Shown here: positions 1 to 37,629 of the stretch, piece by piece
Layout of the letters: each line of letters starts with the position of its first letter
Position numbering within the stretch: the stretch's first letter is position 1
DNA from: Ilumatobacteraceae bacterium
GTDB taxonomy: Bacteria > Actinomycetota > Acidimicrobiia > Acidimicrobiales > Ilumatobacteraceae
Assembly (NCBI GenBank): GCA_024644465.1
Contig: JAHEKY010000021.1
Coordinates: 1 to 37,629, forward strand
Direction of reading: 5' to 3'
Length of the DNA stretch: 37,629 bases
The notes under the pieces: generated by a model
What the model was told of the DNA's origin: nothing
The model's input: the letters and a program-made list of their open reading frames with translations, nothing else
Databases searched by the model: none
Program-made: the position numbers and the translations under genes

Positions 1-2
1 TG

Positions 3-1646
3 CGGCGGGCCGTCACCGACGGAGGGTCCGATCGTGCCGTGATCGTCAGGACGTCCGATCACGGCGACCTCCTCGGCGCCCACGGCGGGTTGCACCAGAA
101 GTGGTTCACGCTGTACGACGAGGCGACGCGCGTCCCGTTCTCGATCGCCCGGATCGGACCCGGCGCGACGTCGGGCACGACCGTCGCCGCCGCACCGACG
201 TCGCACGTCGACATCGTGCCGACGCTGCTCGCGGCCGCCGGAATCGACGAGGCGGCGACTGCGAGCACGCTCGCCGAGTCGTTCACGGAGGTGCACCCGC
301 TGCCAGGCACGAACCTGATGCCGGTCGTCGACGACTCGGGCGCCGCCGACCGGTCCCGGGCGGTGTACCTGATGACCCGCGACAACATGCTCGAGGGCGA
401 CAGCCTGGCATCCGGCGTCGCGCGCCGGCTCGGCAGGACGTCACCACCACCGGCGCCACTGCGCATCCAGTTGCCGGCCCATGTGGCGGCCAACTTCGAA
501 GGCATCGTGGCGCGGGTCGCCGCCGCAGACGGTGGCGACGACCACCTGTGGAAGTTGGTCCGCACGTTCGACGACCCCGCCACCTGGACCGAACCCGGTG
601 TCCGCCACTTGGCGGCGAACGGTCCCGCCGGGAACGAGTACCGCAGCACCGCGCTACCCGACCAGTGGGAGCTGTACGACCTCGACGCGGACCCGATCGA
701 AGCTGCCAATCGCTGGAACGACCCCGCGGCCGCCACCGTCTTCGAACACCTGCGCGGGGTGCTGAGAGCCGAGCGCTCCCGGTCGGTGCCCGAACGCAAC
801 AACCCGTGGCCGTATGCCACCCGCAGGCCGACAGGAGGCCCCATGACGAAGCAACCCCCACCGCCCGCCCGCCTGCTGCGCAAGGCGCTGCAGAAACTCG
901 GGCTGCATCCCGAGGATCCGGACGCAACCGAGTTCGACCTGACCGGCCGCCGCGCGCTCGTCGTCGCCACCAACACCGCCGTGCTCGCCATCGGGAAGCC
1001 GACCGGCGTGTTCGCGAGCGAGATGACGGTGCCGTACTACGCGTTCCTCGACGCCGGGATGGACGTCGACGTCGCCAGCCCGCTCGGCGGTGTCATCCCG
1101 GTCGACCCGCAGTCGTTGAAGCCGGTGATCCGGTCGCGGGAAGACGACCGGTTCCTCGCCGACGACGAGCTCCAGGCCAAAGTCACCGACTCGCTCAACA
1201 TCGCCGACCTGGACATGGCGGACTACGACGTCGTGTTCCTCGCCGGCGGCTGGGGGGCGGCGTTCGACTTCGGCTTCTCGGACGACCTCGCCGACAAGAT
1301 GACCGAGGCGAACGCAGCCGGCAAGATCATCGGTGGTGTCTGTCACGGGCCGCTCGGGCTCCGCAACGCGAAAGCGCCGGACGGATCACCGCTCGTCGCC
1401 GGCCGCAAGATCTCTGCGGTCACCGACAAGCAGGTCGCCGAGCTCGGCATCGGCGCTTCGACACCGCACCACCCGGAGACCGAACTACGCGCGATGGGCG
1501 CCGAGTTCGAGAGCACCTCGAAGTTCCGGGATCCGCTCGCCAACCACTGGGTGGTCGACGGCAACATCGTGACCGGCCAGAACCAGAACGCCGGGCCGAT
1601 GGTCGCCCGCGAGATGATGCAGCTGCTCACTTCGTCGAACGCGTGA
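3..1646 (+). CDS. Sulfatase (C-terminal part) fused in frame to a DJ-1/PfpI domain, 5'-truncated
   Basis: The reading frame is open to the left edge, so the N-terminal sulfatase catalytic part lies outside the window. The visible start holds the sulfatase metal motif SDHGDLLGAHG with the following HQKW, then a typical sulfatase tail (YDLDADPIEAANRWND). The family hydrolyses sulfate esters at an alkaline-phosphatase-type metal site. Without a stop codon the frame runs into a complete DJ-1/PfpI (type 1 glutamine amidotransferase-like) domain from position 843, about 267 residues, with the nucleophile elbow Cys in GGVCHGPLGL. A strong Shine-Dalgarno sequence just before 843 suggests that the DJ-1 part may also be made alone. 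The fusion is what the sequence shows; its functional meaning is unknown. A lost stop codon or a sequencing error between two formerly separate genes is an alternative. A hairpin overlaps the stop codon. Confidence 0.82.
   Translation, partial: RRAVTDGGSDRAVIVRTSDHGDLLGAHGGLHQKWFTLYDEATRVPFSIARIGPGATSGTTVAAAPTSHVDIVPTLLAAAGIDEAATASTLAESFTEVHPLPGTNLMPVVDDSGAADRSRAVYLMTRDNMLEGDSLASGVARRLGRTSPPPAPLRIQLPAHVAANFEGIVARVAAADGGDDHLWKLVRTFDDPATWTEPGVRHLAANGPAGNEYRSTALPDQWELYDLDADPIEAANRWNDPAAATVFEHLRGVLRAERSRSVPERNNPWPYATRRPTGGPMTKQPPPPARLLRKALQKLGLHPEDPDATEFDLTGRRALVVATNTAVLAIGKPTGVFASEMTVPYYAFLDAGMDVDVASPLGGVIPVDPQSLKPVIRSREDDRFLADDELQAKVTDSLNIADLDMADYDVVFLAGGWGAAFDFGFSDDLADKMTEANAAGKIIGGVCHGPLGLRNAKAPDGSPLVAGRKISAVTDKQVAELGIGASTPHHPETELRAMGAEFESTSKFRDPLANHWVVDGNIVTGQNQNAGPMVAREMMQLLTSSNA
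833..838 (+). promoter_or_regulatory. Internal ribosome binding site before the DJ-1 domain
   Basis: AGGAGG stands 4 nt before an in-frame ATG at 843, exactly where DJ-1/PfpI homology begins. It supports internal initiation of a free DJ-1-type protein in addition to the sulfatase fusion. The spacing is slightly short. Confidence 0.5.
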
Positions 1647-1684
1647 GGTTGTTGCGCTCCTGGTGCGCACCTACCTCACGCGTT
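1638..1684. terminator. Bidirectional hairpin terminator between convergent genes
   Basis: Twelve-base arms (AACGCGTGAGGT at 1638-1649 and ACCTCACGCGTT at 1673-1684) are perfectly complementary around a 23-nt loop. The stop codon of the sulfatase/DJ-1 gene lies inside the left arm and the metallo-hydrolase gene ends at 1702 on the other strand. There is no U-run, as is common for high-GC actinobacteria. Confidence 0.6.
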
Positions 1685-1701
1685 GCGGGGTGAATCCGTC
1701 G

Positions 1702-2547
1702 TCAGACCGGTACGACGAGGTCGTCTGCGGCGCCGAACACGTCCAGCTCGTGGCCGTACCGCTCGCGTGCCGTTGCGAGCAACGCATCGATCGCGACGTC
1801 GTCGTTGAGCGGGTCGTGGTGGAACGCCGCCAGGCGCCGGGCGCCGACGTGTCGCGCGAACTCGCACGCGTGATCGAGCGTCGCGTGGCCCCACCCGGCC
1901 CGAGCGGCGTACTGCGATGAGGTGAACTGGGCGTCGTGGATGAGCAGATCGGCGCCCTGCGCGAGCCGGAAACCCGATGTCCACTCCGGGGCGGGAGGAA
2001 ACGACCGGTGCCCGAGCGCCGGGTCGTGATCGGACAGGTAGGTGACCGTCGAGGTGCTGTCGGTCAGGCGGTACCCGACCGTGAGGCCGGGGTGCGACAC
2101 GAACTCGCAGTCGACGCGGATGCCGGGCACCTCGAACGAGTGGTTCGCGACGTCGTGGAGGTGCAGCTCGCACGGCAGCTCGTGCAACCGCACGGGGAAC
2201 AGCGGCGGCGAGAGGTATCGCTGGAGTCGCTGGCGCAGCGTCTGGCGGACGGTGGCCGGCCCCCACAGGTGGACCTCGAGATCGGGCCGGAACAGGGCTC
2301 CGCAGAACCCGAGGCCCTGGACGTGATCCATGTGGAGGTGCGTCAACATGATGTCGACGCGACGAACCGCGGTGTCGATCGAGAGGCCGAAGCGGCGGAT
2401 TCCGGTACCGGCGTCCAGCACGACGACGTGTTCGGGGTCGCCGTCGCCCGATCGCAGTTCGACGCACGACGTGTCGCCGCCGTACCGCACGGTGGCGGGG
2501 CCCGGCGTGGCGATCGAGCCGCGGGTGCCCCAGAACCGGACGATCAC
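1702..2547 (-). CDS. MBL-fold metallo-hydrolase
   Basis: This is a 281-residue metallo-beta-lactamase-fold hydrolase of the GTRGS subgroup, which resembles class II cyclic-nucleotide phosphodiesterases and PhnP-like enzymes. The zinc motif THLHMDH has His70, His72, Asp74 and His75, followed by further candidate ligands in FVSHPG and LSDHD. The N-terminal MIVRFWGTRGSIATPG is characteristic of the subgroup. No signal peptide is seen, so it is probably cytosolic. The GTG start overlaps the stop codon of the upstream PAS gene by 4 nt (GTGA), so the pair is probably translationally coupled. A PAS sensor plus a phosphodiesterase-like hydrolase hints at signalling, but the substrate cannot be read from sequence. 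Confidence 0.88.
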   Translation of the reverse strand: MIVRFWGTRGSIATPGPATVRYGGDTSCVELRSGDGDPEHVVVLDAGTGIRRFGLSIDTAVRRVDIMLTHLHMDHVQGLGFCGALFRPDLEVHLWGPATVRQTLRQRLQRYLSPPLFPVRLHELPCELHLHDVANHSFEVPGIRVDCEFVSHPGLTVGYRLTDSTSTVTYLSDHDPALGHRSFPPAPEWTSGFRLAQGADLLIHDAQFTSSQYAARAGWGHATLDHACEFARHVGARRLAAFHHDPLNDDVAIDALLATARERYGHELDVFGAADDLVVPV

Positions 2548-2933
2548 GCCGACTGCTCCCAGAAGATCGCGAAGATGCCCTGGAACTCGCCGCTCTGACT
2601 CTCGAGCGGAATCGCGGTGATCTCGACGTCGCGGCCACCGCCGGCGGCCCCGAGCCGCAGGCGGGCGTGGCTCGGTCGGCGCTCACGGACCGCGATCAGC
2701 AGGGGTCGTTCCTCGGCGGCGAGCGGCCGGCCGTGTTCGTCGAAGGGCTGAACCCGCTGCGACCAGTCGTCGTACGGCAACGCGCCGAACTCCTCGAAGC
2801 GCACGCCGAGCACGTGCTCCGCCGGCTCGTTGTAGAACGCGAGGCTGCCGTCGGCACCGATCAGCACGACCGGAAACGCGAGATGCTCGGCGAGCTGCCG
2901 GGCGAGGATCATCTCGAGCGGTTGCTGCGCCAT
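2544..2933 (-). CDS. Stand-alone PAS domain protein
   Basis: A 129-residue protein that is essentially one PAS domain: residues 15-50 (FPVVLIGADGSLAFYNEPAEHVLG) match the PAS core, and the C-terminal strands end in EFQGIFAIFWE. It has no kinase, cyclase or HTH part, so it would have to sense a small molecule or partner and act through another protein. The downstream gene is a coupled MBL-fold hydrolase, the obvious candidate partner. It is divergent from the alcohol dehydrogenase gene. A TAGACA hexamer 6 nt before the ATG suggests a leaderless transcript. Confidence 0.85.
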   Translation of the reverse strand: MAQQPLEMILARQLAEHLAFPVVLIGADGSLAFYNEPAEHVLGVRFEEFGALPYDDWSQRVQPFDEHGRPLAAEERPLLIAVRERRPSHARLRLGAAGGGRDVEITAIPLESQSGEFQGIFAIFWEQSA

Positions 2934-2945
2934 CCCACTTGTCTA
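2934..2945 (-). promoter_or_regulatory. Leaderless-type -10 element of the PAS gene
   Basis: TAGACA (2945 to 2940 on the minus strand) lies 6 nt before the ATG, so transcription would start at or next to the start codon. The last T of the TAnnnT consensus is missing, which makes this the weakest of the set in this window. Confidence 0.4.
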
Positions 2946-3030
2946 GCGGTGCGACGGCGGGCCCGACGACAACTCGGCTCCACCGACCTGTCGACGCGCG
3001 GCCGCTTTCTCGGCGACGTGGCCCCTCGGC

Positions 3031-3086
3031 TACAACTACACCACCGCATCCGCGGACCGCACCGACGGACCGCATCGACCATGGAG
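3031..3086 (+). promoter_or_regulatory. Promoter and RBS region of the alcohol dehydrogenase gene
   Basis: A near-consensus -10 TACAAC occurs at 3031-3036. The leader then holds a 13-bp imperfect tandem repeat (3054-3066 and 3067-3079, one mismatch). GGAG at 3083-3086 sits 6 nt before the ATG at 3093, favouring that start over the in-frame ATG at 3081. The -10 assignment is tentative. Confidence 0.4.
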
Positions 3087-3092
3087 CCCAGC

Positions 3093-4184
3093 ATGAAGGC
3101 CGCCGTCCTCAACTCCGTCCCAGGCCAGCTCGACATCGAGGAGATCTCGATCGGTGAGCCCGGCCCGCGTGAAGTGCTGATCCGCACCGCGGCAGCCGGC
3201 ATCTGCCACAGCGACCTGCGATTCATGGAGGGGTCGTACCCCCAGCCGTGCCCGGCGGTGCTCGGTCACGAATCGGCCGGCGTCGTCGAGGCAGTCGGCT
3301 CGATGGTCCACTACGTCCAGCCGGGCGACCACGTCATCACCTGCCTGTCGGCGTTCTGCGGCCACTGCTCGCAGTGCACCGACGGCCACCTGACGCGGTG
3401 TGAGAACAAGGCGACCGAGCTGGTCCGCCAGCCGGGCGAGCCACCGCGCCTCAGCCGGGGCGACGGCGAGCCGGTCAACCAGTTCCTGCACCTGTCGTCG
3501 TTCGCGGAGCAGATGCTCGTCCACGAACAGGCGATCGTGAAGATCGACAAGGACATGCCGCTCGACCGGGCCGCGCTCATCGGATGCGGCGTGACGACCG
3601 GCCTCGGTGCGGTGTTCCGCACCGCGCGGGTCGCGCCGGGGGAGTCGGTGGCGGTGATCGGGTGCGGTGGGATCGGCCTCTCGGCGATTCAGGGTGCGCG
3701 GATCGCCGGCGCGAACAAGGTGATCGCGGTCGACGTCGTCGGCTCGAAGCTCGAGCTCGCGCAGGAGCTCGGTGCGACGCACGTCGTCGACGCGAGCGCG
3801 ACCGATTCGATCGCAACGGTGCGGGAGCTGACCGGTGGCGGTGTGCACCACTCCTTCGAGGCGGTCGGGATGAAGCAGACCGCCGAGGATGCGTTCGCGA
3901 TGCTGCGCAACGGCGGCCAGGCGACGGTGATCGGGCTGATCCCGGTCGGCACCGTGGTCGAGGTGCACGGAGTCGAGCTGGTCAACGAGAAGAAGCTGAC
4001 CGGGTCGAACATGGGCTCGAACCAGTTCCGCACCGACATGCCGCGGTTCGTCGAGATGTATCTCGACGGGCGCCTGAAGCTCGACGAGATGGTGTCGAAG
4101 AAGATCGTCCTCGAACAGATCAACGACGGCTTCGACGACATGCAGTCCGGCACCGTCGCCCGCAGCGTCGTGATCTTCGACTGA
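3093..4184 (+). CDS. Zinc-dependent alcohol dehydrogenase (MDR family)
   Basis: A 363-residue medium-chain zinc alcohol dehydrogenase. Catalytic zinc ligands are Cys38 (GICHSD), His59/Glu60 (GHES) and a Cys in LIGCGVTTG. The structural zinc lobe has Cys89, Cys92, Cys95 and Cys103. The NAD(P) Rossmann motif is GCGGIGL. The pattern resembles class III-like and mycobacterial AdhB/AdhD enzymes that oxidise primary alcohols or thiol adducts. The substrate is not deducible; a mycothiol-dependent formaldehyde dehydrogenase role is possible but unproven. The start at 3093 is chosen for its GGAG ribosome site. A 19-bp palindrome just after the stop codon belongs to the next gene's promoter region rather than forming a clear terminator. 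Confidence 0.92.
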   Translation: MKAAVLNSVPGQLDIEEISIGEPGPREVLIRTAAAGICHSDLRFMEGSYPQPCPAVLGHESAGVVEAVGSMVHYVQPGDHVITCLSAFCGHCSQCTDGHLTRCENKATELVRQPGEPPRLSRGDGEPVNQFLHLSSFAEQMLVHEQAIVKIDKDMPLDRAALIGCGVTTGLGAVFRTARVAPGESVAVIGCGGIGLSAIQGARIAGANKVIAVDVVGSKLELAQELGATHVVDASATDSIATVRELTGGGVHHSFEAVGMKQTAEDAFAMLRNGGQATVIGLIPVGTVVEVHGVELVNEKKLTGSNMGSNQFRTDMPRFVEMYLDGRLKLDEMVSKKIVLEQINDGFDDMQSGTVARSVVIFD

Positions 4185-4196
4185 ACGCTCAATTTA

Positions 4197-4215
4197 TTGC
4201 GAGTTCGACTCGCAA
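4197..4215. promoter_or_regulatory. 19-bp perfect palindrome, probable repressor operator
   Basis: TTGCGAGT and ACTCGCAA flank a 3-nt centre in an unusually AT-rich stretch between the dehydrogenase and the DUF1330-like gene. It lies about 20 nt upstream of the likely -10 (TACGGT, 4234-4239), covering the -35 region. The size and symmetry suit a TetR-type dimer. No TetR gene is in the window. Confidence 0.55.
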
Positions 4216-4233
4216 ATATGTGCGGGCGATGCG

Positions 4234-4245
4234 TACGGTGATGTC
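4234..4245 (+). promoter_or_regulatory. Leaderless-type -10 element of the DUF1330-like gene
   Basis: TACGGT (TAnnnT) ends 6 nt before the ATG at 4246, placing the transcript start on the start codon. No Shine-Dalgarno sequence is present. Confidence 0.55.
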
Positions 4246-5085
4246 ATGAGCGACATCGATTCGACACGTCCCCGCTACGGCCAGGTCGACCGCGACTACG
4301 CGATCCGGCTCGCGTCCACCTCCCCGGACGACGACGGGCCGGTCTGGATGGTCAACCTGATGAAGTACCGCGACGTCGCGGACTACGCCGACGGTCGCGA
4401 GTCGGCGATCAGCGGGCAGGAGGCCGACGACCTGTACACGCCGCTCGAATCCCTGAAGGCGGTCGGTGCGCACATCGTGTTCGCCGGCGAGGTCGAGCAG
4501 CAGTTGCTCGGCGCGGCGCCCATCTGGGACCGTGTCGCGGTCGTGAGGTATCCGACACGACGGTCGTTCATCGAGATGCAGCAGCGGCCCGACTTCCAGG
4601 CGGCGCATCATCACAAGGACGCCGGGATGGATCAGACGATCGTGATGGGCTGCCAGCCGATGCCGGCACTGGACGCGCCGGCCGGTGTCGAGCCGGCCGA
4701 TCGCACCGACGTGCCCCATCCATCGACGCCTGAGGACGGCCCGGTGATGGTGGTCCACGTCCTGAGTTTCGCCGACGCCCGCGACGCGAGCGTCAGCCCA
4801 CAGGACATGGACGACTACAGCCGCGCCGCCGCAGTCGTCGCCGCGAAGCACGGTGCGAGTGTCGCCGGCTGGTTCGCGGTCGAGGGCACGATCGTCGGCG
4901 ACGGGCGAGTGTGGCACCAGGTGCGCTTCAACGAGTTCCCGAGCAAACAGGCATTCATGGCGGTGGTCGCCGACCCCGACCGGCTGGCCGCCCAGCAACA
5001 GCATCGCGAGGCGGCGATCGCGGACACGTACACGATGATCGTCCGGCCGGCGATCGACGAGATCGCGGCATCCGTCGCGGGTTGA
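4246..5085 (+). CDS. Tandem DUF1330-like (dimeric alpha/beta barrel) protein
   Basis: A 279-residue protein with two related ferredoxin-like halves. The first (about residues 30-140) contains VWMVNLMKYR and a RPDFQAAHHHKDAGMDQ stretch typical of DUF1330/dimeric alpha-beta-barrel proteins. The second (about 165-275) repeats the plan with VMVVHVLSF and VRFNEFPSKQAFMAVVADPDR. No catalytic residues can be named and there is no signal peptide. The fused halves probably make a pseudo-dimer. It lies 61 nt after the alcohol dehydrogenase and 42 nt before the AcuI-like gene, but both it and its downstream neighbour have their own leaderless-type promoters. Its own is preceded by a palindrome, so it is likely regulated separately. 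Function unknown. Confidence 0.8.
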   Translation: MSDIDSTRPRYGQVDRDYAIRLASTSPDDDGPVWMVNLMKYRDVADYADGRESAISGQEADDLYTPLESLKAVGAHIVFAGEVEQQLLGAAPIWDRVAVVRYPTRRSFIEMQQRPDFQAAHHHKDAGMDQTIVMGCQPMPALDAPAGVEPADRTDVPHPSTPEDGPVMVVHVLSFADARDASVSPQDMDDYSRAAAVVAAKHGASVAGWFAVEGTIVGDGRVWHQVRFNEFPSKQAFMAVVADPDRLAAQQQHREAAIADTYTMIVRPAIDEIAASVAG

Positions 5086-5115
5086 CCCGTCTGGGGCCGC
5101 GAACAACCGAACTGC

Positions 5116-5127
5116 CAGACTGCGTCG
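5116..5127 (+). promoter_or_regulatory. Leaderless-type -10 element of the acuI-like gene
   Basis: CAGACT (nAnnnT) ends exactly 6 nt before the ATG at 5128. No Shine-Dalgarno sequence is evident. Confidence 0.45.
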
Positions 5128-6132
5128 ATGGCTGACACGTTCAAGGCGCTGGTCGTCCGCGAGACCGACGAGGGGGAGCGGAAGGGGCAAGCGGCGGCGA
5201 TCGAGGAGCTGACCGAGGCCGACCTCCCCGACGGCGACGTCGTCGTCGACATCGACTACTCGTCGTTGAATTACAAGGACGGCATGGCACTGACCGGGAA
5301 GGGCCGCATCATCCGCTCGTTCCCGATGGTGCCGGGCGTCGACTTCGCGGGAACCGTCGTGTCGTCAGAGTCCGATCGCTTCGGCGCGGGCGATCCGGTG
5401 ATCCTGACGGGCTGGGGTGTCGGCGAGCGGTACTGGGGCGGGTACGCGCAACGGCAGCGGGTCCGGTCCGCCTGGCTGGTCCGTCGCCCGGACGGCATGA
5501 CCAGCCGCCAGGCGATGGGAATCGGCACCGCCGGGCTGACATCGATGATGTGCGTGATCGGCCTGGAGGAGGGCGGCGTCACGCCGGCCAGCGGGCCGGT
5601 CGTCGTGACCGGTGCCGCCGGCGGCGTCGGCAGCGTCGCGGTCGCGATCCTCTCCACGCTCGGCTTCGAGGTCACAGCGGTGACCGGTCGGGCGGAGCAA
5701 CACGACTACCTGCGCTCGCTCGGCGCAACCGATTTCCGCACCCGTGAGGAGATGAGCGAGCCCCCGAAGCCGCTCGAATCCGAGACGTGGGCCGGCGCGG
5801 TCGACACGGTCGGCTCGACGATGCTCGCGAAGGTGCTCGCACAGACGAAGTATCGAGGTGTCGTCACGGCGTGCGGGCTGGCCGGCGGCGTCGACCTGCC
5901 GAGCACGGTGATGCCGTTCATCCTGCGCGGTGTCCGGTTGCAGGGCATCGACTCCGTGATGGCGCCGATCGCGGCGCGCGACGCGGCCTGGGCGCGGCTG
6001 ACGACCGACCTGCCGGCCGAGCTCCTCGACGAGATGGTCGAGGTCGTCCCGATGAGCGAGATCCTCGATCGCGGGCCGGCGATCATGGCCGGCCAGGTCC
6101 GCGGCCGCGTCGTCGTCGACCCCAACCGCTGA
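5128..6132 (+). CDS. acuI: AcuI/YhdH-type acrylyl-CoA reductase (zinc-free MDR)
   Basis: This is a 334-residue quinone-oxidoreductase-like MDR enzyme of the AcuI/YhdH family, the usual family length. Supporting motifs are YSSLNYKDGMALTGKGRI, the VPGVDFAGTV block, GWGVGERYWGGYAQ, the NADPH motif GAAGGVGSVA and the C-terminal GPAIMAGQVRGRVVVD. Family members reduce acrylyl-CoA to propionyl-CoA with NADPH, detoxifying acrylate from DMSP or 3-hydroxypropionate metabolism. No DMSP lyase or CoA ligase is in the window, so the physiological substrate here is inferred. It ends in a hairpin shared with the convergent membrane-protein gene. Confidence 0.85.
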   Translation: MADTFKALVVRETDEGERKGQAAAIEELTEADLPDGDVVVDIDYSSLNYKDGMALTGKGRIIRSFPMVPGVDFAGTVVSSESDRFGAGDPVILTGWGVGERYWGGYAQRQRVRSAWLVRRPDGMTSRQAMGIGTAGLTSMMCVIGLEEGGVTPASGPVVVTGAAGGVGSVAVAILSTLGFEVTAVTGRAEQHDYLRSLGATDFRTREEMSEPPKPLESETWAGAVDTVGSTMLAKVLAQTKYRGVVTACGLAGGVDLPSTVMPFILRGVRLQGIDSVMAPIAARDAAWARLTTDLPAELLDEMVEVVPMSEILDRGPAIMAGQVRGRVVVDPNR

Positions 6133-6138
6133 CGCGGC

Positions 6139-6178
6139 AACGGACCCGATCCGCTCGTCAGAGCCGAACGGGTCCGTT
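6139..6178. terminator. Bidirectional hairpin terminator
   Basis: AACGGACCCG (6139-6148) pairs perfectly with CGGGTCCGTT (6169-6178) across a 20-nt loop. It lies between the convergent acuI-like gene and the repeat-rich membrane protein gene. Confidence 0.65.
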
Positions 6179-6211
6179 CGGATGGGCGGTTCCGATGGGG
6201 CCGATCAGGCC

Positions 6212-7171
6212 TCAGAGGTCCCGCAGCACGTCCATCCGGTTTGCCTCGGCGCGTCCGTACGAGCCGTCGTCGAGTTGCCGGTCCAGGGCCAAGTCGTGCA
6301 GCGTCTGGAATCGGTTCATCTCGGCGCGTTCGTACGAGCCGTCGTCGACCTGCCGGTTCAGGGCCAAGTCATGCAGGGTCATGAATCGGTTCGCCTCGGC
6401 GCGGTCATACGAGCCGTCTTCGACCCGGCGGCCGAGCGCCAGATCCCGCAGCACGTCGACGCGATTCGCCTCGACGATGTCGTACGACGTCACCACCGTG
6501 GCGATCGGCCCGAGCTGTGTCGAACCCGGTCCGGTCGTCGGGGCCTGTGTTGCGACCGGCCGATTGGCGGCGAGCGCCTGGTCGATCGCGTCCTGCACCA
6601 ACTGGTAGGAGCTCACGGGTGTGGTTGCGGTGCCTTCCAGATCGAGGACCGCTCGGTCGAGCGTGGTGATCTGGTTGGCGGCGAGCGCCTGGTCGATGGC
6701 ATCCTGCACCAGCTCATACGAGCTCACCGGCGGGACCGGTACGGGCGTCGGAGCCAAGCTGTTGGAACCTGGCCCCGTCCTCACGTCCGGGAACTCGATC
6801 ACGACGCGGTTGGCGGCGAGCGCCTGGTCGATGGAATCTTGCACCAACTGGTACGAGCTCAACTCGGGCTGGTTGGCGGCCAGCGCCTCGTCGATGGACT
6901 CCTGCACCAGCTGGGTCGAGCTCAGGTCCTGGCTGACGTCGGTACCGTCATCGGTGACGGCGAGGACGACCACCAGTGTTCCGGCGGCGAACAGGACGAG
7001 AACGGCGTACCAGCGCAGCCAGCGGATCCCGCTCGCGGCGCGTGGAGGTTGTTCTTTGTCGCGAAGCCCGTGTTCTCTGACTTCGCGGGACTCCGGAACC
7101 TTCACCGGGGTCTCGGTCGGACGCTCGTGAGCGCCGGGGTGGATGTGCAGTCGGTCGAGCAGCTTCGACAT
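6212..7171 (-). CDS. Single-pass membrane protein with two families of short tandem repeats
   Basis: I do not recognise a named family. The 319-residue protein has a charged, proline-containing N-terminal part (1-49), one transmembrane helix (about 51-72, WLRWYAVLVLFAAGTLVVVL) and an outer region made of repeats. Four copies of an 18-residue unit (SSYQLVQDAIDQALAANR type) start at residues 84, 105, 150 and 187, separated by variable Pro/Gly/Thr linkers. Four copies of a second unit (GSYDRAEANRFMTLHDLAL type) start at 228, 253, 278 and 303 with an exact 25-residue period; the last is cut short by the stop codon. Both units look like amphipathic helices. The ATG at 7171 is preceded by AAAGGAG at good spacing. 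It is divergent from a SARP regulator and shares a motif with it, so joint control is plausible. A surface or scaffolding role is a guess. Confidence 0.8.
   Translation of the reverse strand: MSKLLDRLHIHPGAHERPTETPVKVPESREVREHGLRDKEQPPRAASGIRWLRWYAVLVLFAAGTLVVVLAVTDDGTDVSQDLSSTQLVQESIDEALAANQPELSSYQLVQDSIDQALAANRVVIEFPDVRTGPGSNSLAPTPVPVPPVSSYELVQDAIDQALAANQITTLDRAVLDLEGTATTPVSSYQLVQDAIDQALAANRPVATQAPTTGPGSTQLGPIATVVTSYDIVEANRVDVLRDLALGRRVEDGSYDRAEANRFMTLHDLALNRQVDDGSYERAEMNRFQTLHDLALDRQLDDGSYGRAEANRMDVLRDL
6215..6490 (-). repeat. Coding repeat array B (25-codon period)
   Basis: It encodes residues 228-319: three full units and a final partial one, period exactly 75 bp. Conserved positions are SY, EANR (EMNR in one copy), then L-x-DLAL-x-R; EANR plus DVLRDL recurs in the first and last copies. 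Confidence 0.85.
6560..6922 (-). repeat. Coding repeat array A (four dispersed 18-codon units)
   Basis: It encodes residues 84-204: four copies with conserved SS-[YT]-[QE]-LVQ-[DE]-[SA]-ID-[QE]-ALAAN. Linkers between copies are 3, 27 and 19 residues and include a Pro/Val-rich stretch. Confidence 0.85.
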
Positions 7172-7192
7172 CACGTGCTCCTTTCTCGTGGG

Positions 7193-7213
7193 ATCTCTCT
7201 TCGATTCCATTGT
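7193..7213 (-). promoter_or_regulatory. Motif shared by divergent promoters, minus-strand copy
   Basis: Read on the minus strand, ACAATGGAATC is followed by a GAAGAGAGA purine tract. A near copy in mirror arrangement stands before the SARP gene at 7310-7330. The position fits a promoter or regulator site of the membrane-protein gene. Confidence 0.35.
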
Positions 7214-7309
7214 CTTCCCCGAGCGCGGCGAGAAGCTCTGGATCGCGTTGGGATCCGGTTGGAGCCATCGGGAGGACCTCTTGCTCTGGACATGGGCGCC
7301 ACATGGAGG

Positions 7310-7330
7310 ACACTGGAATCAGAGAGAGCC
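7310..7330 (+). promoter_or_regulatory. Motif shared by divergent promoters, plus-strand copy
   Basis: ACACTGGAATC followed by AGAGAGAG lies just upstream of the SARP start codon. It differs at one of 11 positions from the minus-strand copy at 7193-7213. Confidence 0.35.
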
Positions 7331-7338
7331 GGCGAGAG

Positions 7339-8103
7339 ATGGGCAGCGCCATGGACGTGAAGTTGAATTCGATCCGCGTGCTGGGTCCGATCGATGTGGA
7401 AACGTCCGAGGGAACCGAGTCGGTCGGCGGCAGGCGGGCCCGATCGGTGTTGGGCGCGCTCGTCGTGTCGGCCGGTCATGCCGTTCCCACCGACTACCTG
7501 TGCGACGTGCTGTGGGGCGACGATCCGCCACCTTCCGCCGACAACACCCTGCAGTCGTACATCTCCGGGCTGCGCCACGTGCTGGGCCACGATGTGATCG
7601 TGCGGACCGATCACTCCTACGAACTCGACGTCGATGTCGTCGCCATCGACGCGTTGAGGTTCGAGGAACTCCTCACGCGAGCGACCGTGGCGCGGGACGA
7701 CCCGGTTGAATCACGGCGGTTGTGTCGCGAGGCGCTCGCATTGTGGCGGGGACGGCCGTTCGGCGATCTCGCCGACCACGAGGCCTTCAACCTCGAGGCC
7801 TACCGCCTCGATGAGTTGCGGCTCGCCGCGATGGAGCTGATGCTCGAGGCCGACCTCGCGCTCGGCCGCCACGAACTCGTCGTCGGCGAACTGGAGAGCG
7901 CGGTCGAGGAGCACCCGTATCGCGAGCGGCTGTGGTCCTTGCTGATCGAGGCATTGGCGCGCGACGACCGACGAGTCGAGGCGCTTCGTGCGGTCGGCCG
8001 GTTGCGGAAGATCCTGCGCGAGGTCGGCATCGGCGTCGGCGAGGAGATCACCGCGCTCGAACACCGGATCCTCGACGGCGACGTCATCGACCCGACCCCC
8101 TGA
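7339..8103 (+). CDS. SARP-family transcriptional regulator (HTH + BTAD)
   Basis: A 254-residue small SARP/AfsR-type activator. Residues about 10-100 form the OmpR-like winged-helix domain (RVLGPIDVE, GGRRARSVLGALVVSAG, LCDVLWGDDPPPSADNTLQSYISGLRHVLG). Residues about 105-250 are the bacterial transcriptional activation domain (LCREALALWRGRPFGDLADHE, AYRLDELRLAAMELMLEADLALGRHELVVGEL). It lacks NB-ARC or TPR modules. SARPs usually bind direct repeats near -35 and activate neighbouring genes. Here the divergent repeat-rich membrane protein is the nearest candidate target; no biosynthetic gene cluster is visible. Start codons at 7339 and 7351 are both possible. A 41-bp repeat begins 12 nt after its stop codon. 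Confidence 0.88.
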   Translation: MGSAMDVKLNSIRVLGPIDVETSEGTESVGGRRARSVLGALVVSAGHAVPTDYLCDVLWGDDPPPSADNTLQSYISGLRHVLGHDVIVRTDHSYELDVDVVAIDALRFEELLTRATVARDDPVESRRLCREALALWRGRPFGDLADHEAFNLEAYRLDELRLAAMELMLEADLALGRHELVVGELESAVEEHPYRERLWSLLIEALARDDRRVEALRAVGRLRKILREVGIGVGEEITALEHRILDGDVIDPTP

Positions 8104-8114
8104 CGCTCCCCGTG

Positions 8115-8155
8115 CGGTGAGATCTGGGTGGCAGGGGTCCTCTCACCTCTCACCG
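8115..8155 (+). repeat. 41-bp palindromic intergenic repeat, locus 1 copy a
   Basis: The ends CGGTGAGA and TCTCACCG are inverted repeats; the core contains CTGGGTGG and GGTCCTCTCACC. It is about 90% identical, in opposite orientation, to the two copies near 32 kb. It lies between convergent genes and may fold as a terminator. Confidence 0.85.
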
Positions 8156-8176
8156 GAGGGTGGCCGAACGTGGCTG

Positions 8177-8217
8177 CGGTGAGAGTTGGGTGGGAGGGGT
8201 CCTCTCACCTCTCACCG
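8177..8217 (+). repeat. 41-bp palindromic intergenic repeat, locus 1 copy b
   Basis: Second copy, 62 bp after the first and in the same orientation. Its right arm overlaps the last six bases of the dienelactone hydrolase gene and supplies that gene's TGA stop codon. Confidence 0.85.
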
Positions 8218-8949
8218 GAGGGTGCGTTCGAAGAGGGAGATCGTCTTGTCCCAGCTGGTGTCGGAGGCGACCTGATGGTACGACGGAGCACCGGGCCACG
8301 TGTAGCCGTGGTCGGCGCCGGGGAAGGTCTCCAGTTCGACGTGGTCGACTGACGCGATCGCGTCGAAGAACCGCTGGTGCATCGCGATCGACTGCACCTG
8401 GTCGGCCTCACCGATGCCGATGTACAGGGGCGACGCGATGTCACCGGCGGAGAGGTGCGGGGAGTTCGGGGTGTCGTCGGCGAGGAACGACGGGTGCCAC
8501 ATCGCGCCGGCGGCGATTCGGTGGGGCAGCCGGACCATCGCCCGGGCGACCGCCTTCGCGCCCATGCAGAAGCCGATCACGCCGACCCTCGTGTCCTCCC
8601 CGACGCCGACGGCGGCGAGTGCGTCGTCGAAGTCCTGCTGGATCCCCTCGTCGGTGACCGAACGCAGCCACCCCATCATCATGGGGCCGTACGTGTCCCG
8701 GTCGGCGGCCATCTGCTCCGGCTCGACACCGAGCAGACGGCCCTGGCGGTGGTACAGGTCGGGTGTGATCACCCGGTAGCCGGCGCCGGCGAGCTTGCGC
8801 ATGAACTCGTGCGTCGCCGTGCGGATGCCGGGACCGTCGTGGAAGATGACGACGGTCGGCCGGTCACCGCCCTCGGCGGGTTGCTTGACGAGCACGGCCA
8901 TCTCGCCGTCGCTCGTCGCTGCGTCGATGATTTCCTCGCTGAGGTCCAT
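8212..8949 (-). CDS. Dienelactone hydrolase family protein
   Basis: A 245-residue alpha/beta hydrolase of the dienelactone hydrolase family. The Cys nucleophile elbow is GFCMGA, the acidic residue is in GEADQV and the catalytic His in GADHGYTWPG, so the triad is complete. Family members hydrolyse dienelactones or other small esters; the exact substrate is not readable from sequence. It follows a glutamine synthetase by 27 nt on the same strand. It also carries its own -10-like TAGATT 6 nt before the ATG, so it may be expressed both from the operon and independently as a leaderless transcript. The 3' end lies inside a palindromic repeat. Confidence 0.9.
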   Translation of the reverse strand: MDLSEEIIDAATSDGEMAVLVKQPAEGGDRPTVVIFHDGPGIRTATHEFMRKLAGAGYRVITPDLYHRQGRLLGVEPEQMAADRDTYGPMMMGWLRSVTDEGIQQDFDDALAAVGVGEDTRVGVIGFCMGAKAVARAMVRLPHRIAAGAMWHPSFLADDTPNSPHLSAGDIASPLYIGIGEADQVQSIAMHQRFFDAIASVDHVELETFPGADHGYTWPGAPSYHQVASDTSWDKTISLFERTLR

Positions 8950-8961
8950 CTCCGGAATCTA
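8950..8961 (-). promoter_or_regulatory. Leaderless-type -10 element of the dienelactone hydrolase gene
   Basis: TAGATT (8961 to 8956, minus strand) ends 6 nt before the ATG. A GGAG also adjoins the ATG but is too close for normal Shine-Dalgarno use. Confidence 0.45.
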
Positions 8962-8976
8962 CGACGCCGCGACGGA

Positions 8977-10320
8977 TCAGATCCGCTCGAAGTAGCGGCG
9001 GTGCTCCCAGTCGGTGACGGCGGCGTCGTACGCGGCGCACTCCGATTCGAAGAAGTGGGCGTAGTGATCGACGACGTCGTCGCCGAGCAGCCGCCGGGCG
9101 TCGCCGCTGGCGGCGAACTCGGCGTTCGCTCCTGCGAGCGTCGCCGGGAGCGGTGGGACGCCCGTCGCGTACCCGTCGCCGACGTGCTCGGCCGGCGGCT
9201 CGATCTCGTTGCGGATGCCGTCGAGCCCGCTCGCGATCGCCGCGGCGAACGCGAGATACGGGTTCGTGTCCGCGCCGGGCAGGCGGCACTCGATGCGCAG
9301 GTTCTGGCCGTCGCCGACGATCCGAAAGCCGGTCGTGCGGTTGTCGTGCGACCAGGCCAGCCCGGTCGGCGCCCACGACTGGTGTCGGTAGCGCTTGTAG
9401 CTGTTGATCGTGGGCGCGTACAGCGGCATCAGGTGTGGCACGTGGTGCATCCACCCGCCGAGGAACCACCGGAACACGTCGGTCGGCTCGCCCCCGCCGT
9501 CGACGAACGCGCTTCCACCCTCGCGCCACAGACTGACGTGGAGGTGACAACTGCTGCCGGGTTGCGCGGCGTCCGGCTTGGCCATGAACGAGACGCTGAT
9601 TCCCCGGGCGTCGGCGAGTTCCTTCATCGCCTCCTTCATCACGGCGTGACGATCCGCCATGTCGAGCACCTCGGCGTACCGGATGTTGAGCTCGTGCTGC
9701 CCGACGGCGGCTTCGCCCTTCGAGCTCTCGACCGGGATCTCGGAGCGGTTGAGCATCCGCCGCGCCTCGCCGACGTAGTCCTCGACGCGCGCGCCCTGGA
9801 ACAGGTGGTAGTCCTCGACGTACCATCCGGCGGACTCGAGGGCGCGGTATCCCTTCTCGTGTGCGGCGCGGTAGCTGTCGCGGTAGATGAAGAACTCGAG
9901 TTCGCTCGCACCCATCGCCGTGAAGCCTGCTTCGCCGGCGGTGGCGAGCTGTGCGGCCAGGATCGACCGTGGCGCGATCGTGATGGCGTCGTGGGTCGAG
10001 TTGTCGTGGGCGTCGCACATCACGATCGCGGTTCGGTCGGTCCATCCGCACCGCCGGATCGTGGTGACGTCGGGAACCATGTGGAAGTCCCCGTAGCCGC
10101 GCTGCCAGTTCGCGTACGCGTACCCCTCGACCGGTTCCATGTCCATGTCGACCGTGAACAGGTAGTCGCACGCATGGGTGCCGTCGGCGAGCGCGTGGTC
10201 GAGGAAGAACCGCCCGTCGAGCCGCTTTCCCATCAGCCGGCCGAAGTGGTCGGGGAAGGCGAGGACGACGGTGTCGATCGTGCCGTCGTCGACCTCCGCC
10301 CGCAGTTCGTCGGGCGACAT
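8977..10320 (-). CDS. Glutamine synthetase family protein (non-canonical, gamma-glutamyl amide ligase-like)
   Basis: A 447-residue GlnA/PuuA-family enzyme. Metal-ligand motifs ELEFF (Glu140, Glu142) and GQHELNIRY are present, with the MAKPDAAQPGSSCHLHVSL block and the substrate-arginine region RIECRLPGADTNPYLAFAAAI. The KP...H block departs from the KP...GNGSGMH form of housekeeping glutamine synthetase, and there is no adenylylation-loop signature. The better guess is therefore a ligase joining glutamate to an amine such as a polyamine or ethanolamine, as in PuuA or GlnA2-4 proteins. Its ATG directly follows the TAG of the alkyl sulfatase gene (zero gap), showing tight operon coupling. Confidence 0.88.
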   Translation of the reverse strand: MSPDELRAEVDDGTIDTVVLAFPDHFGRLMGKRLDGRFFLDHALADGTHACDYLFTVDMDMEPVEGYAYANWQRGYGDFHMVPDVTTIRRCGWTDRTAIVMCDAHDNSTHDAITIAPRSILAAQLATAGEAGFTAMGASELEFFIYRDSYRAAHEKGYRALESAGWYVEDYHLFQGARVEDYVGEARRMLNRSEIPVESSKGEAAVGQHELNIRYAEVLDMADRHAVMKEAMKELADARGISVSFMAKPDAAQPGSSCHLHVSLWREGGSAFVDGGGEPTDVFRWFLGGWMHHVPHLMPLYAPTINSYKRYRHQSWAPTGLAWSHDNRTTGFRIVGDGQNLRIECRLPGADTNPYLAFAAAIASGLDGIRNEIEPPAEHVGDGYATGVPPLPATLAGANAEFAASGDARRLLGDDVVDHYAHFFESECAAYDAAVTDWEHRRYFERI

Positions 10321-12213
10321 CTACGGCTCGACGATCGCGAAGTTGCTCTCGAACACATCCAGATTGCCGAAGATCGCGAGCAGTGCCGCCGGGTCACCGT
10401 CGAGCGTGACCTCACCGGCGCCGGCCGCGTCCGCGAACGTCGTCTCGTTCCCGAGGAGCCGACCGAGCACGTCCTTCGTCAGCGTCAGCGTCACCGCGGC
10501 GTCAGGGTCGTGGCGCCCGCTGATGTGGTGCAGCGCCTGGTTCTCCAGCGTCAGCACCCACCGCTCGTCGACGTCGGTGAAGTGCCAGTTGGTCACCACG
10601 TGTTCACCGGCGACGTCCTCGGACCGGAGCCGGACTGCGATCGCGTCGAAGATCATGTCGATCGTCAGCGCCGAGATGAACCTCCCGCCCTGGCCGCGAC
10701 GGCGCGGGGGCGTCCCGTTGCGCAGCTCCTGCGCGCCCATCAGGAACGCGTTGCGCCATGTCGCCGACTCCGCCTGGTAGCCGAGCTGTTCGAGCGCATC
10801 GGCCTGGAGGTCGCGGGCCGCCGCGTTCTCCGGGTCGGCGAACACGAGGTGGTTGACGACCTCGGCAACCCAGCGGTAGTCGCCGTCGTCGAACTTGTGC
10901 CGGGCGTGTTCGAGGAGCGCATCCGCGCCGCCGGCCAGCTCGACATAACGCTGCCCGGCGTCGGCCGGCGGCCGCGCCCAGAGGCGTGCCGGGTTGCCGT
11001 CGTACCAGCCGAGGTACCGCTGGTAGACGGCCTTGGCGTTGTGCACGAGCGCGCCGTAGTAGCCGCGGGTGTGGATCTGGTCGGTGAACGCGGCGGGCAG
11101 GGTGAGCTGCTCCGCGATCTCGTTCGGCGTGAGGCCGTGGTTGGCGAAGCGCATGGTCTGGTCGTGCATCCAGCGGTACAGGTCGCGCTGCTTGCGCAGG
11201 AACGTGTCGACGTCGCCGCGGCCCCACTGCGGCCAATGGTGGCTGGCGAACATCAGCTCCGCCGACGCGCCGAACAGCTCGATCGCCTCGTTGATGTACT
11301 TCGACCAGCCGAGCGAATCGCGCGCCTGCGCGCCGCGCAGCGGCAGCAGGTTGTGCATGTTGTGCGAACAGTTCTCCGCCATGCACAACCAGCCGCGGTC
11401 GGGGAAGAAGAAGTTCATCTCCGCGGGCGCCTCGGCCTCGGGGGTGAGCTGGAACACGATGCGGATCCCGTCGACGACCAACTCCTGGCCGGTCTCGGTG
11501 ATCTCCTCGGTCGGTGCGATCAACCCGGCCTGGGCCATCGGGACGGCCTTGCCGAGCCCGCAGTCGACGTGCTGGCGCGGCCCCGCGGGCAGCAACGGAC
11601 CGAACTGGTAGTGCGCCCGCCGCAGCATCGCCGGCCCTGCGATCACGTTCTCGAAGACCGCCTCACGGAGGAAGTGCTCGGGGGCGATGATCCGCACGTC
11701 GCCCGCGGCGACCGCCTCGTCGGTCGTCACGCCGCGCACGCCGCCGAAGTGGTCCGCATGGCTGTGCGTGTAGATCACAGCACGGACGGGTCGCTCGCCG
11801 AGTTCGGCGTTGGCGAGGTCGAGGCACGCCCTCGCACACACCTCGCTCGTCAGCGGGTCGATGATCACCCAGCCGGTGTCGCCCGCGAGGAAGCTGATGT
11901 TCGAGATGTCGTACCCGCGGGCCTGCCACAGGCCCGGCGCCACCTCGAACAGGCCGTGGATCGCGTTCAACCGCGCCTGGTGCCACAGGCTGGGGTTGAC
12001 CGAATCGGGCGCGTCGACGGAGTCGCGCACGAAGTCGTGGCGCGACACGTCCCACACCGTGTGGCCACGATCCTCGATCGAGCCGGTGGCGTGCGTCGTG
12101 ATCAGCCCACGACTGGCCCGGTCGGTGTCCGCGGCGTCGGCGACGAAGGACCGTCCCGCGTCGGCGAGCAGGGCCCGCGTGTGCTCGGTGGGTGGCTTCG
12201 GCGACGCGGACAT
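10321..12213 (-). CDS. Alkyl sulfatase (SdsA1-like, MBL fold with SCP2-like C-terminus)
   Basis: This 630-residue protein matches the SdsA1/type III alkyl sulfatase plan. The N-terminal MBL domain has YTHSHADHFGG (His150, His152, Asp154, His155) and the second metal segment ENCSHNMHNLLPLRGAQARD. A helical dimerisation domain with LFASHHWPQWG-type sequence follows, then a C-terminal SCP2-like domain (about 510-630) that binds the alkyl chain. The family cleaves alkyl sulfates such as SDS to alcohol and sulfate. No signal peptide is evident, whereas several relatives are exported, so it is probably cytosolic. A CACAAT hexamer 6 nt before the ATG indicates a leaderless transcript. It heads the operon with the glutamine-synthetase-like and dienelactone hydrolase genes. 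Confidence 0.92.
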   Translation of the reverse strand: MSASPKPPTEHTRALLADAGRSFVADAADTDRASRGLITTHATGSIEDRGHTVWDVSRHDFVRDSVDAPDSVNPSLWHQARLNAIHGLFEVAPGLWQARGYDISNISFLAGDTGWVIIDPLTSEVCARACLDLANAELGERPVRAVIYTHSHADHFGGVRGVTTDEAVAAGDVRIIAPEHFLREAVFENVIAGPAMLRRAHYQFGPLLPAGPRQHVDCGLGKAVPMAQAGLIAPTEEITETGQELVVDGIRIVFQLTPEAEAPAEMNFFFPDRGWLCMAENCSHNMHNLLPLRGAQARDSLGWSKYINEAIELFGASAELMFASHHWPQWGRGDVDTFLRKQRDLYRWMHDQTMRFANHGLTPNEIAEQLTLPAAFTDQIHTRGYYGALVHNAKAVYQRYLGWYDGNPARLWARPPADAGQRYVELAGGADALLEHARHKFDDGDYRWVAEVVNHLVFADPENAAARDLQADALEQLGYQAESATWRNAFLMGAQELRNGTPPRRRGQGGRFISALTIDMIFDAIAVRLRSEDVAGEHVVTNWHFTDVDERWVLTLENQALHHISGRHDPDAAVTLTLTKDVLGRLLGNETTFADAAGAGEVTLDGDPAALLAIFGNLDVFESNFAIVEP

Positions 12214-12225
12214 CTGTGCATTGTG
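12214..12225 (-). promoter_or_regulatory. Leaderless-type -10 element of the alkyl sulfatase gene
   Basis: CACAAT (12225 to 12220, minus strand) is 6 nt before the ATG, with no Shine-Dalgarno sequence. It lies directly downstream of a terminator-like hairpin that ends the previous gene. Confidence 0.45.
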
Positions 12226-12252
12226 ACAGTTCCCGTCGGCCGGTTCGCCAGC

Positions 12253-12276
12253 CGGCGGCCGCCCTCGCGGCCGCCG
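12253..12276 (-). terminator. GC-rich hairpin after the Gfo/Idh/MocA gene
   Basis: CGGCGGCCG and CGGCCGCCG form a perfect 9-bp stem around a 6-nt loop. It begins 2 nt past the stop codon of the dehydrogenase gene and separates it from the alkyl sulfatase promoter. No U-tract is present. Confidence 0.6.
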
Positions 12277-12278
12277 CG

Positions 12279-13451
12279 TCAGACCGCGGTCCAGGCGCCG
12301 CCGTTCGCATTCGACGTGATCGTGGCATCGACGAACGCAACGCCGCGCACGCCGTCGGCAGCGGTTGGGAAGTGCAGTGCGAGCGGGTCGGCGGCGCGGC
12401 CTGCCCGCCGAGCAGCGATCGCCTCGGCCGCGTCCGAGTAGACGGTCGCGAATCCCTCGTGGAATCCTTCCGGGTGACCCGCGACGATCCGGCTGGCGCG
12501 TGCGGAGAGCGGCAGCGTGCCCGGCCCGTTCGGCGTCCGCATCTCGGCGGGTGCGTCGATCGGTTTGAACAGCAGTTGCGTCGGGACCTCCTGCATCCAT
12601 TCGAGCGTCCCGCGGGTTCCGGACACGCGGAGGCGGAGGCAGTTCTCGACGCCGGCCGCGGCCTGGGTGACCCAGAACGAACCTCGCGCGCCGTTGTCGA
12701 AACGCAGCAGCGCACCGGCGAAGTCGTCGACCAGCCGGTTCGGCACGATGTGACCCACCTCGGCCGCCACCTCGGACACTTCGAGCCCCGTCACGAAGCG
12801 GACCAGGTTGTGGGCGTGGGTACCGATGTCTCCCATCACCAGCGACGGCCCGCCGCGCACCGGGTCGTATCTCCACGGCAGCGGGCCGTCGGCATCGGGA
12901 TCGTCTTCGGCCGCCTTGCCACCCTGCACGTACTCGATCTGCACGAGTCGAATCGTTCCGAGCTGTCCGTCCTGCACCATCGCCCGCGCCTGGCGAACCA
13001 TTGGGTACCCGGTGTAGTTGTGGGTCAGGCAGAACACGCGGCCGGTGGACTCGACGGCGGCCAGCACCTCCGACGCCTCGGCGAGCGTGTTCGCGAGCGG
13101 CTTGTCACAGATCACGTCGAAGCCGCACGTGAGCGCCGCGACCGCGTAGGCGTGATGGCTGTCGTTCGGCGTCATGATCGCCACGACATCGGCGCCGTCG
13201 GGGCGGTCGGCTTCTGCGTCGAGCAACTCGCTGGCGTCACCGTACGCCCGGCCCGGCTCGATGCCCAACGAGGTGGCTGCCCTTCGGGAACGCTCCGGAT
13301 CAGACGACAGCGCGCCGGCGATGATCTCGTAGCGGTCGTCGAGGCGCGCCGCGGTCCGGTGCATCGCACCGATGAAGCTGCCCGGGCCGCCCCCGATCAC
13401 CGCGAGACGGAGCCTCCGGCCCAGCATGTCGATGATCGGGTTCGAATCCAT
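12279..13451 (-). CDS. Gfo/Idh/MocA family oxidoreductase
   Basis: A 390-residue NAD(P)-dependent dehydrogenase. The N-terminal Rossmann fold starts with LRLAVIGGGPGSFIGAMHR. The conserved CDKPLANTLAEA carries the family Lys of the (E/C)KP motif. The C-terminal substrate domain includes GPSLVMGDIGTHAHNLVRFVTG with the expected Asp/His pair. The family acts on sugars, inositols and related polyols; the WRYDPVRGGPSLVMGDIGTH block resembles inositol/hexose dehydrogenases. The start at 13451 is chosen because homology begins there and a -10-like TACAGT lies upstream. The 60-bp gap to the divergent UPF0303 gene holds promoters in both directions. A hairpin follows the stop codon, so it is probably monocistronic. 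Confidence 0.9.
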   Translation of the reverse strand: MDSNPIIDMLGRRLRLAVIGGGPGSFIGAMHRTAARLDDRYEIIAGALSSDPERSRRAATSLGIEPGRAYGDASELLDAEADRPDGADVVAIMTPNDSHHAYAVAALTCGFDVICDKPLANTLAEASEVLAAVESTGRVFCLTHNYTGYPMVRQARAMVQDGQLGTIRLVQIEYVQGGKAAEDDPDADGPLPWRYDPVRGGPSLVMGDIGTHAHNLVRFVTGLEVSEVAAEVGHIVPNRLVDDFAGALLRFDNGARGSFWVTQAAAGVENCLRLRVSGTRGTLEWMQEVPTQLLFKPIDAPAEMRTPNGPGTLPLSARASRIVAGHPEGFHEGFATVYSDAAEAIAARRAGRAADPLALHFPTAADGVRGVAFVDATITSNANGGAWTAV

Positions 13452-13483
13452 GCGGCGCTCCAGACGGCTCGGCGGTGCCGGCG

Positions 13484-13489
13484 ACTGTA
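13484..13489 (-). promoter_or_regulatory. Predicted -10 of the Gfo/Idh/MocA gene
   Basis: TACAGT on the minus strand lies about 33 nt before the ATG, leaving a short leader with a GGAG. It is the minus half of a compact divergent promoter. Confidence 0.4.
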
Positions 13490-13499
13490 CCGCCGTCGG

Positions 13500-13511
13500 T
13501 ACCGTGAGGCG
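13500..13511 (+). promoter_or_regulatory. Leaderless-type -10 element of the UPF0303 gene
   Basis: TACCGT (TAnnnT) ends 6 nt before the ATG at 13512. No Shine-Dalgarno sequence is seen. Confidence 0.55.
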
Positions 13512-13997
13512 ATGACGACTGATCTCGACCGCATCGACGAGCAGCAGCGGCGCCTCCGGCTGCCGGGGTTCGACGAGGACGCCGCATGGCGCCTCGGCAG
13601 CGACCTGCGCCGTCGCGCCAGCGAGATGGACGCGGCCGTCACGATCGAGATCCGGCTCGGTGGCGAGACCGTGTTCCTGCATGCGATGCGGGGTACCTCG
13701 CCGGCGAACGCCGACTGGGCTCGCCGGAAACGCAACGTCGTCGAGATGCTCCAGGAGCCGTCGTACGCCGTCGGCCTGGCAGCGAAGCGCGACGGCGAGT
13801 CCGTGCTCGACCTGATGGGTCTGTCCCCTCGCGACGTGGCGGCGCACGGTGGGAGCTTCCCGGTCGTCGTGGACGGTGTCGGCTGCGTCGGCGTGGTGAC
13901 GGTGTCGGGGCTTCCGCAGCGCGCCGATCACGATCTCGTCGTCGAAGCCCTCGCCGACCTCTGCGGGGTCGACGCGGAAGATGTTCGGCTCGGCTGA
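13512..13997 (+). CDS. UPF0303 / heme-degrading-domain protein
   Basis: A 161-residue protein of the UPF0303 family (fold related to GlcG/HbpS). Supporting stretches are AWRLGSDLRRRASEMDAAVTIEIRLGG, the NADWARRKRNVV block, which is diagnostic for the family, and AAHGGSFPVVVDGVGCVGVVTVSGLPQRADHDLVVEAL at the C-terminus. Relatives have been linked to heme binding or small-molecule sensing, but no enzymatic reaction can be assigned. It is divergent from the Gfo/Idh/MocA oxidoreductase gene with 60 bp between start codons, which suggests a functional link (family members often sit beside sugar or glycolate metabolism genes). Transcript is probably leaderless. Confidence 0.85.
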   Translation: MTTDLDRIDEQQRRLRLPGFDEDAAWRLGSDLRRRASEMDAAVTIEIRLGGETVFLHAMRGTSPANADWARRKRNVVEMLQEPSYAVGLAAKRDGESVLDLMGLSPRDVAAHGGSFPVVVDGVGCVGVVTVSGLPQRADHDLVVEALADLCGVDAEDVRLG

Positions 13998-14035
13998 TCT
14001 GAACGGCACGGCCAACCGACGCCAGGGATCGCACC

Positions 14036-15904
14036 TCACCCCGAGAAGTACTGCTGGACGTGCCGCCACGCGTCTGCGCCGACACGAGCACCGATCCGGC
14101 GGCCTTCGAGGTCGTCGGCCGGCACGTGGATGCCGCCGTACAGCCGTGAGACGCCGGCTTCGTCGGCGGCGTCGGCGTAGGTCGCCCACTGCAGGGTGAC
14201 CGGTTCACTCGGGCCGTCCTCGAACTCGAGGTCACCCGCATCGATCCGCCATTCGGTGAGCCCGCCGGGGAAGAACGGGCTGCCGGTGATCTCGGTGAGC
14301 ACGACGGCGGCGGCGCGGCTGAACGTGCTGTGGCCCGACACGTACCCGGCGAAGGCCGGTGTCACGAACGTCGAGCGCTGGTACGGCACCCACTCGACCG
14401 CCCGGATCCAGCCGACACCGCCGATCCCGTCGGTGGCGTCGGGCTCGCCGCGCCATGCCAGGATCGTGATCTCTCCGATGTGTTCGGCGAGCGCCTCGTG
14501 GCGCTGACCGGGCCCACTCGACGCCTCGGTGACCACTTCCACGAGCCCGTTCGCGAGCAGCAGACCCCGTGGGTCGTACGACGCGACGTCCGGGTCGGTC
14601 GCTTGCCCGAGGCCTGCGAGATGACGAATCATCGAGATCGGCCTGGCGTAGTCGTAGTGGCCCTTGAGCCCCCACGCGACGATCGCGGCATCGTGCACGG
14701 CACCGTTCAGCGCGAGGTACAGCTTGACGTCGTACTCCAACCGGTCGACGACCGGCCCGGCCCCGGCGATCCGCAACGGTCCGCGCGAGGCGAGTTCGTC
14801 GATGGCGATGTTGGCGATCGAGTTCCAGTGGCCGGGCGGCGTCTCCGAGGCAGGGCCGTCTGCCCAGAACTCCGCGATCGTGCGGCCGTAGTCACCGAGG
14901 AGCACGACGTTCGGCTCGTACTCCTCACCGGTGATGGGATTGAACGCGTGGCCGACTGGTTCGTAGGTCCCGAGCTCGCGGTTGCCGTGCGCGGCCGGTG
15001 AGATGTCGATCGTCTCGCCACCCGCAGGGTCGAGCGATGCGCTGTAGCGGATGACGTCGAGCACCGCTCGTTGGAAGTCGTCGTCCTCGGCCACGTCATG
15101 CAGCGCCGGCGGAGGACCCGGATCGATCGTCAGGCCGTCGTCGTCCGCAGGCGGCAGCGCGAACGAGGTGACGTGGCCCCAGTTCGGACCGACGAAGGTC
15201 TGCACCGTGTCCTCGAGCGGCAGCCCGTTCTGCGCGACCATCACGTCGAGCTCCAGCGGTTGCCAGCGGTTCGGGTCGTTCATCACGGTGCCGGGTCGAT
15301 CGACGACGAGCGGTGGGTTGACGGGTACGTAGTCCGCGACGTAGCCGTTCGCCTCGTTCGAGCCGTCGGTGAGTCCGTACTCCAGGATCGTCGCGGCGAT
15401 CCGGTTGCCGAGCGCCGCCGGGCTGTCGCCCTCGGTCGTCGTCACCGAGCGGTCATAGCAGCGCGCGTCCATCAGTTCGTCGAGGCGCGTCACCGCCTCC
15501 TCTGCGCGCGGCGATCGCAGGTACCGCTGGACGAGGACGCGATACGCCGCATAGCTCATCGTCTCCTCGCGTGCCGTCTGCACGTCGTCGGCCCGGTGCT
15601 TCTCGTGCACGAAGACGCCGGTTGCCGCCGGGTCGTAGGCAGCCCACGCGTCCCACATCGCCGCCGACGAGTGGAACAGGTTGCGGGCGTGGATCGTCGG
15701 CGCGGGAAAGTCGCTCCGAATCGCCGCGAGTACCGCCTCGTTCCACTCGCGCGCGACCGAGTGCGCCGGATCGGACGTCGGGACACAGGTCGATGTCTTC
15801 TCGCCGTCGTCGGTGAGCACACCGGTCAGGACGTACGTCGTCACCGCCGCGACGGCCGCTGCGCCGACGGCGAGCAGAAGCGCGCTCCGGCGCGCACCCG
15901 TCAC
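14036..15904 (-). CDS. Vanadium-dependent haloperoxidase-like protein (PAP2 superfamily)
   Basis: A 622-residue PAP2/vanadium-haloperoxidase-type enzyme. All three oxyanion-binding blocks are present: K414-x6-R421-P422 (KGHYDYARP), YVSGHS with Ser523, Gly524, His525, and SR-x5-H (SRLYGGIH, Ser586 to His593). An N-terminal hydrophobic segment (about 7-30) should anchor or export it. Vanadium haloperoxidases oxidise halides with H2O2; PAP2 relatives are phosphatases and sequence alone does not separate them, though length and block spacing favour the haloperoxidase group. The GTG start overlaps the stop codon of the CRTAC1 gene (GTGA), giving translational coupling. The pairing with a CRTAC1 gene recurs in many bacteria. 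Confidence 0.88.
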   Translation of the reverse strand: MTGARRSALLLAVGAAAVAAVTTYVLTGVLTDDGEKTSTCVPTSDPAHSVAREWNEAVLAAIRSDFPAPTIHARNLFHSSAAMWDAWAAYDPAATGVFVHEKHRADDVQTAREETMSYAAYRVLVQRYLRSPRAEEAVTRLDELMDARCYDRSVTTTEGDSPAALGNRIAATILEYGLTDGSNEANGYVADYVPVNPPLVVDRPGTVMNDPNRWQPLELDVMVAQNGLPLEDTVQTFVGPNWGHVTSFALPPADDDGLTIDPGPPPALHDVAEDDDFQRAVLDVIRYSASLDPAGGETIDISPAAHGNRELGTYEPVGHAFNPITGEEYEPNVVLLGDYGRTIAEFWADGPASETPPGHWNSIANIAIDELASRGPLRIAGAGPVVDRLEYDVKLYLALNGAVHDAAIVAWGLKGHYDYARPISMIRHLAGLGQATDPDVASYDPRGLLLANGLVEVVTEASSGPGQRHEALAEHIGEITILAWRGEPDATDGIGGVGWIRAVEWVPYQRSTFVTPAFAGYVSGHSTFSRAAAVVLTEITGSPFFPGGLTEWRIDAGDLEFEDGPSEPVTLQWATYADAADEAGVSRLYGGIHVPADDLEGRRIGARVGADAWRHVQQYFSG

Positions 15905-17631
15905 GACACTTCCTCGCGGTCGATGCGGACGATCTGGTCGGCGTCGACGTCCACGTGCCGGATCGTCGTGCCGTCCGGCCAGACGACGGTCACGACAGCG
16001 ACGCGATCGTGCGCGCCGAGCCCGAAGTGCGCGCGGGGGTCCTCCGACGACAGATAGCTCCCGCCGACGGCGAGCTCCCTGCGCAGGATCGTGCCGTCGG
16101 GGAGTTCGACCGTGACCTCGGCGCCCGGCGCCGGCGACGGCAGCGCCACTTCGAGCCAGTGCCCGCCGGCACCGGAACTGCGCAGCAGGACGAGCTCACC
16201 GCCGATCGTCCCCATCGCGAGATCGATGTCGCCATCGTTGTCGAAGTCCGCCGCCGCGACACCGCGGCCGAGCCGGGGCCCGACCGCATCGAGGCCGACG
16301 CGCGTCGTCGCGTCGGTGAACCCTGCGACCGACCCGCCCGGACCGAGCTGCTCGAGCAGCTGCGAGACCTCGCGGTCTGCGACGAGGTCACGCACCGGGA
16401 CGGCACCGTGTCCGAAGAACAGGTCGAGGTCCGTGTCGAGGTCGGCGTCGAACCACGTCGTCCCCCAGCCGGTCGCGCCGATTCCCAGATCGGCGATGCC
16501 GAGTGCGGCGAGCGCATCTTCGAACGTGAGACCGGTCCGGTTGTGCACGACGACGTGACGCTCCTTCAGCTGGTTCGTCGTGACGAGCTCGGGCATCCCG
16601 TCGCCGTCCGCGTCTGCTGCTGCGACGCCCATTCCGGCACCGGTGTCGCCGACGCCTGCCGCGACACCACGCTCGACCAACTCGAAACCCGGTTCGGCGT
16701 TGCTCGGGACGTTCTCGTAGAGCTGGTTTGGCGTCGTGTCGTTCGCAACGTACAGATCGAGGTCGCCGTCCCGGTCGAGGTCGCTGAGCAGGGCGCCGAG
16801 CCCGTAGTCCGCGCCGTTCGGTTCGATGCCGACGTCGGCACCGACCTCGCGGAATCGGACGCGGGCGCCTCCGTCCGGACCCTCGTTGAGCAACAGCACG
16901 TCGGGTTCCGGTTGGTGCGTGTTGGGGAAGCCCTTGGTCGCCGACGTGATCGGCCGGTTGAGGTCGGTGTAGCCGGCGACGAAGAGGTCGGGCCAGCCGT
17001 TGCCGTCGACGTCGCCGACCGCTGCGCCGCTGTGCCAACCGAACACCGCAGCGCCGGCGGGCTCGTCGACCGACGCGTCGTCCACGAATCGCTCACCGGA
17101 GTCGTTCCAGAGCAGGACGTTCTCGCGCTCGCTCGTGACATACAGATCGGTCCAACCGTCGAGGTCGAAGTCCGCAGCGACGCATCCGTTGCCACGCGTC
17201 TCGACGCCAGCGGACGTCGAGTCCGTCACGTCGCTGAAGTGCCCGGCGTCGTTGCGGTACAGGCGGCTCACTGGGAGACCGCCCTGCTCGCGCCAGTTTC
17301 CCCACTCCCCGTTCGACCACGTGTTCACCGCGTACAGGTCGAGCCATCCGTCGCGGTCGTAGTCGATCCAGCAGAGACCGCCACCCATCATCGCCGCCGG
17401 GTCGGGGCTGGTCTCCCACTGGAAGGCGCCGTGGCGGAAATCGATACCGACCTCCGCCGCGACGTCCTCGAACCGGACGAGTTCCATCGACGGCATCGCC
17501 GGCCGGTCGTCGTCAGCGCCGTCGGCAACTCGATGCGCATCGGATCCGCACGCCGCGAGCGTGCACGATACGACGGCCACGAGACGTGACACGGCAGTCC
17601 GCCGGCGCGAACCGGGCAGACCGACGAACAT
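15901..17631 (-). CDS. CRTAC1-family lipoprotein (FG-GAP/VCBS beta-propeller + ASPIC/UnbV)
   Basis: A 576-residue exported lipoprotein: after a basic N-terminus the lipobox LAAC places the lipid Cys at residue 28. The body is a beta-propeller with at least seven calcium-loop blades (DYDRDGWLDLY, DFDLDGWTDLY, DVDGNGWPDLF, DLDRDGDLDLY, DADGDGMPEL, DADLDTDLDLF, DFDNDGDIDLA). The C-terminus is an ASPIC/UnbV domain (about 490-570, VWPDGTTIRHVDVDADQIVRI). Such proteins probably bind ligands or partners at the surface; no catalytic function is established. It is the first gene of a coupled pair with the haloperoxidase-like gene, suggesting that they act together outside the membrane. The permease gene of the xylose-type operon ends 50 nt upstream on the same strand. 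Confidence 0.9.
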   Translation of the reverse strand: MFVGLPGSRRRTAVSRLVAVVSCTLAACGSDAHRVADGADDDRPAMPSMELVRFEDVAAEVGIDFRHGAFQWETSPDPAAMMGGGLCWIDYDRDGWLDLYAVNTWSNGEWGNWREQGGLPVSRLYRNDAGHFSDVTDSTSAGVETRGNGCVAADFDLDGWTDLYVTSERENVLLWNDSGERFVDDASVDEPAGAAVFGWHSGAAVGDVDGNGWPDLFVAGYTDLNRPITSATKGFPNTHQPEPDVLLLNEGPDGGARVRFREVGADVGIEPNGADYGLGALLSDLDRDGDLDLYVANDTTPNQLYENVPSNAEPGFELVERGVAAGVGDTGAGMGVAAADADGDGMPELVTTNQLKERHVVVHNRTGLTFEDALAALGIADLGIGATGWGTTWFDADLDTDLDLFFGHGAVPVRDLVADREVSQLLEQLGPGGSVAGFTDATTRVGLDAVGPRLGRGVAAADFDNDGDIDLAMGTIGGELVLLRSSGAGGHWLEVALPSPAPGAEVTVELPDGTILRRELAVGGSYLSSEDPRAHFGLGAHDRVAVVTVVWPDGTTIRHVDVDADQIVRIDREEVS

Positions 17632-17681
17632 GTCAGGCAGTCAATCGCGCCTCGCGGTCGAGCGGGGCGCGGCAGCAATCG

Positions 17682-18974
17682 TCACGTGAGCCCGCGCGCG
17701 GCGCGCCGGCGCTTGGAGATCGAGTCGACCAGGACCGCGAGCAGCAGCACGACGCCGGTGATGATGAACTTGATGCCGGAGTTCAGACCGAGCAGGTCCA
17801 TGCCGTTCTGGATCGCGGTGATGACGAGTGCCCCGTAGAGCGCCGAGACCACACGACCCGAGCCGCCGAACAAACTCGTCCCGCCGATGACCGCGGCCGC
17901 GATGACGTTCAGCAGCAGGTTGCCGCCACCGGTGTTGGTCGCCACCGACCGGAGGCGCGAGGCCAGGATGACGCCGCCGACGCCGGCCATGAACCCGTTG
18001 ATCGCGAACACGGCGATGCGGATGTTGTCGACGTTGATGCCGGCGCGGCGGGTGGCTTCGGGACTCCCTCCGACGGCGTAGATGTGGCGGCCGAACGCGG
18101 TGCGGGTCGTGACGAACGTCCACACGAGCAGGAAGACGCCGAGCGTGATCGTGATCTGGGGCACGCCGCGGTCGGAGTTGGCGACCCACACCGCCCACAG
18201 CACGATGGCGGCGACACCGACGACCTGGGCGACCACGATCGGCAGCGGTTTGGCGTCGAGGTTGCGGGCCTGGCGGGCTTGCATCGTCCGCACCTGCACG
18301 AACGCGTACCCGACGACGACGGCGACACCGATCACCCATCCGATGCCTTCGGACAGGAAGTTGTTGGCGATGTCGACCAGTCGGTCGTCCTGGATCCTGA
18401 TCGTGCCTGCGGTGGAGAAGCGCGTCGTGAGCCACAGAACGACGCCGGACCAGACGAGGAAGCCCGCCAGCGTCAGGATGAACGACGGCACCCCGAGTTT
18501 GGTGATGATCAACGCGTGGAGCAGCCCGATCGCGGTCGTGATGACGAGCGCGCCGATGATGCACAACCACCACGGCCAACCGGGGTCGCCCGGGCGCTGG
18601 AGCAGTGTCATCACCACGCCACCGACGGCGGCGACGAACGCCACCGACAGATCGATCGAGACGACCTCGCCGTCGGCGATCAACAAGATGAACACGATGC
18701 CCATCGCCAGCGCTGCGACCGGTGCCATCTGCAGCAGCAGGTTCGTGAAGTTGCGGGCGGTGAGGAACTGGTCTTCGAGGGTGCCGAAGATGAGGACGAT
18801 GACGATCAACCCGAAGATGATCGGCAACGCGCCGAGTTCGCCGGCCTTGATCGCCGACCACCGCTGTCGGAGGTAGTCGCCGACGCCGGTCGTCGGCGCC
18901 GCGAATCCTGACGTCCGGCGCGACGCGGCGGGAGGCGCCGGCGGGGTGGGGGTCGACTCGACGTCACCGCTCAT
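17682..18974 (-). CDS. xylH: Sugar ABC transporter permease (XylH-like)
   Basis: A 430-residue BPD_transp_2-family permease with about ten or more hydrophobic helices, slightly long for XylH because of a Pro/Ala-rich N-terminal cytoplasmic extension (1-45). Family landmarks are the GLIVIVLIFGTLEDQFLTARNFTNLLLQ start, SIDLSVAFVAAVGG and the C-terminal YAVGGSPEATRRAGINVDNIRIAVFAINGFMAGVGGVILASRLRS block with GGTSLFGGSG. It imports a monosaccharide, most likely a pentose, with the XylG-like ATPase and the duplicated binding protein upstream. Its ATG overlaps the ATPase stop codon by 4 nt (ATGA). Xylose specificity is inferred from the binding protein. Confidence 0.9.
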   Translation of the reverse strand: MSGDVESTPTPPAPPAASRRTSGFAAPTTGVGDYLRQRWSAIKAGELGALPIIFGLIVIVLIFGTLEDQFLTARNFTNLLLQMAPVAALAMGIVFILLIADGEVVSIDLSVAFVAAVGGVVMTLLQRPGDPGWPWWLCIIGALVITTAIGLLHALIITKLGVPSFILTLAGFLVWSGVVLWLTTRFSTAGTIRIQDDRLVDIANNFLSEGIGWVIGVAVVVGYAFVQVRTMQARQARNLDAKPLPIVVAQVVGVAAIVLWAVWVANSDRGVPQITITLGVFLLVWTFVTTRTAFGRHIYAVGGSPEATRRAGINVDNIRIAVFAINGFMAGVGGVILASRLRSVATNTGGGNLLLNVIAAAVIGGTSLFGGSGRVVSALYGALVITAIQNGMDLLGLNSGIKFIITGVVLLLAVLVDSISKRRRAARGLT

Positions 18975-19783
18975 GATGCGACCGTGTCTTCGTCCATGCC
19001 GGGAACGAACTGCATGTCCCCGGCGGTGATCGCGTGGACCACGTCCTGCTGCGTGCACTCCCGGCGGTTCATCACACCCACCTGTTGACCCAACCGGAGC
19101 ACGGTGATCCGGTCGGCGATCTCGAAGATGTCGTGCAGATTGTGCGAGATCAGCACGACGGCGTATCCCTGGTGGGCGAGTCGGCCGACCAGGTCGAGCA
19201 CCTGGCGGGTCTGGGCGACACCGAGGGCGGCGGTCGGCTCGTCGAGGATGATCATCTTGGAGTCGCCCCACATGACTGCCTTCGCGACGGCCACGGCCTG
19301 GCGTTGACCGCCGGAGAGCCCGGCGACGGTCTGGCGGACCGAGCGGAGCGTCGTGACCTTGAGCCCTTCGAGCGTTTGCTGGGCGCGATGCTCCATCGCG
19401 ACCTCGTCGAGCACGCCGAGCTTGACGATCTCACGACCGAGGAACATGTTGCCGACGACATCGAGATTGTCCGCCAACGCGAGGTCCTGGTACACGACCT
19501 CGATGCCCAACGCAGCGGCATCCTTCGGACCGTGGATCTTCACTCGCTTGCCGGCGAAGGTGGTCGTGCCCTCGTCGAACGGGTAGATCCCGACGATGCC
19601 CTTGATCAGGGTCGACTTGCCGGCGCCGTTGTCGCCGACGAGCGCCATCACCTCCCCGGATCGAACCTCGAAGTCCACCTTGTACAACGCATGGACGGCG
19701 CCGAACGACTTGGACACGCCCTCACAACGAAGCAGCGGTGCGTCCCCCGATCTCTCGGCCCCAGAACTGTCAGCGGTGGTCAT
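18971..19783 (-). CDS. xylG: Sugar ABC transporter ATP-binding protein (single-domain XylG-like)
   Basis: A 270-residue ATPase with Walker A GDNGAGKST, Q-loop YQDLALADNL, signature LSGGQRQ, Walker B MIILDEP and switch His in LISHN. It has one nucleotide-binding domain, whereas E. coli XylG/RbsA/MglA ATPases have two in tandem; here two copies presumably pair in the complex. Single-domain members exist in actinobacteria, so this is variant architecture rather than a truncation. GGGGGAG gives a strong ribosome site. The gene is separated from the binding-protein gene by 139 nt containing a stable hairpin and overlaps the permease gene by 4 nt. Confidence 0.9.
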   Translation of the reverse strand: MTTADSSGAERSGDAPLLRCEGVSKSFGAVHALYKVDFEVRSGEVMALVGDNGAGKSTLIKGIVGIYPFDEGTTTFAGKRVKIHGPKDAAALGIEVVYQDLALADNLDVVGNMFLGREIVKLGVLDEVAMEHRAQQTLEGLKVTTLRSVRQTVAGLSGGQRQAVAVAKAVMWGDSKMIILDEPTAALGVAQTRQVLDLVGRLAHQGYAVVLISHNLHDIFEIADRITVLRLGQQVGVMNRRECTQQDVVHAITAGDMQFVPGMDEDTVAS

Positions 19784-19830
19784 CGGCCACTCCCCCTCAT
19801 GTCTTTCCCTCGATGATGTCCGACGCGCAA

Positions 19831-19870
19831 CATCCGTGGCGAGGGCGCCGGAGCCCCCTCACCACGGATG
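19831..19870 (-). terminator. Intercistronic hairpin between xylF-like and xylG-like genes
   Basis: CATCCGTGG/CCACGGATG (9 bp) continues, after one mismatch, into GAGGG/CCCTC (5 bp) around a 10-nt loop. Hairpins here are common in binding-protein operons, where partial termination or mRNA protection raises binding-protein output over the membrane components. Confidence 0.65.
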
Positions 19871-19922
19871 TCGTCACGGTCGTGTCTCCGTCCGCTGATC
19901 GGCGATCCTCGGACGGCTCCGA

Positions 19923-22196
19923 TCAGGCGTTGTCCTGGCAGAACTGGGTCTCGGCGACGTCGCCCGTGCAGATCTCCTCGATCGTGCGGAAGCCGTCGGC
20001 GATGACCGTGTCGAGGATGTTGTCGGCGGTGACCGCGATCGGTACGAGTGCGATGTACGGCACGCCACCGGACGCATCCGGTGTCGGCTTGCCGTCACCG
20101 TCGATGCCGATGATCGAGAAATCACCACTGAGCGACGTGACGTCTTCACCCGCCCGGAGTGCGAGCGCGACCTGCGCGCCGACGGCGGCTTCGGCGGCGA
20201 TCGGCTTGTAGACCGTCATTGCCTGCTTGCCCAACAGGATGTTCTGGATCCCGGCGGTCGTCGCGTCCTGACCACTGACCGGAATCGTCGACGGATCCAA
20301 CCCTGCCCGCTCGATCGCCCCGATCACCGAGTTCGCGATCCCGTCGTTGGCTGCGAACCAACCGTTCACGTTGTTCTCGGCACCAACCAGGATCTGGTCG
20401 GCGATCGTCGCTGCCTCGGCATTGTCCCAACCCGGCGTGAACTGATCAGCAACCAGTTCCCAACTGCCATCGGCAACCCGCTCCTCGACCGTCGCGTTGT
20501 ATCCATCGCGGAACAAGAAGGCATTGTTGTCCTCCTCACCACCGTTCTGCATCACAACCCGCGCCGGCGACGCACCCGTCGCATCGATCAGCGGTTCGAG
20601 TACCGACGCCATCGTCGCACCGACCTGAACATTGTCGAAGCTGACATAGGCCGCACCACCGGCGCTGCCCTCGGTGTTGAACCGGTCGTACTCCACGACC
20701 TGCACACCGGCCTCGGTCGCGAGATCGATGATCGTGGCACCCGAACCGGAATCGTTCGACGTCAACACGATCACCGACGCACCATCACCGATCGCCTGCT
20801 CGGCCTGGGAGATCTGCGTCGCCGCGTCACCCTCGGCATTCACGATGCTGAAATCGGAACCCTCCGACAGACCAGCATCCTCGAACGCCTCCTTGAAGAA
20901 CCGACGATCATCCTTCTCCCAACGATCCGACGTCGCCGAATCCGGCAACAACACCCAGATCGAACCGGCATCAGCCGAGGTGTCACCACCACCGCCGCCA
21001 CCGGCGTTCTCGACACAGAACTGGGTCTCGGCGACGTCGCCCGTGCAGATCTCCTCGATCGTGCGGAAGCCGTCGGCGATGACCGTGTCGAGGATGTTGT
21101 CGGCGGTGACCGCGATCGGTACGAGTGCGATGTACGGCACGCCACCGGACGCATCCGGTGTCGGCTTGCCGTCACCGTCGATGCCGATGATCGAGAAATC
21201 ACCACTGAGCGACGTGACGTCTTCACCCGCCCGGAGTGCGAGCGCGACCTGCGCGCCGACGGCGGCTTCGGCGGCGATCGGCTTGTAGACCGTCATTGCC
21301 TGCTTGCCCAACAGGATGTTCTGGATCCCGGCGGTCGTCGCGTCCTGACCACTGACCGGAATCGTCGACGGATCCAACCCTGCCCGCTCGATCGCCCCGA
21401 TCACCGAGTTCGCGATCCCGTCGTTGGCTGCGAACCAACCGTTCACGTTGTTCTCGGCACCAACCAGGATCTGGTCGGCGATCGTCGCTGCCTCGGCATT
21501 GTCCCAACCCGGCGTGAACTGATCAGCAACCAGTTCCCAACTGCCATCGGCAACCCGCTCCTCGACCGTCGCGTTGTATCCATCGCGGAACAAGAAGGCA
21601 TTGTTGTCCTCCTCACCACCGTTCTGCATCACAACCCGCGCCGGCGACGCACCCGTCGCATCGATCAGCGGTTCGAGTACCGACGCCATCGTCGCACCGA
21701 CCTGAACATTGTCGAAGCTGACATAGGCCGCACCACCGGCGCTGCCCTCGGTGTTGAACCGGTCGTACTCCACGACCTGCACACCGGCCTCGGTCGCGAG
21801 ATCGATGATCGTGGCACCCGAACCGGAATCGTTCGACGTCAACACGATCACCGACGCACCATCACCGATCGCCTGCTCGGCCTGGGAGATCTGCGTCGCC
21901 GCGTCACCCTCGGCATTCACGATGCTGAAATCGGAACCCTCCGACAGACCAGCATCCTCGAACGCCTCCTTGAAGAACCGACGATCATCCTTCTCCCAAC
22001 GATCCGACGTCGCCGAATCCGGCAACAACACCCAGATACTGCCTTCACCCGCAGCATCGCCGCCACCAGTGTCCGGCTCGGTGGCCGGTGGTGCCCCGGT
22101 GTCGGTCGAACCGCCGTCGTCGTCGCTGCCGCACGCGGACGCGATCAACGCAAGAGCGGCGAGCCCGACGATCAATGATCGCCCTCGCTTGTGCAT
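19923..22196 (-). CDS. xylF: Xylose-type substrate-binding lipoprotein with duplicated ligand domain
   Basis: A 757-residue protein, about twice normal length. A signal peptide with lipobox (IASAC, lipid Cys22) and an acidic Gly/Thr linker lead to two complete periplasmic-binding-protein domains, about residues 54-393 and 413-752. The two are identical in sequence and joined by a Gly-rich linker. Each shows XylF/ChvE-type landmarks: SDRWEKDDRRFFKEAFEDAG, VEYDRFNT, YVSFDNVQVG, DNNAFLFRDGY, SGQDATTAGIQ and MTVYKPI. It would deliver xylose or a related sugar to the downstream XylGH-like permease. The duplication comes from an apparently perfect 1022-bp direct repeat, so it is very recent, under gene conversion, or an assembly artefact. 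GGGGGAG before the ATG and a clear promoter with a LacI/cre-type operator lie upstream. Confidence 0.92.
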   Translation of the reverse strand: MHKRGRSLIVGLAALALIASACGSDDDGGSTDTGAPPATEPDTGGGDAAGEGSIWVLLPDSATSDRWEKDDRRFFKEAFEDAGLSEGSDFSIVNAEGDAATQISQAEQAIGDGASVIVLTSNDSGSGATIIDLATEAGVQVVEYDRFNTEGSAGGAAYVSFDNVQVGATMASVLEPLIDATGASPARVVMQNGGEEDNNAFLFRDGYNATVEERVADGSWELVADQFTPGWDNAEAATIADQILVGAENNVNGWFAANDGIANSVIGAIERAGLDPSTIPVSGQDATTAGIQNILLGKQAMTVYKPIAAEAAVGAQVALALRAGEDVTSLSGDFSIIGIDGDGKPTPDASGGVPYIALVPIAVTADNILDTVIADGFRTIEEICTGDVAETQFCVENAGGGGGGDTSADAGSIWVLLPDSATSDRWEKDDRRFFKEAFEDAGLSEGSDFSIVNAEGDAATQISQAEQAIGDGASVIVLTSNDSGSGATIIDLATEAGVQVVEYDRFNTEGSAGGAAYVSFDNVQVGATMASVLEPLIDATGASPARVVMQNGGEEDNNAFLFRDGYNATVEERVADGSWELVADQFTPGWDNAEAATIADQILVGAENNVNGWFAANDGIANSVIGAIERAGLDPSTIPVSGQDATTAGIQNILLGKQAMTVYKPIAAEAAVGAQVALALRAGEDVTSLSGDFSIIGIDGDGKPTPDASGGVPYIALVPIAVTADNILDTVIADGFRTIEEICTGDVAETQFCQDNA
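19939..20960 (-). repeat. 1022-bp direct repeat, copy 2 (C-terminal binding domain)
   Basis: I found no difference from 21016-22037 by reading; offset is 1077 bp. Identity ends abruptly at both borders: at 20960 toward the linker and at 19939 just before the stop codon. Confidence 0.9.
21016..22037 (-). repeat. 1022-bp direct repeat, copy 1 (N-terminal binding domain)
   Basis: Counterpart of 19939-20960 in the same orientation and reading frame. The 55-bp segment between the copies encodes the Gly-rich linker. Confidence 0.9.
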
Positions 22197-22252
22197 GTGC
22201 TTCTCCCCCTGGAAAGGTGGCTCGAGCGGCCATCGCTCGCGCCAGCCAGGTG

Positions 22253-22281
22253 AATGTAACCGTTTTCACTTGTCCGCGCAA
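22253..22281 (-). promoter_or_regulatory. Sigma-70-type promoter of the xylFGH-like operon
   Basis: On the minus strand TTGCGC (22281 to 22276) and TACATT (22258 to 22253) are separated by exactly 17 nt, giving a start near 22246 and a leader of about 50 nt that ends in a strong ribosome site. A LacI/cre-type operator fills the spacer and -10. Confidence 0.65.
22255..22268. promoter_or_regulatory. LacI-family (cre-like) operator overlapping the xylF promoter
   Basis: TGTAACCGTTTTCA matches the 14-bp cre consensus TGWAANCGNTNWCA at every defined position. It overlaps the -10 and spacer, as expected for repression by a LacI/GalR-type sugar regulator. No such regulator gene is in the window. 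Confidence 0.7.
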
Positions 22282-22355
22282 GGGCCTTCGGGCACTGGTC
22301 GTGAGCACTGGGACGTGCCCGTTCACCCGGCCGCCGCACGGCCGCGCCCGGGGGC

Positions 22356-22368
22356 TATCGTCGCCGGG
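22356..22368 (+). promoter_or_regulatory. Leaderless-type -10 element of the serine hydrolase gene
   Basis: TATCGT (TAnnnT) ends 7 nt before the ATG at 22369; no Shine-Dalgarno sequence is present. Confidence 0.5.
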
Positions 22369-23709
22369 ATGACTCCGCGCGCTCGCGCCACACTCGGCGT
22401 CGTCGTCGCTGCGCTGCTGCCCGCGGGCGCGTGTGCAAGTGGTGAGCGGCCCTTCACGAGCGAGGTGGGTCCGGAAACGGTGTCCGGTGGCGTCGACGCG
22501 ACCGTCGCGGTGACCGAACCAACTCCGCCGGTGACCGAGGTGGCCGACACGTCGACGACGGTGTCGGTCGGCCCGTTGACGACCGACAGCGGGGCGAACG
22601 GCCGCACGTTCGGCGACGCCGCGGACGAACCCGGCGCAGCCGGAGACGACGCTGCGGGCGGCGACGCCGACGTACCGGCGACCAACTACGACTTCTCCGC
22701 CGTGGCCCCGGTCGTCGAGGCGTTCGTCGACGAGCGCGAGCTGAACGGCGCAGGTCTGATCATCGTCCATCGCGACGACGGTGTCGTCCACGAGGGGTAC
22801 TGGGGCGAGTTCGGCCCCGACCGGATCTCGCTGATCGCCTCGTCGTCGAAGATGATCACGGCCGGCGTGCTCCTCCACCTGCACGACGACGGCCTAGTCG
22901 ACATCGACGCCCCGGTCGCCGACGTCGTCGAGTGGGGCGCCGCCAACCCGGACATCACCCCGGCGCAGTTGGTGTCGAACAGCTCGGGCCTCGTCGGCCT
23001 GTTCCCCGAGCCCGGGTACCCGCCGTACATCTGCCAGTACGTCGCGACCGGAACCCTGCAGGAGTGCGCGAGCGCGGTCTTCTCGGCCGACGGTGACGAC
23101 GCCGACATCGTCGCGCCGGACACCGAGTTCCGCTACGGCGGGGCGCAGTGGCAGGTGGCCGGTGCGGTCGCCGAAGTCGCGTCGGCGATGTCGTGGGCCG
23201 AGCTGATCGACGAGATCTACGTCGAGCCGTGCGGGCTCGAGACGCTCGCGTACAACAACCACTTCGCCCAGATCGGCAGCGGGTTCGACTACCCCGACGC
23301 TTTCGGCGGTGATCCGGCGACGCTCTCGGCGACCGCCAATCCGAACATGGAGGGCGGCGCGTACGTCACGACGGGGGACTACGGCAAGCTGCTGCTGATG
23401 CAGCTCCGCGACGGACGCTGCGGCGACGAGCAGGTGCTGTCGCCGGAGTCGCTCGCGCGGCTGCACGGTGACCGGATCGGCGAGGTCTACGGCGGCAGCG
23501 CCGGTGAGGCCACCGGCTACGGCATGGGCTGGTGGGTCGATCGCACGACGGGCCGGATCACCGACCCCGGCGCGTACGGCAGCGTGCCGTGGCTCGACCT
23601 CGACGACGGCTACGGCGCGTACCTCGTGATCGAGGCCGACTCGGCGACCGGCCTCGAACTCGCCGGCATGCTGTACGACGTCGTCGACGCCGCGATCGCC
23701 GCCGCCTGA
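22369..23709 (+). CDS. Beta-lactamase-family serine hydrolase, lipoprotein
   Basis: A 446-residue exported serine hydrolase of the class C beta-lactamase/esterase superfamily. The N-terminus has a short hydrophobic stretch and lipobox ending at Cys22, followed by about 80 residues of Thr/Val/Asp/Gly-rich linker. The catalytic domain starts near residue 108. SSSK (Ser158, Lys161) is the SxxK motif and RYGGAQW provides the expected Tyr of the YxN position, though with Gly in place of Asn. Substrates of this group range from beta-lactams to peptides and esters and cannot be told here. It is divergent from the xylF-like gene with its own leaderless-type promoter, so co-regulation is uncertain. 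Confidence 0.85.
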   Translation: MTPRARATLGVVVAALLPAGACASGERPFTSEVGPETVSGGVDATVAVTEPTPPVTEVADTSTTVSVGPLTTDSGANGRTFGDAADEPGAAGDDAAGGDADVPATNYDFSAVAPVVEAFVDERELNGAGLIIVHRDDGVVHEGYWGEFGPDRISLIASSSKMITAGVLLHLHDDGLVDIDAPVADVVEWGAANPDITPAQLVSNSSGLVGLFPEPGYPPYICQYVATGTLQECASAVFSADGDDADIVAPDTEFRYGGAQWQVAGAVAEVASAMSWAELIDEIYVEPCGLETLAYNNHFAQIGSGFDYPDAFGGDPATLSATANPNMEGGAYVTTGDYGKLLLMQLRDGRCGDEQVLSPESLARLHGDRIGEVYGGSAGEATGYGMGWWVDRTTGRITDPGAYGSVPWLDLDDGYGAYLVIEADSATGLELAGMLYDVVDAAIAAA

Positions 23710-23796
23710 CCCGCGGCTCGCCAACCATCTGCGGACGGATCGTTGCGGTTTCCGCATCACCTCGTCCTCAGACCGCCGCGCCGGCCCGAGTGCGCG

Positions 23797-25164
23797 CTAC
23801 GGCAGCGGGCGGAACTTCGCGGTGAAGTGGCGCATCGCCGGGGGCTCCTCGGTGATCTCGTAGCCCGTGAGGTCCGTGACCGCGCCGCGCAACTCGTCGA
23901 ACACTTCGACGACGTAGTCGGCGTGTGACTGGGTGTACACGCGCCGCGGCATCGCGAGGCGGACGAGGTCCATCGCGGCGGGCTGCTCGCTGCCGTCGGG
24001 CCGGCGGCCGAACATCACGGTGCCGATCTCGGTCGTGCGGATGCCGCCCGCCTCGTACAGCGCACACGCCAGCGAGTGGCCCGGGTACTGCAGCGGCGGG
24101 ACGTGGGCCAGCCAGGTACGGGCGTCGACGAAGACCGCATGCCCGCCCGCCGGCTTGATCACCGGGACGCCCATCGCGTCGAGCCGCTCGACGATGTACT
24201 CATTGGTGCGCACCCGGTAGCGCAGGTAATCCTCGTCGACGACCTCGGCGAGGCCCTGCGCGATCGCGTCGAGGTCGCGGCCGGCGAGCCCGCCGTAGGT
24301 GGGGAAGCCCTCGGTCATGATCAGCCGGTTGCGGGCCTTCATCGCGAGGTCGTCGTCGTTGAGCGCGAGCCAGCCACCGATGTTGACGAGGGCGTCCTTC
24401 TTCGCCGACATCGTCATCCCGTCGGCCTTCGAGAACATGTCGCGCACGATGTCGGGGATGGAACGATCTTCCTGGCCCGGTTCGCGGTGCTTGATGAAGT
24501 GCGCGTTCTCGGCGAAGCGGCACGCATCGATGATGAACGGCTTGCCGTGGGCGTGTGCGATGTCGGCGGCGGCATGGATGTTGGCGAGGCTCGCGGGCTG
24601 GCCGCCGCCGGCGTTGTTCGTCACGGTGATCATCACGCACGGCACGTCGTCGGCGTGGTCGGCCATGAACCGCTCGAGGCGGGCGAGGTCGATGTTGCCC
24701 TTGAACGGCGACAGGTCGTTCGGATCGAGACCCTCCGGGACGAGGAGGTCGACCGCCTCGGCGCCGGTCGCCTCGATGTTCCCTCGGGTCGTGTCGAAGT
24801 GGGTGTTCGACGGCACTTTGCGTCCGGTGCCGCCGAGGATCGAGAACAGGATCGCCTCCGCGGCGCGTCCCTGGTGGGTGGGGATGATGTGCACGAAGTC
24901 GAACAAGTTGCGCACGGCGGCGTCGAAGCGCCAGAACGAGGGCGAGCCCGCGTAGCTCTCGTCGCCGGTCATCATCGTTCCCCACTGCGCGGCGCTCATC
25001 GCGGACGTGCCCGAGTCGGTCAGCAGGTCGATCATCACGTCGTCGGCGTGCAGCGCGAACGTGTTCCAGTGCGCGTCGCGCAGCAGTCGCTCCCGCTCGT
25101 CGCGGGTGGTGAACCGGATCGGTTCGACCGACTTGATGCGAAACGGTTCGATGATCGTCTTCAT
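23797..25164 (-). CDS. tnaA: Tryptophanase (tryptophan indole-lyase)
   Basis: A 455-residue PLP enzyme of the tryptophanase / tyrosine phenol-lyase family, which converts tryptophan to indole, pyruvate and ammonia. The PLP lysine is Lys256 in MSAKKDALVNIGG; ACRFAEN and the EGFPTYGGLAGRD block are conserved. Three positions that separate the two activities read as tryptophanase: Asp124 in HFDTTRG (Thr in tyrosine phenol-lyase), Ile380 in TEIG (Arg in tyrosine phenol-lyase) and His446 in MRHFTAKF (Phe in tyrosine phenol-lyase). The start at 25164 fits homology. It lies 80 nt after a same-strand amidohydrolase gene, with a 27-bp perfect palindrome between. No TnaC-like leader or tryptophan permease is visible. 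Confidence 0.9.
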   Translation of the reverse strand: MKTIIEPFRIKSVEPIRFTTRDERERLLRDAHWNTFALHADDVMIDLLTDSGTSAMSAAQWGTMMTGDESYAGSPSFWRFDAAVRNLFDFVHIIPTHQGRAAEAILFSILGGTGRKVPSNTHFDTTRGNIEATGAEAVDLLVPEGLDPNDLSPFKGNIDLARLERFMADHADDVPCVMITVTNNAGGGQPASLANIHAAADIAHAHGKPFIIDACRFAENAHFIKHREPGQEDRSIPDIVRDMFSKADGMTMSAKKDALVNIGGWLALNDDDLAMKARNRLIMTEGFPTYGGLAGRDLDAIAQGLAEVVDEDYLRYRVRTNEYIVERLDAMGVPVIKPAGGHAVFVDARTWLAHVPPLQYPGHSLACALYEAGGIRTTEIGTVMFGRRPDGSEQPAAMDLVRLAMPRRVYTQSHADYVVEVFDELRGAVTDLTGYEITEEPPAMRHFTAKFRPLP

Positions 25165-25193
25165 GGGTGAGGACTCCTGGTTGGAAGGCGTGG

Positions 25194-25220
25194 TACATCT
25201 GGTGCCAGGCACCAGATGTA
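25194..25220. repeat. 27-bp perfect palindrome between the amidohydrolase gene and tnaA
   Basis: Thirteen-base arms (TACATCTGGTGCC at 25194-25206 and its complement at 25208-25220) flank one central A. As RNA it would form a very tight hairpin. It could be a regulator site, a processing or stability hairpin, or a copy of a dispersed palindromic repeat; there is no second copy in this window. Confidence 0.7.
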
Positions 25221-25244
25221 ACACCGTGGACGTTGGGGTATCGG

Positions 25245-26465
25245 CTACTTGACCCGGCGGCCGCGTTGCCAGACGTGGGTGACGCGGTCGGGCCGACCCC
25301 AGACCGTGCGGTCGTCGAGCGGATTCGTGTCGAGCGCGATCACGTCGGCGTCGTAGCCGGCGACCAACTGGCCGGTGCGCGGCGCCTGGGCGCCGAGGGT
25401 CTCCGGGCCGTTCGCCGTGGCGGCCTCGATCGCTTCGAGATCGGTCAGACCGGCGTTGATCAGATGCTCGATCTCGCGACTGTTCTCGCCGTACATCTGG
25501 CCGGACACGAAGATGTCGCAGCCGGCGGCGATCTTCACGCCCTTCGCGATCGCGATCTTCATCGCCTGCTCGTGGGCACCGGCGATCATCTGGCCCTTTT
25601 CGTATGCGTACCGCGGGAGTGCGTCGATCTGGCCAAGCAGCGACTCGATCACGAACCGGGTCGGCACGAGCATCGCCCCGGTCTCGACCATCTTGTCGGC
25701 CGCCTCCTCGTCGAGGAAGCTGCCGTGCTCGATCGTGTGGCACCCCGCCCGCAGCGCCGCCATGATTCCCGCCTTGCCGTGACAGTGCGCCGCGACGATC
25801 CGCTCGGCGCGGCCCGCTTCGGCGACGATCGCCGCGAGTTCCTCGTCGGAGAACTGCTGGTGCATCGGGTGATCGACCTCGCTCATCACCCCACCCGACG
25901 CGCAGATCTTGATCAGCTTGGCGTTCGCCCGCAGGTTGGTGCGCACGGCCCGCAATGCCTCCGGCACACCGTCGCACAGGATCGAGAACCCGAACGTGCA
26001 ACTCACGCTGTGGACCACGTCGAGCGGCAGCGCATGGATGTCGCCGTGGCCGCCGGTCGTCGAGAGCACCCGTCCCGCACCGTGGATGTGCGGTCCGCGT
26101 ATCCTGCCCTCCTCGACCGCCGGCGCCAACGACACGCCCATCCCGCCGACGTCGCGCGCGCTCGTGATCCCGCCGTCGAGCATCGCGCCGGCGTCGGCCA
26201 CGGCGCGCGCTGCGGCCGTGATCGGGTTGGTCGTCGCGATGAGCTCGAGGTTTGGCTGCTGCATCCCGATGAAGTGCGTGTGGCAGTCCCACAGGCCAGG
26301 CATCGCGGCCGGTACTTCCTCGACGGTGTCGTCCGAGGAACGCGCCGGTGCAACGGCGCTCGGGCCGGCGTAGGTGATCTCTCCGGCGTCGAGCACGACG
26401 GTGCCCCGCTCGACCGGCTCGCCCCGGCCGGGGATCAGTACCTCCGCCACGATGTGCTGCGCCAT
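25245..26465 (-). CDS. Amidohydrolase family protein (prolidase/imidazolonepropionase-like)
   Basis: A 406-residue binuclear-metal amidohydrolase. Ligands are the HxH of WDCHTHF (His62, His64), the likely carboxylated Lys186 in IKICASGGV, His in AAHCHGKAG and IEHGSF, and Asp317 in GCD. The N- and C-terminal strands form the usual small beta-sandwich (VVLDAGEITYAG; GYDADVIALDTNPLDD). The ASGGV and CHTIEHG blocks match Xaa-Pro dipeptidase-like members that hydrolyse dipeptides or N-acyl amino acids. The exact substrate is unknown. It precedes tnaA on the same strand, so release of amino acids for the lyase is an attractive but unproven link. A TACCGT -10 lies about 35 nt upstream. Confidence 0.88.
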   Translation of the reverse strand: MAQHIVAEVLIPGRGEPVERGTVVLDAGEITYAGPSAVAPARSSDDTVEEVPAAMPGLWDCHTHFIGMQQPNLELIATTNPITAAARAVADAGAMLDGGITSARDVGGMGVSLAPAVEEGRIRGPHIHGAGRVLSTTGGHGDIHALPLDVVHSVSCTFGFSILCDGVPEALRAVRTNLRANAKLIKICASGGVMSEVDHPMHQQFSDEELAAIVAEAGRAERIVAAHCHGKAGIMAALRAGCHTIEHGSFLDEEAADKMVETGAMLVPTRFVIESLLGQIDALPRYAYEKGQMIAGAHEQAMKIAIAKGVKIAAGCDIFVSGQMYGENSREIEHLINAGLTDLEAIEAATANGPETLGAQAPRTGQLVAGYDADVIALDTNPLDDRTVWGRPDRVTHVWQRGRRVK

Positions 26466-26499
26466 GCTCGACTCGCTTTCTTTCCGACCGACGAATCAC

Positions 26500-26505
26500 A
26501 CGGTA
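26500..26505 (-). promoter_or_regulatory. Predicted -10 of the amidohydrolase-tnaA unit
   Basis: TACCGT on the minus strand, leaving a leader of roughly 28 nt with a GAAAGAAAGCGAG purine-rich ribosome site before the ATG at 26465. Confidence 0.4.
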
Positions 26506-26551
26506 CGTCACGCGCCCGGGCCGACCGTCCGGCGCGTCGAACGCCCACTGA

Positions 26552-26557
26552 TACCGT
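26552..26557 (+). promoter_or_regulatory. Predicted -10 of the alpha/beta hydrolase gene
   Basis: TACCGT with a leader of about 45 nt ending in GAGGAGGT, a strong ribosome site 4 nt before the ATG at 26608. It is the plus half of a divergent promoter region. Confidence 0.4.
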
Positions 26558-26607
26558 CGCGTGACTGCCCACCGCGCAGTCGACTCCTTCATTCTCGAGG
26601 AGGTCTG

Positions 26608-27465
26608 ATGGATGACGCGTTGACACTTCCCGACGGGCGATCGCTCGGCTGGGCCGTGTACGGCGACCCTGCAGGACGGCCGCTGGTCGCACTCCACGGG
26701 TCGCCGGACTCGCGCATCATCTGGCGTCTCGCCGACGACGCAGCCGCACGACTCGGCATCCGTGTGATCGCGCCAGACCGGCCGGGGTTCGGATTGAGCG
26801 ACCCCCATCCGCGGCGCACCGTGCTCGACTGGGTCGACGACCAGGACGCGCTCGCCGCCCACCTCGGCCTCGGCGGCTACCCGATCATCGCAGTTTCCGG
26901 CGGCAGCCCGTACGCAACCGCATTCGCCTGGGCACGCCCCGACACGGTGACCCGGCTCGGCCTGTTCTCGGTGATCGCCCCGCTGCACGAGCCGGGCGTA
27001 CTCGCCGGGACGAACCGGCAGGTCGGCCTGACATTCCGGTTGGCGCGGCGGGCGCCGTTCGTGCTGGGTCCGATCGCGAGGCTGATCGTGCGGTCGGCGT
27101 CGCGCAACCCGGCGGCGGTCGAGCGACGTCTCATCCGGACCCGGCCGCCGGCCGACCGTGAGGTGATCGAACGGACCGAGGTTCTCGCGATCCTGCGCGA
27201 GAACCTACCGAACCAGTTCCGGCATGCGCCGACGATCGCCCGCGAGATGCGGCTCGCCGCGCGCGACTGGGGATTTCCGCTGAGCGAGATCGACGTGCGC
27301 ACGACGATCTGGCAGGGCGGGCTGGACGACGTCCACTCGCCGGCGATGGCGCGCCACCTGGCCACGGTGATTCCCGGCGCCGACCTCGTGTACGAACCCG
27401 GCTACGCCACGTTCAACTGGATCGACCGGATCGACGAGATGCTGGGCACGCTCGTCGACGGGTGA
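26608..27465 (+). CDS. Alpha/beta hydrolase, possibly lacking the catalytic histidine
   Basis: A 285-residue alpha/beta hydrolase. The oxyanion region LHGSPDSR, the DRPGFGLSD turn and a nucleophile elbow AVSGGSP (Ser97) are clear, and the acidic residue is probably in WQGGLDDVHSP. Where the family normally has a GH pair near the C-terminus, this protein reads EPGYATFNW (Tyr266, Thr268), so the general base seems to be missing. It may be inactive, use another residue, or carry a recent point change. It has a very good ribosome site, is divergent from the amidohydrolase gene and ends at a strong hairpin facing a convergent membrane-protein gene. Confidence 0.85.
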   Translation: MDDALTLPDGRSLGWAVYGDPAGRPLVALHGSPDSRIIWRLADDAAARLGIRVIAPDRPGFGLSDPHPRRTVLDWVDDQDALAAHLGLGGYPIIAVSGGSPYATAFAWARPDTVTRLGLFSVIAPLHEPGVLAGTNRQVGLTFRLARRAPFVLGPIARLIVRSASRNPAAVERRLIRTRPPADREVIERTEVLAILRENLPNQFRHAPTIAREMRLAARDWGFPLSEIDVRTTIWQGGLDDVHSPAMARHLATVIPGADLVYEPGYATFNWIDRIDEMLGTLVDG

Positions 27466-27482
27466 ACGGACGCGCGAGGGGC

Positions 27483-27510
27483 CGGCGTCGTGCTCTCGGT
27501 CACGACGCCG
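27483..27510. terminator. Bidirectional hairpin terminator
   Basis: CGGCGTCGTG and CACGACGCCG form a perfect 10-bp stem with an 8-nt loop; flanking GGGG and CCCC can extend it. It lies between convergent genes. Confidence 0.7.
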
Positions 27511-27541
27511 ACCCCGACCTGCGGCCCGGGGCGCACCGCCG

Positions 27542-28228
27542 TCAGGCGGCGGCCTCCATGTGCCGCCGTTCCTCCACGGCGGACAGCGCGGGTCGCCGGC
27601 GATCGGCGAGCAGCCCCGCCGCGGCGAGCGCGACGAGGACGACGCCCGGGATCACGAAGAACCACGTGAACAACCGGAAGTCGGGCAAGCTCGCGACCTT
27701 GTCGTAGTTGCCCCGCTCGGCCTGCATCGTCGTCACCAGCGGCTCGTAGTGGTCGAGCCCGGCCGGCACCCGTTCGAAGATCCCGACGTTGCTGTCCATC
27801 AGCCCGAGCAGACCGCTGAAGTCGGACTGCATCTGGTCGAGGCCCTGCAGCATCTGCGTCATCGCAGGGAACTGCTGGCCCATGAACGCCTCGACGTCGG
27901 ACTCGGGCATCTGCATCGCCTGCGCGAGCGCGGGAACCATGTTGCCCGCGTCGACGCCGAGGGCCGTGAAGCCCGCGAGATAGCCGTTGAACTTGTCGAT
28001 GTTCTCCTGGGTCATCGCCGGAACGACATCGCCGAGCGGCACGAAGACGTCGTAGTAGTACGTCGCCGTCGTGTCGACGTTGGTCTCCTCCATGATCGGC
28101 GCGAAGGCGTCGATCATCTTCTGGCCACCGTCGGCCTTGTCGGGCAGCCCCATCGCGAACGGAGCGACGATCAACATCGCCCCGACGACGAGGACAGCCC
28201 ACAACACCTTGCGAATCATGACCTTCAC
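27542..28228 (-). CDS. Two-TM membrane protein of unknown function
   Basis: I do not recognise this family. The 228-residue protein has an N-terminal hydrophobic segment (about 6-27), an outer domain of about 155 residues rich in Met, Asp and Gln (several MxQM-type stretches and predicted helices), a second transmembrane helix (about 188-208, FTWFFVIPGVVLVALAAAGLLA) and a short basic/acidic tail inside. There are no cysteines and no recognisable catalytic residues. The GTG at 28228 has GGAG at 5 nt; an in-frame ATG at 28219 is an alternative start. It is divergent from the sulfur/redox operon with 212 bp between, so it might share regulatory sites there. Confidence 0.72.
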   Translation of the reverse strand: MKVMIRKVLWAVLVVGAMLIVAPFAMGLPDKADGGQKMIDAFAPIMEETNVDTTATYYYDVFVPLGDVVPAMTQENIDKFNGYLAGFTALGVDAGNMVPALAQAMQMPESDVEAFMGQQFPAMTQMLQGLDQMQSDFSGLLGLMDSNVGIFERVPAGLDHYEPLVTTMQAERGNYDKVASLPDFRLFTWFFVIPGVVLVALAAAGLLADRRRPALSAVEERRHMEAAA

Positions 28229-28354
28229 TTCCTCTCCGGCCGCGGGTGTCGCAGCCGCCTACTCACCAACGTGCACCTCGTGCTCTTCATGCGGAATGGG
28301 CCTTCGTCACAATCTGCAGAACGCGGTATGAGCGGCGGTCGTGGCGCAGAGATC

Positions 28355-28368
28355 GGGACCTTGGTCCC
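28355..28368. promoter_or_regulatory. 14-bp perfect palindrome upstream of the sulfur/redox operon
   Basis: GGGACC and GGTCCC around TT. The GGGAC...GTCCC frame resembles DevR/DosR-type (NarL/LuxR family) hypoxia and redox boxes in actinobacteria. It overlaps the likely -35 of the operon promoter. The regulator identity is inference. Confidence 0.5.
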
Positions 28369-28440
28369 TGTGCGCGTCGCAGGATCAGGCGCATGCTGCA
28401 GGAAGAGGCACGAAGCCGCACAACGAGACACGAGACCGAG

Positions 28441-29202
28441 ATGCCCACCTTCCTCACCACCAAAGACGTCCAGGACCTGATCAACGTCGATCGGTCGACC
28501 GTCTACCGCATGGCCGAGGACGGCCGGTTGCCCGGGGTCAAGGTCGGCCGCCAGTGGCGCTTCCCCGCCAACCGGCTCGCCGCGCAACTCGGCCTCGACG
28601 CGCCGCCCACCGCGAGCGGCGAACCGGCGCCGCCCGAACCCGAGTTCCAGTTGGGCGAGCTGCTCGAACCCGACGGGTTGCAGTCGATCATCGAGCTGCT
28701 CGGCGAGCTGATCGGGCTGATGGCGGTGGCGACCGACATGGACGGCCGGCCGCTCACCACGGTTGCCAACCGGTGCGGCTTCTACTCGGCGTTCGCAGAA
28801 CAGCCGGGTGCCGCCGAAGCGTGCCTCCAGGGGTGGCGCCAACTGGCCGAACAGCCGCACGTCGCCGCTCGCTTCGTCCCGACGCACCTCGGCTTCCTCT
28901 GCGCGCGCACCTTCGTCTGGGTCGACCGCCGTCCCGTCGGCATGCTCGTCGTCGGCGGGGTCACCCCCGATCGCTGGCCGCCCGACCCCGCATCGCTCGA
29001 GCAGATCGCCGACGAGGTGGGCGTGGCGGTGAGCACGCTGCACGACGCCGTCGCGCAGACCTACGACGTCGACCCGGACCGGCGTCGCTGGATCCTCCGA
29101 GAACTCCCGCAGTTCGGCGACCTCGTGTCGCGCCTCGCGACGGCACGACACCGGCTGCTCGCACACGACCATTCCAACCTCCCAGAACGGACCGCATCAT
29201 GA
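28441..29202 (+). CDS. Excisionase-type HTH regulator with PocR sensory domain
   Basis: A 253-residue regulator. Residues 3-48 are a MerR/excisionase-like helix-turn-helix (FLTTKDVQDLINVDRSTVYRMAEDGRLPGVKVGRQWRFP). Residues about 75-215 match the PocR ligand-binding domain: LQSIIELLGELIGLMAVATDMDGRPLT, a Cys in VANRCGFYSAF and a second pair in EACLQGW and GFLCARTFVWV, followed by VGMLVVGGVTPDRW. Three cysteines suggest redox or metal sensing. It is the first gene of a five-gene operon, overlaps the SQR-like gene by 4 nt (ATGA) and probably controls it. An in-frame ATG at 28393 with a CAGGAT -10-like hexamer 7 nt upstream would add 16 residues as a leaderless start; 28441 is preferred because homology begins there. 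Confidence 0.82.
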   Translation: MPTFLTTKDVQDLINVDRSTVYRMAEDGRLPGVKVGRQWRFPANRLAAQLGLDAPPTASGEPAPPEPEFQLGELLEPDGLQSIIELLGELIGLMAVATDMDGRPLTTVANRCGFYSAFAEQPGAAEACLQGWRQLAEQPHVAARFVPTHLGFLCARTFVWVDRRPVGMLVVGGVTPDRWPPDPASLEQIADEVGVAVSTLHDAVAQTYDVDPDRRRWILRELPQFGDLVSRLATARHRLLAHDHSNLPERTAS

Positions 29203-30443
29203 AACGCCTCCTCGTCCTCGGCGCCGGCACGGCCGGCACGATGGCGGTGAACAAGCTCCGCCCGCTGCTCCCCGGCGACGAGTGGCAGATCACCGTCGTC
29301 GACTCGAAGCCCGAGCACCACTACCAGCCCGGCTACCTCTTCATCCCGTTCGGTACGTATCAGCCCGCCGAGGTCGTCAAGCCGTCGGCGCCGCTGTTGA
29401 CCGACGGCGTCGAACTCCTCATCGGTGACGTCGACGTCGTCGAGGCCGCCGATTCCCTGGTGCGGCTGACCGATGGCACCGAACTCCCCTACGACCAGCT
29501 GATCATCGCCACCGGTACGCACCCCCGCCGCGACCAGACCGAGGGTCTGGACAGCGACGAGTACGGGCGCACGATCCACGACTTCTACACGCTCGAGGGC
29601 GCGACCGCGCTCGCCGGCGTGCTCGCCGACTGGCCGGGCGGTCGGCTGGTGATGAACATCGCCGAGATGCCGATCAAGTGCCCCGTCGCGCCACTGGAGT
29701 TCATGTTCCTCGCCGACTCGTTCTTCACCGACCGGGGCATGCGCGACAAGGTAGAGCTCGTCTACGTGACGCCGCTCGATGGCGCGTTCACGAAGCCGGT
29801 CGCGGCGAAGCATCTCGGCACGATGCTCGCGACTCGCGACATCGCGTTGGAAACCGACTTCATGGTGATGGAGGTCGACGGCGACGCGAGGAAGATCGTC
29901 AGCTACGACGAACGCGAGGTGCCGTACGACCTGCTCGTCACCGTCCCGGTCAACATGGGCGCGGACTTCGTCGAGCGGTCCGGTCTCGGCGACGAACTGA
30001 ACCACGTCGAAGTCGACAAGTTCACATTCCTGTCCGACGACCACGACAACATCTTCGCCCTCGGCGACGCCGCGAACCTCCCGACGTCGAAGGCCGGCTC
30101 GGTCGCCCACTTCGCCGTCGACGTGTTCATCGACAACTTCATGCAGCACATCGCCGGCCGCCCGATGACCCACCGGTTCGACGGCCATGCCAACTGCTTC
30201 ATCGAGTCCGGTGCGGGCAAGGGCCTGCTGATCGACTTCAACTACGACGTCGAGCCGCTCCCCGGCAAGTACCCGCTTCCCGGCATCGGCCCGTTCTCGC
30301 TGCTGAAGGAGACCGAAGCGAACCACTGGGGCAAGTTGATGTTCAAGTGGACGTACTGGAACATGCTGCTGCCCGGCCGTGACCTGCCGCTCCCCGCGGA
30401 CATGACGATGGCCGGCAAGATCAGAGAGGAGGTGCCGGCATGA
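29199..30443 (+). CDS. Sulfide:quinone oxidoreductase-like FAD protein
   Basis: A 414-residue flavoprotein of the SQR/FCSD group. The FAD motif is LVLGAGTAGTMA at the N-terminus, the second FAD segment is NIFALGDAANLP, and ATGTHP closes the first Rossmann half. The redox cysteines are Cys161 (IKCPVAP) and Cys333 (ANCFIES), the two essential positions of SQR-type enzymes; the third cysteine of some classes is absent. The C-terminal WGKLMFKWTYWNMLLPGR is an amphipathic membrane-binding tail. It probably oxidises sulfide or a persulfide and passes electrons to quinone at the inner membrane face. Coupled by 4-nt overlaps to the regulator and the DUF1641 gene, with DsrC- and DsrE-like sulfur carriers following. 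Confidence 0.88.
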   Translation: MKRLLVLGAGTAGTMAVNKLRPLLPGDEWQITVVDSKPEHHYQPGYLFIPFGTYQPAEVVKPSAPLLTDGVELLIGDVDVVEAADSLVRLTDGTELPYDQLIIATGTHPRRDQTEGLDSDEYGRTIHDFYTLEGATALAGVLADWPGGRLVMNIAEMPIKCPVAPLEFMFLADSFFTDRGMRDKVELVYVTPLDGAFTKPVAAKHLGTMLATRDIALETDFMVMEVDGDARKIVSYDEREVPYDLLVTVPVNMGADFVERSGLGDELNHVEVDKFTFLSDDHDNIFALGDAANLPTSKAGSVAHFAVDVFIDNFMQHIAGRPMTHRFDGHANCFIESGAGKGLLIDFNYDVEPLPGKYPLPGIGPFSLLKETEANHWGKLMFKWTYWNMLLPGRDLPLPADMTMAGKIREEVPA

Positions 30444-31039
30444 CCGTCACCGAGACGACCAGCGGGGTCGCCGTGTCCGTCGATCGGATGGCGATGCTCG
30501 AAGCGAAGATCGATCTGCTCACCGAGCGGATCACCGTGCTGACCGACGACGCCGAACATCGTGCCCGTCAGCGGGCGATGTTCGACGAGTTCACCGCCGA
30601 CGTGTCCCGGATCTCCGGCGACGCACTGGACCTCGTGACCGAACGGCTGGCCGAGGCCGAGCGCAAGGGCTACTTCACCGTCGCGAAAGCCGGTGCCCGA
30701 GTCGCCGATCGGGTCGTCACGTCGCTCGACGAGGACGACCTCGACCAGCTCGGTGACAACGTCGTGGCGATCCTCGACACCGTCCGCGAGATCACCCAGC
30801 CCGAGCTGCTGACGCTGCTCGGCCGGATGGTCGGCGCGGTGCGTGCCGAACAGGAGCGCGTCGACAACGAGCACGGCGATGCCCCGGGCTTCTGGGCGCT
30901 CGCCAAGGAACTGCGGGACCCCGACGTCCGACGCGGCATGGCGCGAGCGCTGCACACGCTGCGCACCGTCTCGCTCCAGACCGGCCCCGCCGCAAGCACA
31001 ACCGACCCAACCGCACCCCCCGAAGGAGAACACTCATGA
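30440..31039 (+). CDS. DUF1641 protein
   Basis: A 199-residue DUF1641-family protein. The N-terminal third is helical and likely coiled (DRMAMLEAKIDLLTERITVLTDDAEHRARQRAMFDEF). The family core follows with ILDTVREITQPELLTLLGRMV and the signature RDPDVRRGMARALHTLRTVS near the end. It is soluble and without cysteines or metal motifs, so it is more likely a structural or regulatory partner than a redox enzyme. Members typically lie beside SQR-like or formate-dehydrogenase genes. Here it overlaps the SQR-like gene and the DsrC-like gene by 4 nt on each side, so equimolar production is likely. Confidence 0.88.
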   Translation: MTVTETTSGVAVSVDRMAMLEAKIDLLTERITVLTDDAEHRARQRAMFDEFTADVSRISGDALDLVTERLAEAERKGYFTVAKAGARVADRVVTSLDEDDLDQLGDNVVAILDTVREITQPELLTLLGRMVGAVRAEQERVDNEHGDAPGFWALAKELRDPDVRRGMARALHTLRTVSLQTGPAASTTDPTAPPEGEHS

Positions 31040-31353
31040 GCACGACCACGATTGCCAACCGCGAGGTCCACGTCAACGACGAGGGCTTCATGACCGAGTA
31101 CGACGAGTGGAGCGAGGAACTCGCCCCCCACCTCGCCGCCGCGATCGGCATCGCCGAGCTGACCGATGATCACTGGAAGGCGATCAGGTTCCTGCGCGAG
31201 GACTTCGTCGACCAGCAGGAGACGGCGACGCTGCGCCGGGTGACCAAGGTCGGGGGCATCCCCACCAAGCAGTTGTTCACGCTCTTCCCGAAGAAGCCGG
31301 CCAAGAAGATGGCGTATGTCGCCGGGTTGCCCAAGCCCCGCGGCTGCGTCTGA
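31036..31353 (+). CDS. DsrC/TusE-like sulfur carrier with a single C-terminal cysteine
   Basis: A 105-residue DsrC/TusE-family protein: DDEGFMTEYDEWSEELA-like N-terminus, LTDDHWKAIRFLREDF core, GIPTKQLFTLFPKKPAKKMAYVAGLPKPRGCV arm. The penultimate Cys104 (CysA) is present. The partner cysteine of true DsrC, 11 residues upstream, is Ala (Ala93), so it cannot form the intramolecular disulfide of dissimilatory DsrC. It should therefore act as a one-cysteine persulfide carrier, as in TusE-type relay. Coupled to DUF1641 by ATGA overlap. The natural partners are the SQR-like and DsrE2-like proteins on either side. Confidence 0.9.
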   Translation: MSTTTIANREVHVNDEGFMTEYDEWSEELAPHLAAAIGIAELTDDHWKAIRFLREDFVDQQETATLRRVTKVGGIPTKQLFTLFPKKPAKKMAYVAGLPKPRGCV

Positions 31354-31388
31354 CGACCGGCCAACCGACCGACCTGAAAGGAATCGCA

Positions 31389-31910
31389 ATGACCATCACC
31401 GACCATCCGTCCAAGGCGGCGGCGCTCGTCCCCGATTTCGGCGACGAGGAGACCGATCGCAAGATCTGCTTCATCTGCTCCAAGGGCACGCTCGACATGG
31501 CGTACCCCGCGTTGATCATGGCCAACGGCGCCCTCGGTGAGGGCATCGAGACGCACATCTTCTTCACGTTCTGGGGCATGGACATGATCTCCAAGAAGAC
31601 GCAGCACGACCTGAAGTTCACCATCCTCGGCAACCCCGCGACGCACATGCCGCAGGGTCTCGGCGGCATCCCCGGGATGACCGCGGTGGCCACGAAGATG
31701 ATGAAGAAGCAGATCGCCGATCTCGATGTTCCGGAGATCCCCGAGTTCCTCGAGATGCTCTCCGACATGGGCGCCCACCTGTGGGCGTGCAAGATGTCGG
31801 TCGACATGATGGACCTCGACGAGGACGACCTGATGGATCAGGTCGAAGACATCATCAACGTCAGCGAGTTCATCGAGCTGTCCGACGGCGCGCAGGTCAT
31901 CTTCGTCTGA
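31389..31910 (+). CDS. DsrE2-like (DsrE/DsrF/DrsH family) sulfurtransferase
   Basis: A 173-residue protein of the DsrE/DsrF/DrsH-like group. Cys27 and Cys30 are in KICFICSKGTLDMAYPALIMANGA, and LWACKMSVDMMDLDEDDLMD carries the conserved Cys134, the likely persulfide-bearing residue of DsrE2A-type proteins. The Met-rich middle (WGMDMISKK, MTAVATKMMKKQI) is typical. It would carry sulfane sulfur to or from the DsrC/TusE-like protein encoded 35 nt upstream. It has its own good ribosome site (AAAGGA). It is the last gene of the operon; its stop codon is directly followed by a C-tract and the paired palindromic repeats. Confidence 0.88.
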   Translation: MTITDHPSKAAALVPDFGDEETDRKICFICSKGTLDMAYPALIMANGALGEGIETHIFFTFWGMDMISKKTQHDLKFTILGNPATHMPQGLGGIPGMTAVATKMMKKQIADLDVPEIPEFLEMLSDMGAHLWACKMSVDMMDLDEDDLMDQVEDIINVSEFIELSDGAQVIFV

Positions 31911-31933
31911 CCCCCACCCCACCCCCACCCCCC
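31911..31933 (-). other. Potential G-quadruplex tract
   Basis: On the minus strand four G-runs (6, 5, 4, 5) are separated by single T loops, an ideal intramolecular quadruplex. It begins right after the dsrE2-like stop codon and precedes the 41-bp repeat pair. Confidence 0.7.
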
Positions 31934-31940
31934 GTTGTGC

Positions 31941-31991
31941 CGTTCCGGTGAGAGGTGAGAGGACCTGTCCCACCCAGATCTCACCGGAACG
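31941..31991 (-). repeat. Palindromic intergenic repeat, locus 2 copy a (41-bp core 31946-31986)
   Basis: The arms CGTTCCGGTGAGA and TCTCACCGGAACG are perfect 13-bp inverted repeats around the 25-nt centre of the same element as at 8115, in opposite orientation. Confidence 0.85.
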
Positions 31992-32002
31992 CGCCGGCCA
32001 CC

Positions 32003-32053
32003 CGTTCTGGTGAGAGGTGAGAGGACCTGTCCCACCCAGATCTCACCGGAACG
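32003..32053 (-). repeat. Palindromic intergenic repeat, locus 2 copy b (41-bp core 32008-32048)
   Basis: It differs from copy a in the core at only one base (C to T in the left arm). The period is 62 bp, the same as at locus 1. It ends 30 nt before the stop codon of the convergent oxidoreductase gene. Confidence 0.85.
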
Positions 32054-32083
32054 AGTGGTGGTCGTCACGCGAGGGCCCGGGTG

Positions 32084-35000
32084 TCAGGGTGTGCGGAACC
32101 GGCCGAGCGCCGTGTCGATCGCGGCGCGGTATGCGGCGACCCTGCGCAGCTTCAGGTCCTCGTAGCCGCGGATCGTGTCCGGCAGTTCGGCGATGGCGAC
32201 CGCCTCGTCGAGGCTGTCGGCGGTCAGCAGCGGATAGACCCTCGCCATCGAGGCGAGGAACTCGCCCGGCAACGCCCGTTCGATACGGCGCAGCTCGGTC
32301 CGCCCGAACGGGTCGAGTCGGGACCCGCGCAGCCGCTTCGCCCGACGCAGCGCAACGAACGCCGGGCGCGACCACGTGCCGAGACCGACCTTCGACGTCA
32401 TCCCGAGGGCCTTGAGTACCGGCGGATGGAGCTGCCAGGTGACCTTCGCACCGTGGCCTCCGACCTCGGCGGCGGCGATGTCCGCCTCAGGCAGCAGGAG
32501 CAGCCGGGCCACTTCGTACTCGTCCTTGTAGGCCATCAGCTTGTGCAGGCTCCGGGCGACGGCCGTCGTGAGCCGCGTCGAGCCCGGCGCGACTCCACGT
32601 TCCGCAGCCGCTGCGCCGGCGACTCCGGCGAGGAAGTCCCGGGCGTACGCCGCGTCCTGGTAGTCGACGAGGTCACCGGTGAGCATCCTCAGCGACGCCG
32701 CGAGCTCGGCGTCGCCGCTGCCGATCGCCTCGACGCGTGCGCCGAGATCCCGCGGGATCTCGGCGACGGTGATCGTCTCGGAAGCGGCGGGCCCGCCACC
32801 CGCCCTCGCCGCCTCGCGTTCGACGGCTGCCGGGTCGGCTGCCCACCGCCGGCCCCACTCGAACGCGGCGAGGTTGGCTTCGACGGCGACACCGTTGAGG
32901 TCGATCGCCCGGGCGATCGCGTCGAGCGCGACGGGGATGTGGCCGTCCTGCACCGCGACGCCGAGCAGGAAGACGTTCGCCTGAGCCGCGTCTCCCGTCA
33001 GCGCGCTGGCCAACGCGTACGCATCGGGGAACCGGTTCGCGCCGGCGCGGCCGGCCTGCTCCAAACGGCGATCGATCGTGTCGACCGGGTACGCGAGGTC
33101 GGGATGGGTGATCATCCGGCCGGTGGGCGTGCGATGGGCCGACGCCACGACGACGGTCGCTTCGGCGTGCGCGGCCTTGATCGAGTTGTCGGCGGCTGCG
33201 ACGAGGGAGTCGAAGCCGAGCAGCAGGTCGGCCTGACCGTCGCCGACGAGGTTGGAGGAAGTCGTGCCCGGCCGGTTCAAGATGACGTCGCTGACGACCG
33301 GCCCGGCCTTCTGGCTGAGCCCGGTCTGGTCGAGCCCCTTGACCTCCCAGTGGTCGAGCATCGCGGCGATCGACAGAACCTGCGCGACGGTGACGACGCC
33401 GGTACCGCCGATGCCCGCCATCCGGATCCGCACGTGCTCGCGGGTGTGGTCGAGGTCGGGTTCGGGGATCGGGCCGAGGTCGGCCGGTCGCCGGACCGGT
33501 GACGTGTCGACATCGCCCTCGACGATCATGAACGCGGGGCAGTCGCCCTCGACGCAGCTGTAGTCGAAGTTGCACGACGCCTGGTCGATACCCGTCTTGC
33601 GGCCGAGCGGCGTGTCGATCGGCTGCACCGAGAGGCAGTTGCTGACGTCGCCGCAGTCGCCGCACCCCTCGCAGATCCGGTGGTTGATGACGACCCGCTT
33701 TCCCGGTGTCGGGAGCTTGCCCCGCTTGCGCGAGCGGCGCAGTTCGGCGGCGCAGAACTGGTCGTGGATCAGCACGGTGACGCCCGGCGTCGTCCGCAGA
33801 TCTTCCTGGACGGCGAGCACGTCGCTGCGGTCGTGCACGTCGACGCCCGCCGGGAGCTCGATGTCGCGATACCGGTCGACGTCCTCGGCCGTGATCGCCA
33901 CCTTGCTGACGCCGTAGGCGAGCAGGATCGTCACGAGCTGCGGCACCTCGAGCGGCGACGTCGAGTCCTGGCCGCCGGTCATCGCGACCGTTCCGTTGTA
34001 GAGGATCTTGAACGTGATGTTCTTGCCGGTGCCGACGCAGTACTGGACCGCGAGTTGGGCGGAGTGGAGGAACGTGCCGTCGCCGTAGTTCTGGAAGAGG
34101 TGCGTCGCTTCGACGAACGGTTCCATGCCGATCCACTGGGCGCCCTCGTTGCCCATCGCGGTGATGCCGATGCTCTCGCCGACCCGATCCTCGTCCATCA
34201 GCAGCGTCATCCCGTGGCAGCCCGTGCCCGCGCCGACCAGCGCCCCCTCGGGCACCTTCGTGCCCCAGTTGTGCGGGCAACCGGAACAGAAGAACGGGGT
34301 GCGGTTGACCGCGAGCGGGATCAGCGTCCGTTCGCGCACGGCGGGCGGCGGTGGTGCCAACCGGTCGGCGAGGCGCGCGGCGAGGCGTTCGCGCAGGCCG
34401 TCGAGCATCGCGTCCGCATCGAGTTGACCCCACGACTGCATCAGCGTGCGGCCGTCCTCGTGGGTCTTGCCGAGCACCCGTGGGTGGTGCCCGCGGTTGT
34501 AGAGCGCGTCCTTGATCAACCACTCGAGCGTCGGATTCTTCTCCTCGACGACGACGATCTCGTCCAACCCGCGGGCGAACTGGCGGACGAGGTCCGCGTC
34601 GAACGGGACCGGCATCCGCAGTTGCAGCAACCGAATCCCCGCGTCGGCGATCGCCTGCTCGCCGTCGAAGCCGAGCCGCCGGAGCGCGTCGAGCAACTCG
34701 TGGTAGGTGAAGCCGGTCGCGGCGAGGCCGATCCACGCGTCCGGCGGGTCGACGCTGATCCGGTTGAGCCGGTTGACGACGCCGTACTGCTGCGCGAGCG
34801 GCAGTCGGACCTCGCGGAACTCGCGCTCGACCGCGATCATCCGGGGGCCGAGGAACTGCGCGGACGGATGGCTGACCCATTGCTCGCCGTCGACTTCGAC
34901 GGTCGGCATCACCGGGTCGGATGCCAGCACCGGGAGGTTGACCGTGCCCGATCCGTCGGCGACTGGTGTGACGATCTTCATCGCCGACCACAGCCCGGAC

Positions 35001-35584
35001 GCCCGCGACATCGCGACGGCGTGCAGGCCGAGTTCGAGGCACTCGCTCATCGTGCCCGGGTACAGGATCGGCATGTGGAAGTCGACGAGCGACGCGTCGG
35101 ACGACGACGGCATCGTCGACGACTTGCACGCCGGGTCGTCCCCGACGAGCACGATCGCGCCGCCGCGCGAACTCGACCCCGCGAACACGCCGTGGCGCAG
35201 CGCGTCGCCCGCCCGGTCGAGCCCCGGGGCCTTGCCGTACCAGACGCCGACGACGCCGTCGTACGTCGCGTCCGGACGGCCCTGCGCGAGCTGCGACCCC
35301 ATCACCGCCGTCGCCCCGAGTTCCTCGTTGACCGCCGGCTCGTGGACGATCGGCAGTTCGGGGACGACCCGGATCGCGCGGGCGACCTCGAGGTCGAAGC
35401 CTCCGAGCGGGGACCCCGGGTATCCCGACACGAACGCCGCGGTGTGCAGCCCAGCGGCCCGGTCGCGACGGAGTTGCTCGACCGGGATGCGCGCGAGCGC
35501 CTGGATCCCCGTGAGGAACGCCGTGCCGTCGTCGCGGCGGTAGCGGTCGCTCAGTTCGTAGTCGTCGAGCATCGTGTCGGTCAT
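32084..35584 (-). CDS. Fused indolepyruvate:ferredoxin oxidoreductase
   Basis: A 1166-residue fused 2-oxoacid:ferredoxin oxidoreductase of the indolepyruvate type. Residues about 15-400 form the alpha-like pyrimidine-binding part (FVSGYPGSPLGGFD, EPAVNEELGATAVMGSQ). About 430-625 is the TPP domain (FFCSGCPHNWG, GDGTF at 501, NGTVAMTGGQD). The Fe-S motif has Cys638, 641, 644 and 650, with further Cys671, 677 and 682. About 715-930 is the gamma domain (MAGIGGTGVVTVAQVL), then a C-terminal helical region. It decarboxylates arylpyruvates to acyl-CoA with ferredoxin reduction, in aromatic amino-acid degradation. GGAGG stands 8 nt before the ATG, which supports this start over upstream codons. Divergent from an Lrp/AsnC gene, its likely regulator. 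Confidence 0.93.
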   Translation of the reverse strand: MTDTMLDDYELSDRYRRDDGTAFLTGIQALARIPVEQLRRDRAAGLHTAAFVSGYPGSPLGGFDLEVARAIRVVPELPIVHEPAVNEELGATAVMGSQLAQGRPDATYDGVVGVWYGKAPGLDRAGDALRHGVFAGSSSRGGAIVLVGDDPACKSSTMPSSSDASLVDFHMPILYPGTMSECLELGLHAVAMSRASGLWSAMKIVTPVADGSGTVNLPVLASDPVMPTVEVDGEQWVSHPSAQFLGPRMIAVEREFREVRLPLAQQYGVVNRLNRISVDPPDAWIGLAATGFTYHELLDALRRLGFDGEQAIADAGIRLLQLRMPVPFDADLVRQFARGLDEIVVVEEKNPTLEWLIKDALYNRGHHPRVLGKTHEDGRTLMQSWGQLDADAMLDGLRERLAARLADRLAPPPPAVRERTLIPLAVNRTPFFCSGCPHNWGTKVPEGALVGAGTGCHGMTLLMDEDRVGESIGITAMGNEGAQWIGMEPFVEATHLFQNYGDGTFLHSAQLAVQYCVGTGKNITFKILYNGTVAMTGGQDSTSPLEVPQLVTILLAYGVSKVAITAEDVDRYRDIELPAGVDVHDRSDVLAVQEDLRTTPGVTVLIHDQFCAAELRRSRKRGKLPTPGKRVVINHRICEGCGDCGDVSNCLSVQPIDTPLGRKTGIDQASCNFDYSCVEGDCPAFMIVEGDVDTSPVRRPADLGPIPEPDLDHTREHVRIRMAGIGGTGVVTVAQVLSIAAMLDHWEVKGLDQTGLSQKAGPVVSDVILNRPGTTSSNLVGDGQADLLLGFDSLVAAADNSIKAAHAEATVVVASAHRTPTGRMITHPDLAYPVDTIDRRLEQAGRAGANRFPDAYALASALTGDAAQANVFLLGVAVQDGHIPVALDAIARAIDLNGVAVEANLAAFEWGRRWAADPAAVEREAARAGGGPAASETITVAEIPRDLGARVEAIGSGDAELAASLRMLTGDLVDYQDAAYARDFLAGVAGAAAAERGVAPGSTRLTTAVARSLHKLMAYKDEYEVARLLLLPEADIAAAEVGGHGAKVTWQLHPPVLKALGMTSKVGLGTWSRPAFVALRRAKRLRGSRLDPFGRTELRRIERALPGEFLASMARVYPLLTADSLDEAVAIAELPDTIRGYEDLKLRRVAAYRAAIDTALGRFRTP

Positions 35585-35656
35585 TGGTGGGCCTCCTCGG
35601 ATGCGACAATCTGACCATCCGCAGCCCGCTTCTGCAACAATCGGTAGTCGCGCCGA

Positions 35657-35691
35657 ATCTTCGGGCAACGATCGGTCTATCCTCCGAAGAT
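35657..35691. promoter_or_regulatory. Inverted repeat in the oxidoreductase/Lrp divergent promoter
   Basis: ATCTTCGG (35657-35664) and CCGAAGAT (35684-35691) are perfect inverted 8-mers 19 nt apart. The right half overlaps the Lrp start codon. ATCGGT occurs twice in the same region. It is a candidate Lrp operator. Confidence 0.45.
35678..35689 (+). promoter_or_regulatory. Leaderless-type -10 element of the Lrp/AsnC gene
   Basis: TATCCT (TAnnnT) ends 6 nt before the ATG at 35690; no Shine-Dalgarno sequence. Confidence 0.55.
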
Positions 35692-36145
35692 GGATGCAAC
35701 AGACCTCCGGATTCTGCACGAACTGCAGGTCGATGCCCGCCGGCCGAACAAGGATCTCGCGGCGGCCGCGGGTGTCTCGCCGTCGACGATGGTCAACCGG
35801 GTGCGCTCACTCGAGCAGCGCGGCGTGATCCGGGGGTATCACGCCGACGTCGCGCTCCCCGCGCTCGGCCGCAACGTCGAGGCGCTCGTGTCGGTGCGGC
35901 TGCAACCGAAGACGCCGGCGGCGGTCGAGGAGTTCATGGAGGCGATCTGGTCGATGGACGAGACGGTCGCGGTGACACTGGTGACCGGTGCCTACGACGT
36001 GCTCGTCCACCTCAGCGTCAGCGACGTGGCGACGCTGAGCCGGACGGTGCTGACCGCCGTCGCGAGCGCGCCGAACGTGAAGGACGAGCAGACGTCGATC
36101 ATCTTCGAACACCGGGCGAAGCGCGTCCTCGGCGCCCTCGCCTGA
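35690..36145 (+). CDS. Lrp/AsnC-family transcriptional regulator
   Basis: A 151-residue Lrp/AsnC regulator of standard length. Residues 2-60 are the HTH (DATDLRILHELQVDARRPNKDLAAAAGVSPSTMVNRVRSLEQRGVIRGYHADV). Residues about 68-145 are the RAM ligand domain with the VTGAYDVLVHLSV Gly-Asp core. Such proteins sense amino acids or aryl metabolites and often regulate a divergent catabolic gene and themselves. The indolepyruvate oxidoreductase gene starts 105 bp away on the other strand, so it is the likely target, with aromatic amino acids or their 2-oxo acids as effectors. An inverted repeat overlaps its start codon. Confidence 0.92.
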   Translation: MDATDLRILHELQVDARRPNKDLAAAAGVSPSTMVNRVRSLEQRGVIRGYHADVALPALGRNVEALVSVRLQPKTPAAVEEFMEAIWSMDETVAVTLVTGAYDVLVHLSVSDVATLSRTVLTAVASAPNVKDEQTSIIFEHRAKRVLGALA

Positions 36146-36171
36146 CGGGAGCGCGGTGGGGTCCGTGCCGG

Positions 36172-36489
36172 TCAGGTCCGCGGCGGCAAGACGTGGACGT
36201 GGCCGAAGAACGCGAATCCGCGGACTCGGACGGTCGGCCCGTCGCCGACGTCGACTTTGACCTTGCGGCTGCCGAGCAGGCTGCCGCCGGTCATCGTGAC
36301 CTGCGTGCCGCGGTCGACGCGGATGTCGACGCTGCCGAACACCGCGATCGCGGTCAGCCGAGCGTTTTCACCCGGTTCGATGCCGGTGAGATCGAACTCG
36401 CCGCCACCGAAGAACGCGACTGCCGTCTCCCGGGTCCAACCGTCGGCGAGCATCCGGCGGCCGAAGCTTCCGAGTGCGGCGATGTTCAT
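36172..36489 (-). CDS. Small LiaF-like (cell wall-active antibiotics response) domain protein
   Basis: A 105-residue soluble protein that resembles the C-terminal beta-helical domain of LiaF/DUF1707-associated proteins: TAVAFFGGGEFDLTG, LTAIAVFGSVDIRVDRGTQVTMTGGSLLG and VRGFAFFGHVHVLPP repeat an F-G-x-V/x-D/x-I pattern. It lacks the N-terminal transmembrane part of full LiaF and the DUF1707 helix, so it is a stand-alone domain. Its role is unclear; LiaF domains negatively modulate envelope-stress kinases, none of which is in the window. AAAGGAAC precedes the ATG at normal spacing. It converges on the Lrp gene with 26 nt between and no obvious terminator. Confidence 0.75.
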   Translation of the reverse strand: MNIAALGSFGRRMLADGWTRETAVAFFGGGEFDLTGIEPGENARLTAIAVFGSVDIRVDRGTQVTMTGGSLLGSRKVKVDVGDGPTVRVRGFAFFGHVHVLPPRT

Positions 36490-36613
36490 GATCGTTCCTT
36501 TCCGAGTCGCGAAGAGATGCTCGAACGAGGCTCTCCACGATCAGTCTCGGCCGGCTCGGTTCTGGCCTGCCAGGGCCGAAGGTCAGCGTGGTGGCCGTGC
36601 GTCGTGACGTCGC

Positions 36614-37629
36614 TCAGGAGTTGACGGCGAGCTCGTCGAGGTAGTCGGCGTAGCGGTCGAGGGCGGCGGCGCGTCTCGTCGGCACGTGGTCGATCGAGGG
36701 GTCCGATGGCCGGTATCGCTTCAAGACCTGGCGGGCGACGGTCACCTTGTGGACCTCGTCGGGGCCGTCGTAGATCCGCGCCGCCCGCGCCGCCCGATAC
36801 ATCGCTTCGAGCGGGAGGTCGGTCGTGTAGCCGAGCGATCCGTGGATCTGGATCGCCCGGTCGATCACGTCGTGCAGCACCTTCGCCCCCCAGAACTTGA
36901 TCACCGCGATCTCGAGGCGGGCGTCGCTGTACGTGCCGCCCGCTTCGTGCAGCTTGTCCATCTTCCATGCCGCCTGGAGCGTCAGCAGCCGTGCCGCCTC
37001 TCGGTCGGCGTACGACTGCGCGATCCAATCCTGGATCATCTGCTTGTCGGCGAGGATCGAGCCCTTGGTGAAGCGGGTGAGAGCCCGCTCGCACAGCAGG
37101 TCGAAGGCTCGGCTCGACTGCCCGAGCCAGCGCATCGCGTGGTGGATGCGGCCGGGGCCGAGCCGCTTCTGCGCGAGCGCGAACCCCTGGCCGATGCCCG
37201 CCTCGCCGCCGACGACGTTCTCGAACGGAACCCGGACCTCGTCGTAGATGATCTCTGCGTGGCCACCCGGTTCGCCGGTCTTGTGGTCGGGTTCGCCCAT
37301 CGTCGGAACGTCCCGCAGGATGTTGACGCCGGGCGTCGTCGTCGGCACGACGATCATCGAGAACGCGGAGTACGGCGACGCATCCTCGTCGAGGTTCGTC
37401 TTGACCATCACGACGAGGATGTCCGACACCGACGCGTTCGACGAGAACCACTTGTGCCCGTTGATCACCCATTCGTCGCCGTCGCGCACGGCCTGGGTCG
37501 TCAGCAGTGTCGGGTCGGCACCGGCGCCCGGCTCGGTCATCGAGAAGCAGGATCGGATCTCCTGCGCGAGCAGCGGGTCCATCCATCTGCGCTTCTGCTC
37601 CTCCGTTCCCCCGAGCGACAGGAGCTCCG
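36614..37629 (-). CDS. Acyl-CoA dehydrogenase, N-terminus beyond the right edge
   Basis: The frame is open to the edge (codons upstream of the internal ATG at 37582 encode ELLSLGGTEEQKRRW), so the true start lies outside. The visible 338 residues cover the middle and C-terminal domains of an acyl-CoA dehydrogenase: SCFSMTEPGAGADP (FAD/substrate loop), VINGHKWFSSNASVSD, LAQKRLGPGRIHHAMRWLGQ, and the end of the family with IQIHGSLGYTTDLPLEAMYRAARAARIYDGPDEVHKVTVAR. The EIRSCFSMTEP and RIHHAMRW blocks resemble the ACAD10/11-like group of larger or branched acyl-CoAs. It performs alpha,beta-dehydrogenation of an acyl-CoA with FAD. Substrate length cannot be read. A 124-nt gap without a clear signal follows before the LiaF-like gene. 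Confidence 0.92.
   Translation of the reverse strand, partial: ELLSLGGTEEQKRRWMDPLLAQEIRSCFSMTEPGAGADPTLLTTQAVRDGDEWVINGHKWFSSNASVSDILVVMVKTNLDEDASPYSAFSMIVVPTTTPGVNILRDVPTMGEPDHKTGEPGGHAEIIYDEVRVPFENVVGGEAGIGQGFALAQKRLGPGRIHHAMRWLGQSSRAFDLLCERALTRFTKGSILADKQMIQDWIAQSYADREAARLLTLQAAWKMDKLHEAGGTYSDARLEIAVIKFWGAKVLHDVIDRAIQIHGSLGYTTDLPLEAMYRAARAARIYDGPDEVHKVTVARQVLKRYRPSDPSIDHVPTRRAAALDRYADYLDELAVNS

Follow-up and report, generated by a model that had tools for sequence, protein, structure and literature searches.

The 37,629-nucleotide stretch of DNA analyzed here, hereafter called the window, contains two arrays of paired palindromic units which we interpret, with a probability of roughly 0.55, as scattered copies, lacking any gene, of a family of repeats that belongs to a DNA-cutting protein. 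The sequences suggest a scattered and probably mobile kind of repeat that has not been described before, and their best reading is that of REPIN-like repeats associated with an unrelated nuclease of the homing type, for which we infer binding, cutting and movement of the units. The arrays and their neighboring genes are as follows.

7339..8103, plus strand: gene for a BTAD-type transcriptional regulator (start codon uncertain), adjoining array 1 on the left
8115..8155, minus strand: array 1 unit 1, palindromic, with its 39-bp core at 8116-8154
8156..8176, no strand assigned: array 1 spacer, the sequence of which differs between arrays
8177..8217, minus strand: array 1 unit 2, palindromic, core at 8178-8216, 62 bp beyond unit 1
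8212..8949, minus strand: dienelactone hydrolase gene, adjoining array 1 on the right
31389..31910, plus strand: DsrE/DsrF-like gene, adjoining array 2 on the left
31946..31986, plus strand: array 2 unit 1, palindromic, core at 31947-31985
31987..32007, no strand assigned: array 2 spacer
32008..32048, plus strand: array 2 unit 2, palindromic, core at 32009-32047
32084..35584, minus strand: gene with POR, TPP-enzyme and DUF6537 domains (2-oxoacid:ferredoxin oxidoreductase-like), right of array 2

The four copies reported in the initial annotation are all present at these coordinates, as 39-bp cores in minus orientation in array 1 and plus orientation in array 2. The 62-bp period within each pair has the same value at both loci, both of which lie between convergent genes, and the longer arms described for the second locus correspond to a CGTTCC/GGAACG extension, which has one mismatch in its second copy. 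The unit at 8178-8216 does contain the dienelactone hydrolase stop codon. When the four units were folded singly on both strands, seven of the eight folds were equalled by no more than one shuffle in 200 and the remaining one (8108-8162, plus strand) by 12 of 200, with z values ranging from -1.8 to -6.0 across the eight.

The genome of the window, a 3.37-Mb draft assembly that is 83% complete, has 34 arrays with 68 units in the stretches examined, to which all array counts given here refer, and all but one overlap called genes by 12 bp or less. The 39-nt pattern with up to three mismatches occurs at 35 places in the genome (none for the reversed-pattern control) and GGTGAGA-N25-TCTCACC with up to two mismatches at 77 (one for the control). 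Since these counts are far above their controls, and in view of the fold shuffles, the repeats of the window are not due to chance. The proposal of a dispersed paired module is thus borne out by many more than four copies and by relatives in other genera, and the contrary case, that of a repeat confined to the four copies, does not hold upon searching for others. Arrays with two or more units account for 30 of the 34. The spacing of adjacent units is 62 bp in 28 of 34 pairs and otherwise 52 (one pair), 72 (three) or 82 bp (two), variants which represent steps of about one helical turn; 16 of the 34 adjacent pairs are inverted. Among 64 asymmetric units the arms are near-constant, a conservation that is partly built in because the arms were used for finding the units, and the spacers have no common sequence. 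The 5' flank of these units is mostly Y-T-S-C, with T in 62 and C in 63 of them, the two most constant places. In the positions listed, GGTGAGA arrays are at least about 7 kb from one another, so that no gene is enclosed between two of them. Genes other than the nuclease gene discussed below that lie between neighboring arrays or units (L159, L106, L163 and L154) were rejected as partners, since they look in our reading like ordinary metabolic genes, as judged from translations alone. An exact 22-base pattern gave four single matches, all in unrelated genomes, in a genome contig collection possibly devoid of the records of the window genome, and these we take as chance; virus contigs had no match to the extended pair pattern under exact matching.

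The convergent position seen at both window loci is not a general rule, for the arrays are distributed between convergent (12), tandem (17) and divergent (5) gaps. This distribution bears on the possibility that the arrays are double-hairpin terminators, or stabilizers of mRNA 3' ends, located at gene ends. The hairpins are stable and convergent gaps are somewhat enriched (12/34 arrays vs. 19/112 gaps longer than 60 bp within these stretches; p 0.03 by Fisher's test), but 22 of the 34 arrays are not convergent, some arrays precede genes or surround the nuclease gene discussed below, and no terminator-like hairpin with T-tract was detected in the scan of the two window loci. Moreover, the apex motif has no strand bias beside tandem genes (8 on the same strand, 8 on the opposite and 1 tie), and neither near-invariant sequence nor 10-bp steps would be needed by a terminator. 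We consider this explanation improbable, and these data do not support an intrinsic form of the bidirectional terminator suggested in the initial annotation. A role as RNA was also rejected, given the lack of strand bias and of any Rfam match over the gathering score in the window.

The same paired architecture, built with other stems, is present in 10 further genomes of the family, while an eleventh (G585) has single units and no pairs. The common design consists of outer arms GRTGAG/CTCAYC, a self-complementary inner stem and a spacing of about 62 bp. A search of 397 genomes of the order for pairs at exactly 62 bp, allowing up to two mismatches, gave 28 occurrences in G000, 10 in G211 and one or two in each of three other genomes. 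Alignment A2, taken by itself, shows weak covariation: 20 cells have a change on each side vs. 7.5 after shuffling and the covariation score is 0.147 vs. 0.105, with 3 pairs showing both-sided change vs. 3.7 and 9 pair types vs. 10.6. Stronger evidence comes from the comparison between genomes, in which inner-stem complementarity reaches 5.67 of 9 vs. 3.26 for arms mixed between genomes (sd 0.13, maximum 3.58 in 500 trials). An initial comparison of loci found one relative's array beside the same gene, and on the same side, as an array of the window genome; because a larger set of loci later revealed several array positions common to species, the turnover of positions between species is only partial. 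Some of these common positions belong to species that differ in unit sequence, and G517 carries an array-free homologue of one G000 site, with a gap of 12 bp. (Matches below about 45% identity in the locus comparison are, in our reading, mostly paralogues and partly the nuclease gene.)

In several relatives the arrays flank a gene of about 310 codons that combines an AbiEi-type winged helix with a Vsr-like nuclease domain; in the loci read, this fused gene is the sole gene between the arrays, with no gene there for AbiEii, the nucleotidyltransferase toxin encoded next to AbiEi in AbiE systems. Members scoring >380 bits, which form its close subfamily, were found in 10 of 12 array-positive genomes vs. 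1 of 209 others, hence 11 of 221 in the family. The single exception among the latter, G517, was counted as array-negative and has three units adjoining its gene, and G211 and G585 possess arrays or units and lack a >380-bit gene. Nine >380-bit genes outside the set used for model building were examined afterwards: seven, including two from sister genomes, are flanked left and right by repeats, and the remaining two have them on one side, the other side being near a contig end or masked. A test of sequence match between the two flanks, which measures similarity rather than palindromes and takes all its controls from the window genome, was positive for 50 of 56 testable genes of the AbiEi-Vsr kind vs. 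1 of 141 control genes (43/43 inside the family and 7/13 outside; 45/51 without the five discovery genes). The stricter test of good palindromes on both sides gave 22/56 vs. 5/144. Distant members of the gene family have flanking repeats unlike GRTGAG. In five of eight testable genomes, the units flanking the gene are most similar to those dispersed in the genome they come from, which rank second in two others and fifth in one. At one and the same locus with homologous flanks, G498 has array-gene-array and G504 an array alone, a comparison that bears on whether the gene, like that of a homing endonuclease, is copied into a target site which its product cuts. In the window genome the gene has a sole close copy, C39, and the arrays around it are of another type, with GRTGAC arms, 38-bp units and a spacing of 60-61 bp; a gene flanked by GGTGAGA arrays was not found among the 10 of 33 candidates scored in this incomplete assembly.

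Five proteins were compared with Pfam: AbiEi_4 scores above the cut-off in three and just below it in one, and the fifth has AbiEi_3_N above the cut-off, while matches to MTES_1575 and DUF559 remain below (MTES_1575 E values from 1e-6 to 0.007). The AbiEi models of PADLOC match three of three proteins, and no NCBIfam model gives the protein a name. The columns S-H-x-E, D, E-x-D and H are invariant in six sequences, to be compared with the conserved acidic residues and His of the Vsr-like nuclease fold. A structure model with pLDDT of 88 matches Rv2827c and AbiEi in Foldseek (1zel and 6y8q, E about 1e-5). According to PMC7319586, AbiEi-family proteins bind paired inverted repeats, those bound by AbiEi and Rv2827c lying at their own promoters with gaps that differ by about 10 bp. 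The protein-binding site suggested by the initial annotation is plausible, with this winged helix joined to a nuclease domain as the candidate that would bind it.

In our favored reading, the winged-helix part may bind the GRTGAG half-sites, and a pair of units spaced by about six helical turns would expose four half-sites along the same face of the helix. The nuclease part would then cut or nick DNA at or near a unit, and repair from another array would copy the unit, sometimes together with the gene; arrays could thereby reach new intergenic places, with arms that stay alike within a genome and spacers that drift. A broader claim, which we advance tentatively and with less than even confidence, is that a solitary AbiEi-Vsr gene with its arrays forms a class of selfish DNA which homes intergenically and seeds gene-less arrays kept alike by conversion that the nuclease drives; its range would be the family of the window and probably wider in the phylum. 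If the nuclease changed specificity in a lineage, its arrays might be rewritten in place, from which array positions common to species despite different stems and a flipped unit would follow. Neither target-site duplication nor cut site was found at the arrays.

The arrays could instead form an operator network, as binding sites through which the AbiEi-type protein, or one related to it, would repress its own gene and either repress or insulate numerous further genes; the nuclease part would then be secondary, and selection rather than movement would keep the arrays in place. The binding of inverted repeats by AbiEi and Rv2827c at their own promoters, as described in PMC7319586, favors this alternative, as do the spacing steps of about 10 bp, suited to cooperative binding on one DNA face, and the array positions common to species with differing unit sequence. 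However, arrays also lie downstream of the nuclease gene, only five are in divergent gaps compared with the 12 in convergent ones, and their positions turn over between species; we regard such a network as rather unlikely, though the least so of the alternatives. Still less probable, and slightly behind the terminator explanation, is that the arrays act as a DNA antidote which titrates or inactivates the resident nuclease, so that losing arrays, or gaining the nuclease without them, would be harmful as in an addiction system. The AbiEi-type domain, the DNA sites that flank the gene and recur at many other places, and the lack of a second gene between arrays in the loci read would fit this idea, but the close gene subfamily was found in so few genomes of the family, and the window assembly and G211 retain arrays although neither has a gene to match them.

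Returning to the proposed link with a homing-type nuclease, we found no literature report of DUF559 with flanking inverted repeats or of palindromic intergenic repeats in Ilumatobacter, in a search lying mostly outside subscription journals, and no comparable array-nuclease system is evident from the titles and abstract beginnings of the related papers listed. If our reading is true, palindromic doublets of fixed spacing would be the signature of a general mechanism by which a DNA-processing protein seeds a genome with its own sites, and proteins known to Pfam merely as AbiEi or REase domains would gain a likely role and candidate binding sites.

Among bacteria, REPINs with their RAYT transposase are to our knowledge the main example of palindromic doublets scattered over a genome; a REPIN-like design appears here with an unrelated nuclease. 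MITEs are short and gene-less, with inverted ends and many copies. The present arrays share all these features, but have no common inner sequence or detected target-site duplication and their partner is not a known transposase. With REPIN and REP sequences they share imperfect palindromes in doublets, a mostly intergenic location, species-specific sequence, a gene flanked by repeats and a spacer that is constant in length (the 62-bp majority of pairs) and free in sequence. Fixed-spacing doublets with unconserved, mostly intergenic spacers also correspond to the appearance of REPINs in PMC3116915, and a RAYT-like gene, the only Y1 gene of this kind found in the 83% complete assembly, lies in the window genome about 4.6 kb from the nearest array on the same contig. 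A classical REP/REPIN moved by a RAYT that we failed to recognize is nevertheless very improbable, because this gene carries CAAAGTTGTGTC-type palindromes on both sides and no GGTGAGA unit within 3.3 kb, the GTAG-type tag is absent next to the units and the arrays flank another class of gene; the RAYT partner proposed for checking is therefore not supported. The partner here is an AbiEi winged helix with a Vsr-like nuclease instead of a Y1 transposase, and the 62-bp spacing varies in steps of about 10 bp. The tetranucleotide 5' of the palindrome has a role in REP/RAYT systems (GTAG; PMC8266576), and 93% of REP doublets are inverted according to PMC3116915, vs. 16/34 adjacent pairs here.

The likeness to the operators of AbiEi and Rv2827c lies in the AbiEi-type DNA-binding domain, the pairs of inverted repeats and the gaps that differ by roughly a helical turn. 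The Rv2827c operator, with 23-bp repeats and gaps of 13 and 4 bp (PMC7319586), has a period of 63 bp by our own post hoc sum of these figures, vs. 62 bp here. In contrast to AbiE, the present protein has a fused nuclease domain, its repeats flank the gene left and right and are dispersed over the genome, and no partner gene is found between the arrays in the loci read. Finally, the catalytic domain may resemble in fold that of the Vsr-like homing endonuclease I-Bth0305I (3r3p; Foldseek TM 0.66 by target, E only 0.06), from which our system, a putatively homing one, differs in its palindromic arrays and AbiEi-type DNA-binding domain.

The four palindromic copies reported in the initial annotation were located again in the window, paired at the claimed spacing of 62 bp and with the two loci in opposite orientation:

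Array 1, ~8.1 kb of the window (8115-8155 and 8177-8217), minus strand: pair of units 62 bp apart
Array 2, ~31.9 kb of the window (31946-31986 and 32008-32048), plus strand: pair of units 62 bp apart

The palindrome stands, with its core now taken as a 39-mer that starts with GGTGAGAGGTGAGAG and ends with TCTCACC (the 41 bp given originally are this 39-mer plus one C and one G). For seven of eight single-unit folds in the window, no more than one shuffle in 200 did as well; for the remaining one, 12 of 200 did. (Of separate note, the window carries a 300-bp direct repeat of 98% identity, at 19926-20225 and 21003-21302 with a separation of 1077 bp, and, at 6237-6487 and 6564-6928, several direct repeats of 56-101 bp that are 71-88% alike, with periods of 75 and 63-135 bp).

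The core proved far more frequent than four copies in the genome of the window (G000, with the window as contig C70; a draft of 3,371,927 bases in 195 contigs, 83% complete): the 39-nt pattern with up to three mismatches matched 35 places versus none for its reversed control, and GGTGAGA-N25-TCTCACC with up to two mismatches matched 77 versus 1. The stretches around places listed among the 77 contain at least 68 units in at least 34 arrays, comprising 27 with two units, two with three, one with four and four single units. Of the 34 spacings between neighbouring units, 28 are 62 bp, for same-orientation and opposite-orientation pairs alike, the others being 52 bp (one), 72 bp (three, all from one array) and 82 bp (two, likewise from one array). 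The doubled arm GGTGAGAGGTGAGAG is nearly invariant in 64 asymmetric units, which is partly built in because this arm served to find them; at position 26 of the other arm all four letters occur, and the spacers share no common sequence. At the centre of the units, ACCTGT or its reverse is co-directional in 14 of 16 inverted pairs (one opposite, one tie) although their arms are inverted; by eye, this is not apparent in the pairs of G588, a genome of another genus. With a simple gene caller, arrays overlap called genes by no more than 12 bp, except for a 67-bp overlap at one locus (L036), where the gene start was perhaps called too early. The gene context is convergent for 12, tandem for 17 and divergent for five of the 34 arrays, the convergent arrangement being mildly enriched (Fisher p 0.03).

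Paired relatives of the core, for which the initial annotation had suggested a search, are present in other genera with other heptamers. The GGTGAGA pair itself, with up to one mismatch, occurs in 69 places in G000 and in 0-5 in every other of the 397 genomes of the order; a looser pattern (up to three mismatches) in the 221 genomes of the family recovered the same-genus G498 and G500 and the other-genus G585, G587 and G588, all with other heptamers and four of the five with 62-bp pairs. A covariance model built from 27 pairs (E <= 1e-4, up to 17 candidates scored per genome, strict filters) was positive in 12 of the 221, representing six genera. A generic exact pattern of two GRTGAG-N27-CTCAYC units, separated by any gap from 13 to 43, matched in 11 of the 12, G585 being the exception, and 0 times in the reversed control; spacings among the matches listed, which leave out G518, G574, G587, G588 and part of G516, are 61-63, to which G000 adds 52, 72 and 82 and G516 adds 52. 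The fixed pair pattern gave more than two matches only in G000 (28) and G211 (10) across the order. Adjacent spacings in the relatives' loci that were read are 61 (8), 62 (55), 63 (1), 52 (1), 50 (1) and 108 bp (1), but the figures of G000 are the least biased since those loci were mostly picked by searches favouring 62.

Across genomes the outer arms GRTGAG/CTCAYC are constant and the inner stems vary between genera; even a single genome can have several, G500 showing three kinds or more. Over 200 units (68 from G000), the inner stems pair at 5.67 of 9 positions, versus 3.26 for arms mixed between genomes (sd 0.13, maximum 3.58, 500 trials). Stems that differ yet remain self-complementary are compatible with hairpin folding as well as with a protein site of two-fold symmetry; the spacing steps of 10 bp favour double-stranded DNA. 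Comparisons of places with and without arrays indicate that arrays have been gained or lost: one locus has array-gene-array in G498 and a single array in G504 with homologous flanks, the units being typical of each species, and an array site of G000 is a 12-bp intergenic gap in G517. G000 and G500 have two array positions in common (L056/L142 and L060/L084), with both flanks homologous and different unit sequences, one of the two positions having its first unit inverted. No G498 locus in the initial comparison has a position in common with a G000 array.

When array neighbours were compared between genomes, one kind of protein recurred, a gene for which sits between two arrays or units in G498, G500, G574 and G464. 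This AbiEi-Vsr protein (~310 aa) starts with a winged helix of the AbiEi type; the domain after it is REase_MTES_1575/DUF559-like and scores under the Pfam cut-off. Its structure model (six sequences, pLDDT 88.4) matches Rv2827c and AbiEi with E about 1e-5 (Foldseek). Weaker matches are those to AbaSI/PvuRTs1I, to the homing endonuclease I-Bth0305I in its catalytic domain (TM 0.66 by target, E 0.06) and to Vsr (E 0.7); from the Pfam positions we infer which part of the model would correspond to which structure.

A search of the 221 family genomes with the six-sequence alignment (up to 10 candidates scored per genome) gave matches at E <= 1e-40 in 55. A clear gap in score sets apart 15 genes, spread over 11 genomes, with more than 380 bits; the next gene has 256. 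Those 11 comprise 10 of the 12 array-positive genomes and one of the 209 others, G517, which has three units beside its gene. Six of the 15 genes had built the alignment, and the other nine were examined afterwards. Repeats border the gene on both sides on G518 C54, G504 C181, G464 C49 (single units), G498 C335 and G000 C39, and in G588 and G587; they lie on one side only for the genes of G517 and G518 C80, where the other side is close to a contig end or masked. Further gene copies have arrays with spacings of 50-52 or 60-61 bp. No close gene was found in G211, which has arrays (L106, L115, L156-L162), or in G585, which has single units (L087, L107, L116).

The only close copy in G000 (C39, locus L184) is bordered, at ~1360 and 2448-2670, by a second array type (GATGACGATCA..., GRTGACGATCA, 38-bp units 60-61 bp apart); the GGTGAGA arrays are therefore without a matching gene among the AbiEi-Vsr genes found in this genome. 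No two GGTGAGA arrays lie closer than about 7 kb among the positions listed. On C86, a lower-scoring paralogue (172 bits) lies between single palindromes whose sequence is different again.

The association was extended by aligning 380 bp upstream with 380 bp downstream of 61 AbiEi-Vsr-type genes (30 loci from the alignment search, 22 further and nine others), a measure of flank similarity. After five genes with too short flanks were set aside, 50 of 56 had matching flanks at p < 0.01, and one of 141 G000 control genes scored as high; five of the 56 are those that revealed the link, and the independent cases are fewer because some genes are orthologues of each other. Matching flanks were found for 43 of 43 genes inside the family and 7 of 13 outside. 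Under the stricter demand of good palindromes on both sides, 22 of 56 remained versus 5 of 144 controls.

We infer that the winged helix would bind the unit arms, that the two units of an array would be bound jointly, and that the nuclease part would drive copying or conversion of arrays. According to one study, AbiEi binds two 23-bp inverted repeats with a 3-bp gap and Rv2827c four inverted repeats separated by 13 and 4 bp (PMC7319586); the resulting operator period of 63 bp (by addition) is suggestively like the 62-bp array spacing, a likeness noticed post hoc. No Rfam family, in a search over the window, and no classical terminator, at either of the two window loci, was found for the repeats. 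Neither of two defining REP/RAYT features, a repeat-flanked Y1 transposase and a GTAG-type tag, was found for the arrays of G000, and the RAYT link raised in the initial annotation was not supported, the RAYT-like gene of G000 (L066) being bordered by different palindromes:

G000 C125:6871-10194, gene at 1459-2286: encodes a RAYT-like Y1 transposase, with an NCBIfam REP_Tyr_transpos score under the cut-off

The CAAAGTTGTGTC/GACACAACTTTG palindromes on either side of it apparently form a distinct repeat family within G000. The nuclease-driven copying or conversion inferred above for the arrays would resemble the role proposed for RAYTs in REPINs (PMC3116915). In its working, the repeat family of the arrays would be most like a REPIN family in which a homing-type nuclease replaces the transposase.
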